Made by a program: the position numbers and the translations under genes
Notes under the pieces: model-generated
The model's database searches: none
Seen by the model: the letters and a program-made list of their open reading frames with translations, nothing else
What the model was told of the DNA's origin: nothing
Shown here: piece by piece, positions 1-64,000 of the stretch
Layout of the letters: each line of letters starts with the position of its first letter
Numbering within the stretch: position 1 is the stretch's first letter
DNA from: Sipunculus nudus
Taxonomy: Eukaryota > Annelida > Sipuncula > Golfingiida > Sipunculidae
Assembly: GCA_026874595.1 (NCBI GenBank)
Contig: CM049322.1
Coordinates: 39,612,840 to 39,676,839 of the forward strand
Length of the DNA stretch: 64,000 nucleotides
Direction: 5' to 3'

Positions 1-691
1 TTCCGGGCTGGTATAAGCCAGTTTTAACCGGTATAAACCTCGTTACATCTGTTTACCCTCATATGTGATAAAGTATCATGTACATCCAAGTATTATTTCG
101 CATATATAAATAACATTTTCTAAAAAAATCTTCGGATATTTGCTGAAGCACGACTGTTGTCCCTATTTGATAGTTATCCCTATGTTAATGTCTGGGGTAC
201 TTCCGTGCACATGTTATCCAAAGGTCTCCAAGCCTTTATATCCATGGACACGACCTAACCTTATTTTGCCTGATAAAAGATTAGCATTTTATTGAAACAA
301 TATATTGCACAGCTAAAAAGTAAAATGTAAGTATACTTTGTAAGAAAATGGTACATACCTTAGTTGTTTATTTATCTTATTTCAAACTGACAGTGCTATT
401 TACGTAAATACTGCAAGTCTAACGGGAGAGATTATGACTTACGGTCATATTTTTGGTTTTTATAATTTAACCTACAGATATTCACTCTGTTGCTTGAAAA
501 AATTGTTATAACATCTGGAAGCTTGAAAATAATTTACAGGATTAAGTAACTTTTTAACGAGGATTAACACAAGATTATATATATATGATAGCCAGGAACC
601 GATACTTATTTTCACGATAAATAAATCATATTTTTGTTAAATCCTGTATATTTTTATTCTTTTAAACGAAAAAGCTGGCAGACAAATCACA
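1..691. other. AT-rich upstream sequence, no gene seen
   Basis: No coding exon could be recognised upstream of the transporter start. The first 50 bases (CCGG and GTATAAACC motifs in alternating orientation) resemble a transposon end of the kind seen at 17776, but no partner end is visible. The rest is AT-rich, and promoter motifs cannot be assigned by eye. Confidence 0.4.
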
Positions 692-833
692 ATGATATCA
701 TCGAAGAGAGATATACCGCAGCAAAAGATGGAAAAGGTGACAGGAAAAACTGAAAGAACACAACACATTACGGAGAAGGCAACAATTGAAAAGGAACAAA
801 ACGAACCGATCCACTCATGGATAGCACTTACAG
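692..833 (+). CDS. SLC16-like exon 1 (N-terminus, GC donor)
   Basis: Encodes 47 residues: a hydrophilic, lysine/glutamate-rich N-terminus ending in PIHSWIALT, the start of helix 1. No GT donor fits. The sequence CAG|GCAAAA at 831-839 provides a GC donor, and the split codon g|gt joins exon 2 in frame to give WIALTGITACLAIMNG. Confidence 0.7.
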
Positions 834-3800
834 GCAAAATACATTTAATGTTTCATCAGCCACTTAACAAATGTAAATAAATAAATTCTAACTTGCTCTC
901 ATATTATAGTATGAAAATATGCAACTGTGCAATGTGATATAAAGTACGTTACATTTTTTGCAATAAATATTGAATATAAATTAAAAATAATAAGCATAGC
1001 ACCTCTTCTTTTCATATAATGTTCATAATTTTTGTTTATAACATAACAGTACTTAAATACTGATCGGTTATCGCGATATTCATATTAAACATTTATTCAT
1101 AACATATTAGCAAACTCATTTAGCAATCAAATTTCCCGTGACACGTTTTATCATCCATACGCTATTAAAGACAACCCTTTTTTCTATATGTTGTCAACAT
1201 TTCATTAAAATGTTTACGAGTTAAACTTTATACCAGATTCAGTAACCACATTTTGTTATTATATACATACCTATTTGTTAACTCTACGTTTGGCATTTGA
1301 GCAGTATACAAATATGAGAAGTTTACAATTATAGCCGTTTTTGCCCAGGTAAGAAGGGTACGCGTTCATCCTCGTTCGTGTGTGTGTTTCTGTGTGTGTT
1401 TGTTCACACAGAACTCCCGCATTCCTGAACGGAATCACATGAAATTTCCAGGGTCCTTCGTGAATGGGACAATGTTTAGATAATATTTCGATGTAGATTC
1501 GGCACATGGTCTGGATTTAGGAATGTCGCCAATAACAATTGATATTTTCCAATAAAGTGCACGATTGCACCTCTGATTAAAGGGAGAATAAGTGAATGCA
1601 TCCCACAATAATGGTCCCAGAAAGAGTGGAGGCTTGCATTCCTAAATATGCAGATATCTAGTTGTATTTTCTTAATTTGTTCTTGAATGTGTTTTTTTTT
1701 TCCGTTCCCAGGTATCACCGCCTGCTTGGCAATAATGAACGGTACAATCATGTGTTTTGGCCAGGTATACGTAGAGCTACTTGACCTTTATAATGAGGGG
1801 CCGCTGAGAACCAGTCTAGTTATGACAGTTTCCGGAATCTGCTTTACAGTGTCGGGTAGGTCATCACGTCATACATTTGTATAATTGCACTATCTTTCCC
1901 AAAGAGGTTGTTACTACCCGACACAAACCTCGCCCTGTTAGGCACCGTGGGACAGCTACGACTTCTAGTCTCAGTATTATTTTTGTTCACATTTAATAAA
2001 ACATCTTCTGTTTATATTTAACAAGTGTATACTTTCAAAATATTACTAATTCCCTTAACTCCTTGCCCCAAAACACACATGTTTATGCAATTTGCCTTAA
2101 AATTATTCTTATCCAACATGTATGGACAAAACATATTACCCCCTTCACTACATTTTACCTGCCTCACTTTTGTATGTATATGCCGCGGTTTATTGTGGGA
2201 GCAGATTGTGACGCTCATTAACCAAAAACAGTAGGGACGTACTCTTGTGTATAATGGTATCTTGTGTATTACCCATGCATTTTAAAAGGACTGATTCGTT
2301 GATTTAAGAAGATCATTATTGGGACTTTATTTTTTTAAACGTTATATATCCATCAGTTCAATATTTATATAGTTATATATTTTCTATTCAAGGGTTCATG
2401 TTCGGTTTTCTCAGCCATTACGTGACGGCACGTTTGGTAGTAGTGCCCTCTGGTGTCATCTCGTGTTTAGCCTACCTTGCTTCTGCATTTTCTCCGAGCT
2501 TGATGTTCATCTTTTTATCCTACAGTATCATAATCGGTAAGGTTAAAGAAAATATTTTTTTTCAGGCCACTAAAATGATAAAAGATACCGCACCTTGGGC
2601 CCTTCACCGCAATTGGTTCGCATCTTAAACGGATTTTACTAAAATGGTTCACTATAGTATACAGGTAGTACACTTTATGTCCTCACTGTAGTTAGCTTTA
2701 CAAAACCTAAATCAGTTCATTCAATCAAACATAAGTTTGGTGTCCGCACTAGGTTGTTAATCCAATTAATTGTGCTGCAAAAAGATATATTTCGCACCAA
2801 AAACTTCGTCAAATGGTGGCACAACTGGCTCCATGCAGATTAGAAACTAGTATGGAACCACCTTTTAAGCAGACAACAGTGAACCGAACTGTTACGGATT
2901 TGTTGCCTAGTACCTACACAAAAAAAACCCGATTCACGATCCGTATTATTTGCTCGTGGGGATACTGCCTTACTCTCGTATTTCAATTATCCCTAAATAT
3001 GTTTACATATCATGGCTTGTTTAACATTATACTAATCGTAACGGCACTCATCGGTAAACTTTCATGAAAGTTCTAAACTTTCATGCCCATAAAATTATTT
3101 TTTTAATTTTATATCAACAGGGTGCTGTAATGGGGCAGTCTTCGTTTATTGTTTTCGGATGGTAAATCTTTACTTCAACAAGAGGCGAGTGTTTGCAAAC
3201 GGCATTGCTAATGCTGGAAATGCTTTCGCAATTTTATTCTTTCCTCCTATTGCTCGTGTTGTGATCGAAAAATATTCTGTGCGCGGGTTTTTCCTTATCT
3301 GTGCTGGATTGTGGCTTAATTTATCAGTGACTGGCTCACTCCTAAGACCCGAACAAGTTGTAAAAAGAAACAGAAGTAAAACGAATAATTATAAGGGCGT
3401 GGAAAATTGTGCGTTTTCTGAAGAATGTACATCGGCAGCCGGCAGTCTGGACAAGGCGAATCAGGAGGAAGACAATAATCCAGAAACAGGAAAGGAAAAT
3501 AATCGGATCTTTTCATATAACAAAGTAAAACCCAAAACTGATACAGAAAAGGAAATAGACAAAATGACTTCAAACAGTACAGGTCATTTTAATGCAGAAA
3601 TTAAAAAAGGACAAAACCAAACTTTTCCAAGTATTAATGCTTACCATATATCAAAGACAGAAAAAGAAACACACCGAGATTTCCGAAATGGAAAACCAAA
3701 AGTATCAATCATATATCTTGTTGCCGACGAAGAGACTGAAAACGTGAATCCAAATGGCATCCAACATCTATCGAATGGTAAAACACCAAGGAGTCTGTTG

Positions 3801-5700
3801 AAATCACTGTGTACATTCCAGTGTTTCTTACTTGCTTTTCATTGGATAATAGCAGAAGTAGTAGTCGTTGCACCTTTATCCTATATTCCTGCTTATGCCG
3901 TAGACTTAAAAATTCCTCTGTCACAGGCCTCGTTTTATATTTCACTTATCGGCGGCTTTGACCTCGTTGGAAGACTAACTCTTGGTTATTTCGGGGACAA
4001 CAAGTTCTGTTCTCAAAATGCAGTAGTTGCAGCAGGTTTCCTGATATCCGGGACAGTGACTCTTTTATTGCCGGTGTTCGAGTCAGACACATATTTTATA
4101 ATCTACAGTGTGATCTTCGGTGCGACCCATGGTATGTTTCTAGTATTTGTGGGACCAATGTCGGCTGAGGTTTTGGGATTAGAGCATGTTGGAACGGGAT
4201 TCGGTATATTCTCTCTATGCTTTGGAATGGCGTCCAGTATTCTGCCTTTTATATTCAGTGAGTAGATCGACACTATGGTTGCTGCTTAATTGCAAGGTTA
4301 AATTTTGCGGGTGTCCCATGTTCTTGGCGTTTTGTGACGGTTCCATTTTCGCGATGTCACATGTAATATAGAGTTCTCTGTATATATATAATATTCGGGG
4401 GAAGTCTTTTATTGAGGACCAAACGGAATTTCGAACGAGTATAAATCCAGTTCAGAATCATCAAAAAATATAAAGAACAGCTATTATATAACTTTTTCAT
4501 AGATTTGTAACATTTTAAATCTCTTGTTATTTAAAATATTATTCCTCACCGACTGGTTATGCGCGTTGCAATCCGATGTGGCCACGGATCGTTCAAATGA
4601 GTAGATAGGGCGCTTTATTCATGATGGTCTTATTTTCGCGCATAATATTCTGATTCACGAAAATTGCAAGTTAAAACCCTCATGAACAAAAGACAACCAC
4701 AACTGATCTACCTTAATATAGTTTATGCCTCTACAAAAAAAACCAACGCTCAGATAATTTACAAAAGGTGAAGAACGTTTATCTGATTATGCAACCCCCC
4801 CCCCCCCCCAAAGGAATGTGTTAATAATATGTCTTCGCCAGCTCGCATTCTTGTGAGAAAATGAAAATTATATATAGTTGACAAGACACTGAGACATGCA
4901 AAATGACAGACAAGCATTCCGACAAACAGACAGATAACCAGAAAGAATGATACAAGCAGATTCGTGAAAAATATTTTGTGGCGGAGATTTTTAGTTTGAG
5001 ATGTAACTTTATTACGTTTAAGTGCAAACACATTGTACACATTTATTGGTTGATACAGTGGTTGTCTTTTTGCTCGCAAAAGTCGTTGAAGGGAAGGGAA
5101 AATATTGATATTAAGAATAATAATATATGCTGTATGTTCAAATTGCCATTATAAATGATATCTTTTAAATTATCTGCCACCAATAAACAACAGTATCCAC
5201 TCAATCGATGTTTCCTTTGATTCGAGTGTAATTGTAAAAAAATTACGCACATATGGATATAATTAATAAAATAATGGTTTTGTCCTGTGTAGAATTTCAT
5301 ATGATGAGATCGCCAAAATGGAACTCTTGAAACATTCAAAAAGTGAAAATTGCGAAATTTTAACTCCAGGGTTATGGATCCAAATACAGTATATATGTTA
5401 CGACATTGGTGCTCAAAGGAACACCATTTCTATTTATATACCCGCTTCTCATTAAGCATTACTTTGGTAGAATTGTATTGCGAATATTCAAATAATGGTA
5501 TGAATATTGAATGTAAAATCTTGTTTACAGGTCCTATAAAAGAGATGACGGGGTCATATTCCCTCGGTTTTTGGTTTGTTGGTGGGGCTAATATCCTAAA
5601 CGCCTTCATTGCTGTTATCGTACAACTACTGTGTCCAAGGAAGCGCAGGACTGTAGAAGACAAAAGGCGTGAGCGAGGTAATAATAGACCTATTCATTAA
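692..5700 (+). CDS. SLC16/monocarboxylate-transporter-like MFS carrier (five exons)
   Basis: A 12-helix major facilitator protein of the SLC16 family, which usually moves monocarboxylates or related small solutes with protons across the plasma membrane; the substrate cannot be read here. Exons 692-833, 1712-1855, 2393-2536, 3121-4257 and 5531-5700 join to 1737 nt (578 residues plus stop). All four junctions are phase 1. The family signature after helix 4 is clear: YFNKRRVFANGIANAGNA (residues about 161-178). A charged cytoplasmic loop of about 150 residues (about 217-370) separates helices 6 and 7, as usual. Helices 7-12 include the FDLVGRLTLGYFGD motif. The C-tail is short and basic. The usual helix-1 motif (D/E)G(G/S)WGW is diverged to PIHSWIAL. 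The first ATG was taken as start; 728 is an alternative. Exon 1 uses a GC donor. Family assignment is secure; paralogue and substrate are not. Confidence 0.88.
1346..1535 (+). repeat. Interspersed repeat family A, copy
   Basis: A (GT)n-rich start followed by TGTTCACACAGAACTC, CTGAACGGAATCACATGAA, ATTTCCAGGG, AATGGGACAATG and GGCACATGGTCTGGATTTAGGA. The same ordered words occur at three other sites, so this is a dispersed element. It lies in the first transporter intron. Confidence 0.5.
1712..1855 (+). CDS. SLC16-like exon 2 (helices 1-2)
   Basis: Follows a long T-rich tract and CCCAG acceptor and ends at G|GTAGGT. It encodes the rest of helix 1, with FGQVYVELL (the family's FGxFFxxL-type motif), and helix 2. 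It enters and leaves in phase 1. Confidence 0.85.
2393..2536 (+). CDS. SLC16-like exon 3 (helices 3-4)
   Basis: Acceptor TTCAAG, donor CG|GTAAGG, phase 1 on both sides. It encodes GFLSHYVTARLVVVPSGV followed by a second hydrophobic helix with SAFSPSL, matching the family's helices 3 and 4. Confidence 0.85.
3121..4257 (+). CDS. SLC16-like exon 4 (helices 5-11 and central loop)
   Basis: Acceptor CAACAG, donor A|GTGAGT. This large exon of 1137 nt carries the conserved YFNKRR segment, helices 5-6, the hydrophilic loop rich in Lys, Glu and Asn, and helices 7-11. The loop contains no recognised domain. Confidence 0.9.
4636..4720. repeat. Dispersed AT/CG-motif repeat, fragment
   Basis: Contains the words TTTTCGCGC, CACGAAAATTGC and ACAACCACAAC, which recur at 5057-5330, 7690-7790, 8020-8125 and 62640-62690 in either orientation with GCGAAAA, TTCGCAAA and CAACCACAGT. 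It looks like an old multi-copy element, and this copy lies in the last transporter intron. Confidence 0.4.
5531..5700 (+). CDS. SLC16-like exon 5 (last helix, C-terminus)
   Basis: Acceptor TTTACAG. Encodes SPIKEMTGSYSLGFWF, which matches the family's GWLyDxTGSYxxxF segment, then helix 12 and a basic tail ending RGNNRPIH before TAA at 5698-5700. Confidence 0.88.
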
Positions 5701-6782
5701 CACTACCGCAATCTGTTGGTAATGACTAACACTTTGTGTTCGGGTCCCGTTAAACTAAGGAAATGCACCTTAAAAGACCACTTAAAAATGAACTGATTGG
5801 ATCATTCCCAGAAAACTTGACAGCTTTAGGCTTTCTTTACTTGCAATATCGACTATTCCATTTCATGTTAAAGATGGTCCCAGACACTTAAATATTATTT
5901 ATGTCCTTTCTCACAGAATTTAACGTTAAATATTTTATTTTAACATACACAAAATCAAATGTGCAGACATAACATTTTACACATATTGATATATATGGAC
6001 AGGATCACTGTAAATGCGATATCGATCCACCCCATAAAACCGGTGAAATGATCAATATATGTTTCTGCGATTACTAATATCGTTATTGATCGTTATTTGA
6101 GTTTTTATTTGCACAACCCTGGGTAAATATTTGCTTGAAAAAGTGTTATTGATCTGACACAAACATATCTAATTAAAGAAGCCCTCTGACAATATTGTAA
6201 TTATAATTAACTGTTCATGCAAAATGTGTTTATATCCTACCATCCTGCCGTATGCCGACACTTTTTGTCTCAAGCTCATGACATTGTAAATTGTGAGCTG
6301 GTTTCAACCCGTGCATGAAAGTATACTAGTAATAAGATGAAACATAAAATCCATTTGCTCTTTACGTCCTTTTTTGAGCCCATCACCTGTTTTGAATACA
6401 GGTCAGGTCTGAAAACGAACTCCCATGTTTATGAATACGTTTAAATGCAAATTGCCATTGATCAGTTATGATATACAAGGAAACTGATTAAAGAACGTAA
6501 CCAGCCCAAAGCTAGGGAAGTTAAGTCTCTCATGAATGAGCTGGGATGTCTTGGTGAAATTTTAGACTTGCAATAGTTCTCATATTGTTATGCATGAAAA
6601 TTATTAAATTCCAAAAAAAAATTTTTTTAATTAGAAATATGCTTTCTAAGGAATGCAGGCCACCGTCATGTAGGCGGCCCATATTGCTTGATGCTCCCAA
6701 ACTCGTGTTTGCGTTTAATTATTATACCCATATTCCCAGGTTTATTCGTGCATTAGTGTGGATTTCCTTCCTAATCATGTGC

Positions 6783-6930
6783 TGAATCCACAACAAAATC
6801 TAATCGATTGGCCCATTCCCGAAGTGCCCTGGAAATGTCATGAGAATCCGTTTATGTTTGCGTGAGATATGTTGCGAACAAACACGCACACACACAATCA
6901 CGAACGGGAGATATCGTACACTCTCGGCGG
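6783..6930 (-). repeat. Interspersed repeat family A, copy
   Basis: The reverse complement reads (GT)n, then TGTTCGCAACATATCTCACGC, CGGATTCTCATGACATTTCCAGGGC, AATGGGCCAATCGATTAGATTTTGTTGTGGATTCAGC (short words shown only to identify it). It matches copies at 1346-1535, 16735-16925 and 63603-63770. Confidence 0.5.
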
Positions 6931-7689
6931 AGGAAAATATTAACAAAACATGAACCAAACCTCTGCATATTGATGTTAGCTGTTCAGATAATGAAATTGA
7001 CTTCAGCCAGCGCAAAGATATTTTTTTTTATTTGTAGCAGTAGATCCAACAAGCTTGTGAGAAAGTATCAGGGTGTCTGTAAGAGCTTCACTACAACTGG
7101 GAAAGAAGGTTAACCAGACACATTTGGTAAACCAGGTAAAGCAAGTCAAGAAAAACTAGATAAGGCAGATTGGAACAACTAGAAAAGCTAACAAAACATC
7201 CCGGTTTAATGCAACACTTAGGACAGGTATTGCCACCTTTAGGTATATTATATAATTACTATATTGTACTTTGCCAATTGCCCATCAATGGGACAGTCAT
7301 GGACCTTCCAGCCACAGTTCGTCTAACCAGGCATGGAATTAAGTTTTATTTTACATACTGACGGGAAAACCTAATTTCTTACGGCCTGGAACGTCTAAAA
7401 GCTGCTTAAGAGTATACGTGTGTTTAAAATCCTGCTTTCACATTAAAATAAATATTGCTTTTGAACAACATTTGTCAATATCGATATTAAGGACTGTATA
7501 TATGTCGTAGAAGTGTATTGTTGTAAATGTCAGCAGCCTGTTGGCAAAACCCAATAAACCCCGCTATAGCAAGCAATGGTTAGTATGAAGTTGCAGAACG
7601 AATGAAGCGCATAGTCGCTGCATAAGAACTGATGTGGAACAATGTTTGCTGGGATGATTAACACTTCGTTAAGCTTACAGCAGCCACAG

Positions 7690-8125
7690 ATTTTGCCTTT
7701 TGGAAATAAAGCAATTACTGTGGTTGCCTTTTTGTTCGCAAAGGTTTCAAATATGCGAAAATCGTGAAGGGGGAAATATCGCAAAGATAATACCTTTGCG
7801 AATAAGAAACAAATGGATGAACAGTAATCTAACTTGTAGCTTCAGTGGCTTCTCATGTATATTTTGGCGGTAGCAACAATATTACCATACATTTTATGTT
7901 GCCTTTAATTCAAAAATAAATAATATAAATAATAGCAATGCTTATTTATATATGCATATATTGCATGAAGACTTTCAAACTGTTCGATGTTCCCTGGGCT
8001 CAGCAGGTACAATTATTGACATTTTTGCGAACATATTTGGTGAATCGCGAAAATGAAACACTCGCAAAATAGTGAAAAAGTAGAAATCGCGAATATATCA
8101 CCTCGCGAATATAAAGCCAACCACA
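7690..8125. repeat. Dispersed repeat with TTCGC/GCGAA words, two fragments
   Basis: The segments at 7690-7790 and 8020-8125 share ACTGTGGTTG...TTCGCAAA and its reverse (GCGAATATAAAGCCAACCACAGT). They lie in opposite orientation, as in a foldback or two insertions. No protein is encoded. Confidence 0.4.
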
Positions 8126-9519
8126 GTATTCTCTGTAGGTTTTAATGTGAGTGCACTTCACTGAATTTTGCACTGAAGTGCACAATTTAAAATTGTAAAA
8201 TTTGAATAAACCTTGTGTTTGGGGTGTTTTGTATTCGAACGATTACTGGAATAATTCACATATATTATTTTCTGTAAAAAATGGGACAAGTGGAATAAAC
8301 TAATGCAAATTTCTGTTAAAATTGTTATGTGTCTTATTTTAACCTAATTTGTTTGTGGTGTGTATTTGTAAATAACACACCTGTTCCGGCTTACCTGCTG
8401 ATAAGGCGCATTTTATCAGAAACAGAAGTGGTTTTAAACAATCTGTGAAGCGCTTTCTTCCTAAAAATGCCATATCCAACTGATCGGGCCTACCTGAATG
8501 TATGTCACATCAAGACAAATATTTACATATAACCAATAAACATGGATTAGAATTCAAAAAGAAGTCCATACACATTCACTGTTATAAACTGAAAAATATT
8601 CAAGTAATTTTAACTCAACATCAGGTTATCTGTAACAGGAGTAAAGTCCAAACGACATACATGTGTGTAATATATCAAAAAGTATTAAATCGGGGCCTGG
8701 ACAGGCGCGGGATACATCGCTTGTCTCTTTCCCTGGTGACACGGGTAAGATCCCTGGCGTGGCTATGAGAGTGGCATATAGTCGCCTGTCCAAGCCCGGT
8801 GGTTTTCATCCGGTTCTCCGGTCCCAATACGAAAAGACACTACAGAACAGCATCATCTGAGCTATGGAGAATGAGGAGAATTGGTTATAAATAGCTGTTC
8901 AATCCATGTTAAATTATTTTCTTTTTATATACTGTGTGTTTGAGTTCATTTATTAGGTAATATACTGATATTACGTGTTTTGTTTGATATTTTGTAAATG
9001 TGTGCCTCCTACGATCTTTAACGATGTCTTTTTGTGTGTTCATATAATGAACCTTATATAGGTATTTCAGAAAAAAAATATACCCATATATATACCCATT
9101 TGATCCGCGTGGTGTACATTAACATATTTAAATGAACGTTGGTGTTTGAATATCACGCACGCCATCTACCGATTTAGTGCATTCATGCGGCCGTTAATAA
9201 TTTTTTACAAGTATCATTCTGTCAAAATAAAGCAGCGTATATACCTTTCCTTGACTTGCCGAATAATTACTTAATTTCGATTAAAAAGTGAGATAAACAA
9301 AAATAAATGAAGAATTCTAAGATTTGGCTTACGCTTGACAGTCACTTACAGCACCCATTTCAGATGTGACAGAAAAGTTTGCCGTGACAAATTTCTTGAT
9401 ATTCTTTTTATAAAGCGAAGTAGGAAGCTTTCAAGATTCATTACCCAAAGTATTTTTGCGAATTCAAAATGGAAATTCCTATTTTTCTAGTGCTATTTCT
9501 GTGCCATGTCAAGCGGGCC

Positions 9520-9660
9520 AAATCCGCCGCATCGGCGGTACACTTGCACTTGTGACGTCACTCACTCGCGAGTTTCTGAACACAGCAAGCCTCGTTGACA
9601 TCCATCGAAGCGAGGTCTTTGGTTCCCCGCTTACAAAAATGTGACAGGAAACGTTGCCGA
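9520..9660 (+). promoter_or_regulatory. CpG-rich patch with CRE palindrome, candidate promoter
   Basis: In an otherwise AT-rich region this stretch contains CCGCCGCATCGGCGG and the perfect cAMP-response-element palindrome TGACGTCA (9553-9560), followed by CTCGCGAG. It lies about 100 bases before a signal-peptide-like ATG at 9661. CRE-type sites near CpG-rich starts are common in animal promoters. No TATA box is evident, and activity is inferred only. Confidence 0.3.
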
Positions 9661-9733
9661 ATGACCGAAATATCTACAATTCTCAGCTTTAGAGTACTTT
9701 TATGTGCTCTGTCGTTCTGTAATGGTCCCGTCG
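9661..9733 (+). CDS. Candidate signal-peptide first exon
   Basis: ATG at 9661 opens MTEISTILSF followed by RVLLCALSFCNG, a plausible secretory signal. The frame reaches G|GTGTCA at 9733/9734, a phase-1 donor. The FAMeT exon at 29442 needs a phase-1 partner and has no visible N-terminus, so this could be the first exon of the receptor phosphatase across an intron of about 19.7 kb containing the transposon region. The donor is weak and the link is inference. Confidence 0.25.
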
Positions 9734-9739
9734 GTGTCA

Positions 9740-12700
9740 AAAGCCAATTCTACAAGTATATTACGTTTAACACGCGCAAAATGCATCTCTTCTTAGCATA
9801 CTGATGCGGTCCTGTGGCGTTTGTTTCCAAAATTACATGACCAATAATTGATGATTCGTGGTTTTAGTCATTGCTTACAGATGTCAGGAATTTGTTTCAA
9901 CGATCATTTGGCAAATCGATACCATTGTTTACACAGCAACGGGCTTTAACCTAGGGGTCGCTTGATATTTAAAAATAAACAATCGGTCATGTTACCTTCA
10001 GGTTTTAGCAGCAGGTGGCGCGTCGGAGCACAGGCAATGTTAACAAAGCACACCTTGAGTTCACCGCGCGGATCGACTGTACAATCTTCCAAATCAAGTA
10101 CCCCAACGCTGAACTAAGCAGGGAACACCTGGTCCGTAATGAATTAATATCATCATGTTACGAGCTAAAACCAAGACAAAACAAAATACAAGAGCATGTA
10201 TAACCTTCCTTGAATCAGGCTTTTATGTAGTCTAGTGATTAAACGGCTGAGCTCCGCTTTGTGTCGTAATGAGATACTCAGGTGACGTATTACGATTATG
10301 CTTGTTTTCAAAAAAGAGATATCATGCAATGGAGCGAATACTAGCAAACCAGAAAGTTTATTTTATGATCGTACACATATTCTATATAAACAGGATATGC
10401 ACATTTTAGGCTACACACAGTTACAGGTACGCTGATCTCTGTGTCCCCCATTAAGGATAGATTTCAGTGAAGCACGTGGCCTGGCCAGTTGGCCGCACAT
10501 GCTTCAGTCAAATCTCTCACAGTTTCAGCGATGTCTACTGATGGATTTTGGTTTTTGCCGTGCTGTTTGTCCCTGTGCATGGACAAGGTACGTTTTTATA
10601 CATTTCTATTGAATTATAGTATACCTCAGGTAGGGCTGCACATCATCATACATGTCAGAGCTGATACATTTCATTGCTACACATACGGTGGCGTACAATG
10701 GATAATGTTATCACAGCTGACTTACTAAAACACTGACACTGAATATATTATATTCAAGGATATATTATAGGATAATAATAATAATAACTATTTTCATAAT
10801 TATTATTCAAATAAAAAGTATGTCTGGGTATTTCGTAACAAATGGACTTCTTTATGTTTAGGCCTATGAATAAACGGTACAAAAACATTTCCTGCCTTAT
10901 GAGTAGCCATTCCACGTGCAGACGTAGCGTGGACTGTCAGATGTTCAAAAGTATAAAGCATTGTTTCGTTCAGGTTCTCATAGCTTCGTCTAGGCTTCGA
11001 TGGCTCATTTAAGTCAGTTTCTTCAGTAACGTTAGTAACGTGTAATATTCCTTATGTACGGAATGCCGAACGCATGTTGAGAGATATCATCTGAACCTGT
11101 ACGGCGACATATATTTTTGCTATGTGTTGCCCCTGGATACTATCCAGAAACTTATGAAATCGCTACATGTAGCCATCGTTTTGCCGGAATCACATCCCAC
11201 ATACCGTAATCGATTTTTAAAGGTTTTTCTAATATGAAAAATCTATTCTAATATATCATTCTGGAAATAACAGAATCTGCATTCACGGACACACACACAG
11301 ATGCAGTCGGTGAGGAAGCGAGGTAACATTAAGACTGCTGTAGAGTTTAGAGGATGGGTTTTCATCGATTAACACCAAATTTATTGTATATATTGTCATA
11401 TATTCAACATAAAGTGTGGTATGATAAATAATGGGCAAATTCAGAGTTGTTGCAACAGGATGCTTATAACGTTATTGATATTATCTAACTTGGGGAAACA
11501 TGCATTTAACGTGGTCATGGTGGGTCCTGTTTTGCGATGATTTGATATATCATATACGTGCAATAAACAAACCACTATACATGTCACGATCCTTCAACAA
11601 GATTGGCCACTTTGAGAGGATTGTATATTTATGCCCACGCCACAACACCATAGAGAGATTAAAAAAATACACCACTCTTAAACTGAGCTACTTTTACTTG
11701 TATTCAAGACTAAATAGTCCATACAGTTTAGCCCTATATCTGGCTTGGTCAAGAGAAGGTATATGCCCAGTGGTATGCTGGCATGCTTTTGTTAAACTTC
11801 CGTGTATAGATTAATCATATGACATTTCGTCGCATGGCTGAACATAACATGCCCTGTCACAATGATAATGTTATTGTTTTGTTGTTTCATTGTATTAAAT
11901 CCTTATTAATTATAAACATACACACACATATATTTGTGTGTGAATGTATGTATGTGTGTATATGGCGGGACCTGTCTGAAAGACAACCTGTCTGATAAAA
12001 CAAAGCCTTTACAGCAACGGCATTGTTTGGTGGGGAAATGCGACGGGACGGGTGCAAACCGAGGAGGGATAATTCACCTTCCGATCGGAAACCATGCCCA
12101 GTCTCATCAGAATCCAGTGTGTTATGGGGAAAAAAGATAAAGCCCCATACCATACCCTTCACATTCTCAATATGAGATGCTTACACGGATGCTAACTCAG
12201 GAAAACATTAGGAAAATATAAACTGCATGACAAGGTTACCAAAAATTTGCTATGTAAAATATTATGCGTTGTATATTTATAAAACGTGTACTTTGTCCAA
12301 TACCCACGAAACGTTATCAGGGTATTCCCTCAGCCTCCATGAAACAATGCCAATGCTTCCTATTAGTTTGTTTGGTCACCAGTAACAAAGGGACTTTAAC
12401 GCTTAACGAGTCAATTGACAGTAATTGTGCTTCAAAATGATTACATCGCCTTTTCACATTGGTTGCAACTCATTAATATTTTCTATGCTGTGCATTCAGT
12501 GTTACCGTTGAGAACCTGATGTGCGTGAGCTTTTGTTTGTGCATATTAAATTCTACATATATAAATAAAACTTGAAGCATATTATTTATCACGCATTAAC
12601 CTGCTAAATAACATAGTATAAAGAACCAAGATCCTAAAATTATGGTATACACAAGGATTACAGGCCTTAAGATAGAGATTGACAAACTTAACAATTTGCC

Positions 12701-14330
12701 GCCGTGTGTCATATGCCTGCACTGAAGTCTACCCCTTTAACTATCAACCTAACGTCGTACAAATATAAGCTTGAGTGATATTTGGTGGGCTAATTTCCTT
12801 ATTTCCTGTGATCTCCTGATACAATATAATCACAACGTTTAAAAATTCAAAAGCAGGTTAAAAATGTTAAATTTTGGCAAATAATGTATTAGACTCGAAA
12901 TACATGTAGTATATAACTATTAAACACATATCACGTTTACCAAGCCTGGCTTATGCTCTTATTAGGTGCATGTTTGTGTAAAATTCACAACTTGATAGTG
13001 TTTTTTATTGTGGTTTAACACGAATCTCCGCTAATGTCTCATACAAATTGAATATATGCTTCAGATCCTTAAATGTGAAGTTACAGTCCATTTCAACGTG
13101 ACATGATAGCCGCGGTGCATCTCGAAAGAGAGAGCGGCATTACGTACTGCAACATTATGTCTTGCTGTATATAAATATAATAGATAACTATAAACATATC
13201 CCCTTTCTGGCCCAGAGACTCATTTAGGTTAACTTATAAGTCTTTCGGGTGTGTTCCCTCTTCTTTAAAAATAATCCTGGATCCGCCCCTGTACAATGCT
13301 GTTTTACAGTGTGTTCATGACCATAGACAGATGTCGGAAGTGCTGACACATCACTAGCTATAGGTGATCGCTTCTCCTCATGTTAATGCAGCGCCTAAAG
13401 TTTTGAGTGGATTGCCTTGGCCCGGGGTTCTAGGATTTGAGCTCCGTATCGACGAACTTATCAAAATCCTGTAAATGCATTATTAGCTATAGGATGTGGT
13501 AAGCTATCAGTTTCACTTTTGTTGTTTTTTTTTTAAACAAAATATTAAGTGCGTGATGTGAATTTAGAGACCACACATCGGATACATATAACGCTGGCGA
13601 TACACATGAGCGGGCCTGATGACCCCAGTTGAGATAAATAACACAGATAAGGCGGCACCTCAGCAAGACATATCCATGGTAATCTATATACTTGTTGTCC
13701 TTTCATACAATACTGGGCCAGACACATATTTTCACCCTAATATTACTTAGATTCTGCGTGCTGTTTACTTAGTTACGGTGACATGAAGAATAACGACGGA
13801 TTTCATATACAATTTGCAATGCCTTCCAGTTATGCGGCATCCTGTTCAGGGTACCCATTTGGTATCCCAGGAACTACTGTTGGGGAATCCCCCATCCCCG
13901 CCATTGTTGGCTATTGTACACACCTTGGTTTTGAATAGTGTGCTGTTTCGACAACATTCGACCACGTTTGCAGATCTAGGTACAGCTGCCAGTGTCTCGA
14001 TCCGATGATCACATATTTCAAAAGAAAGGTGTGCAGCTGTTTTCTGTTATTAGCAATGGAGCCGAAGTGGCACGTCCGTGAACACAGTGTGAACCATATT
14101 TTATGCAACATATTGTCCCACATATAGTAGGAGGAAACCCTTTGATTATGTGACCTCCACGCGTCATGGTCGTGTGGCTTTTCATTGACACAGGGTAGTC
14201 ATATCCATAAGTATGTGATATACGGTGTATTCACTGAACTGACGCGTGTCGCAGTGTTATAGAGTTAATGCTTTTTAAGTATAAGGCAGATTTTAATCCG
14301 AAAAGGATACTTCTTTTCATTGGTACTATC
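9740..14330. other. Gene-poor interval
   Basis: No supported gene. The longest open frame (11500-11814, 104 codons) shows neither domain nor splice signals of note. A (GT)n-rich stretch at 11925-11965 precedes an open frame to 12140 with the cysteine-bearing phrase HCLVGKCDGTG that I cannot assign. At 13256-13300 a fragment ending ATCCTGGATCCGCCCCTG matches the repeat at 23556. Confidence 0.4.
10531..10587 (+). CDS. Possible short first exon, weak
   Basis: ATG at 10531 starts MSTDGFWFLPCCLSLCMDK, a short cysteine-rich hydrophobic stretch ending exactly at AAG|GTACGT, a good donor in phase 0. The only phase-0 candidate downstream is the cysteine-containing exon at 15261. No family was recognised, so treat this as a hint only. 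Confidence 0.15.
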
Positions 14331-14334
14331 TCTT

Positions 14335-14340
<6 letters not shown>

Positions 14341-14419
<79 letters not shown>
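14341..14419. repeat. (CT)n then (AT)n microsatellite
   Basis: An unbroken CT tract is followed directly by an AT tract that abuts the inverted repeat at 14420. The same CT-AT-element order occurs at 36454-36595, so the tracts travel with the element or mark its target. Confidence 0.85.
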
Positions 14420-14423
<4 letters not shown>

Positions 14424-14587
14424 CTCTGAAGAAAAACAACACTGTTAATTCACAACAGACTGTTTCACGGGATGCGACCCGATCATCAGGTGAATGTGTG
14501 ATTCTAACCACATTCACCTGATGATCGGGTCGCATCCCGTGAAACAGTCTGTTGTGAATTAACAGTGTTGTTTTTCTTCAGAGTTAT
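14420..14587. repeat. Perfect inverted repeat, 79-bp arms, 10-bp spacer
   Basis: Arms 14420-14498 and 14509-14587 are exact reverse complements with spacer 14499-14508. Perfect pairing over 79 bp means either a very recent insertion of two copies head to head or a foldback transposon. It is flanked by AT tracts on both sides (14386-14419 and 14656-14686). The outer 50 bases recur once at 36543-36592, so the sequence is a mobile family. The right arm carries a hammerhead-like core on the plus strand and the left arm carries the same on the minus strand. Confidence 0.9.
14512..14559 (+). ncRNA. Hammerhead-ribozyme-like fold, type I, minimal stem III
   Basis: Stem I pairs ATTCAC (14512-14517) with GTGAAT (14554-14559). 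The core CTGATGA is at 14518-14524. Stem II pairs CGGG (14526-14529) with CCCG (14536-14539) around TCGCAT. GAA is at 14541-14543. Stem III is ACA (14544-14546) with TGT (14550-14552) around a 3-base loop, and U14553 would be the cleavage nucleotide, giving GUU. A15.1-U16.1 is kept. The one defect is U·U at the 10.1-11.1 position of stem II. Tiny stem III loops are known from hammerheads of Penelope-like elements and retrozymes. The perfect palindrome would compete with this fold. Activity is untested. Confidence 0.45.
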
Positions 14588-14590
14588 ACC

Positions 14591-14619
14591 GCTCTGGCCT
14601 AGCTTGTAGGCCATAGAGC
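14591..14619 (+). other. Hairpin beside the inverted repeat
   Basis: GCTCT and GCCTA are followed by a 5-base loop and TAGGC...AGAGC, a near-perfect stem just outside the right arm and before another AT tract. It may be part of the same mobile element. Confidence 0.4.
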
Positions 14620-14649
14620 ACTTTACATCGGAGGGTAACACTACCTTCT

Positions 14650-14686
<37 letters not shown>

Positions 14687-14690
<4 letters not shown>

Positions 14691-14822
14691 ACGAAGACAA
14701 ATTGTTCAGGGCCGATCCGGGATTCGTACCCATATCGGTGGGGCACAAGTCCGGCGTACCAACCGCTTGGCTAGAAAAGCAAGCTTCAGAACAGTTCGGT
14801 CCGCTTTTATGTCACCCCGTAA
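14687..14822 (-). mobile_element. tRNA-derived SINE-like element, copy 1
   Basis: The minus strand carries a polymerase III type promoter: an A-box-like TAGC-AAGCGGT and a B box related to GGTTCGAATCC, here mutated (GGTACGAATCC). The ends are TGTTACG and CCGTAAT. It lies 119 bp from copy 2 and is diverged from it, lacking about 16 bases near one end. Confidence 0.6.
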
Positions 14823-14941
14823 TAAACCCCCTTTTAAGAGCGTTCTGCTATCAGAACAAGACTAATTATCCCAGGAGTCACACTTTGGTGAGCTTACTTC
14901 CTGGGCCACAAAGTCTACCGTAACGCTGGACGAGTCCCATT

Positions 14942-15097
14942 TTGTTACGGAGACTAATTGTTCAGGGGAAAACATTGGTCCGATCCCGGATTCGAACCCA
15001 TGTTGGCGGCGCACAAGTCCGGCGTTCTAACCGCTTCGCTAGCAAAGAAAGCTTCTCTAGTGAGACGGTTCGGTCCGCTTTTATGTCACCCCGTAAC
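14942..15097 (-). mobile_element. tRNA-derived SINE-like element, copy 2
   Basis: On the minus strand, A box TAGCGAAGCGG and a perfect B box GGTTCGAATCC sit about 30 bases apart, as in a tRNA gene. The outer ends TTGTTACGG and CCGTAAC are inverted matches. Same family and orientation as copy 1. Confidence 0.65.
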
Positions 15098-15260
15098 ACA
15101 CCACTTTGATTGAGGCAGCCGGTAATGGCAATTGAATATACATATATATATATACCATCTTTTATTACTGGTAAAGCAACCTGGAATGCATAAAAGAAGC
15201 AAAGTCTATTTTCTTATTATTCATTTATTTCTTTCAAATATAGAAATATTTTTTTTTCAG

Positions 15261-15380
15261 AACAGCTGTTCGCTCCTCTCCGCCACCTACAAGCTAGAAT
15301 GTAGGATGATCACCGCCGTTTCCTGTAATTCACTCCCCTGTGTTAAAATAAATGTGACAGGCGCAGATTCAGTTGAATGA
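15261..15380 (+). CDS. Possible small terminal exon, cysteine-bearing
   Basis: A strong T9CAG acceptor at 15251-15260 is followed by an open frame of 39 residues (NSCSLLSATYKLEC to GADSVE) with four cysteines, ending in TGA at 15378-15380. The good acceptor and spaced cysteines suggest the last exon of a secreted protein, but no homologous family was recognised and no upstream partner is proven. Confidence 0.2.
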   Translation, partial: NSCSLLSATYKLECRMITAVSCNSLPCVKINVTGADSVE

Positions 15381-15707
15381 CCAATACGTCACCTTATAAA
15401 ATATATTTTATATTCAGTTGTGTCTACTCAAGTATACCTGTGTTTGTATATATATGGCCTGCTTTTTATTCAACCAAACATCACTATATTCATCATTAAC
15501 GTCCTTGAACTAAAACGTGAATTGTATGGAATTTTTTTTATCGGGAACGTGCTGCCTCCAGCAGATTTACCCGAATTTCACAATAAAATTGTAGAAGAGA
15601 GACGAGACTACACACTACATCCTGCGCGTAGTACTGCGGTTTGTTATATTCACCGGTGGAGGGGTTTGAGCCCTTTCCACGTTGAGAGCTCTTTAGCTTA
15701 AATCACT

Positions 15708-15727
15708 CCCCCCCCCCCCCCCCCCCC
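15708..15727. repeat. Poly-C tract
   Basis: About 20 consecutive C. Similar homopolymers occur at 4795-4810, 17638-17651 (G), 23667-23677 and 55012-55028 (G). Confidence 0.9.
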
Positions 15728-16493
15728 AACCTCCTTGACCCAGGTGGACCATTTATAGGAACAAACCTCGAAACGGACGTATTAAGGGAGCGATGAAAGA
15801 TGAAAGGATTAACGGGATCTATTGTTCTGTTGTTTCACCATTTAAGTTTTCCTACAAGTATAGCAAAAACAAGGAAACGTTTATAACCTTTATAATTATC
15901 AGTGTTGTGTGTAACCTAACTGCGTGTTAACGGCCCTACGTAACAGAGGGAATGAAATGTGCCTGTGAGCAACGTGGTGAGAGAGGACGCAAGCGGGACG
16001 GAAATATAACACGTAACATAGTCCTTCGTAGAAAATATAACTCGTGATGCATTAAACAACCAATATTTCCCTTCCCTATATAGTGTCATTTTAAGACTTT
16101 ATCAGGACTCGAGCGTAAATCAAGTAGTTGAAAAACAAATTTGAGAAAATAGATAAACGTATATTACGGTTTTGGTTATTTGCTTTACTGAATGTGAGTA
16201 AAATGTTCAATTCAGCGGAGTTTTATAAATGTGAAACGTTATTTCACCCGGTGTGCCGTCTGTTACAATTATATTTCCTCGTTAAATCAAACTCCAGTCA
16301 AACCTAAAATAATATAAATGTACCTAAATCAAATTATATGTGAATCAAATATATCTCTTTTTGGAATTCTGAAAATCACTGCTGGCATTGCAATTTATCA
16401 GCTATTAAGACTCAGGAAACCACCTGTTGAAACGCTTAATTCAGGCATGCGGAGGACAAGATTACATGAATACAAATAAGCCATTGGCATCGT

Positions 16494-16497
<4 letters not shown>

Positions 16498-16546
<49 letters not shown>
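16498..16546. repeat. (CT)n microsatellite
   Basis: An uninterrupted CT dinucleotide tract of about 48 bases without the AT partner seen at the other CT tracts. Confidence 0.9.
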
Positions 16547-16551
<5 letters not shown>

Positions 16552-16711
16552 ATGAATATATCATTTTAGATATTGTATTTTATTTTTGCATCAATGCATA
16601 AAACATTTCATTTCATCAGAAAACTAAAAGGTATATCTTTTTTTATATCAACAACAAAAAATTCCATTCTTAAATTCACAGTTCCATATGTGATACAGTT
16701 ATAGCCTCCGC

Positions 16712-16925
16712 CAACAGGACATGCGGTTATTTTATTTAGTGTGTGTGTGTGTTTGTGTGTGTTATATGATGTGTGTGTGATGGTATGTTTGTCTGCTTGT
16801 TCACAACGTAACTCACGCAGTCATTAACGGAATCACTTGGAGTTTTCAGGGCATTAAGAAAATTAGTCAAAAAAGAATATATTAGATTTTGGTGTGGATC
16901 CACCTGATGATCCGATCCCGGGAAA
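16712..16925 (+). repeat. Interspersed repeat family A, longest copy
   Basis: Begins with GCCTCCGCCAACAGG, then (GT)n, TTCACAACGTAACTCACGC, GGAATCACTTGGAGTTTTC, GATTTTGGTGTGGATCC. GCCTCCGCCAAGGAGG-type starts followed by a GGATCC-rich end are a repeat I recognise from many marine invertebrate genomes. Confidence 0.5.
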
Positions 16926-17204
16926 GCATTCTAGGAAAGTTTAACAATGTACCGTCAGTTATGCGCGAGAGAACCTTGGAATATGGACCAAATAGGTGAA
17001 TGAAAACATGGGTTGATCATTTCTCACTATTCAATCTATACATTATATATGTGTGTATGTTTTTTTTTTGCGTGTGCCATTAGGTTAGTGTGTGTGTAAT
17101 TCTTATTATGTGTGAGATCTCGTTTTATAATATTTGAGATAAAATTAAAAATATGATCATGTAGAAATGCAGGAATTGAACAAAAGTATCTCATTCTAAT
17201 TACT

Positions 17205-17235
<31 letters not shown>

Positions 17236-17740
17236 ATTATTATTTTACAATAACATGTATTGTTCTCTGAATAGCAGGGGCTAATTAAATTGATAATCCC
17301 GATTGCCTGATGTTAGAGATACATTTAAGGGATGTTTGAAAAATGGGCATGTTAATCAGTGCATATATGTATGTAACATTATTATAATAATAATTATCAT
17401 GTTATGTATATATTATTAGCATGTTCACTCAATATCATAGTACTGAAAATAAATGTCAATTTTTTAATTATGGATTGTACGAATTGAAGTCCTTATTTTT
17501 TTTTAAATTTAATTTTGGTTGAATAAAAAATTAGTTACAATAGCATTTAACTCATTAATGGATTTTGAGCTAAATTGGTAAGAAATTTTAAATTAAGGAT
17601 TGAGTATGACTGATATTTTTTTGCTAAAAAAAAATGTGGGGGGGGGGGGGGTGTTCACGTGTAATTTATAGATTTTTGCTCAGGTAATGTGTATGAAATA
17701 TTGAGTCATAAATGTTTAATAATCTGGAAAAGTTGTGAAG

Positions 17741-17742
<2 letters not shown>

Positions 17743-17775
<33 letters not shown>
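17743..17775. repeat. (AT)n microsatellite at transposon edge
   Basis: An AT tract directly followed by CAGGGTTGGGCAAAACC, a probable transposon terminus. Confidence 0.85.
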
Positions 17776-17778
<3 letters not shown>

Positions 17779-19095
17779 GGTTGGGCAAAACCTGGGATTT
17801 AAGCATAAAGCCCAGCCCAGTTGGTTTTCTTGGGTAAACCTGGTTTTTATGGGTTTTACCTGTTTTATGGGCAATATGATATCAATCTGAAATTGAATAT
17901 GATTATATGCAGTGGTAAATATGATTATGTGCTTTATATATTTGTTAATATAAAGCAATATCAATAGCATTGTCTGATATATAATACTTAACACATAACA
18001 CATTTAATTATGATACACTTAACTGAAAAAAATGAGAAAAAAATGTGCGTCTTTAGACACATTGTAAACATAGAGTACTCATACCATTGCCCATCAGTTC
18101 ACTTTTTTTTCAGGACTTTTTCATTGAAACTTTGAAAGTGGATTGCTTTGTGGATGTAAAGACACACTGATGTAGAAGTGGCTTCTGGCTACCAGAAACT
18201 GGCTACTAGAAATCATTTTGATAATTTTATTTTGGATATTTTTTCAGTGCATACTTAAAATATAGCATGGTTAGCAAGTCTTTTACACTAACTTCATTTA
18301 CTCAGTTAATTATAGATATTGTATCAACTTTTTTTCACAAGTAAGTATAAAAAATTAAAAAAAAAACATCTATATACGGAACTTCTTAGATACATAATTC
18401 AGTAATCATCTCATCATATGGGATTATACCATAATTCCACTCTGAAGAAAATGATGATCAAGCACAAGTTGACTGATATTCACTTAACATTTCTTTGCTG
18501 ATTCAGCCACCTATCTTGTGCAGTGCACACCCCAGCCACAGCCTCTATTGTTTCTTACCAGTATTTATGGGCAGGCTAAAAGAGGTCTTGTGCAGTTTAA
18601 ACTGTATACAAATGCCTAGATGTAGATATCAGTTAGTCAAGTGATGGTTGGGAAGGTGATTTCTCAGAAACCTTGATACAATTAAAATATCTCCTGTCAG
18701 GCTGTCATGACTGGCTAGCCTTGATGTTTCTACTTTGTCAATTCACTTTGTCTAGTCATTTGTGCTGAATAGCACAGCAATGCACATTATTAAATTAATA
18801 CACACTGACTGGGAAAAAGAAGGCTTTCAAGATAATGAATTCTATAGGGCTCTGATAAGGAACTCTTAATTGAAAAACTGATGACACTGTTCATTTAAAT
18901 TCACTTTTTTGGACAGTTATTGACTTGATTCTTTACAATTCAATCACATGTAAACAGTAATACTAATATGTTAATATATGACAGGATTTCCTAATGTTAC
19001 ACTACTTTGTACTTTGAAAATCATATATAAACACGAAAAGTTTCAGAAAAGTCCATATTATATTGCCCATAAAACCTACACATGGGTTTTAACAC
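17776..19095. mobile_element. Possible non-autonomous DNA transposon
   Basis: The left side starts CAGGGTTGGGCAAAACC and continues with repeated GGGTAAACCTGG / ATGGGTTTTACCTG / TTTATGGGCAATAT words. At 19071-19095 the inverted words ATTGCCCATAAAACC and ATGGGTTTT appear. The inner 14 bases match exactly in inverted order; the outer part is degenerate. This fits a short element with sub-terminal inverted repeats, or the left side of the large transposon. No ORF of note lies between. Confidence 0.35.
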
Positions 19096-21839
19096 TTATT
19101 TTCAGCCCGGTGAACAGTGGAACATTCCCAGAGCAATGAAACTGGAGCCACAACAACTTCTTAACATTGAAGTTACTTCTCCTAAGTACAGAAAAGGTAT
19201 CAAAAGATAATTACAGTATTCATTTTTCAAAGACCTAATTAAAATATCAAACCGTAAACCCTCGTTCAGTTTTTAAGGGAACTTCCTTGCCCTTTTATCT
19301 TGAACTTCATTTAGACTCAAAAACTGTGTTATCTCTGTACTTGATATGTTAATTTAAACAGAGTTGCAAGGGACTCAATTTGCAGCAAACTAAAATTAAG
19401 GATCATAAATATTTACTTTTTATGCTTGAATGAAACTATCCATTCATATCCCCAGTTTTGTGCATACAGTATTAACTTATGATAGTATTATTATTATTTA
19501 TTTTTGACATTTATTTTCGTTCAGCAATATGTACTCTGTATTGTAACTATTTTCAGTTAGTAAAGACACAGAATCAAATCCAACCACTACAACCTTTGAT
19601 CCCAGAGCACCAGCACACAGGGATCAACCGGATAACCATTACATGACTGCTGTGCAAGAGCTAATAGGCGCATGTGGTGAACTAGCTATTGGACATCTGT
19701 GGGGAATTCATTCTCAGCCTCCAGATGCTGCCCTGGAAATCACTGTTTCAACCTGCACAGCACCTGATGATATGCACACCCTTATAATTGAGTCAGGTAA
19801 ATACTGTTAATTATATTCCCCATCCATGAAACGTAGATATATAACTTTGCAAACATTTACGCATTCATTTTAAACATTATACACATTTGACTTGATACCA
19901 AACAAAAAAGTATTAAGGTGAGTACCGGGTAATTAGCCTGAACTGCCCAAGTTGATCAGACAATCATGGTAAGTGGTAATTTATTGGATCAGTGTCTTGT
20001 GCTATGTAGCATTTCAAAAGATAGGGGCCTTAAGACATGGCCTATTTTAAAGGTGGTGTTACCAAAGTCTGGCCATACTTTGGCATCTCTGATGCCTAAT
20101 TTAGATTTAAAGAGATCTCACATGATGAAAAATTCCATTGATGACATAGCACATGCCCCTGTGATTCAGTGGATACATGTATTGTAGTTAAAAAATACAT
20201 TGTACTATGGGAAACTCAGTCTCTAAGGGAATTTTGTAAAAAGTGACCCATGGGTCATGACCCACAGCCAACAATATGTCCTTGCACAGGAAACTAATTA
20301 AGATAATATAGGTGGCATCATCATTCATGCATATTATCTTATGTTCATCAAGACCCATAACCACACCAAATTTGATGACCACCCAACCAGCCTTTCCTGA
20401 GCTAATAAAAAGGAACAGTTAGCAGCTTTAATTGATGTAGTATTTTCATTAAAAAGTTTAATAATGTTGAAATACATACCATTCGTTGCCTAAATTTTAT
20501 AAAAAAAATAATAGAAAGTTTGCAATTTTGTTCATTTGTTCATTAACATTCATAATTTTGTTATACATATCATAAAATTATATTATTTAAATTCTGAGGA
20601 AATTTGGCACACTTATCAAATTCATCATACTACTATAGGTCACACACCACCAGAAATAATAATGAGGCCGATAACAGCAGAAGTTCAAGAAAAGGTGTTC
20701 AATGGGACAAAAGGTCAAAGCAGAAACCCAATGTGACAGCAACTTAGGAAGGGCCGCCTTACCAGCTCCCTGTTTGGAGACTTAATGAAGTGTCACAGCA
20801 TGCCTTCCAAGACCTTGATGAAGAGTATAATGGGTATCAGGTACATCCCAATTACTCATATTTGATAATAACATTTACTGCTTGATAAAATTAATATGAA
20901 TTAAACACAGGTTAAATAATTACATTTGTGTATTATATATTTCACTTAGTTGATATATTAAATAGTATTTTAAACCAAAATTCATGAGCATTTAATAATT
21001 TATTGTTTCTTGTGAAGCTGACTGAAAGTCATCTGAGCTAAAGCAGTTACTCTTTATCCATTGTATGTACATCCGTCCATTAACAAGGCACAAATCTTAA
21101 TGGTAAGGCCAAGGAAATCCTCAATTACATGCAGACAATTTAGGGTATTTTTTCTTGGAAACCTAAAATAGATCACTGTTACCTATTTATGTGATACAGC
21201 CTTCAATGTCAGATTCAGCTAATCACCATGGGCCAATAGTTATGATAAATATGAGGTTAACAACATAATTAACATGAAGAAATTTTAATAATTTGTATTA
21301 ATTTCATAACAGTGAAATATGAGGATTGTATTTTTTTCTGTTTTTCTGTTTGAAGCAAATCATACGGCCAAGCTATAGAATGGGGGAAGGAACATGAAGC
21401 CCATGCCCTGGCTGAGTATCAAGAACTCCTTGGGGTTAAAGTTGATGCTTGTGGGTTGTGTTTACACAACACATATCCATTCATTGGAACAAGTCCAGAT
21501 GGAGTTACAGTGGATGTTGTTGTTGAGGGGAAATGTCCCTACACAGGAAGGGACAAAACTGTTCAAGAACTTGTGGAAAGTGGCTACCCTCATATTGATA
21601 TAAATGATGATGGGAGCCTAGAGCTAAGGAAAACATCTGGTTACTATTACCAGGTAACAGGGCAAATGGCATTGATGGGCTGCAACATGTGTCATATGAT
21701 TGTATGGACTCCACAGGATATGGAGATCATTTCAGTTGCTTTTGATCCTCAACTGTGGAAGGAAGAAATGTTGCCAAAATTAGTATCCTTCTATGAGACC
21801 TTTATTGTCCCTGAAATTGTTTTACCAAAGTTTAAGTGA
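19082..21839 (+). pseudogene. YqaJ-type (lambda exonuclease-like) nuclease of a transposon, one nonsense codon
   Basis: Exons 19106(or 19082)-19196, 19557-19796, 20639-20840 and 21356-21839 join with matching phases (1, 1, 2). The last two exons carry the YqaJ fold: GRLTSSLFGDL, EWGKEHEAHALAEYQE, then PFIGTSPDGV (catalytic Asp), VVVEGKCPY (the E-x-K pair) and YYYQVTGQMALMG (Q-x-Q region). Exon 3 has TGA at 20733-20735 in the position of the conserved Trp that precedes the RKGRLT motif; everything else is open, so one substitution broke it. The usual N-terminal half was not found. The family acts as a DNA 5'-3' exonuclease/recombinase; its role in the transposon is presumed to be DNA processing. 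Confidence 0.75.
21018..21190. repeat. Dispersed repeat with GACTGAAAGTC...TCTGAGC, copy 1
   Basis: GCTGACTGAAAGTCATCTGAGCT, TCTTTATCC, ACAAGGCACAAATC and a downstream GTTACCTATT recur in order at 21870-22045. Both copies lie in or next to the YqaJ gene. Confidence 0.5.
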
Positions 21840-21869
21840 ATAAATCAGTAACAGATCAGTTTTAGCTCT

Positions 21870-22045
21870 TCTGACTGAAAGTCGTCTGAGCTATAGTGAT
21901 CACCCTTTATCCGTCTGTTAACTGGGCACAAATCGTAAACACTGCACCTAGAATCTTCTTACTTGACAACCAGGGAGGTCCATGAAAAATCTCCTTGGAA
22001 ACCTTAAATTAAGTCTGTGTTAGCTATGGGGCTCAGAAGTACCCC
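21870..22045. repeat. Dispersed repeat with GACTGAAAGTC...TCTGAGC, copy 2
   Basis: Shares GACTGAAAGTCGTCTGAGC, CCCTTTATCCG, GGGCACAAATCG and GTGTTAGCTATGG with the copy at 21018. It lies between the two converging transposon genes. Confidence 0.5.
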
Positions 22046-23555
22046 CCAGAATAATTAAATGTGTAAACTGCTGAATTGTCAACAGCTGATCAAAAAGCCA
22101 ACGAGCATGGTAATAGTATAGATGATATATTCACAAACTGCCTACATGCTTCAGTTCAACATTAGGAAACATATGGTCAGATCACAAAATATTATTTGCG
22201 ACAATATCTTTGATCATATCAACCATACATGGTCTTTATTACCTGTTCCTCTCAGACTTTATTTCCATTTAATATTATTTTAGATTTTTAACTTTTAACA
22301 GGTGAGCAATGACCTATGGGTCCCTTGTTTATGAACATACCTGCTCATAGCTAACTAATTGTAGGGAGAATTGTATGTAGTAAGCGTTAACACAGAAATA
22401 TTGCAGGTTTATTTTACATTCAATGATAACATTTAAGTTGTAAATATACTTGCTAATAAATATTAAGCGATTCATATGCACAAGTTGTGATAACACTTGC
22501 ATTTAAGTAAGGGATAACATTTAGGTAGTAGTCAATGATAACATGCAATGTTGATTGAAATTATAGATAATATACAAAAAATGAGGATACTTGCACTGAA
22601 ATTAATTCAGTGGGAGCCTAACTGTGGTAACTTTATTGATTATACTCAAATTTAATCATCAGGGACTCTGGCTTGCACTTGAGGCATTTTCCCTCAGATT
22701 CTTATAGCGTAGACGTGACTACAGCACTGGTGTATATATGTTTTGTGTGTTCTTGTTATTTTACTTATGCCACAAGTGGTTTATCAAAGTTTGTGAGAAA
22801 TGAACACACACGAAATACACTACCCAAAACTTTTCTCAGAGAAAGTGGGATTACTGGATCCAAAATATGATATTGCTTAATACGACCAATTGCTCTTTCA
22901 ACATGAATACGTACCTCTGCTATGTCTCTTGTTCTTGAACTTCTGATAATGTAAATTGTGATGATCTCAAAAAAGGAGGAATGTTTAGGAAAGCTTTCTT
23001 CTTTGCAAGTAAGTCCCCGATCAAAAACCCCTTATCTGCTAAAACTTAATCCCCTTCTTCAATTAACTCTAAGAATCCACAAAGTTCTGTTATATGTCTA
23101 TCTGAAGTTCTCCCACCCCATGCATGACTAACAAAACAAACTGCTCCACTTGGAATAATTGCCACCAAAAATTTAACAGTAGTGTGATGTTTATAGTTTG
23201 AAAATGTTAGGTTTTGTGCAACAAGAGAAGAAGCTCGTTCAATAAATAGTTCAGTACAATCAATGATAAAATGAATATTAGGAAACTTGGAATATTGTAT
23301 AGGAATGCTGTGTTTTATCATAGTCTGGCTTGGGCATGGATTGAGCTTCTCAAGTTCCTTCTCCATTAGAAATATCCACGTGGTGAACACTCTTGACATC
23401 AGTGCTGTCGAAACATTAAATCTGTCTGCCACATCCAACCTGTAAATTTAATAAATTAATTAACTATATATATTATCAATCATCATTTAATAACTTTAGA
23501 TTAATTGTTCAACTGCTCATAGCCAGCCTACACCTGAGATGGTCATATGCACTAT

Positions 23556-23768
23556 TTGTACAGTGGCAGATCCAAATGGGGGGTTTTAAGGAGTTTAAAG
23601 ACCCCTTACTGCGTGAAATTACCTTTTTTTTGCAGTGTTTTCCTCACATTATTTATGCTGACCTCCCCCCCCCCCTTCTGGGTGTTGTGGACCTCTTAAA
23701 GGGCATTAGTCCCTTTGGTGTAGCAGTACACCCCTCCCAAAAATCCTGGATCTGCCCCTGGTGTACAA
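23556..23768. mobile_element. Small interspersed element in a transposase intron
   Basis: Bounded by TACAGTGGCAGATCC and its inverted relative ATCTGCCCCTGGTGTACA, a MITE-like pair. The interior includes a C11 tract and no long ORF of interest. A fragment of the same family end is at 13270-13300. Confidence 0.45.
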
Positions 23769-24924
23769 TATTTTGAATTAAGAAAATGGAAAATCATAAC
23801 AATGTTTAAATTATGCTACAGTTATGTACTTAAATAATATTTTAACTCTACTCTGTGTTATTTAGGAAACACCCTCACTTCCCTCCTGGATTCTGTCACA
23901 AATTGCTGATTCAACACATCCCCATGGAACATCAGTCAAATACACACACTTTGGGACATCTTCTTAAGGAAATATTCATTGTACTACATAATATTTTTTA
24001 TCCAGAAGATTGGACTTAAAATTAGTATAATCTTATACAACAATTACCACAACTTTACCTTCAGTCGCATCATGGTTGCAAGAAACTGGTCAATCAGTGG
24101 CATTCCGAGTCGCCGTGTGTTCCTCCTGTGCATCACCTTGTCTCCCCAGTAGGACATTTGTTCTGCTTTAGGACTGAGAAATCTAAATTGAAACAAATTT
24201 CCCATAAAATATAAATCTTGTCATAATTTTTTTTTCAAACAAATTAACACCATATGCCTATATTCACAGCCCACATATGCCACTGCACATGAATTTACTT
24301 TTTTAAATGTGTTTTTGTGTGATGGGGGGGTGGGGGTGGAGAGAAATCAATAATCTTCCTGGCAAAAAAATAATAACTGAGAACCAGTGTGATATGATAC
24401 CTGTTTTTCCCAGATTAATTTGCAATTTATGTTCCTCTTTTGATTAATTAGATTTATATAAAATTTGCATAGTAATCTGACAAGAAGCATTTAAGATATT
24501 GCTAATATTTCCTGCAATATATTATATACAGCAATAATATGATTCATATAATAATATAAAAATGCATGGCTTATGTACATTAAAAATTTATATTCCTTAC
24601 CTTGTATTTAACAGCCATACTGCATTTTTTTATTTGGCTAGCCATTAGACCATATAAAATGTACAAACTACCACAATTAACTAAGGACCTCATATCTATT
24701 AATTCACAAGTTAAATTTTAAATGAGTAACTATTAAACACTTTTCACATAAACTATACAAATGCCACGTGATAATGTTGTAACTTATGTCATATCTCAAC
24801 CATAATGGATATATGTATTTCATCAACATGTAGTTAAACTGCATGTAAATTTTTTTAAAGGAATTAAAACAATTTTTTTTCTAACTTTATTTATTTAACA
24901 AGGATTGTACAAATTATTATAATA

Positions 24925-25110
24925 ACTAGTACTTGGCAATCCCGAATGGCTCACACAGTGGCATTCAGAATTAATTGGAGGTGGAGAATACTGGAGGACA
25001 CGGAGGAAACCAATGACCTTGGATGTGTCAGTACAACACACACTCACGGCCACACTGGAAATTGCACTTGGGTTCCCAGTGGAGAAACCCAAACTTGTTA
25101 CCACTCGACT
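24925..25110 (-). repeat. Interspersed repeat fragment in a transposase intron
   Basis: Words such as GGAGGACACGGAGGAAACC and GGTTCCCAGTGGAGAAACCC resemble the conserved 'CCGGGTGGGTTTCCTCCGG' class of bivalve repeats, also seen in part at 8790-8830. No splice-compatible exon is present. Confidence 0.35.
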
Positions 25111-26955
25111 GTCACCAATAATATATTTTTATTTACTTTTTTCGTACAGTCATAAAGTAACATTATATTTATAACAGTAATGTATGTAATGTAAGCCTGC
25201 CTAATCAATAACATTATTACCCATGTTTTGGGAATTTGAAAACTTTAATATTTCCAACAGAAACCCATACTTATTTCCTTGAAAACAAGTAACATACATG
25301 TATATCCATAAAATATTAATTATATAATTAAAAAAATTATTACTAGAAATTAAATACAATAGAAAAAATGGACTTCATTTTGTATTTGTTACCTGAATAG
25401 CCAAAGGAACATTGCAAAGGTGGGTAGACCAGTGTAGAATTTGGTTGCTTTGTCATCATTTTTTATCTTTTCCACACTCCATGTCAAACTGGTAACCTTC
25501 TTCTTAAGAGCAGCCACCTCTTTCTTTAGCTGTTGATTTTCGGCAACCAGATCATCTTCAGTTTGCACACCTGCATCAATCATTGTCAAGTCTTATATTT
25601 CTTTGATTAGATCTATTAAAATTGTAAAAAAATACTTATTTAATACAATAAATATATCAAATCACTTTTATATTTATTATTGGCTTTCATGGTTTATATG
25701 AGGACTGTTTAAATATATTTTGACTAGATTATGTATTACAACATGAGGATAATATGATTGCCCACTACTAAACCACACTATTTGCAGTTACATTAAAATA
25801 TGATTGATTAAAAATTTTAAACTAAAAAAAAATATATTATTGTGTTATTTAATTAATATTATTTCATACTTTTAACTATTTATCTTAATTCTTCTTATTT
25901 ATACATAAACTGAAATATTATTTTATTACTCATCACCATTCAGTATTAATATGAATAATTTCTTAAATAAAATACCTTTGTCTGCAAAGGTTGGTCCTGA
26001 TGCAGCATCATCACTTGCAGGGGTGATAATGGTAGGCCTGATGTAGTCATGCATTTGCAGTGACACCTCTCCTGCCTCCCTCTCTCTGGTGGCTGACACT
26101 TTTGCAGCTTCTTCAAACACCTACAGTTAATATTTTTAGTCATTCTGTTAAATTTATTATTATCAGCATTAAATATTTCACTTTTTTACAAACAAGGGCT
26201 GTTCTGTTTCTTAACATTATATGATAAATATATACAAATTTATAAAAATATGATAATCTATAATGGCAACAGGATAAAACTTAATTGCTTGAATCCCCCA
26301 ACACTTCACCATTAAAAAAATATATAATATCAATATATAATATAAATTTACATGTCATCTATATATACATTTAAAAAAATGTGTAATTTATTTGTGACAT
26401 ACTGATAAACTCTACACAACAAACGGTTAATAAATACATTTTATGATTAATATTTTTATTCACATATAACAGTAATAAACCTTCAACTGATCACATTTTT
26501 ACCTGCTTCTCTAAAATACATACACATCTATTAAAATTACCACTATAAATCATTGTTCGTCTGTCATCTTATTCATACCAAATAAAAAAACATTTTACTT
26601 CCTTAATTTATTAATACACCCAAACACATTTTTGTTTGTTGGCATGTACATGATAGCTTTTCTCAAATATCTATCAATTATTGGGTAGTTTAACTCTGTT
26701 GATATTGCCTGTTGTGGTCTACAACATATTTATATATATTTATATTAATTATGTTAGAAATAAAATTATTTATAAAAATAACATATTATTTATTTATTTA
26801 TTAATAAATCACAGAAAACAATATAAACTAGGCATTATATAATACATGTTGCACGGAACACGACATGTTTATGGATTAAAGTGTAATAATATAATAATTA
26901 ATATTATCAAAATACTGTCATGACATAAGAAACTGTCATAATAAAAATAAAATAC

Positions 26956-27294
26956 CTTCACAACTTCCCTCCGGTGTAGTCTCTCCTCTCTCTTTGTGAC
27001 GGTATCACAAACAACTGCTCCGTGTCCTCTCATATATAATGTTGGACTGTAGTCTATTTCACTCGGATCGTCACTGGGCCACCCAGAAATGAAGTGACGG
27101 CTGCACACCCTATGCCATGTCTCAGGCTTCCAATTTTTCCGGTTGACGGCCCGGATCCACGCTGCTCTCTGGTGTCTATTTGATGGAAATCTGTGAAAGC
27201 TTAAGCCTAGCGACCGGGAATTTTTATTCCTCCGCCTGGCACAACCAACAACACAACAGCTATCCGGCATTTTCCAAAACTGCACGATCTCCAA
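26956..27294 (-). CDS. THAP zinc-finger exon of the transposase
   Basis: The most intact part of the transposase. The C2CH ligands are visible (C..C in CVVGC, C and H in VCSRHF), and the downstream YSPTLY occupies the place of the AVPTIF-type box. The second Met (27270, MPDSCCVVGC) is the likelier start because THAP domains usually begin at the very N-terminus. Donor AAG|GTATTT. Confidence 0.7.
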
Positions 27295-27654
27295 ATGACA
27301 GATCTAGATATCAGCATGTGCGACCTCTGTTTACAAACAACGCTTTTGCCCGCCGGAAGCAGTTCCGCGCATGCGCGAGTGACGTATGGATAAATTTGGG
27401 AAAGGCCCTATTATCAGCAATTTCCCCGAAGTCGGCATGTCTGTAAAAAGCTCAGTATTGTTAAGTGATAACCAACAGTCCGGTTGTTTGTTTAAACTCC
27501 CTTTGGACACCGTGGGTTATCGGTGCGGATCACCCCGTCTGATTTCCAACAAAACGAATGCTTACATTTAAAAATAGCCACTCAGTCAAATTAAAAGATT
27601 TAACGATAAATATATGTAAAATATTCGGTTAAAAATTATTTATTGTCACATGAA

Positions 27655-27775
27655 ACAGTAGTAGTAGAAGATGTAGCATTTGTAGTAGTACTAGTAGTAA
27701 CGTAATGGTAGAAATAGAAGAAGTAGTTAATGTAGTAGTAGATGAAGTGATAGTAGTTGCAGTAAAAGTATAAGT
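27655..27775. repeat. Degenerate (GTA)n tract
   Basis: Imperfect GTAGTA trinucleotide repeats with substitutions over about 120 bases. Confidence 0.7.
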
Positions 27776-28611
27776 ATATTACTCATCTTAAATGTACATT
27801 AACCATTGAATCGATTCATCCTTGGGGATGGGGGCGGTTTTAGCGGAGGCGCAGATTAGGGCATCTTTAATTATAAAACCAAGAATATTGAAAAATCCTT
27901 TTCACCTGTTATAAATGATGTATGGTTGAAGTCATTAAAATAATTTTAAAATCCGGCAGTAAATATACCTGATTTACAACTTACCTTTCCTTTTTTATAA
28001 TTGCTGACCCAAATAATAATCCTGGTGACGAAATTAGAAGTGACCAAAATAACCTGAGAATTCTGTTAACATGCAGAAAAAATCGATAGGTGGAAGCACT
28101 CACCGGTCGGGGAGACTTTTAGATTTTACCGTTCGGTAAAAAATAATCGGCCGACAAGAAAAATGCGAGGTAGATGCGGTAGATGCTAGGCCGGTTAAAG
28201 TGATATGAAAATGTGGGCTAAAACATAGGCATGCAATGTTTGACGCAACCAATATTTTGCTTCGCCATTGCACTTACTCATCCGGTAGGTGTGATATTTT
28301 GAAACCGTCGTGTGTTTTGATAGCAACCGCATTCAGAACGTTTAGAATGGATTGTGATTGTCTTGTATGGAGGGTTAAAGTATCAACTCAGGAACAACAA
28401 TTTATTTTTTGGAGGTATTCTATATCATCATAATTTCTCTTGCCCAATAATATTTTTTAAAAAATCCGATATAGTCCATTGCTTTAGGCATTAGGGCCGT
28501 CGTCATTAACCGCTAGAAAGGAAATCTGTAAATTTTTCATGGGTTGAAAGTGCAAAGGTGACACCAAATAGGACCTCCTATGTTCCGGGAAACAGATTTG
28601 ACTTGTGATAA

Positions 28612-28770
28612 GATAGGATAAGATAAGATAAGATTATATAAGATAAGATCAGATCAGATAAGATATAGTTTATTGCTATATATATGTAATAAAATCACAT
28701 ACATAGCAGAAGATAAGATTAGATCAGATCAGATATAGTTTATTGCTATATATATGTAATAAAATCACAT
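28612..28770. repeat. GATAAGAT tandem repeats with a duplicated 50-base unit
   Basis: Multiple AGATAAGAT units lead into two near-identical copies of a block ending TTTATTGCTATATATATG...AATCACATAC at about 28664-28705 and 28732-28771. AGATAAG is the core GATA-factor site, but clustering through microsatellite expansion is the simpler reading. Confidence 0.65.
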
Positions 28771-29441
28771 ACAATAGTATTTGACTTGACTGGCTTACTT
28801 AAACACATTTGCCACACAGTTGCTGAACCGGTATACACGTTTTTCTTGGGTTGGAGTCATATTTCCTTCACTGATATAATGCACAAAATACTGAAAAAAA
28901 GTATTCATGTTTTAGATCTTGATATCAGAATGTTGGCGGAGGGTTTATGTAGTCTCTGTGTGCTTTCCATCAGATATTTAATGTTTTTTAACTTTAAATA
29001 AGCATCCTACGTAGTACTTAAATATGAGATTCATGCCTACTGCCGGATTGGAGGTTGAATATACATCTTTAGTAGGAAATAACCCAGTAAAATGCCAACT
29101 AACTCAATACACGCTTGAACATAATACCGCAAGTGCACTAACTCTTTTTCTGTGATCCGCTATATTAAATAACATGAGGTAGATAATAGTATAGTTATAA
29201 ATTTCCTTGAAGAACTGGGTATTTACCGTCTAAAGCTACATATAATCATATATTGATACAAAACAGGGATTTTAATGTTTTATAGTCATTTCTTTTTCTC
29301 GATACGACGATACAACATGGGGAAATATGACTTATGTATGGATATATGAATAGGGTGAGCACAATGCAATACAGTTTAAATGTTAAAAAATACAATATTC
29401 AGCTTTCATATATTAATGTTAATATAATTAAGCCTTTACAG

Positions 29442-29618
29442 GGAGCATAGTAAGAATGAAAACCGACAAGTCCATAAAGACCGATCAGCTCCAACTAGAA
29501 CCGATCGGCACGTCATTGACATTAAGAGTTAAAGCGAAGAATGATGCTACAATAGCCTTGTTCAACAACTGGACCAATCCCACAGAGGCATACGAGGTAC
29601 ATATCTATACCAAGAATG
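29442..29618 (+). CDS. FAMeT domain 1, first exon
   Basis: Acceptor CTTTACAG, phase 1 entry. LTLRVKAKNDATIALF and AYEVHIY match the start of the FAMeT fold (compare KFSFSVKACKNVYLAL and TYEIVIG in domain 2). The likely donor is AATG|GTATAT (phase 1); without splicing the frame runs to TGA at 29711-29713. FAMeT domains are now regarded as binding modules rather than enzymes. Confidence 0.65.
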
Positions 29619-30906
29619 GTATATTTACATCATTTAAATGGCCGGCGAATAACATAGCGGAATTAGCAAGATTGATTCAACCTCAAAGATTCACTGTCCT
29701 AGTTTCTTCTTGAAATGGGACCACTTTCAGCACTATATTGACTGAAAGAGAATAATAAAAAATCCTGATAGTCGTTCATGAGGATAGACTTGCACGTTTT
29801 ATTGATAAAATTAGAAGATTTATAAAAACTCTTCATTGCTTGTTTATTCTTATTTCATTCAAATTGACACAAGGTGTTTTATTTTAGGAAAGGTCGTTCA
29901 AACCAGTTGTTACTTATTAGTTCTTAAATGCATTATTACTCTTCCCTTCTTATTTGTAAAAACATACAGAAATTCAGATATTTCAATGATACCACGTAGA
30001 TTTTCATGAAGCTTGAAGAAATTTATAATGTCGAATAGGTTTGATAGTGATAAAACCAACTTTTTTTAATGTACACACATTTTATTATCCTTTCGATATT
30101 AACATTATTATCAATGTGAATGCTGAATAGAGCCTCAGAACCTAGGAGCCGCTTTTAACTAAATGTAAGTGATATGTCGGAACTGTAGAAATTATATATT
30201 AAAAGTGATCAGTACTGTGATAGTTATACTCCATTTTGCATTGTGATAAATATATTACATGAATGGTACTTTTATTTGTCTTTAGTTGGCAATCGGCGGA
30301 TGGAGAAATACACGGTCAGTGTTGCGATGGGAACAGCAAGGTTATAACTTTGGGGACACCGGATACATTGGTCCTTTTTTTGGATCAGAACGCATTTAAA
30401 GACTTCTGGGCACGATGGGGGAATGGGCTGATTGCATTTGGTAGAGGAACAGAAGTTGGCAAGGACAGGTGGTTATAGTTGTACCTGTTAAGATTGTGTA
30501 AATATTTTTCGTTTAAAATGTAGTTGTTATCATTATATTTTATTTCTTATATCTCGAATATATACCCTGTCCAAAGCTAAAATACACACTGAAAGTAACT
30601 AATCAAAATATAACAGGATTGCTCATAACCTTTTTGTTAGCTTATAAATAAAGTAACAGGATATATTCCCGCTACAGTTACGACCGTGTTGCGAGCCGAC
30701 CTCTCAAGTTTACGAACGGTAATATCTATCAAACTGCACACATCATCAACTTGTGGGTAAATTTTATTACAACACTTTAATTACCACCTGACGAAGAAGC
30801 CTGTGTGCTTCGAACGCTCGTGTGTTAATAAACAAGTTGGTCTATCTAAAAGGCATCACTCTTTATCTTTACCTATGCTACAAGTACAGGCTAACACGGC
30901 TATACC

Positions 30907-30964
<58 letters not shown>

Positions 30965-33900
30965 CAGTTAATCATTTACAATGTACTGGTGACCTTTAAT
31001 TATAATACTTATATCAAACTTTGACTAATATAGTTCTTTTGTCAAATATATAAAATCTAAGATATTTTTGCACTTTTAGTGGGGTCTCTGTGTTTGTTCA
31101 CCCCATCCCCCGATAGGTTATGACGGGACTTTAATTGGTACCCCAGAGGCTTCTCAATCTGTAATTTCATCAACTTTAAGAACATATTTAATTAAAGCCA
31201 TAAAACATTCAGGTTTTGACAGTTTTTTATCATCAACAAAAATATATGCTTTTGTTTTTGGATGTTAATCACGCAAAAGCCATGTCGTGTGAGACTTGAC
31301 TAATCGAGAACAGCAAAGGCAAAAAAAAACAGATTCATGTCTTGACTCTATTACTTAATATTAACACAGCGTTATAAAAGACGTTACTGTCTTAATCAGC
31401 GAATCAAAATACATAATCACTTTGTTATATTTAGTCAGAGCGTTTTAGTCAATGTTAGTTAATGTATACTCAGTTATTGTTAAGAAATAAAGAAACACCT
31501 GCTTCTCCATTAACAAAGTTCTTATCTGCATATGATAAGAAGTGGTTAATTCAACAGTGGCGTCTTTTATCTTTATGCCTATGTGTTTTGTATTGATTTG
31601 TATAAGAGAAAATTAGTACACAATTATTTTTTCTTTAAATGAATAAATAAGCTTATCTTTTCACGAAATTTGAAACACAAATGGTTTCTACCAAAATATC
31701 GGGCGAGTTCGAAAGCTGATGACCTTAGCCTTCAGCTTCGAGGCCAAATCTGCTGAAATGTATTTATTTTACCAAAACTTTTTAGGTATTTCACATTTTG
31801 TCTTCAATTGTGGTACCCGACTTGTTTCTCTAAGTTCTTGGAACTGTCCAAAAACCGGCGATCTGAGGAGATACAACGTAAAGTAAGCCGAATAACAATT
31901 ACTGTCTTTTGAACACATTCACTTATTTCGTATTTCTACTTCAAATTCAATATACAAGTTGTTTCCGCTGAGTTCTCGGAATAATATGGGTACTGTTGAC
32001 CTTAATGTTTACTTTCAAGGTCAGATATACGCTATTCTAGGACTAGTGTGACCTAATAACTTTGTAAGGACTGAAGTTATTTCCTTCGTATTCGACAAAT
32101 CGGCTATTTTTGGCAAAATAAAAAATCTCGGCGGAGTTAAAGAAAATCGGTGACCTTGACATTGATCTTCAACGTCAAATCTCCTGAACTCTAGAATAAT
32201 TGATTTGAGATTATTTTTACCCCTTAAGTTTTGGGATGGCCCTCGGGGGAAGGCATATATCTGTTTTTACTCTGCAAAACTAAGACTCCTCAAACACGAT
32301 CAAAGAGTTTGTAACATATCAGACTGAAAGATGAATTTGTTTTTCTTCCAGTATTCTTTCCTGGACAGACCCGAATCCTCGTGCTGTTGCCATGGTTGCG
32401 ATTGCAAATGGATATGGGCGTGACGGGACATGGGAAATACCTCAGCACACAGGTAAAACGAATGAAAATTGAATATTGTAAAAAATACTGTTTTGTTCCA
32501 TACTTATAGCACGGAATTGAGATTTACTAGTATCTTAAAAAATGAAAAATGTAAAATTTAACTGCCTTTTAACACAGGTGACTTCAGAATAAAATAGGCG
32601 TGTTCTCCATTGAAAAAGCTAATACATTTGTTTCATTTTTTTTTCTTAAACATGTTTCTTTCTTACTTAAATTTTTTTTTTCAATCAATAAAAAATTAAC
32701 TTAATATTGTCAGATATAAGAAACATGGCAGGCAAAAAATAAGCTTTGCATTATTGTAATGCTGTAAAAGCGGTTTGCTGTAACTGGTTATCAAAATTCG
32801 TGTATCAATAAAAAAAATATAAAATCCTAAAAATTGTAAACATTGCCTTTAAAAATTATATGCATTTCATAAATACATATTTCACCTGAAAGAACACTGA
32901 TACATTTTAACCTGATTTTATTTAACTGGGATTTTGCCAGGGATGGAATCTTAACACTTAAATACTTAAAGTAGTGCCAGGAGTTCGAGTCTGGTACCGT
33001 TTCATTTCCTGTACTTCTGCTACAGCCGTATGAATATAGTATATAGGATTTCCCAACACACCAGAGTGGGGTCCAAAAGGACCCCCACTCATGAGTACTA
33101 TTTAGATTACTCAGTGCTCGTGCACGAGTACTTTCTTAAAATAACCAAATCACTCATACTGGTACTCGAGTACCAAGTACGTACTCTAAATAACGAGTAT
33201 ATTTATGAATACTTTGGCGTACTTCATTATATGAACATATACTAATAAAATTTAAATATATATTTATAAACAAATAATACATACATACATCGATTCATCC
33301 ATACATACAGACATACATTCATTATACATACATACATTCATACATAGTACGTTCATACACACATTCAAGACTGATGCTGCCAACGATACCCCAAGCTTGA
33401 GGAAGCATCCGAAGGTAAGTTCTCTCCAATGTTAACGTTGTTTGTGGGGGCGGGGGGGGACACTCTAATACGATGCACATTTAGCATAGACACAAGACAG
33501 CAAACAGTAGAAGATCATCCAGTTGGTCACCGATTCAAAAAAGATGTGCTGAACACTAAACCATAGGTTTCAAGCATGCACGTTACATTATAAGTACTCA
33601 GTGCTCGTACTGGAGTACATTTATTGTACTCGGACCCGACTCTGCAACACACGTGTATTATCACAGATCAAGGTATTGACCCCCGCTACGTTTTCTGAAA
33701 TTCTCTATCCAAACCGGCACATACACGCACCCACATACTTCGACACTTACTGGTCTTACTCATTGTCCACATTGCTTTACGAACCATGCCGAGACGTTTT
33801 ATTTCCAACCAAATGAACACACCGTCTTCGGAAAATTTATGCATGGACGCACTTTGCCTACCCAGTTTCTGTTGTCATTATACACCAATATCACTGTCAA

Positions 33901-34846
33901 AATATTATAATAAAATATTCATATAATGTACCCGTAACCTTCATTTTGTTATTTCAGCCAAACGAATGAAGATCAAAACACCAATTTGGAAAACGTACGA
34001 GGTGACTTGGTTCTCAACTACGGAAGTAAACAAATTTTCCTTCAGTGTTAAAGCCTGTAAAAATGTCTACTTGGCCTTGGCACAGGAACTCGGGAAAATA
34101 CCGGCGGGAACATATGAAATTGTTATTGGTTACGATAACTCAGCATCAGTAATTAGAATGATTCATGTCAAAACGGAAACAAGTTCAACACCAGATATTC
34201 TGAACTGCAACGAGTATAGACCATTTTGGATAACCTGGATGCAAGGGTTTATTCGGGTAGGAAAAGGGACCGATATTGGTAAGTGCCAATTTGTTATTGT
34301 AATCGCTGAATTAAGTCAAGAATAATAGCATATTAATATGGCACTTTTATTGGCATTTTTATTTAGCTTCTGTATTTATCAATGTTTAATAAAATCAGTT
34401 TAATTGATAACACAGAAATATCAGGAATAACTCCTTTTCAATCTGATTAATTAAGTTCCTGGACAGTTTAATTTCTTATTCTCTTAGCTTCCAGCGTACT
34501 AAGAATATCTACATCGCCTTATTGATGCACAAGACTTTCGTGTACAATATTGAATTAATATATGGATACAGAACCAATAAGGCTCCTAATATTACCTTAT
34601 ATATTCGTCTAAAATACTTTACCATGACGCATATATAAATACAATAGTAAGACAGAGCTAAACTAGTGCCAATTCCTGGCCACCATAAAACATGTAGAGT
34701 TCCTTTTGTAAACTACCGTTCATGCTGCAATATGGTAATGTCTTCAACTTTTCACAATTTAATAACTGTATCAAGAACACCCTTGCTCGATAAAAATCAG
34801 CAGCTATAAAAGATCATATTTGCTTTGCATGCGGAACTGTTCACTC

Positions 34847-34905
<59 letters not shown>

Positions 34906-35984
34906 TAAAAACACATTTGTTTCTATTTTTAAGGATCGGAGGAATTCTTGCAACATAACTTTAGTCACCCGTACACAATAAACGCTGTAGCCATCAGCAC
35001 TTACCGTTCAGTCAAGCGATTGCTGTTCCATAAAACTACAGGTGGATATACTGATTGTTCAATACATTGTACTCCAACTGTCTCAGTTGATTCTTTGAAT
35101 ACTTTGAATCCAAAATGTTACCCATATCTAATTGAAAGGTGGATAAATATTTAGAAAACAAGTGATACGTTATCTATAAGTATAGCCGAATTATCATGAC
35201 AATCAAAACCATACGAATACTTCAGTACAAACAAGTAAATAACGAGTAGAAACTAAGGTCATATCAAGTAAATCTGAAATAACTTGATTGTTACTGATAG
35301 ATTACCTTTAAAAAATATGCAAAATTATACGCAGAACATTACATCATTTTGTTTTGCGTTTTTAAGAATTCTATTTTCACACACTGTCCCATAAATGAAA
35401 AAAGTTAATTTTTTTAAACAAATTCCGCGGAGGGATACCAAGTGCATATTAATTTTTTTAATTATTCTGATAATAAATGCGCCCATTTTTGCACGACTGT
35501 TTTTTTTTTTATTTGAAGAACATTGTACACATGTAACTTGGTTCTTTCACGTTACACCTCATGCCACCGTTGCATTCATTACGCCGATCGAATGACTTGT
35601 GAACAAGCACGTATTGGAAATTAACATTGGATCGTATACACCAACAGCTATGTACTGGGTTCTTGATTTTTTTTTTACTGATGGTCACTTCAAATATGTG
35701 AAATACCTATTACTAATGACGGAGTAACCGTTGGATAATAAACTCATAGTGAATCAGCATTTTAACTCCTTAAAGAGATATATTTTTCTGTCTTGAAGGT
35801 ACTAAGCGACCTTCAATAAACAACTTATTTCAAAGTGTAACCAATTCTTTATGTAGGTCTCGATTATGATGCATTAGCTCCTTTGCAACGCCTGTCTAAG
35901 ACAGTGCATGGCAATATAATGTAGAGAATTAAAATATTGAAACTATCAATGAAGCGAGTAAGTCATTCTCTTCCCCTATCTCTT

Positions 35985-36036
<52 letters not shown>

Positions 36037-36451
36037 GGCTTAATGGCCTGTCTGTGAATATATATCTCGGGTATTTTAGGTATATCCAGTAAGCAGATTG
36101 TAGGGTCGCAGGCCTTTTTTCAAATCTGAAAAGCCCACAATTCTGCAAGTCGTATAATATTTTTTATATACAATATAACGAAAAATAATATAATCGTCAT
36201 AACAAATCACGTTTAACATATATCAACAATGAAAAATCGAGTGTTATAAACACAGCAAAACGACCACTAACATACTGACACCGAGCGCCATATGTTAGCA
36301 ACAAAGTTAATTAAATAATAGCTGTTAGCATTACTGTTACCTCGGCCGAATAATGTGGTCTGCATTAAGCGCCTTTGCAACGCCTGTCTAAGACTATGCA
36401 TGTAGAGAAAATTGAATTAAAATACTGGAACCATCAAAGTTGCGAGTAGGT

Positions 36452-36546
<95 letters not shown>

Positions 36547-39500
36547 CTCTGAAGAAAAACAACACTGTTAATTCACAACAGTCTGTTTCACTCAACAAAA
36601 TGAAATAAACATTATCTGTTAGAATAACTGTTACCTCGGTCAAATAATCACCATAAATTTTAAAATAAAATACTTTAATGATATTTTATAGCATTATATT
36701 CATAACCTGAATATTTCGCTATCAAAAGGTAAAGATTCCGAAACTAGGAAGTATTGAAATTTAACTATGTAAAATGTAAGGTTTGAATGACATGACCGTT
36801 TTGGCGAAAAAAGATTGATGATTGAAACAGTTAATATTAAGTTACAAAAGTTATACAAAGGTTTCATTTTCGGAGTACCTGTTCTAAACATTCAGCAGTA
36901 GCGTGTGAAAAGAGCTACAAAACGTAATATTTAGATTTGCTGGTATTAAGGGATAATCTGAAACATAGTGCAACAATAAAAGTAATGTTGACAAGTAGGT
37001 GCAGCCTGGTATGATAAACAGACGGATTGCATGATATACAGAAAATACGCTTGACACATTGTGGCTAAACTTTTCCATGGAATGTCAATCGTAGTGACCA
37101 CCACGCTTCATCACACGCCGTCAGTCGGTCTTGTATATCAAACATTGAATTAGGCTATTGATCTTTGGTCAATATTATAGTAGACACGATAAAATTAACG
37201 ATAAAATAGACAATGGGCCAGTATAACACAATGGAGCGGATTTATTTTCAATGTGCTGGATAAGTTTGTCCTCGTTGGTTTGTTTCCATGGAAATGTTCA
37301 CGGTTTGGAGATAAACCGCCGAGAAGACCTGTTTTTGGATGTGGGCCAGATAAGGTCCACAGACCAACGGAGTTTAATCAGTTAGATAGGTACTATCCTG
37401 AAAGATAGACACTTCTAATGTATTCACATGATTAGGAAACTTTTGTTTTGAACATCTAAAGGCCTTCCAACACAATTTATTTTCCTATAAAATCAGTGGT
37501 TCATCCTGAAAAAATGAGGTTTGCATATGTTCCCATTGTTTATCACAATAAGCATTTAGGAAATGTTTGTTATTAAGTTATTTACCATTTAACCCGCAGT
37601 TTGTTCTGTCGGGACATGGGGCCTCCACTGTGCTTTCAGTTGCTCCGTCGGTTGTTACGACGTCTGTGATGGAGAAATAGGCACTTGTCAGTGTAAAGAT
37701 GGCTGGTTCGGTCCTAACTGTAACAATAGTTGTTCAAGCAACTGTGTTGACACGAGATCATGTGATAAACAACAGGGACACTGTCTTTGTAAGCCAGGAT
37801 ACAAACCACCCACGTGTGAATCTGGTAAGTACTCTTCTACCTTACTTCGTAAAATAAGACCATCAACATTAAAACCACGTGCTTGCAAAGAGTTTAAACT
37901 GTTCACTTTTTCCGAATTTAAATAAAAATAAGTCACATCTGCATTAGAGCGACCAATATATACCGCCATCCATTTATCCCATAGAGCCCCCTGTCCGCGT
38001 TATTGTCGGTAGCTATCCTTGGAAATGAAAATGTTTTTCTCAATCCACTGTATAGCATATTTGACCTTATTTTATATATTTATTATTTTTTTACAATTAA
38101 GTGTATTCTGTTTAGCAGTATACTTACTGCAGTTTCGATGTGTAAACCTTTGAATGAGTTGTGATATAACGGATAAAGGTTAATTCCCCTTGGAGTCACC
38201 TTCACTCTTAGGGGAGGAACCTATTATATTTAAATGGAGCGATGGGTCGCCCTGAGGCGTTGTGGAATTTTTATGCTTCAGATCCGTGTATGTTTCCTGT
38301 GAAAAGAAATGACAATTATTCCATCAGGCATGTAATGTCTGAAAAAAAAAACTTTACTATAACTGAAATATGCTCATTTATTTTATTAAGCATAGGATTC
38401 TAACCAGACAAACATTTAGACACTCATTCATTCATAAATTTTACTGACAAACTCTCCTGCATAAGACATTTATTTGATTTGAAATGGGATGTTATTCTCC
38501 ATCACCTATATCGAAGAGGTTTACACACGCACTCTGGACTTATTCCGTCTGATTGACAAAATCCTTTTGTAGGAAAAAGAACTTTTATGTTAGATATTCT
38601 AGTGTTGGACTTCCTGAATACCATTCATCAAACTTTTCTATGTAACCGACTTTTGTTGCTCAGTGATAGAAGTCAGAATTCAAAGCCGGGAGATCATGAG
38701 TTTGAATCTCAGCCGAGGCGGTGCGATTTTTCACGGTCGGCCCCCAAACCATGGTGAGCGCTCTTCAGGCTTAACTAAAGGTATACGATATAAAGATACT
38801 GAGAATTTTTTTGCAGAATGCCCAAATGGCTACGGGGGCGCTGGTTGTACTGAAATGTATTCAGAGAATTGTGCCAACAAACATAATTGCAGCAAAATAG
38901 ACGGGTCGTGTACTTGCAAACCGGGATTCAGAGGAGTCAGTATTTGATGATTTATTATTATTATTATTACTAACCAAATGATCCTTTTCCTTTGGATTAT
39001 TGTCTCGCATGAATAACACGTATTATCCCAGAGTTATTCTTTCCAACACTCTGATTGTGTCTGGTCAAATCCCAAGTTCCGCTTTTTCAGTTGTATTATG
39101 GTCTTTGCCGCTTCTGTACATTTAACACACAACCCGGGCAAATGTGGAGAAGGCTTTCGTAAATCGTGTCCTAATATAAAGTGTCGTCAAGTTATCATGA
39201 ATTTGTATTCTTTTCAATGAATAATATAAACAAATTATATTTTTAATTAAAAAGGAGTTTGTTATAATATCATTAAAGGATAAAAATACACCTTCAGCAT
39301 GTTCCCACTTTCAGAACTGTGGTCCGTTTGCGTAAAATTGTCCTTTTTTTATAATATTTTTGGGTATGCATCTAATGTATCGATCTTACATAAATATATA
39401 TATAATGTTATGCTTTCTTTTTTTTTCATACTTTAACCATGCCTTGACTTTTTAGCCGATGACTGTTAAGCTGGCATTGTACAAATGTTTGAACTTTGAC

Positions 39501-42500
39501 TTTACTTATTCTTATGTAAATGGCAAATTACTGTAAACTCTGCAGTGTGCATGAATTGGAATGAAGATGGAGCAGACACATTTGTGACTGTGAAAACACT
39601 ATTTCTCACTAGTTATGTTCATTATAGTTATTCGTTCAATTGTGCGTTCACACCTTATAGCTTGTGATAACGGAACATTAGGATTTAACTGTGAGAGCAC
39701 CTGCCACTGTAAAAGAGGACATGATGATTGCAGTAAGGTCAACGGAACATGCAAGAGTGGACAGTGTGTAGAAGGAAGGGAAGGCGTGGCTTGCCAAATG
39801 CTGAGTACGTTTTAAGCGCTTAACACAGACGAGTGTCGCCTTCACTTTATCTGGCACATCTTAATATGACTTTTTTATATGTAAAATTTCTTTATAACAA
39901 GCTGCCTACCTATAAGGTAACTCGATGCGCAAAGTCTACCTTCCGCGCTTTCTATAGATGTATTATCAACAGCTACTATAGTTGTCATCAAAAGATATTT
40001 ACATATACATTGATCGGATGAGTAATGGGAAAATCCGAGCTTTTGGTGATTTCACTAGAGTTTGCCAACTTTCAGCTAGCCTTCTGTTCCTTTTCTTGAG
40101 ATAATTTAAACCAACGATAATCCTCTAGCTTTCATACCATAATTTACAATTCCTCTGAGGAGAAGAAACCAAGAGCACTTATGAATTCAAATTATTTTGA
40201 AAAATGCGTCTTCATAAAGCTTAAAAATAAAGTTGAAAGAATAAGTGGAGACCTATTTTCCTGACTGGTCAAAAAGGTAAATATCTAACTGTAAGATAAT
40301 TAAAATTTATGTAATTAAATATTAAATGTCGGGCTTTTTAAAAATCAAATTCAGATTTGACATTTAAAGAATTAGATTAATAAAAAAAAATGTTATAAAG
40401 AGACGAACGTTGGACAGATGTTTCATTTTGTGTTGCAATCTTGAAATAAATTATTTTATTGTTATCAAGGTTTATTTTCAAATTATGCCGTTGCAGCTTC
40501 TGCCTCTTCCTCACCTTTAAGTATAGCAATAGGTGTTGGGATTAACGCAATAATAATTGTGATTATAGCCACGATTCTGGTAATTCTCTTTTTGAGGTGA
40601 GTACCTTATATAACCCGTAAATTAAAAACATAGGGAGACCTTAAATCTAAATTTAGACATTCGTTTAGACAGGTAAACGATGTAGATTATTAGAATGTCT
40701 AGCTGCTTGTCCAATTTGCCAGATAAATTGATTGCTACTATCCAAAGTTGCAATTAAGCGAAGTTAAGTGTTTTTTTATAACTTAATTAGAATAAATCGA
40801 CTCCCACTTTTCGTTAAAAATGTGCATTTTATAAAACCACAGGTGGCTAGTATTATGATAATGATAATATAGAAATGCATGTCCTGCATTTGCCCTACTT
40901 GAGATGAGAGAGTAGTTTATGTTGTGTTGTCATGACTGAGCAAATACTATAAAATTAAAAGAATTTGTATAGTTGTTTATGTTATAGATTCATCTCATTT
41001 CATTCAGCCTGATTAAAGACTGGATTATTTCACGTCGAACTGTCTGACAGTTCCAATGTGAATGGTACTTACAATACATAATAAGTAGAATCATATAATT
41101 TTACGTAAAATTCTATCACATTTTACATTGATTACAAAGTTTCTGTCACAGCGTAATGTATTCGCTATTAGTAATCATTTGTATGAATATTTGATCAACA
41201 CTGTGACAAAACAAAGGTCATTATATTATCAAAAGACAACAAATGATAATGATATAAGCACTGGGTTGTAAATAAAATACAACAGCGGAGCGAATCTAGA
41301 CTACATAAATATATTTCGAAAATGACCTTTTTAAGTTCAGGAAATATAAACCTAATGTTCAGAAAATTAACCGTGTAACAAAATTGGTATACCTACTGCT
41401 TATTGATAATTTGGTAGACATTGCTTACTGAGAATTTTGATTTATAGATTAGACAAATAATGGTATACTTGTTCTCACAGCTATGCTTTGCTGTGAACTT
41501 TACTTTTCTTACTCCTGATAACTGATGGGCTATAACAAGTCATTATTGCAGTTTAATTTTACAAAGCAGAAGACAAAGGCGGAATGATTCTGCCAAGAGT
41601 GAAAACCACGTAACACTTGGTACGTTTCTGGTTCTATTTGCCTTTCATAATTAGAAGCGAAATCGGTCCTCGAAGTTTTTCTAAGTACAATTGTAATATG
41701 CAACCAAGTATACTCCCGACGTTTCTAGCAAGCTTAACAACCCTTGAGATTCATAATAATATCGGGTGTATTCTTAACATCTTGAAAGTTCTTGATTTTA
41801 GAAAATTTAAAAAATACTTGTATTTTCTGTACCATAAACAGTGTAATATCATCGTTTATGTTTGCATCAATATGTAAATTTTCAATAGTGAGTGGTTTGG
41901 ATTTATTTATCTGTAATGTTATGCTTGTGTAAATTTGGACTTTTGGGCATTTACATAACGTGTAAAAACAACGGCAGATGAATAAATAAAATGTTAACGT
42001 ATCGCCAGGCTGAAGGCAATTTTAGAAAGGTCAAGAATTTTAAACACTTAAAAACACAATTAAACCTTTTGAAAATACCTTAAAAAAGTAAGAAACAATA
42101 TTGGTAACATAAATCTGTAATTCAGTTTTGATGATCTTTTATTTATGATCATTTAAAATGATAGTCAATTTTGACTTTATTTAGAGACACTGCCAGCGGT
42201 TAAAACTGCTCTACCCTCATCAAACAAAAATGTACCCGAAGATACGGTCAACTATGAAAACTTGGGAATACGAGTTACAGAGTTCCCGGATTATGTCCGA
42301 GAAATGAAGCAAACTGAAAATGGGTTCCAAGAGGAATATGAGGTATTTCATAATGTAATTTGCATGTATCTATATTTCGAGTAACATGTGAATTTACTGG
42401 CATTTAAGATACTTCGGGTTAACATTCAAGAGTTGTACTAAAGATTTAATCTCGGCATGATTGTGCCTTCCTGTTGCTATTAGATTAACCTGTGACCTGT

Positions 42501-43283
42501 TGATAAAGTCTGAAGCATTAGGTTAATTTTTACTTTTATTGCAATCATCAGTCTCTGCCTACGGGACTCCGTGATCCATGCGTGGTAGGCAGCACAGCGG
42601 AAGCATCTGTCAAGAACAAGTTCAGGAACATTATAGCATGTAGGTATTAAAAGGATGTCGCTATTTTTATTATTATAACAAATGAAGGACGTTTTAGGAA
42701 TAAATGAACGGAAAATTCTTTTCCCATAAATAGTGCTAACATTGCTTAAATGGCTTCTAGTCTTACAAGAAAGGATAACCGCAGTCAGTTTAAGCATATT
42801 ATATTTGTTTCAACATACATTGTATTCATAACATTATTCATTCAGTTTAATTTCACTTATTATGACTAAATTATTTTATTACCGAATAACTAAACTGTCC
42901 TTTTTTATGCTAAACATTATAGGGGTACGGTGTAAAATGTAAAATACTATGCAGATATTGTAAATAATATATTCATGAGTCTTAAATAAAATTCTAGACA
43001 TAGAACTGTATGCTTGTTTCCTGTACAGTTAACATACATGTATTAAGTAGCCATTAGGGAATCATACACAAACAGTATGCATATTAAAACTGCGGAAAGG
43101 CTCGAACTACGCTCTTTACACACATACCATCCATCATTCAGCATGCCATTACTGATTTTTTTAATGATGTAAGGAATCTTCCACAGATGACCATAGCCGT
43201 GTAAACATCAGGGGGAGACACTCCTATTTCGAAGTATATCAACGCTAGTTTCATAAATGTAACGGTTGAAACGTTCAACTATG

Positions 43284-43343
<60 letters not shown>

Positions 43344-43824
43344 GATTTAGTTCAAAGAAAGATGAAACAAATGTGTTCATAAAATGTATGTGGTTATCCT
43401 GAAAAAAAAACAATATTTTTAAGATTCCATAACGAAGTAACCTTATTGAGCCCTTTTTCATTTGATGCCCATAAAAGTGAAAAGAAATAACCAGACCACC
43501 ACATTTCGGGTTCTCTGGTTTACTCCACCTCTCGACGTTACCGAACGTCACCACCTGATTGCCTCGAGTACCTATCGTAACTGTTTATACCATCCATGTA
43601 ACAGTTTAACGTTTATTTTGAATAACACAAATACGTTTATGAGCGTTTCCGGATAGAATGAGTTAAGTATTCTTTAAACTTACAGGGCTATGGTGCACTG
43701 AAATCTTTCATAGCGTCACAAGGTAAGGTACATCTTTGTTTATTCCAAATGTTCTACCTGATTTATCGGTGTTTACAAGGTCTGCTTTGAATTATTACTC
43801 TCCTGATCAAAGATAAACATGCTG

Positions 43825-43879
<55 letters not shown>

Positions 43880-46800
43880 TGTATTATATTAATATATACA
43901 TGTATATATAAATATATGATGTTTATTTAACAGGACCAGTAAAAGAGACAGTTGCAGATTTTATACAGATGTTGTGGGAGCAAAAGGCTCTGTAAAAAAG
44001 GCCACTGTATAGCATATTTGACCTTATTTTATATATTTATTATTTTTTTACAATTAAGTGTATTCTGTTTAGCAGTATACTTACTGCAGTTTCGATGTGT
44101 AAACCTTTGAATGAGTTGTGATATAACGGATAAAGGTTAATTCCCCTTGGAGTCACCTTCACTCTTAGGGGAGGAACCTATTATATTTAAATGGAGCGAT
44201 GGGTCGCCCTGAGGCGTTGTGGAATTTTTATGCTTCAGATCCGTGTATGTTTCCTGTGAAAAGAAATGACAATTATTCCATCAGGCATGTAATGTCTGAA
44301 AAAAAAAACTTTACTATAACTGAAATATGCTCATTTATTTTATTAAGCATAGGATTCTAACCAGACAAACATTTAGACACTCATTCATTCATAAATTTTA
44401 CTGACAAACTCTCCTGCATAAGACATTTATTTGATTTGAAATGGGATGTTATTCTCCATCACCTATATCGAAGAGGTTTACACACGCACTCTGGACTTAT
44501 TCCGTCTGATTGACAAAATCCTTTTGTAGGAAAAAGAACTTTTATGTTAGATATTCTAGTGTTGGACTTCCTGAATACCATTCATCAAACTTTTCTATGT
44601 AACCGACTTTTGTTGCTCAGTGATAGAAGTCAGAATTCAAAGCCGGGAGATCATGAGTTTGAATCTCAGCCGAGGCGGTGCGATTTTTCACGGTCGGCCC
44701 CCAAACCATGGTGAGCGCTCTTCAGGCTTAACTAAAGGTATACGATATAAAGATACTGAGAATTTTTTTGCAGAATGCCCAAATGGCTACGGGGGCGCTG
44801 GTTGTACTGAAATGTATTCAGAGAATTGTGCCAACAAACATAATTGCAGCAAAATAGACGGGTCGTGTACTTGCAAACCGGGATTCAGAGGAGTCAGTAT
44901 TTGATGATTTATTATTATTATTATTACTAACCAAATGATCCTTTTCCTTTGGATTATTGTCTCGCATGAATAACACGTATTATCCCAGAGTTATTCTTTC
45001 CAACACTCTGATTGTGTCTGGTCAAATCCCAAGTTCCGCTTTTTCAGTTGTATTATGGTCTTTGCCGCTTCTGTACATTTAACACACAACCCGGGCAAAT
45101 GTGGAGAAGGCTTTCGTAAATCGTGTCCTAATATAAAGTGTCGTCAAGTTATCATGAATTTGTATTCTTTTCAATGAATAATATAAACAAATTATATTTT
45201 TAATTAAAAAGGAGTTTGTTATAATATCATTAAAGGATAAAAATACACCTTCAGCATGTTCCCACTTTCAGAACTGTGGTCCGTTTGCGTAAAATTGTCC
45301 TTTTTTTATAATATTTTTGGGTATGCATCTAATGTATCGATCTTACATAAATATATATATAATGTTATGCTTTCTTTTTTTTTCATACTTTAACCATGCC
45401 TTGACTTTTTAGCCGATGACTGTTAAGCTGGCATTGTACAAATGTTTGAACTTTGACTTTACTTATTCTTATGTAAATGGCAAATTACTGTAAACTCTGC
45501 AGTGTGCATGAATTGGAATGAAGATGGAGCAGACACATTTGTGACTGTGAAAACACTATTTCTCACTAGTTATGTTCATTATAGTTATTCGTTCAATTGT
45601 GCGTTCACACCTTATAGCTTGTGATAACGGAACATTAGGATTTAACTGTGAGAGCACCTGCCACTGTAAAAGAGGACATGATGATTGCAGTAAGGTCAAC
45701 GGAACATGCAAGAGTGGACAGTGTGTAGAAGGAAGGGAAGGCGTGGCTTGCCAAATGCTGAGTACGTTTTAAGCGCTTAACACAGACGAGTGTCGCCTTC
45801 ACTTTATCTGGCACATCTTAATATGACTTTTTTATATGTAAAATTTCTTTATAACAAGCTGCCTACCTATAAGGTAACTCGATGCGCAAAGTCTACCTTC
45901 CGCGCTTTCTATAGATGTATTATCAACAGCTACTATAGTTGTCATCAAAAGATATTTACATATACATTGATCGGATGAGTAATGGGAAAATCCGAGCTTT
46001 TGGTGATTTCACTAGAGTTTGCCAACTTTCAGCTAGCCTTCTGTTCCTTTTCTTGAGATAATTTAAACCAACGATAATCCTCTAGCTTTCATACCATAAT
46101 TTACAATTCCTCTGAGGAGAAGAAACCAAGAGCACTTATGAATTCAAATTATTTTGAAAAATGCGTCTTCATAAAGCTTAAAAATAAAGTTGAAAGAATA
46201 AGTGGAGACCTATTTTCCTGACTGGTCAAAAAGGTAAATATCTAACTGTAAGATAATTAAAATTTATGTAATTAAATATTAAATGTCGGGCTTTTTAAAA
46301 ATCAAATTCAGATTTGACATTTAAAGAATTAGATTAATAAAAAAAAATGTTATAAAGAGACGAACGTTGGACAGATGTTTCATTTTGTGTTGCAATCTTG
46401 AAATAAATTATTTTATTGTTATCAAGGTTTATTTTCAAATTATGCCGTTGCAGCTTCTGCCTCTTCCTCACCTTTAAGTATAGCAATAGGTGTTGGGATT
46501 AACGCAATAATAATTGTGATTATAGCCACGATTCTGGTAATTCTCTTTTTGAGGTGAGTACCTTATATAACCCGTAAATTAAAAACATAGGGAGACCTTA
46601 AATCTAAATTTAGACATTCGTTTAGACAGGTAAACGATGTAGATTATTAGAATGTCTAGCTGCTTGTCCAATTTGCCAGATAAATTGATTGCTACTATCC
46701 AAAGTTGCAATTAAGCGAAGTTAAGTGTTTTTTTATAACTTAATTAGAATAAATCGACTCCCACTTTTCGTTAAAAATGTGCATTTTATAAAACCACAGG

Positions 46801-49240
46801 TGGCTAGTATTATGATAATGATAATATAGAAATGCATGTCCTGCATTTGCCCTACTTGAGATGAGAGAGTAGTTTATGTTGTGTTGTCATGACTGAGCAA
46901 ATACTATAAAATTAAAAGAATTTGTATAGTTGTTTATGTTATAGATTCATCTCATTTCATTCAGCCTGATTAAAGACTGGATTATTTCACGTCGAACTGT
47001 CTGACAGTTCCAATGTGAATGGTACTTACAATACATAATAAGTAGAATCATATAATTTTACGTAAAATTCTATCACATTTTACATTGATTACAAAGTTTC
47101 TGTCACAGCGTAATGTATTCGCTATTAGTAATCATTTGTATGAATATTTGATCAACACTGTGACAAAACAAAGGTCATTATATTATCAAAAGACAACAAA
47201 TGATAATGATATAAGCACTGGGTTGTAAATAAAATACAACAGCGGAGCGAATCTAGACTACATAAATATATTTCGAAAATGACCTTTTTAAGTTCAGGAA
47301 ATATAAACCTAATGTTCAGAAAATTAACCGTGTAACAAAATTGGTATACCTACTGCTTATTGATAATTTGGTAGACATTGCTTACTGAGAATTTTGATTT
47401 ATAGATTAGACAAATAATGGTATACTTGTTCTCACAGCTATGCTTTGCTGTGAACTTTACTTTTCTTACTCCTGATAACTGATGGGCTATAACAAGTCAT
47501 TATTGCAGTTTAATTTTACAAAGCAGAAGACAAAGGCGGAATGATTCTGCCAAGAGTGAAAACCACGTAACACTTGGTACGTTTCTGGTTCTATTTGCCT
47601 TTCATAATTAGAAGCGAAATCGGTCCTCGAAGTTTTTCTAAGTACAATTGTAATATGCAACCAAGTATACTCCCGACGTTTCTAGCAAGCTTAACAACCC
47701 TTGAGATTCATAATAATATCGGGTGTATTCTTAACATCTTGAAAGTTCTTGATTTTAGAAAATTTAAAAAATACTTGTATTTTCTGTACCATAAACAGTG
47801 TAATATCATCGTTTATGTTTGCATCAATATGTAAATTTTCAATAGTGAGTGGTTTGGATTTATTTATCTGTAATGTTATGCTTGTGTAAATTTGGACTTT
47901 TGGGCATTTACATAACGTGTAAAAACAACGGCAGATGAATAAATAAAATGTTAACGTATCGCCAGGCTGAAGGCAATTTTAGAAAGGTCAAGAATTTTAA
48001 ACACTTAAAAACACAATTAAACCTTTTGAAAATACCTTAAAAAAGTAAGAAACAATATTGGTAACATAAATCTGTAATTCAGTTTTGATGATCTTTTATT
48101 TATGATCATTTAAAATGATAGTCAATTTTGACTTTATTTAGAGACACTGCCAGCGGTTAAAACTGCTCTACCCTCATCAAACAAAAATGTACCCGAAGAT
48201 ACGGTCAACTATGAAAACTTGGGAATACGAGTTACAGAGTTCCCGGATTATGTCCGAGAAATGAAGCAAACTGAAAATGGGTTCCAAGAGGAATATGAGG
48301 TATTTCATAATGTAATTTGCATGTATCTATATTTCGAGTAACATGTGAATTTACTGGCATTTAAGATACTTCGGGTTAACATTCAAGAGTTGTACTAAAG
48401 ATTTAATCTCGGCATGATTGTGCCTTCCTGTTGCTATTAGATTAACCTGTGACCTGTTGATAAAGTCTGAAGCATTAGGTTAATTTTTACTTTTATTGCA
48501 ATCATCAGTCTCTGCCTACGGGACTCCGTGATCCATGCGTGGTAGGCAGCACAGCGGAAGCATCTGTCAAGAACAAGTTCAGGAACATTATAGCATGTAG
48601 GTATTAAAAGGATGTCGCTATTTTTATTATTATAACAAATGAAGGACGTTTTAGGAATAAATGAACGGAAAATTCTTTTCCCATAAATAGTGCTAACATT
48701 GCTTAAATGGCTTCTAGTCTTACAAGAAAGGATAACCGCAGTCAGTTTAAGCATATTATATTTGTTTCAACATACATTGTATTCATAACATTATTCATTC
48801 AGTTTAATTTCACTTATTATGACTAAATTATTTTATTACCGAATAACTAAACTGTCCTTTTTTATGCTAAACATTATAGGGGTACGGTGTAAAATGTAAA
48901 ATACTATGCAGATATTGTAAATAATATATTCATGAGTCTTAAATAAAATTCTAGACATAGAACTGTATGCTTGTTTCCTGTACAGTTAACATACATGTAT
49001 TAAGTAGCCATTAGGGAATCATACACAAACAGTATGCATATTAAAACTGCGGAAAGGCTCGAACTACGCTCTTTACACACATACCATCCATCATTCAGCA
49101 TGCCATTACTGATTTTTTTAATGATGTAAGGAATCTTCCACAGATGACCATAGCCGTGTAAACATCAGGGGGAGACACTCCTATTTCGAAGTATATCAAC
49201 GCTAGTTTCATAAATGTAACGGTTGAAACGTTCAACTATG

Positions 49241-49310
<70 letters not shown>

Positions 49311-49791
49311 GATTTAGTTCAAAGAAAGATGAAACAAATGTGTTCATAAAATGTATGTGGTTATCCTGAAAAAAAAACAATATTTTTAAGATTCCATAAC
49401 GAAGTAACCTTATTGAGCCCTTTTTCATTTGATGCCCATAAAAGTGAAAAGAAATAACCAGACCACCACATTTCGGGTTCTCTGGTTTACTCCACCTCTC
49501 GACGTTACCGAACGTCACCACCTGATTGCCTCGAGTACCTATCGTAACTGTTTATACCATCCATGTAACAGTTTAACGTTTATTTTGAATAACACAAATA
49601 CGTTTATGAGCGTTTCCGGATAGAATGAGTTAAGTATTCTTTAAACTTACAGGGCTATGGTGCACTGAAATCTTTCATAGCGTCACAAGGTAAGGTACAT
49701 CTTTGTTTATTCCAAATGTTCTACCTGATTTATCGGTGTTTACAAGGTCTGCTTTGAATTATTACTCTCCTGATCAAAGATAAACATGCTG

Positions 49792-49848
<57 letters not shown>

Positions 49849-50723
49849 TGTATTATATTAATATATACATGTATATATAAATATATGATGTTTATTTAAC
49901 AGGACCAGTAAAAGAGACAGTTGAAGATTTTATACAGATGTTGTGGGAGCAAAAGGCTCCATTGGTTGTTATGGTGACGAACCTTGAGGAGAAGGGAAAG
50001 GTACATGACATGACATTCGGCGTTATTGAAAAGCGATATTGGAGACTTTACCATGTTGCTAAATTTGTGAAACTCCTCTTTACAAGGAGTTCGATTTGGA
50101 GTTTATACGAAATATACAATGACATTCAGTTTATAACGTTTTATATATTTTATATATCATATATCTATTTCCGCAAAATAAAGTTCTTTTTTTTATTTTA
50201 AATTAGGAAAAATGCTATAAGTACTGGCCTGAACAGTTACACACCGGAACCATATGTCACCGAGGAATCGTTTTGAAGAAAATTAAAGAAGGAAAATTTC
50301 CGCACTTTATCATACGGCACCTTGAGTTTGAAAAGGTTCACCGAATTTTAGCTGTTGTCAGAGCCGCTACCTACTGACTGACTATGTATTAGTCGCATGG
50401 TCAAAATAAATGGTTTCTTTACCTTCTGATGGCATACCATGAATTTGATATCATATTTAATTCTATTCCCAAATAATATAAATGTTAATGTTTTACATAT
50501 TTTATCTTTATTCTTACAGTTCTGTCTACTCCAAAACTGGCACTTTTGTAAAACAGAACAGGAATGTTTTCGCCTATTTTACCTATTTCTTACATTATTC
50601 TGAATCAAATATTTGTAATTATGCTTACTGGAATATAACATGAAGTATATGTAAGTAAAAAATCGATTGTTGTACAAGTTCTATACATATAGTTTCCGGT
50701 TCTGGACTGTAACGTGAAAAGTT

Positions 50724-50782
<59 letters not shown>

Positions 50783-53700
50783 TTTTATCTTAATCTGAAT
50801 CCACAACCAGGGAATTTATGTAATTTATCTTTCTCATAAAATGAATCCATCTTCAATTTCAAATCAGGATAATACTAGGCAGCCATGGACACAGATACAA
50901 TACATATCCTGGCCTGACCACGGGGTACCTGAGAGTCCAGCAGCATTTCTTGAATTCCATCAAAAGGCAAAACAAATGTACAAACCAGATATTGGACCAA
51001 CAGTAGTTCACTGCAGGCAGAGCACATCTAATGTACATATATTTATTCAGGTAATACGCATGGTTATATATTTCAAAGAATTTGCCTTAAATATTTAATT
51101 TGGGAAATTTGTAGAAACTCGTGTTTAAAACCTGTAGAAAGAGAATAATCAGCTGGTAAGTTAAAACAGTTCGGTAATTTTTTTTATTGCTGAGGGTTAA
51201 GTTTGCAAAAGTCAGAGAAATAATAACAAACATCTGCTTTTTTAATTTTATTTTAATTTGCTTATATAGTAACCTTTTCCTAAACAAAAATATAACGAGA
51301 CGATTGTTCGAATATCGAGGCATCTTAATCCAGTTGTGTTAGAAACCTATTCCGTTAGGCAGCGAATACATGCATGTTTTCCCTAAGTCAGTATATGCAT
51401 TTTAAATACTGTCAGGAACTAATGGAACACACAGCGCCGCTCATTAAAATTAAACTTTTTTATTTTCATGTAACACAGTGCCTGTTTAACTATACTAAAT
51501 GACCCGCAGCTTTCCACCGTTCTTAAAAGGTGATCTATGTTCTCAGTTCTGATTTGTTCTATACATATCAACGATATGTGAAGAAGCAAACTCTGTCATG
51601 TTCTTCCGTAAGTGTATTACCTTAATTACATTTTACCGTATGGGATAACGTTACAGTTTGCAAAGTTTATTGTAAATCATTGGCATAAGTGCTGGCGTTG
51701 GTCGGACTGGGACATACTTGGCTGTGGACTATCTCCTAGAGCAGGCAGAACGTACAGGCTTCATCAGCATAAGTGATTGTGTCAGATTGATGCGGAAAGA
51801 CCGGGTCAACATGGTACAGAGCCTGGTGAGTGCGGCCATCTGTAGGAGAAATAGGAAATAAGTAAAAGGTACCATGTACTAAAATATGTACCAAAATATT
51901 TGTAATATGATTTTTACAGATGAATATTAAATGCTGAAAGGCGATATTTGTATATGTACATCCTTTTGACAGCGGATGGCTAGAGCACAAACACACACAC
52001 ATTTTCTTTAAGAATAAAGCTTACCTGAGAACGTGAATAATCTTTTAGAGTTAATGTGATGCCTAACTCTAAGAAGCACGGACGATTAGGTGTATTCATT
52101 TTTGATATTCTGATAAATACAGCTTTTGTTGTATTTTAGGACCAGTACGTGTTTATACATGAGAGTCTGCTGGAGGCACTACACTGCGGGAAGACGGTGT
52201 ACGATGTTGCCAGCTACGAAGGCGCATCCAGCGCGGAGAAGACAGATCTGATAAAACAATACGACGTGAGTTCAATTGTAAATGTGTAAATTAGCGAAAC
52301 CATTACTCCTGAGACTGTAATTAAATGCATCTCATTTGGTTTGTATTAATATATCCCATTTTATGAATATGTAAGAGACCTTTACAGAATGATACTGTAC
52401 AACACAGCCAAGGCACGAGAGTCCAAAGTACTAGGCGTTTTCCACGTTAAATCAAGATGCATATCATCCGTCACACGCGCACACACATATGAATATTCAT
52501 ATATATATATGACATTATTTTTGTAGATGCTTGAGAAAATGAAACCTGTTGTGTCCAGTGCCAACCTGGCCCCCGCCAAAACTACGGAAAACAGGAAAAA
52601 GAATAGATCCCAGGATGTACTTCCTAATTCTAAGTTTCGCCCTCTGTTGAGAACGAATGTTGCAGAAAGTAACGATTACATCAATGCAGTTTTCGTGCAT
52701 GTAAGTCATTGCTGCAGTCAAACATATGTTTAACTGTAACATTGTTAAAAACTATATAAGAAACCTTCTGAATTGAACCTTCTGATTAAAATCAAGAAAT
52801 GTGTTAATTACATTTCCCGGAAGCCTGACTTATGTTGTTAATATATGATATATCATTTTAACTACGTTATGGATAAATAAATTTAAAAACGTTGAAGAAG
52901 GCACTGATAACCTACCTATGCCGAGGCATATTGAATGCGTCATCACTTTTACATGTAATGTGTTGCCAAACCCGATCTGAGTAGTATACGGAAGACTAAA
53001 TCATTTCGCTTAAATTCAAAGATGCGTGCCTGGTGACCATTCGTCTGGGTAACTTTGGTTAACACAATATACGTGCTTTGAAAGAAAAAGATAAAAATAA
53101 CATATTGACTGGCCTGTTTTTGTTTTAAATGGGTACCTTGTATTTTAATCTCTGTGGGCATGTAGCAAAGAATAGCATTAAGGAACAATAAATAAAGATG
53201 TCAGGAGGAACGTGCGTTACCAGAATATCCTGAAACAAAGCCCGATATATGCTTGTTGCCGAATCCTCATCTATGATAAGACCACAGTTGTGGCCCTGAC
53301 CTTTACACTAAGGCTCTGTAATGGTGAAATTGTAGATCGTGCCAAAAACTGCTACATACACACATCAAAATACATCCGGTCCTGTCTTTGGTAGTAAATG
53401 AGTCCTTCTGGCAATATTAACTCATTCATGCCATGATATTTTAATGAAACTTTATCCCCTAAGATCCTTGTAAACCGGCCGTCATTCAAACATGAGAAAC
53501 TCCCGGAACTTGTTGCGAGCGGACATTGATCGACTAGTTCCCTGTACGGTCCTTAATTAACGCCTACTTTTTTTCAGTTCCAACAGCGGTCATATCCGAG
53601 CGGGGTCCCAGTTTAAACCCATTGCAAAGAACTGTCGGACACTAAATACAATGATGGCAAAAATATTAGGTCTCTCGGTATAATTATGGACGTGTAGGGC

Positions 53701-56700
53701 AATTGAGCATTACATTGTTTTTACAAGCTTTTCAGAAGTTTTATAAATTATCCAAAGGCAACGAAAAGGTAATATGTTGACACGGCCTAAAAACTCACAT
53801 GCGATTCCGAAGGGTCCCCTTATTCGGAACCATAAAGGGCTTTCACTGTAGCGCTGAACTCCAGACTTTGATGAAGAGCCGCAAGGCGAGAAATAAAGTC
53901 CCTTGGCTAAGACAAGATGTATGTTAACAATAAAAGCAGATTGAATCTTCCAGGGTTACCAGAAGAAACATGCCTTCATTGCTACGCAGAGTCCACTCCC
54001 AAGTACCGTGCTTGATATATGGAGACTCTTGAAAGACCACGAAAGTAATACAATTATTGCGCTTAATGATACCGGGTCGGAAAAGGTGAGTCGCCATGCG
54101 AAATTAAGCTTAGAAAATCCAATACGAACACTGTGTTTCCTTAAGTTTAATTTATGTCAACAGGGATATCAAATAAAGCAGTAAGTTATATTAGCTATCT
54201 ATGACGAATATAAGTAAATTATATTATTATTACATTTCAGCTATTTTTGTCATGTTTCCTTTGCATTCTGTGCTATTTCAATGAACGCTTATCTTTCACA
54301 ATCTTATAATCCCTTCGTCGCATGTTATCTGTTTAGCAAGTTATTTGGTCATGTTAGCAATTTATGGTTCATATCAACTCATTGATCATCATTTTATTAC
54401 TAAGGCTAGTCCAATATACTGGAGCAGAGAGGAAGAAAAAATCAGTCCATTTGTCGTAGATATAGTGGAGGAGACAGAAAGCAATGGTTACCTCAGGAGA
54501 CATCTTATATTCAAATATCAGGTATAAGATAATTTACGTTTTTAGACGTCTAAATATCGCTGTTAAAACATTGTTCTGTACAGTAGGTATTCAATGACTT
54601 TTTATCGAGACAATGATGCTGAAGGCACCTGTCGGGAACCTCACGCATTGATCTAAGAGGATAAAACACACGTGTTCCGCGTTTATCGTCAACAAGCAAA
54701 ACTGATAAACAACTAAAAAAACTTTAAATGCACTTTTCATATTTTGATTTATTCTTCATATTGAACATATTTTTTTTCCTAACGTACCCACCACAGGCAT
54801 AAAAAAAATATAACATAGTAAGGCCACTCTACATATATTTATATAACTTTCAAACAATATAAACTAGCATAAAATAATTACCAACTAATCATGAACAGTA
54901 ACGTAAGCGGCTAAGAAATTTTACAAGGACACATTTAACGCCTATATTGAATTATTACATGATTACAGGACGACAATATTTATGACTCGAAAAAAAATTT
55001 GTTTCAGGCTGTGGGGGGGGGGGGGGGGCTTGACCTCAACTGCTAACCTCAGCTAATGAAATTTTTTCAATTCATTTCAGGATGAAGAGAGAAAAGTGAT
55101 ACAGTTTCAAGTCAAATCCTGGGCTCCTGGTACACTACCAGCAGCAGCAACCCTCTTGCGTTTGTACGGAGATGTAAAGAACTGGCAGCAAGAGTCCGGG
55201 GACAGCTGCTTCATCGTTCACTGTCTGTGAGTGATAAAGCAGCAGTACTTTGTCGTGGGAGATGTATATGTGTTTGTCGTATAGACACAGATCGTCAGAG
55301 ATACGTCGAACGACGTTTAATTGGTACGGTGTACGTCATCAGAGGTCTCTATGCTGTTTAATGAAAGTCCTCATATGGCCTGTAATACACTTTGGACTGT
55401 AGGCCTCATTATGTTATTTGGTACTCCGGTAAAAGAAGTGGTTGAAATGGATTATTGGTGCTTAACTTCCTAAACAGATATTCCTTGTTGATGTTGAGGC
55501 GTACTTTAATGTAAACCATAAGAAGACAAATCAACATCTTCAGTTATTTATATTTAAACACTCATAGCATTACGCACAAATATAACTATCTGATTACAAA
55601 TCATGAACCAACTGCCATTTTGCTTAGATAACATGGAGGCCTTGTAATAAGCGCCATAAAGACATGCATGTCTGAACGTGTTTACCTACCGGGTGTTTAA
55701 AGGCGACATTCCTCACGTACACGTCATTTTGTCATTTGGTGCATTTTCCTATGTGATTTGGTGGTGTAGGGGATTGGATGTGTAATGTTAGTTTATAGGT
55801 GCAGTCTGTCGGAGAGGGGTCGATCAGTTTAGGGGGATCACTTACGATTGGTCCATCCAAACTAGATTTCTAACCAAACTTATGTCAATCTGTAGATACG
55901 GTGCAGCAAAAACAGGCCTTTATATCTGTCTGTGCCACGTGTGTGACAAGATAGAGCGGGAACAGGAAGTCGATGTGTTCCACGCAGTACAAAAAATCAG
56001 AAAGAGTCAGCCATTGTTCATCACCGACAAGGTATGTTTGTATTTAAAATATATATTGTAATTATACTACTAGTTTGCAAAGAAATCTTTACTGGTATGC
56101 CTATATTAGTAACTTGCATAAAAACTTTACACAATTTGTCTGTCATGAAAGACAATATCAGAACAAGATTTATTGAAGTTCAATAACAAGGATAATGTTT
56201 CTTGTAAAGTTTCCTATATCTAAATTCCATATTTAATATGATTTTATTAATGATTATTAGATTAATTCTAAATGTCTAACATATCAGAAGACAGTCATGT
56301 GTCATGATGTAGAAGCTTTTTTTAAGTATAGACTTTAATGGTTAAGCTGGGAGTTGTTTTAAACATTATTAACAAAACCATCCGCTTTCTCGTGGTATTA
56401 AGCGGCGCAGTTCCATAAATCCAATCGTGTACTCTAAAACTAGACCCTAACTAAGCTAACCCGCAAGAATTTTATGAAATAATACAATCCACCTTTATAA
56501 CACCATGTCTTAGGGTACGTTATGGAATAGAGTTAGAACAAGTTTGTTTGCTTGCAATAGTGAGTTTGCGTTATAAGGTACCGATACTATAATATGTGCA
56601 GGTATAACTAATGATCTGTATGATGCACATTCTTATGTGAACTACATGTATCACGTTGCTGAAAATTATACTTAAATTTCCCGGATGCTGGACTTCCGAT

Positions 56701-56824
56701 TGACTTTATTTTTAAACTTATTATAACGTTCTATTTCTAAATATTTCAGGAACAGTACGAGTGGCTCCATCAGGCGGCATATGAATACATCATTTCATTT
56801 AGTATGTATGCAAACTTTAAGTGA
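29442..56824 (+). CDS. Receptor-type protein tyrosine phosphatase with FAMeT and EGF-like domains (5' incomplete)
   Basis: A type I membrane receptor that would remove phosphate from tyrosine in intracellular proteins. Order: two FAMeT (farnesoic acid O-methyltransferase-like) domains, MEGF-like EGF repeats, one TM helix, juxtamembrane, catalytic D1, degenerate D2. About 23 distinct exons were placed, and nearly all junctions agree in phase. D1 keeps SWPDHGVP and HCSAGVGRTG, so it should be active. D2 has HCLYGAAKTG (Lys for the catalytic Arg), as in inactive D2 domains. An internal 5.95-kb duplication repeats seven exons. Phase breaks occur in FAMeT 1 and in the YINASFIN exon of D1. The N-terminal exon was not found. 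Family call is firm; whether the locus makes a full protein is uncertain. Confidence 0.8.
30286..30468 (+). CDS. FAMeT domain 1, second exon (frame mismatch)
   Basis: Acceptor GTCTTTAG, donor AG|GTGGTT. In one frame it reads FKDFWARWGNGLIAFGRG, the clear counterpart of YRPFWITWMQGFIRVGKG in domain 2. That frame needs a phase-2 partner, but the preceding exon ends in phase 1; the phase-1 join reads NVGNRRMEKYTVSV and stops at TAA soon after. A one-base difference therefore separates the two halves, either real or an assembly error. Confidence 0.6.
30660..30961 (+). mobile_element. Retroelement-like end with hammerhead-related hairpin and (AT)n tail
   Basis: CTGACGA (30788-30794), a GAAGC/GCTTC hairpin and GAA (30812-30814) are framed by ATTACCAC (30780-30787) and GTGTTAAT (30822-30829), which pair 7 of 8. 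This is hammerhead-like but lacks the usual A15.1-U16.1 pair. The element ends in a long AT tract. I associate this pattern with Penelope-like element ends. It lies in an intron of FAMeT domain 1. Confidence 0.4.
32352..32452 (+). CDS. FAMeT domain 1, last exon
   Basis: Acceptor TCTTCCAG, donor G|GTAAAA. Encodes ILSWTDPNPRAVAMVAIANG then DGTWEIP, the typical end of a FAMeT domain. Entry phase 2 matches the exon at 30286, and exit phase 1 matches domain 2. Confidence 0.75.
33045..33655. mobile_element. MITE-like element with GTACTCG-rich ends in a FAMeT intron
   Basis: The left end has CACACCAGAGTGGGGTCC and the right end, inverted, GTGTTGCAGAGTCGGGTCCG. Both are followed inward by GAGTAC-rich sequence and ACTCAGTGCTCGT. 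The interior holds (CATA)n at 33277-33362. The ends recall hAT-type transposons, and no transposase is encoded. Confidence 0.45.
33958..34278 (+). CDS. FAMeT domain 2, main exon
   Basis: Acceptor ATTTCAG, donor G|GTAAGT, phase 1 both sides. Contains KFSFSVKACKNVYLAL, TYEIVIGYDNSASVIR and EYRPFWITWMQGFIRVGKG, a nearly complete FAMeT fold. The best-preserved evidence for this family in the gene. Confidence 0.85.
34853..34900. repeat. (AT)n microsatellite
   Basis: Pure AT tract in the intron directly before the last exon of FAMeT domain 2. Confidence 0.9.
34934..35041 (+). CDS. FAMeT domain 2, last exon
   Basis: Acceptor TTTTTAAG, donor G|GTGGAT, phase 1 both sides. NAVAISTYRS is the final strand of the domain, equivalent to VAMVAIANGYG in domain 1. 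It splices in frame to the EGF exon at 37600. Confidence 0.75.
35878..36595. repeat. Diverged direct repeat ending in (CT)n(AT)n
   Basis: CCTTTGCAACGCCTGTCTAAGAC, ATTAAAATA and GCGAGTA recur at 35880-36033 and 36370-36544, each leading into CT then AT tracts. The second unit runs into a 50-base copy of the inverted-repeat arm at 14420 (36543-36592). CTGTTACCTCGG also occurs twice (36335 and 36629). Confidence 0.65.
37600..37824 (+). CDS. EGF-like repeats, first exon
   Basis: Acceptor ACCCGCAG, donor G|GTAAGT. Encodes about 75 residues with cysteines spaced as in laminin/MEGF EGF repeats: GTWGLHC, GTCQCKDGWFGPNC, GHCLCKPGYKPPTC. This module is extracellular and precedes the duplicated block. 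Confidence 0.85.
38655..38775 (+). mobile_element. tRNA-derived SINE-like element (copy A)
   Basis: TTGCTCAGTGATAGAAG (A-box-like) and GAGTTTGAATCTC (B-box-like) 30-40 bases apart, followed by a GC-richer tail. It lies in the intron just before the EGF exon at 38817 and has an exact second copy at 44612-44732 through the segmental duplication. Confidence 0.55.
38817..43995 (+). CDS. Copy A exons: EGF, TM, juxtamembrane, start of D1 (dead end)
   Basis: Exons 38817-38939 (CPNGYGGAGC EGF), 39661-39804 (DNGTLGFNC EGF), 40497-40596 (TM helix, IAIGVGINAIIIVIIATILV), 41552-41619 (basic juxtamembrane), 42185-42342 (IRVTEFPDYVREMK, typical RPTP juxtamembrane), 43686-43722 (GYGALKSFIASQ) and 43934 onward (PVKETVADFIQMLWEQKA). 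The last exon is cut by the duplication junction: it reads Leu then TAA at 43993-43995 and has no donor. A transcript must skip it. Exon 43686 could then splice in phase 1 to copy B at 44774, or copy A may be skipped as a whole from 37824. Confidence 0.8.
43187..43258 (+). pseudogene. Frame-broken D1 exon remnant (copy A)
   Basis: Reads DDHSRVNIRGRHSYF in one frame and KYINASFIN in the next, at TTTCG/AAGTATATC, ending AAT|GTAACG in phase 0. These are the conserved YDHSRV and YINASF motifs that should precede GYGALKSFIASQG. One extra base (or two missing) breaks the frame. A better upstream continuation (KNRYK motif) is not visible, so the exon start is uncertain. Skipping it keeps frame because its neighbours are phase 0. 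Confidence 0.6.
43289..43331. repeat. (AT)n microsatellite, copy A
   Basis: Its copy B counterpart at 49246-49298 is 10 bases longer. This is one of the few differences between the duplicated blocks. Confidence 0.85.
44612..44732 (+). mobile_element. tRNA-derived SINE-like element (copy B)
   Basis: Identical to the element at 38655, copied as part of the 5.95-kb duplication and not by a second insertion. Confidence 0.55.
44774..50000 (+). CDS. Copy B exons: EGF, TM, juxtamembrane, start of D1 (continuous with D1)
   Basis: Exons 44774-44896, 45618-45761, 46454-46553, 47509-47576, 48142-48299, 49653-49689 and 49903-50000, each the counterpart of a copy A exon with the same splice sites. The final exon is complete: ETVEDFIQMLWEQK then VVMVTNLEEKGK, donor AAG|GTACAT, phase 0. 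ETV-E-DF here replaces ETV-A-DF of copy A. Confidence 0.82.
49144..49215 (+). pseudogene. Frame-broken D1 exon remnant (copy B)
   Basis: Same sequence and same frame break as at 43187-43258, so the break predates the duplication, or both copies derive from one sequence during assembly. Confidence 0.6.
50207..52265 (+). CDS. PTP D1 catalytic exons
   Basis: Exons 50207-50335 (EKCYKYWPEQ to FEK), 50868-51016 (QIQYISWPDHGVPESP to VVHC), 51690-51825 (SAGVGRTGTYLAVDYLLEQ to NMVQSL) and 52140-52265 (DQYVFIHESLLEAL). The WPD loop Asp, the nucleophile Cys in HCSAGVGRTG and the Q-loop are all present. The signature is divided by an intron between Cys and Ser; its donor is GC (CTGCAG|GCAGAG at 51016/51017), the only site that restores AG+T = Ser in phase 2. 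The exon at 50207 uses AAG|GTTCAC; unspliced, it meets a stop about 43 bases on. Confidence 0.87.
50727..50780. repeat. (AT)n microsatellite in a D1 intron
   Basis: A pure AT tract of about 54 bases between the exons at 50207 and 50868. Confidence 0.9.
52527..56824 (+). CDS. PTP D2 pseudophosphatase exons and C-terminus
   Basis: Exons 52527-52700, 53954-54085, 54405-54521, 55081-55226, 55896-56031, 56750-56824. Recognisable D2 landmarks are RPLLRTNVAESNDYINAVFVH, GYQKKHAFIATQSPLP, STVLDIWRLL, IYWSREEE and IVHC|LYGAAKTGLY. The catalytic Arg of HC(X)5R is Lys, and the WPD loop is replaced by a SWAPGTLPA-type loop, so catalysis is unlikely. The end is QYEWLHQAAYEYIISF, typical for D2, then TGA at 56822-56824. 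All phases agree. Confidence 0.87.
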
Positions 56825-59690
56825 CATCCATCAAACTTCAATCTCGTTGCTCATGTAAGGAGCAATTCATGTTTTATATGTTCGTCAAATATGTGTAAAA
56901 ATATATGTACAGGAAATCGAATAATGAAGAGGATAGCACATCGTTCGGCATAGAAAATTTATTCATCTAGGCTATTGAATGATGTAAAATATATAAACAG
57001 TTCAAGCGATTGTCGTCTAACAATATGTGATGTTAAACTGGAAAATATTTACACATGCACAGGGTAATTTTATCCATACATACAATAGCAAGTAGGATAC
57101 AGACGTATTGATTCCTTCTTTCAAACTGAATTGACAATCTTTAAAAGGGTGGTAGAGTAGTATAAACGTGTCCTTTTTAAATGGAACCCATAAATACCGA
57201 ACTGCTTATCAACTTCCTTGTAAGCTATATAAATAGAAAAAAAATTAAAGATACATTATGTTTCTATATATGTACATTTTGTACTTTTAATATTCGGTAC
57301 ACTCAGTTTTATCCCATATATAATGTATTGTATATTAGTTTGCATTTAATTTATATATAGTCCTTTAAATGCATTTACAATATAAAAATAAATATGTTCT
57401 TTTTCTCACTTCTTTGTCTTTACCTGTGACGGAGGCATTCTATTTTGCTCACTCCTGTGTGTGTGTGTTTGTATGTCTGTCTACGGAAGATATCCAGGCG
57501 TTGCAGGAAGATCCCAAATTTGCTGACATTTTAAGAGACTTCAGCCTAGTGTATGTATGCATGAATGATGGGGAGCTGTGGCTAGTAAGGGTGCATGGAC
57601 TGTTGCAAACGTTTATGATATATTACCGTGACATGTGACTAGAGAATGCAGATAGATACGCCGAGTTTATATTTGAATAATTATAATGGCGTTTATATAA
57701 ATAAAAGTATATTATAGACTGACTAAATTTGAGAGGAAAGACATAATGTATCATCTGAAATGAACTGCCAATTAACTATGACAGTTTTTTTTCTTTCACC
57801 CAACATCAAAGATTGTCAAATAGGGAAGAGGCCAGTATTACGTTTGTACATTTTCTGAAGACGCAACGGACCTCCCAAGGATCCTAGGGAGTTTGATTCT
57901 TTTATTATCAAATGGTGATATTTAGAATTGATGAAGGATGTTAGCAACAATGATACACTGGGTGCATCATATATCAGGTAAGATATCGGGGACTGCTGTT
58001 TTACATATATTTACACGTGTGTACGCTGCACAATGCAGATCACATATCAAGAGAACAGAACCGCACAATAAAAGTAATATTGTAGATAAACTAGAATCGG
58101 AAAAGAAAAAACAACCACAGTCTGTACATCCTGCTACCAGCTAGTAGAAAATTATTTATCAACACAGATAATTCATCTCAATGACAAAATAATCTAACTG
58201 GGGGATATCAGCTAGGGAGCTAAATACAAAGTTCTGCCAAATCATCATTTCCTACATTAAGCCAATACAAGGACAAACAATCCTCGATACACACAAGAAG
58301 AAAGATTTGTAAATGATTCATTTGCTAGAATTCACGTCACCGAAATTCCCATACCAACAGGAACCCTGCTACCTAGACTCTTTCAACGAACAACTATATG
58401 GGGCAATCTCCGTTTAAAGCATTGATCGATTTAGTGTTAACCCTGCAATAGCTTACCCGTACAACAGAAATCCTGGTATTGCTTTCGTCTAAACTAAAAT
58501 CCCTTCTGGTTAGGCTGTTCAGTGCCGTGTTCATAGCACATTCACCGTATACAATCTATCAACTCGGTATCCTATTATAAACAAGTGTCTCAAACCTCGA
58601 CTTATCAGATAATCGGGTGGCCCAGCCTTATATGTGATTCCCACTTCCCCGGTTATGTGTCTTCTGGACACCAACCACGTTTCTTTTGTTGAATTTCTTT
58701 GCAGAAGCCTATGCGACCAAATCAGAACATCATATCGCTTGATTCTGACTTGCACCTGAACAAAGAACAGTATCAACGATATAACAAATCATGTGCAGAA
58801 AGAATGGCTCCCATATCTTAATACATGTATATTAAATCAGGGCATAGGAACACCTTATATGCCTCAGGAAAGGAGACTTCACCACACTGGTCATGATTCA
58901 TGACACCCTCAGGTGAGACGCCCTTAAATCACAACTAAATGAATTTCCTCTTGATGAGAAACTTCAGGAACTCTTCTATAATCCATCCGTTCAAGATACA
59001 GCATACTCATGCGAGGATTAAGGCCATTACATTTGTTGATAAAAAGTATCTTTATATATTAGAAACTATTTTATATGACCGCAAAACGCTTATACACTGG
59101 CATCATATCTTCTTACATATGTGATGTGTGTCATTTTTTGTTAAACTCCTTTTTTTGTTTGTGTTTTTATTTTTTTACAAAAAAACTGAAATCAATTGGT
59201 GATCTGATCATGAAATGTAAAATATAGTTTGGTAGAAAATGTATCCCGTAATACCTTATGACAAAGATGTGAAGTCCTGGTGATTTTTGGGGGTTGGGGG
59301 TTGGGGGAATGGAACATGAAAAAGTTTGATCGATATAACATGAAAAATTAAACATTTCATCGAAACAACATTTTAGAAACATTTCCTAAACGCTGGGTTT
59401 TATTCAAATTCTCTGTGTATACCTCTTTGATATTTCAGAATATATTTTATGGGGGCACTTTTGAAAATAGAAGATATCATAGGGCCCATGAAGTTGACAG
59501 CTCGTCGAACAATTCATGCGTGGGCGTGACGACGTTCACGTTGTCCAGGTCAGAAAAAGCACATTGCACAGACGTTACTACAAGCATAGCCACGCTCTGC
59601 TACCAAGTAGGCCGGGGTTCAAGAGACACACACATGCGTGGAGAAAAAAAGACGACCCCGGACAGTATGTGAAAGTGACACATGGCTTTA
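56825..59690. other. Gene-poor interval after the phosphatase
   Basis: No supported gene. At 57487-57590 a short open stretch (EDIQALQEDPKFADILRDF) looks protein-like, in the manner of retroelement polyprotein remnants, but no family is certain. The sequence at 58050-58800 gives protein-like phrases broken by stops in several frames, suggesting decayed mobile-element coding sequence. Confidence 0.35.
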
Positions 59691-59691
59691 A

Positions 59692-60165
59692 TCTGCAAAA
59701 GGTTACAAAAGCACAATTGAGGGACGTGCTGTCCTCGAAGTTCGAATCCCAGAGTCTATGGACTTATATTATGAACAAACATACAAAAAAACAACTATTA
59801 GGTCCATCCGACTTGGCAAACATATACAGAAATATACACAGTTACATGACATTATAATGTTATATCTATTTATATCATGGCCCCATGGCCTAAATGTGCA
59901 TTTATACTAAAAACGTGGTACCATGGCCTAACTGGCCATTAAATATTACCAATTACGTGGCCTTATTATAACTATAAGTTGGCGCCACAGCAGAACTGGG
60001 CATATAGAATGTATCTCCGTTGCTAGAAATTAAAACTATTTCACAGAAAATCACTATTTACCTGGAGAACAAAAGTATGAATAATTAACACGCTCACCTA
60101 CAAAAGGCTACAAAAGCACAATTTAAGGACGTGCTGTCCTCTAAGGTTTGAATGTCACAATGAGG
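59692..60165 (+). repeat. Two tRNA-like repeat fragments
   Basis: CAAAAGGTTACAAAAGCACAATT...GGACGTGCTGTCCTC followed by a B-box-like AAGTTCGAATCCC at 59692-59760 recurs as a degenerate copy at 60102-60165 (GGTTTGAATGTC). This fits an old tRNA-derived SINE. Confidence 0.4.
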
Positions 60166-60315
60166 AGTTACAACGATGCCCGACTAGAAAACGAAAGTAA
60201 ATAACGGACTACAAACGGAAGAGTGGAGAAGTACTGCAATGATGCTGGCCTATGATCTATAGCAGATATTGTAACAGACTCCCGTTACATTCATATATAC
60301 ATATATGTCTATATA

Positions 60316-60324
60316 TATATATAT

Positions 60325-60366
<42 letters not shown>
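60316..60366. repeat. (AT)n microsatellite
   Basis: An AT tract with one CAC interruption. Confidence 0.85.
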
Positions 60367-60368
<2 letters not shown>

Positions 60369-60399
60369 ATCGGGTTCAAAGGTTATATATGTAAAGCGG

Positions 60400-62053
60400 A
60401 AACGTTATAACTTTTTTTTAAATCTTGAACATAATTGTAAATTATCTTAAATATGTCACACAGAGAATGCAATATATTTCTGCGTTTATAAAATAAAGTT
60501 GTCCCGACTATGATTATTCTCTCATTCCGAATCATTCCCTAACCTTGAAAAAATTGTCCCCACTGTCGGCATTTATATTAGACTTGTAAGCCTTACATGA
60601 CCTAACGCTAATACTCTATTCATAGACAGTCTAATGTCAGCGGGCCGAATTGGCGGTAGAGGTTGGTGAACTTTACAGTTGTTGACAAGCGTTATAGTGT
60701 CTCAGCTAAGTTAACGACATCGTAACGGAGGAGAAGACCGAGCGTTTTTCCGCTCAGCTGTTCAGGCCCCGCTCTTGGGTTAGGGTCGACCATGAAAAAA
60801 AAAATTCTCACCTGAAAAGTCCCTTGCCCTGTATCTATTAAACAATACAGCCTGTTTCTACTTTTAAAAGACATTTGTGATAACCTGCCCCGCTTTCAGC
60901 CTATTAAGGCACTGTAGAAATAATATCTACCTTTGTGGAACTGTCTCAGTATTGATCTTAAGTCACAATCACACCACATGCATTTGAATAAATACGTTTG
61001 GCATTCAAAAAGACTGACATGCACATTCATGGTTATTCATACAACCAATTATAAAGCAATTTAGTTAAGTGAAGTCCATTTTATTAATTAATTTGCTTCA
61101 CCTTGGCAATGAATACCTTGAACGTCATATTCGACTTAAAATATCAGTGCTGTCATTTAGCTACAGAACCAGACAAGCAGGGACTGTTTCAACGCAAATG
61201 TCTAACCAGTTACTAGAACAATGGGCATGCAGAGCAAATGTTTCTTACGGCTTTCAGGTATACGATTCTTTCCGTGCCTTATTCACTTTTATCATTTCAG
61301 ATTATCATGAAAATAAATCCGATGTGTTATTTTATAACTGTAAATCAAGGTGGCAAGCAACATGTATATGATACAATGATTTACTTATTTTTTTCATAGG
61401 CTCACCATACATCCATTTGATTTTTATTTTAAACAAAATTCTGGGCAGCAATCAGCCCCCTTCCGCTAGAGTTCGTTTCTACTCTAAACAAACCTCTTCT
61501 AATTATGCAATGTGGGACTACTTGTCTCAGCTGTCAAATTTTAAACTCAATATTTGTTATACTCAATATATTTATATTTATTTCAAGAAAAACACCTTCA
61601 GTTTACATTTCACGTGCATATGCCAGTGGTTAAGTTGTAAGTCCCGATGCCCCACAAAATCTAAGCCTCCTGTGAATCCGATTCTGCGCAAGGTATAGTT
61701 TATCCCCTCGGCGATTAGCTCTACCTTGACCTTCGTCTTTGATTCTAACCTCCAGTTTTGCCAATTAAAAAAAATGATGTTAGAATAATGTAAAAAGGGC
61801 ATGTAAACTCTACCAGTATTTTAACAGAAATCCACTCCACGGCTGTATACTTGAGGAATCTATCTGGATACAAAACATACTATAAGTTGAATCATTGCTT
61901 CGTCATCATAGAGTGTAAATATGGCATTTTAAGGGGAGCCAGAATGAGTAGGCATGTGGACCCGCACGGGGACTGCTATTCATTGTACTGTTCTACTGTC
62001 ATTAACATCGTTTTGATTATCGAGTAGCCACCCTCGCTATATATTTCCTCCAG
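60400..62053. other. Interval before the lectin gene
   Basis: No certain gene. The stretch 61157-61257 is a possible exon: acceptor CATTTAG, an open frame ending YGFQ|GTATAC, with QLLEQWACRANVSYGFQ. It has no family match I can name and no proven partner. The missing first exon of the lectin gene should lie in this interval. Confidence 0.3.
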
Positions 62054-62243
62054 ACAATAACCATAATATTTCTGTTAATAGTTTTGCTCTTTTGGAATGC
62101 CGAGTGCAGCCCAAAGCAATGGGAGAACTATTCTGGGAGGTCGCCATGGCAACAGATTTGTGAACATGGATGCCACGTGACTCCGTTGCTTGGCAATACG
62201 GCCGTTGTCTTGGACATGGTGCTTAAATCCGCACCAAAGTGTG
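62054..62243 (+). CDS. Lectin-like gene, signal and linker exon
   Basis: Hydrophobic start, then SPKQWENYSGRSPWQQICEHGCHV, a short cysteine-bearing linker ending CG|GTAAGT. No known domain. The role of this linker before the lectin fold is unknown. Confidence 0.65.
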
Positions 62244-63512
62244 GTAAGTCAGTGGTTATAAAATATATGTTTAATATACGTATATACATGTTGAAATTTT
62301 GAGATATTTTATTTTTGGTAATTTGATAAGTTGGCAGGTGCTTCATTTCATTCTGTAACTAGAAACGTAGGCAAAAGGAATTAACGTTGTATAAAATTGT
62401 TTTTTTAGAATATCAATATTCGCCGATAATAAAACCATTTCTACCCCGTTAATAAGCCAAGCTTTTCCAGAGTGTTGTTCCATGTAAATATTGCCTGTAT
62501 ATTGCAGAAGATTTTTTTTCTCATAAACAACTCACCTGTCATCACAGTTCAGATAAGAAATGTTGTATAAAGGACTGATTGGTTGTGCATACTTGAAATG
62601 TCTTTTCCACAGAGATTAATACAATTACAACCTTTCCTAAAAATAAATCGCGAATATGAAAGCCTCTCGAATTGAAACCATTGACTGTATTTCGGTGATA
62701 CTCTAAACGTTAAAGAAATAAGAAAAATGTGTCAGAAAACTTAATAAATTGTAAATGAAAAGTGCATATTGTGTATAAAGTGTTGTGTAAAGCTTTGACG
62801 GTTTCTCGCTTTTGTCTATTTCATTAATAGTTCCCTGCCCCCAAGGGTACACCGATTATTTCCAGTTAATAAACGGACAAAAAAGGTCGTGTTACAGGGT
62901 GCTCCAAGAGCCACAGTATTGGGGAAGGGCCTCGAACTCCTGCAAAAAGACCGGAGGGAACCTCGTCAGCATCGAATCAAAGGAAGAAATGGAGCAAATA
63001 CGGAGCATTGTTCACAAAGCGAAAGGTGATTTAATGGATTGTTTGTATTAGCAGAAAAACCAGAATATCGAAAAACGACCTGTGACAGCCGGGTTTCAGT
63101 GTGCATGTAAAAACAGTCCCGCGTTTTTTTAATTACCCCATCTCTATGGTTCTTAACTGTTTGATAATTACTGGTGACATTCCACTTGCATATGATCGTG
63201 TTTTTAATTGTCATGGACGTATTCAATACAACTTGTGGGTATACTTAAGTAACTGTTTTTGTTTAAGAAATTTCCAACATCCACTCTCTATGGACCGGAG
63301 GAAGAAAGGTTGGACATGGCCGATGGGAGTGGGCTGGTACCGGACAGGCACTGACCTACGCCAACTGGGCTCTCGGTAGAATGGAGCATCTCCCGGACTT
63401 CATCGAAAAAGACTACATTGGTCTTGGGAGACCTGATTTAAAATGGTATCTCGCGTGGGACAGCACGTTGTCCATCGGTATATGTGAAAAGCAGAGTTCA
63501 TGTAAACCGTAA
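62054..63512 (+). CDS. Secreted C-type-lectin-like protein (first exon missing)
   Basis: Exons 62054-62243, 62831-63025 and 63268-63512, junctions phase 1, stop TAA at 63510-63512. Exon 1 gives a signal-like helix (TITIIFLLIVLLFWNAECS) with no Met; an in-frame stop lies just upstream of the acceptor CCTCCAG, so a short first exon is expected. Exons 2-3 are a long-form C-type lectin domain: VPCPQGYTDYFQ, SCYRVLQEPQYWGRASNSC, GGNLVSIESKEEMEQI, LWTGGRK, GRWEWAGTGQALTYANWALG, GICEK. The calcium/sugar motif EPN or QPD is absent. The inner disulphide pair is missing (Tyr in DYIGLGR and no Cys before GICEK). It probably acts in recognition or immunity, but sugar binding is doubtful. Confidence 0.8.
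62831..63025 (+). CDS. Lectin-like domain, first half
   Basis: Acceptor TTAATAG, donor AAAG|GTGATT. Carries the first three conserved cysteines and the hallmark GGNLVSIESKEE loop-helix of C-type lectin folds. Confidence 0.82.
63268..63512 (+). CDS. Lectin-like domain, second half
   Basis: Acceptor GTTTAAG. Carries WTGGRK, WEWAGTGQAL, YANW and the last-strand GICEK, then a short tail SSCKP and stop. Confidence 0.82.
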
Positions 63513-63602
63513 ATGGGACCCACACTAAAGTGAACCAACCAAAACTAAAAATGGCCGATTGGACCTATAGATATTTAGATAAGCAGACTTCCCTCCTGTT
63601 CG

Positions 63603-63770
63603 TATATATGTTTGTGTGTGTGTTCACAACATAATCAATCAATCATGAAAAATAATTTCAGGAAATTTTCAAGGCATTTCAGGAATGAGCCAATGAAGAA
63701 TCGATTGGATTTTGTTGTGAATCCGGCACATGATCCGGATTCAGGAACGCCATCAAGGAATACTCACTTA
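63603..63770 (+). repeat. Interspersed repeat family A, copy
   Basis: (GT)n, TTCACAACATAATC, TTTTCAAGGCATTTC, GAATCGATTGGATTTTG and ATCCGGCACATGATCCGGATTC in the same order as the copies at 1346, 6783 and 16712. It lies just downstream of the lectin gene. Confidence 0.5.
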
Positions 63771-64000
63771 TAATTTATAATATAACATATAAATTCTTAT
63801 TTGACATGTATAATTATATATGCATGAATGAACCTGCGAATATGAGCCGAATAATAAGGGTCGGAGGATTCGTTCATTAGCATTAGGATTGATAGATGAA
63901 ATTGTAATCATGAAATGTCGATGTATCATTCTTTTAAATTACTGTATCTAAAATGCCATCGGTCTGGTTGACTGTAAGAGCTTTTACACGCCGGGTGTAT
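63771..64000. other. Window end, nothing recognised
   Basis: AT-rich sequence without exon or repeat signals that I can support. Confidence 0.4.

Follow-up and report, generated by a model that had tools for sequence, protein, structure and literature searches.

We analysed a 64,000-nucleotide stretch of Sipunculus nudus DNA, hereafter the window. The 25 exons at positions 29442 to 56824 code for a pair of FAMeT domains, EGF units on three exons, a transmembrane segment (TM) and two tyrosine phosphatase (PTP) domains, D1 and D2 (Table 1). The initial annotation had proposed this FAMeT-EGF-TM-D1-D2 chain, in one gene with matching splice phases. Pfam scores, chained phases and colinear paralogs bear out the chain, and the paralogs strongly support a single gene. 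In the domain search that the annotation suggested, FAMeT, EGF and PTP models all scored above Pfam gathering cut-offs. Spliced exons, carrying X at both frameshift points, gave 72.6 bits for FAMeT1 and 67.8 bits for FAMeT2 (PF12248; cut-off 24.2), 25.2 bits for EGF_laminin (cut-off 21), 243.8 bits for D1 and 167.2 bits for D2, the second PTP domain in tandem (cut-off 20.9). From FAMeT1 exon a through the stop codon at 56824 the phases match, broken in only two places, each a single-base frameshift. Frame 0 over the 25 exons contains four stop codons; three lie downstream of the frameshifts, inside FAMeT1 exon b and D1b, and the fourth is the genuine stop of the gene, versus 56 and 74 in the alternative frames. 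FAMeT1 needs correcting in that it spans three exons, and its IGGWRNTRSVLR stretch is out of frame with the later part because of the frameshift. A GC donor after FAMeT1 exon b was dropped, since a GT donor slightly downstream gives matching phase. The domain order stands; the annotation did not mention a tandem duplication, the frameshifts or the sister genes with ITAM-like tails.

Table 1. Features of the FAMeT-EGF-phosphatase gene in the window
Feature	Position	Strand	Remarks
FAMeT1 exon a, phase 1 in, 0 out	29442..29596	+	155 nt, also in A, D, B, C
FAMeT1 exon b, 183 nt; T7 run 30375-30381 = +1 frameshift	30286..30468	+	182 nt in A, B, C; 179 in D
FAMeT1 exon c, C-terminal part	32352..32452	+	splice phase, Pfam
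FAMeT2 exon a	33958..34278	+	PF12248 E 9.7e-16 for open frame containing exon
FAMeT2 exon b	34934..35041	+	splice phase, Pfam
EGF1 exon, phase 1-1, ~two EGF-like units	37600..37824	+	85% identical in A
Tandem block copy 1: EGF2, EGF3, TM, juxtamembrane, D1a-c, truncated D1d	38045..43990	+	
Truncated D1d exon of copy 1, into in-frame TAA at junction	43934..43995	+	
11-bp filler at duplication junction	43991..44001	.	
Tandem block copy 2, continuing into rest of D1	44002..49959	+	
EGF2 exon, 3' end uncertain (weak donor; 139 nt aligned in A and B)	44774..44896	+	
EGF3 exon	45618..45761	+	
Transmembrane exon	46427..46553	+	hydrophobic, judged by eye
Juxtamembrane exon 1 (JM1)	47524..47576	+	
Juxtamembrane exon 2 (JM2)	48142..48299	+	
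D1a exon, KNKF instead of KNRY at pTyr loop	48509..48596	+	
D1b exon, YDHSRV, 72 nt; G5 at 49168-49172 = +1 frameshift	49144..49215	+	71 nt in A, D, E, F
D1c exon	49653..49689	+	
D1d exon	49903..50000	+	
D1e exon	50207..50335	+	
D1f exon, WPDHGVP, HC; donor GC	50868..51016	+	donor GT in A, D, F
D1g exon, SAGVGRTG	51690..51825	+	
D1h exon	52140..52265	+	
D2a exon	52527..52700	+	
D2b exon	53954..54085	+	
D2c exon	54405..54521	+	
D2d exon, WAPG instead of WPD	55081..55226	+	
D2e exon, HCLYGAAKTG, P-loop Arg lost	55896..56031	+	E at P-loop Arg position in A, D
D2f terminal exon with stop	56750..56824	+	

Receptor PTPs are known with Ig, FN3, MAM or carbonic anhydrase heads. Like the tandem receptors LAR/PTPRS, PTPRA and PTPRE, the window gene combines a TM with intact D1 motifs and an inactive D2. 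Unlike them, it has a FAMeT-FAMeT-EGF head and a D2 without WPD and P-loop Arg. Among the literature matches listed, none was noticed that describes a FAMeT receptor phosphatase. A single TM, a hydrophobic exon recognised by eye, separates ectodomain from D1; it is doubled in the window assembly. The catalytic motifs WPDHGVP and HC(S)AGVGRTG are present in the window and in paralogs A and D. On inspection D1 retains its WPD, P-loop and Q-loop; D1b is frameshifted in the window but not in A or D. The D2 motif is HC-YGAA(K/E)TG, and WPD and the P-loop Arg are gone. Judged by these motifs, D2 is catalytically dead. The closest solved structures are both of PTPRS: 2fh7 for D1 and 4bpc for D2.

The initial annotation called the receptor unusual or lineage-specific, with a head that may bind a lipid or other ligand. 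Within this genome the FAMeT-EGF-phosphatase gene belongs to a family of several genes. The window copy lies on contig C17, and the other members detected lie on contig C13. There, loci A, D and F keep the domain order of the window, as does E with gaps. All 25 exons mapped in A, with AG at 25/25 acceptors and GT at 24/24 donors. In D, 24/25 exons mapped (23/24 acceptors AG, 23/24 donors GT). In F, 23/25 mapped, from FAMeT1 exon c to the stop; exons a and b precede the stretch searched. The order in E rests on tblastn, as blastn failed or misplaced exons D1c to D2c. Locus E may be damaged, because D1c and D1d gave no tblastn match, JM2 mapped with stops and several boundaries are not AG/GT. 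At the level of codon substitution, an NG86 dN/dS of 0.254 between the window and A (1057 codons) shows long-standing constraint. By part, the ratio was 0.36 for FAMeT, 0.24 for EGF, 0.155 for D1 and 0.18 for D2. Gapped codons, codons at frameshifts and D2f were left out, the last because the stretch of D ends before it. The spliced translation of A is out of frame after EGF2 because the 3' end of that exon is uncertain; dN/dS codons were taken exon by exon, and this uncertainty touches only the end of EGF2.

The window copy is broken as assembled, by decay or by error. A near-identical 5.95-kb block, from EGF2 to mid-D1, is present twice in tandem, and the first copy runs into an in-frame stop. 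Both copies align to a single stretch of A, which is single-block. The other defects, +1 frameshifts at two homopolymer runs and a GC splice donor, are absent from the paralogs mapped. That the copy is a recent pseudogene comes close to being probable: its reading frame shifts twice, a GT donor is gone and the internal duplication ends D1 early. Consistent with decay, FAMeT1 exon b, D1b and the D1f donor depart from the paralogs as listed in Table 1, the D1e donor reads gttcac, and the duplication carries an 11-bp filler and an in-frame TAA. Furthermore, dN/dS is 0.36 on the window branch (dN 0.058/dS 0.163) versus 0.19 on the A branch (0.054/0.279). However, the 3313 exon bases contain no premature stop beyond those after the two frameshifts, both of which fall within homopolymers, a frequent kind of sequencing error. 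GC splice donors are also in use at low frequency. On an equally likely reading, both the frameshifts and the duplication were introduced by the assembly, and the gene itself is intact with one block. The block copies differ by only one substitution, ~35 bp from the junction, and two microsatellite lengths; the homopolymer indels and the single block of A fit such errors too. Against this, the filler and the GC donor are atypical of assembly errors, and the same assembly shows neither indel in the paralogs mapped.

Loci B and C on C13 have the same head exons as the window, followed by one terminal exon. This has a phase-1 acceptor and encodes a TM and a tail with YESI-x10-YASL. The ITAM consensus is YxxL/I x6-12 YxxL/I in a cytoplasmic tail. 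The B and C motif, read in these two genes only, fits that spacing; YxxI-x10-YxxL spacing can come about by chance. The two tails are 73% identical, with a dN/dS of 0.247 over 54 cytoplasmic codons. Genome-wide, nine tail matches were found. Five lie ~4-14 kb downstream of a FAMeT2 exon on the same strand; the remaining four have no FAMeT neighbour among those listed. Three further loci probably carry the ITAM-like tail. In B a TAG falls prematurely within FAMeT2, and A and B may therefore pair a live gene with a dead one. Draper, CED-1 and MEGF10 are engulfment receptors with EGF repeats, one TM and YxxL/I motifs in the tail. B and C resemble them in all three respects but add two N-terminal FAMeT domains and have a short tail; the window type instead has a phosphatase.

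Heads and tails have different histories. The head of A, a phosphatase locus, is sister to that of B, an ITAM-like one, with local support of 0.999 for FAMeT2 exon a and 0.998 when EGF1 and EGF3 are added; the EGF-only tree did not recover the two as sisters. The tail of B is instead shared with C. By exon mapping, five loci are of the phosphatase type (four on C13, E with gaps) and two, on C13, are ITAM-like; position alone adds two and three, respectively. Linked genes thus bear similar heads and opposite tails. Reassortment of heads and tails in this way characterises paired activating/inhibitory receptors.

The best-known paired receptors belong to vertebrate immunity. In the KIR, LILR and SIRP families, clustered genes have near-identical heads, opposite tails and disagreeing head and tail histories. 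The FAMeT family shares each feature. It differs in having FAMeT-EGF rather than Ig heads, and a built-in phosphatase in place of a phosphatase-recruiting ITIM as the inhibitory arm. We lean towards the interpretation that the family comprises balanced paired receptors, with a FAMeT-EGF head on a phosphatase or an ITAM-like tail. Shown directly are the structure of the genes, their colinear paralogs, the constraint, the motifs of D1 and D2, a second type of tail and head/tail discordance. Every member would display its two-FAMeT, multi-EGF head outside the cell, the presumed topology. In the window gene, A, D and F, and less completely E, D1 of the tandem phosphatase tail would dephosphorylate nearby tyrosines. 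In B, C and probably three more, a Src-type kinase would phosphorylate two tail tyrosines and the tail would recruit a tandem-SH2 kinase. A shared ligand or surface class, putatively bound by the FAMeT head, would be read by activating and phosphatase receptors alike. The outcome would be a balance at the cell surface, the two forms opposing each other as in paired receptors. More tentatively, this could be an invertebrate paired-receptor system, clustered and trading heads and tails, in which one FAMeT-EGF head on ITAM-like versus phosphatase tails recognises self, microbes or mineral surfaces.

It is possible, if rather doubtful, that there is no pairing: the loci would be ordinary receptor phosphatases and Draper/MEGF10-like scavenger receptors, with a head made common by exon shuffling. 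The EGF exons, which resemble those of MEGF proteins, fit this. So does the occurrence of FAMeT-EGF heads in secreted adhesive proteins of sea stars: FAMeT domains stand beside EGF repeats in footprint proteins Sfp3, Sfp4a and Sfp7, with two FAMeT and two EGF-like domains in Sfp7 (PMC9382459). The passages on these adhesive proteins mention no phosphatase (PMC9382459), whereas the window gene has a phosphatase tail. Against the absence of pairing, the two tail types are interleaved within one 1.9-Mb stretch, and near-identical heads (A and B, 85% over compared segments) sit on different tails. FAMeT is a poorly understood module, found in shell-repair, shell-matrix and adhesive proteins in the literature consulted. 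If the paired-receptor interpretation is true, the module would gain a receptor role, directly testable with the matched heads of A and B. The clustered invertebrate family would then be an independent solution with the brake built into the receptor.

The counter-case raised in the initial annotation, a separate FAMeT gene ending before 37600 with the receptor phosphatase beginning at EGF1, is extremely improbable and was rejected: the colinear C13 paralogs A, D and, over its scanned part, F keep the same order and phases, and E keeps the order with gaps. The intron between FAMeT2 exon b and EGF1 is the longest of the head (2.56 kb) and holds nine AATAAA/ATTAAA motifs, against 2.8 per kb over the whole window. 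However, it contained no candidate signal-like start exon; the same scan found none convincing upstream of FAMeT1 either. Searches of the window, A and D gave no convincing signal-peptide exon. Upstream of FAMeT1 there were 18 candidate starts, many nested or with weak donors, versus six across an equal length of the opposite strand. Two weak first-exon candidates precede A and none precedes D. The window and A share upstream segments 27480-27700 and 13988-14422; the former matches A twice and showed no signal-peptide exon on inspection. Scans for tRNA and Rfam families returned nothing. For the FAMeT2 exon, the fold prediction was unusable (mean pLDDT 40.7), a PDB search gave a single match (E 1.1), and viral and genome contig collections yielded no relative. 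A further FAMeT2 match, with five stops and no assigned tail, lies at 29.978 Mb.

The gene had been described in the initial annotation as a receptor phosphatase with two N-terminal FAMeT domains and EGF repeats. We confirmed this chain. The 25 exons (29442-56824, plus strand), which begin with the first FAMeT exon and end at the stop codon at 56824, fit one another in phase bar two one-base frameshifts. When spliced parts of the window were searched, two FAMeT, EGF_laminin and two Y_phosphatase domains all exceeded Pfam cut-offs. No first exon was found ahead of FAMeT1. The first phosphatase domain (D1), for which PTPRS is the nearest solved structure, carries WPDHGVP and HCSAGVGRTG. In the second (D2), these motifs read WAPG and HCLYGAAKTG. 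Hence, D2 should be catalytically inactive. Upstream of the gene are a long open MFS transporter exon (3093-4262, plus strand) and, a short way before it (21354-27303), a YqaJ nuclease ORF (plus strand) with DDE_Tnp_4 pieces and a THAP domain (minus strand). The latter combination is characteristic of ISL2EU-type DNA transposons. Downstream is a Lectin_C match (62791-63048, plus strand) in another gene; 63267-63509 resembles the next exon of that second gene and matched no Pfam family.

Several features were missed by the initial annotation. A 5.95 kb block, containing EGF2, EGF3, the transmembrane (TM) and juxtamembrane (JM) exons and the start of D1, occurs twice in tandem (38045-43990 and 44002-49959). 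The copies differ by one substitution and two microsatellite lengths, with an 11-bp filler at the join. This join truncates the final exon of copy 1, which runs into TAA. In addition, FAMeT1 exon b (FAM1b) and D1 exon b (D1b) are each one base over-long, within runs of 7 T and 5 G respectively, and a GC donor follows exon D1f. Within the 25-exon chain, premature stops are confined to the two frameshifted exons.

The window corresponds to C17:39612840-39676839. In the 1.43 Gb assembly (153 contigs), the FAMeT family has at least 151 matches, a lower bound as for all large-family counts here; among the matches listed, most are on contig C13. A query with both FAMeT domains found sets of the same exons at 29.9-31.8 Mb of C13. 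Six of these paralogous loci are described in the table.

Paralogous loci on contig C13. FAM1a-c are FAMeT1 exons; A, D, E and F have a phosphatase tail, B and C an ITAM-like tail.
Locus	Position (Mb)	Strand	Content
A	near 31.715-31.741		25/25 exons mapped; acceptors AG 25/25, donors GT 24/24
B	31.650-31.667		Head exons as in phosphatase loci
C	31.063-31.079		Head exons as in phosphatase loci
D	30.736-30.756	minus	24/25 exons (the last falls outside the stretch examined); acceptors AG 23/24, donors GT 23/24
E	30.694-30.717	minus	FAMeT, EGF, D1, D2 in order (tblastn)
F	31.752-31.776		23/25 exons, FAM1c to stop (FAM1a and FAM1b precede the stretch searched; FAM1a match at 31.7525)

Neither frameshift is present in any paralog with the exon mapped: FAM1b has a length of 182 in A, B and C and 179 in D, while D1b is 71 in A, D, E and F. 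A, D and F have a GT donor after D1f, and both block copies align to a single stretch of A. Hence, the window copy alone seems to bear the frameshifts, GC donor and duplication, through either real decay or error. As assembled, this copy is damaged. Locus E may also be damaged, because D1c and D1d were not found by tblastn, JM2 mapped with stops and several exon boundaries are not AG/GT.

Over the 1057 codons present in the window, A and D, dN/dS (NG86) was 0.254 for window-A, 0.277 for window-D and 0.231 for A-D. By domain, FAMeT (0.29-0.36) evolves faster than D1 (0.12-0.17). The window branch has dN 0.058 and dS 0.163; the A branch, 0.054 and 0.279. Constraint on the window copy is somewhat relaxed.

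By our count of the matches listed, the window and C13 29.9-31.8 Mb together have 13 FAMeT2 loci. Exon mapping assigns five to the phosphatase type (window, A, D, F and, with gaps, E) and two, B and C, to the ITAM-like type. By position and strand alone, two more have D1 exons ~9-12 kb downstream (30.859/30.847 and 30.946/30.937 Mb) and three have a tail match ~4-8 kb downstream (30.978/30.970, 29.925/29.921 and 31.006/30.999 Mb). The remaining locus (29.978 Mb) is counted in neither type. Elsewhere on C13 (27428192-28057467) is a dense array of FAMeT exons. Many cover the greater part of the domain within a single open frame, in contrast to the five-exon form of the window gene.

No same-strand phosphatase match was found at B or C in 30-kb stretches reaching ~15 kb beyond EGF3; a D2-like match downstream of C is on the opposite strand. 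Instead, both loci end in a single exon that shares its entry phase (1) with the TM exon in phosphatase loci and encodes a predicted membrane span and a 54-residue tail. Both tails contain YESI-x10-YASL, match no Pfam family and are 73% identical, with dN/dS of 0.247 (54 cytoplasmic codons). Searches with the tail exon found nothing in the window or A, and in D no matches above chance level. Locus B has a premature TAG within FAMeT2. The mapped exons of C are stop-free, leaving aside EGF2, for which mapping is unreliable. A tail search gave at least nine matches, at least four without a FAMeT neighbour among the matches listed. The latter (C13:30323528, 37597906, 37647146 and 31042655) show 41-45% identity, and that at 31042655 contains two stops. 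Downstream of the tail exon of C, a stretch recurs at intervals of ~1.0 kb, in at least three copies.

A FAMeT2a tree pairs the head of A (phosphatase) with that of B (ITAM-like) as sisters, at a local support of 0.999, or 0.998 once EGF1 and EGF3 are added. They are not sisters in the EGF-only tree. Over compared residues, head identity is 85% for A-B and 71% for B-C. Judged by sequence, the tail of B is common with C although its head groups with A. The simplest account is head-tail exchange via recombination or conversion. Paired activating and inhibitory receptors behave in this way, and a paired-receptor reading of the present family draws on seven loci mapped in a single genome, with E incomplete and B carrying its premature stop.

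We propose that the FAMeT head does the recognition in this receptor family, probably not acting as a methyltransferase. There would be two read-outs: the short tail would be tyrosine-phosphorylated and D1 would dephosphorylate. PMC9382459 describes FAMeT function in mollusc biomineralization proteins as not known, and its role in the sea star footprint as unknown. In PMC8194122, FAMeT-domain genes are reported as raised in repairing mussel tissue. PMC8905726 reports a species-specific expansion of 13 phosphatase-like genes in the clam Mercenaria, which would fit a setting where such families grow.

Phosphatase domains also occur elsewhere in the genome. Two matches at C9:10215804-10217474 lie in long open frames of 1154 and 1198 aa; the first shares 58% identity with the window D1 and is intronless within the match. 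More arrays of D1-like exons are found on C2 (51-53 Mb) and C15 (58-60 Mb), and suggest large receptor phosphatase expansions.
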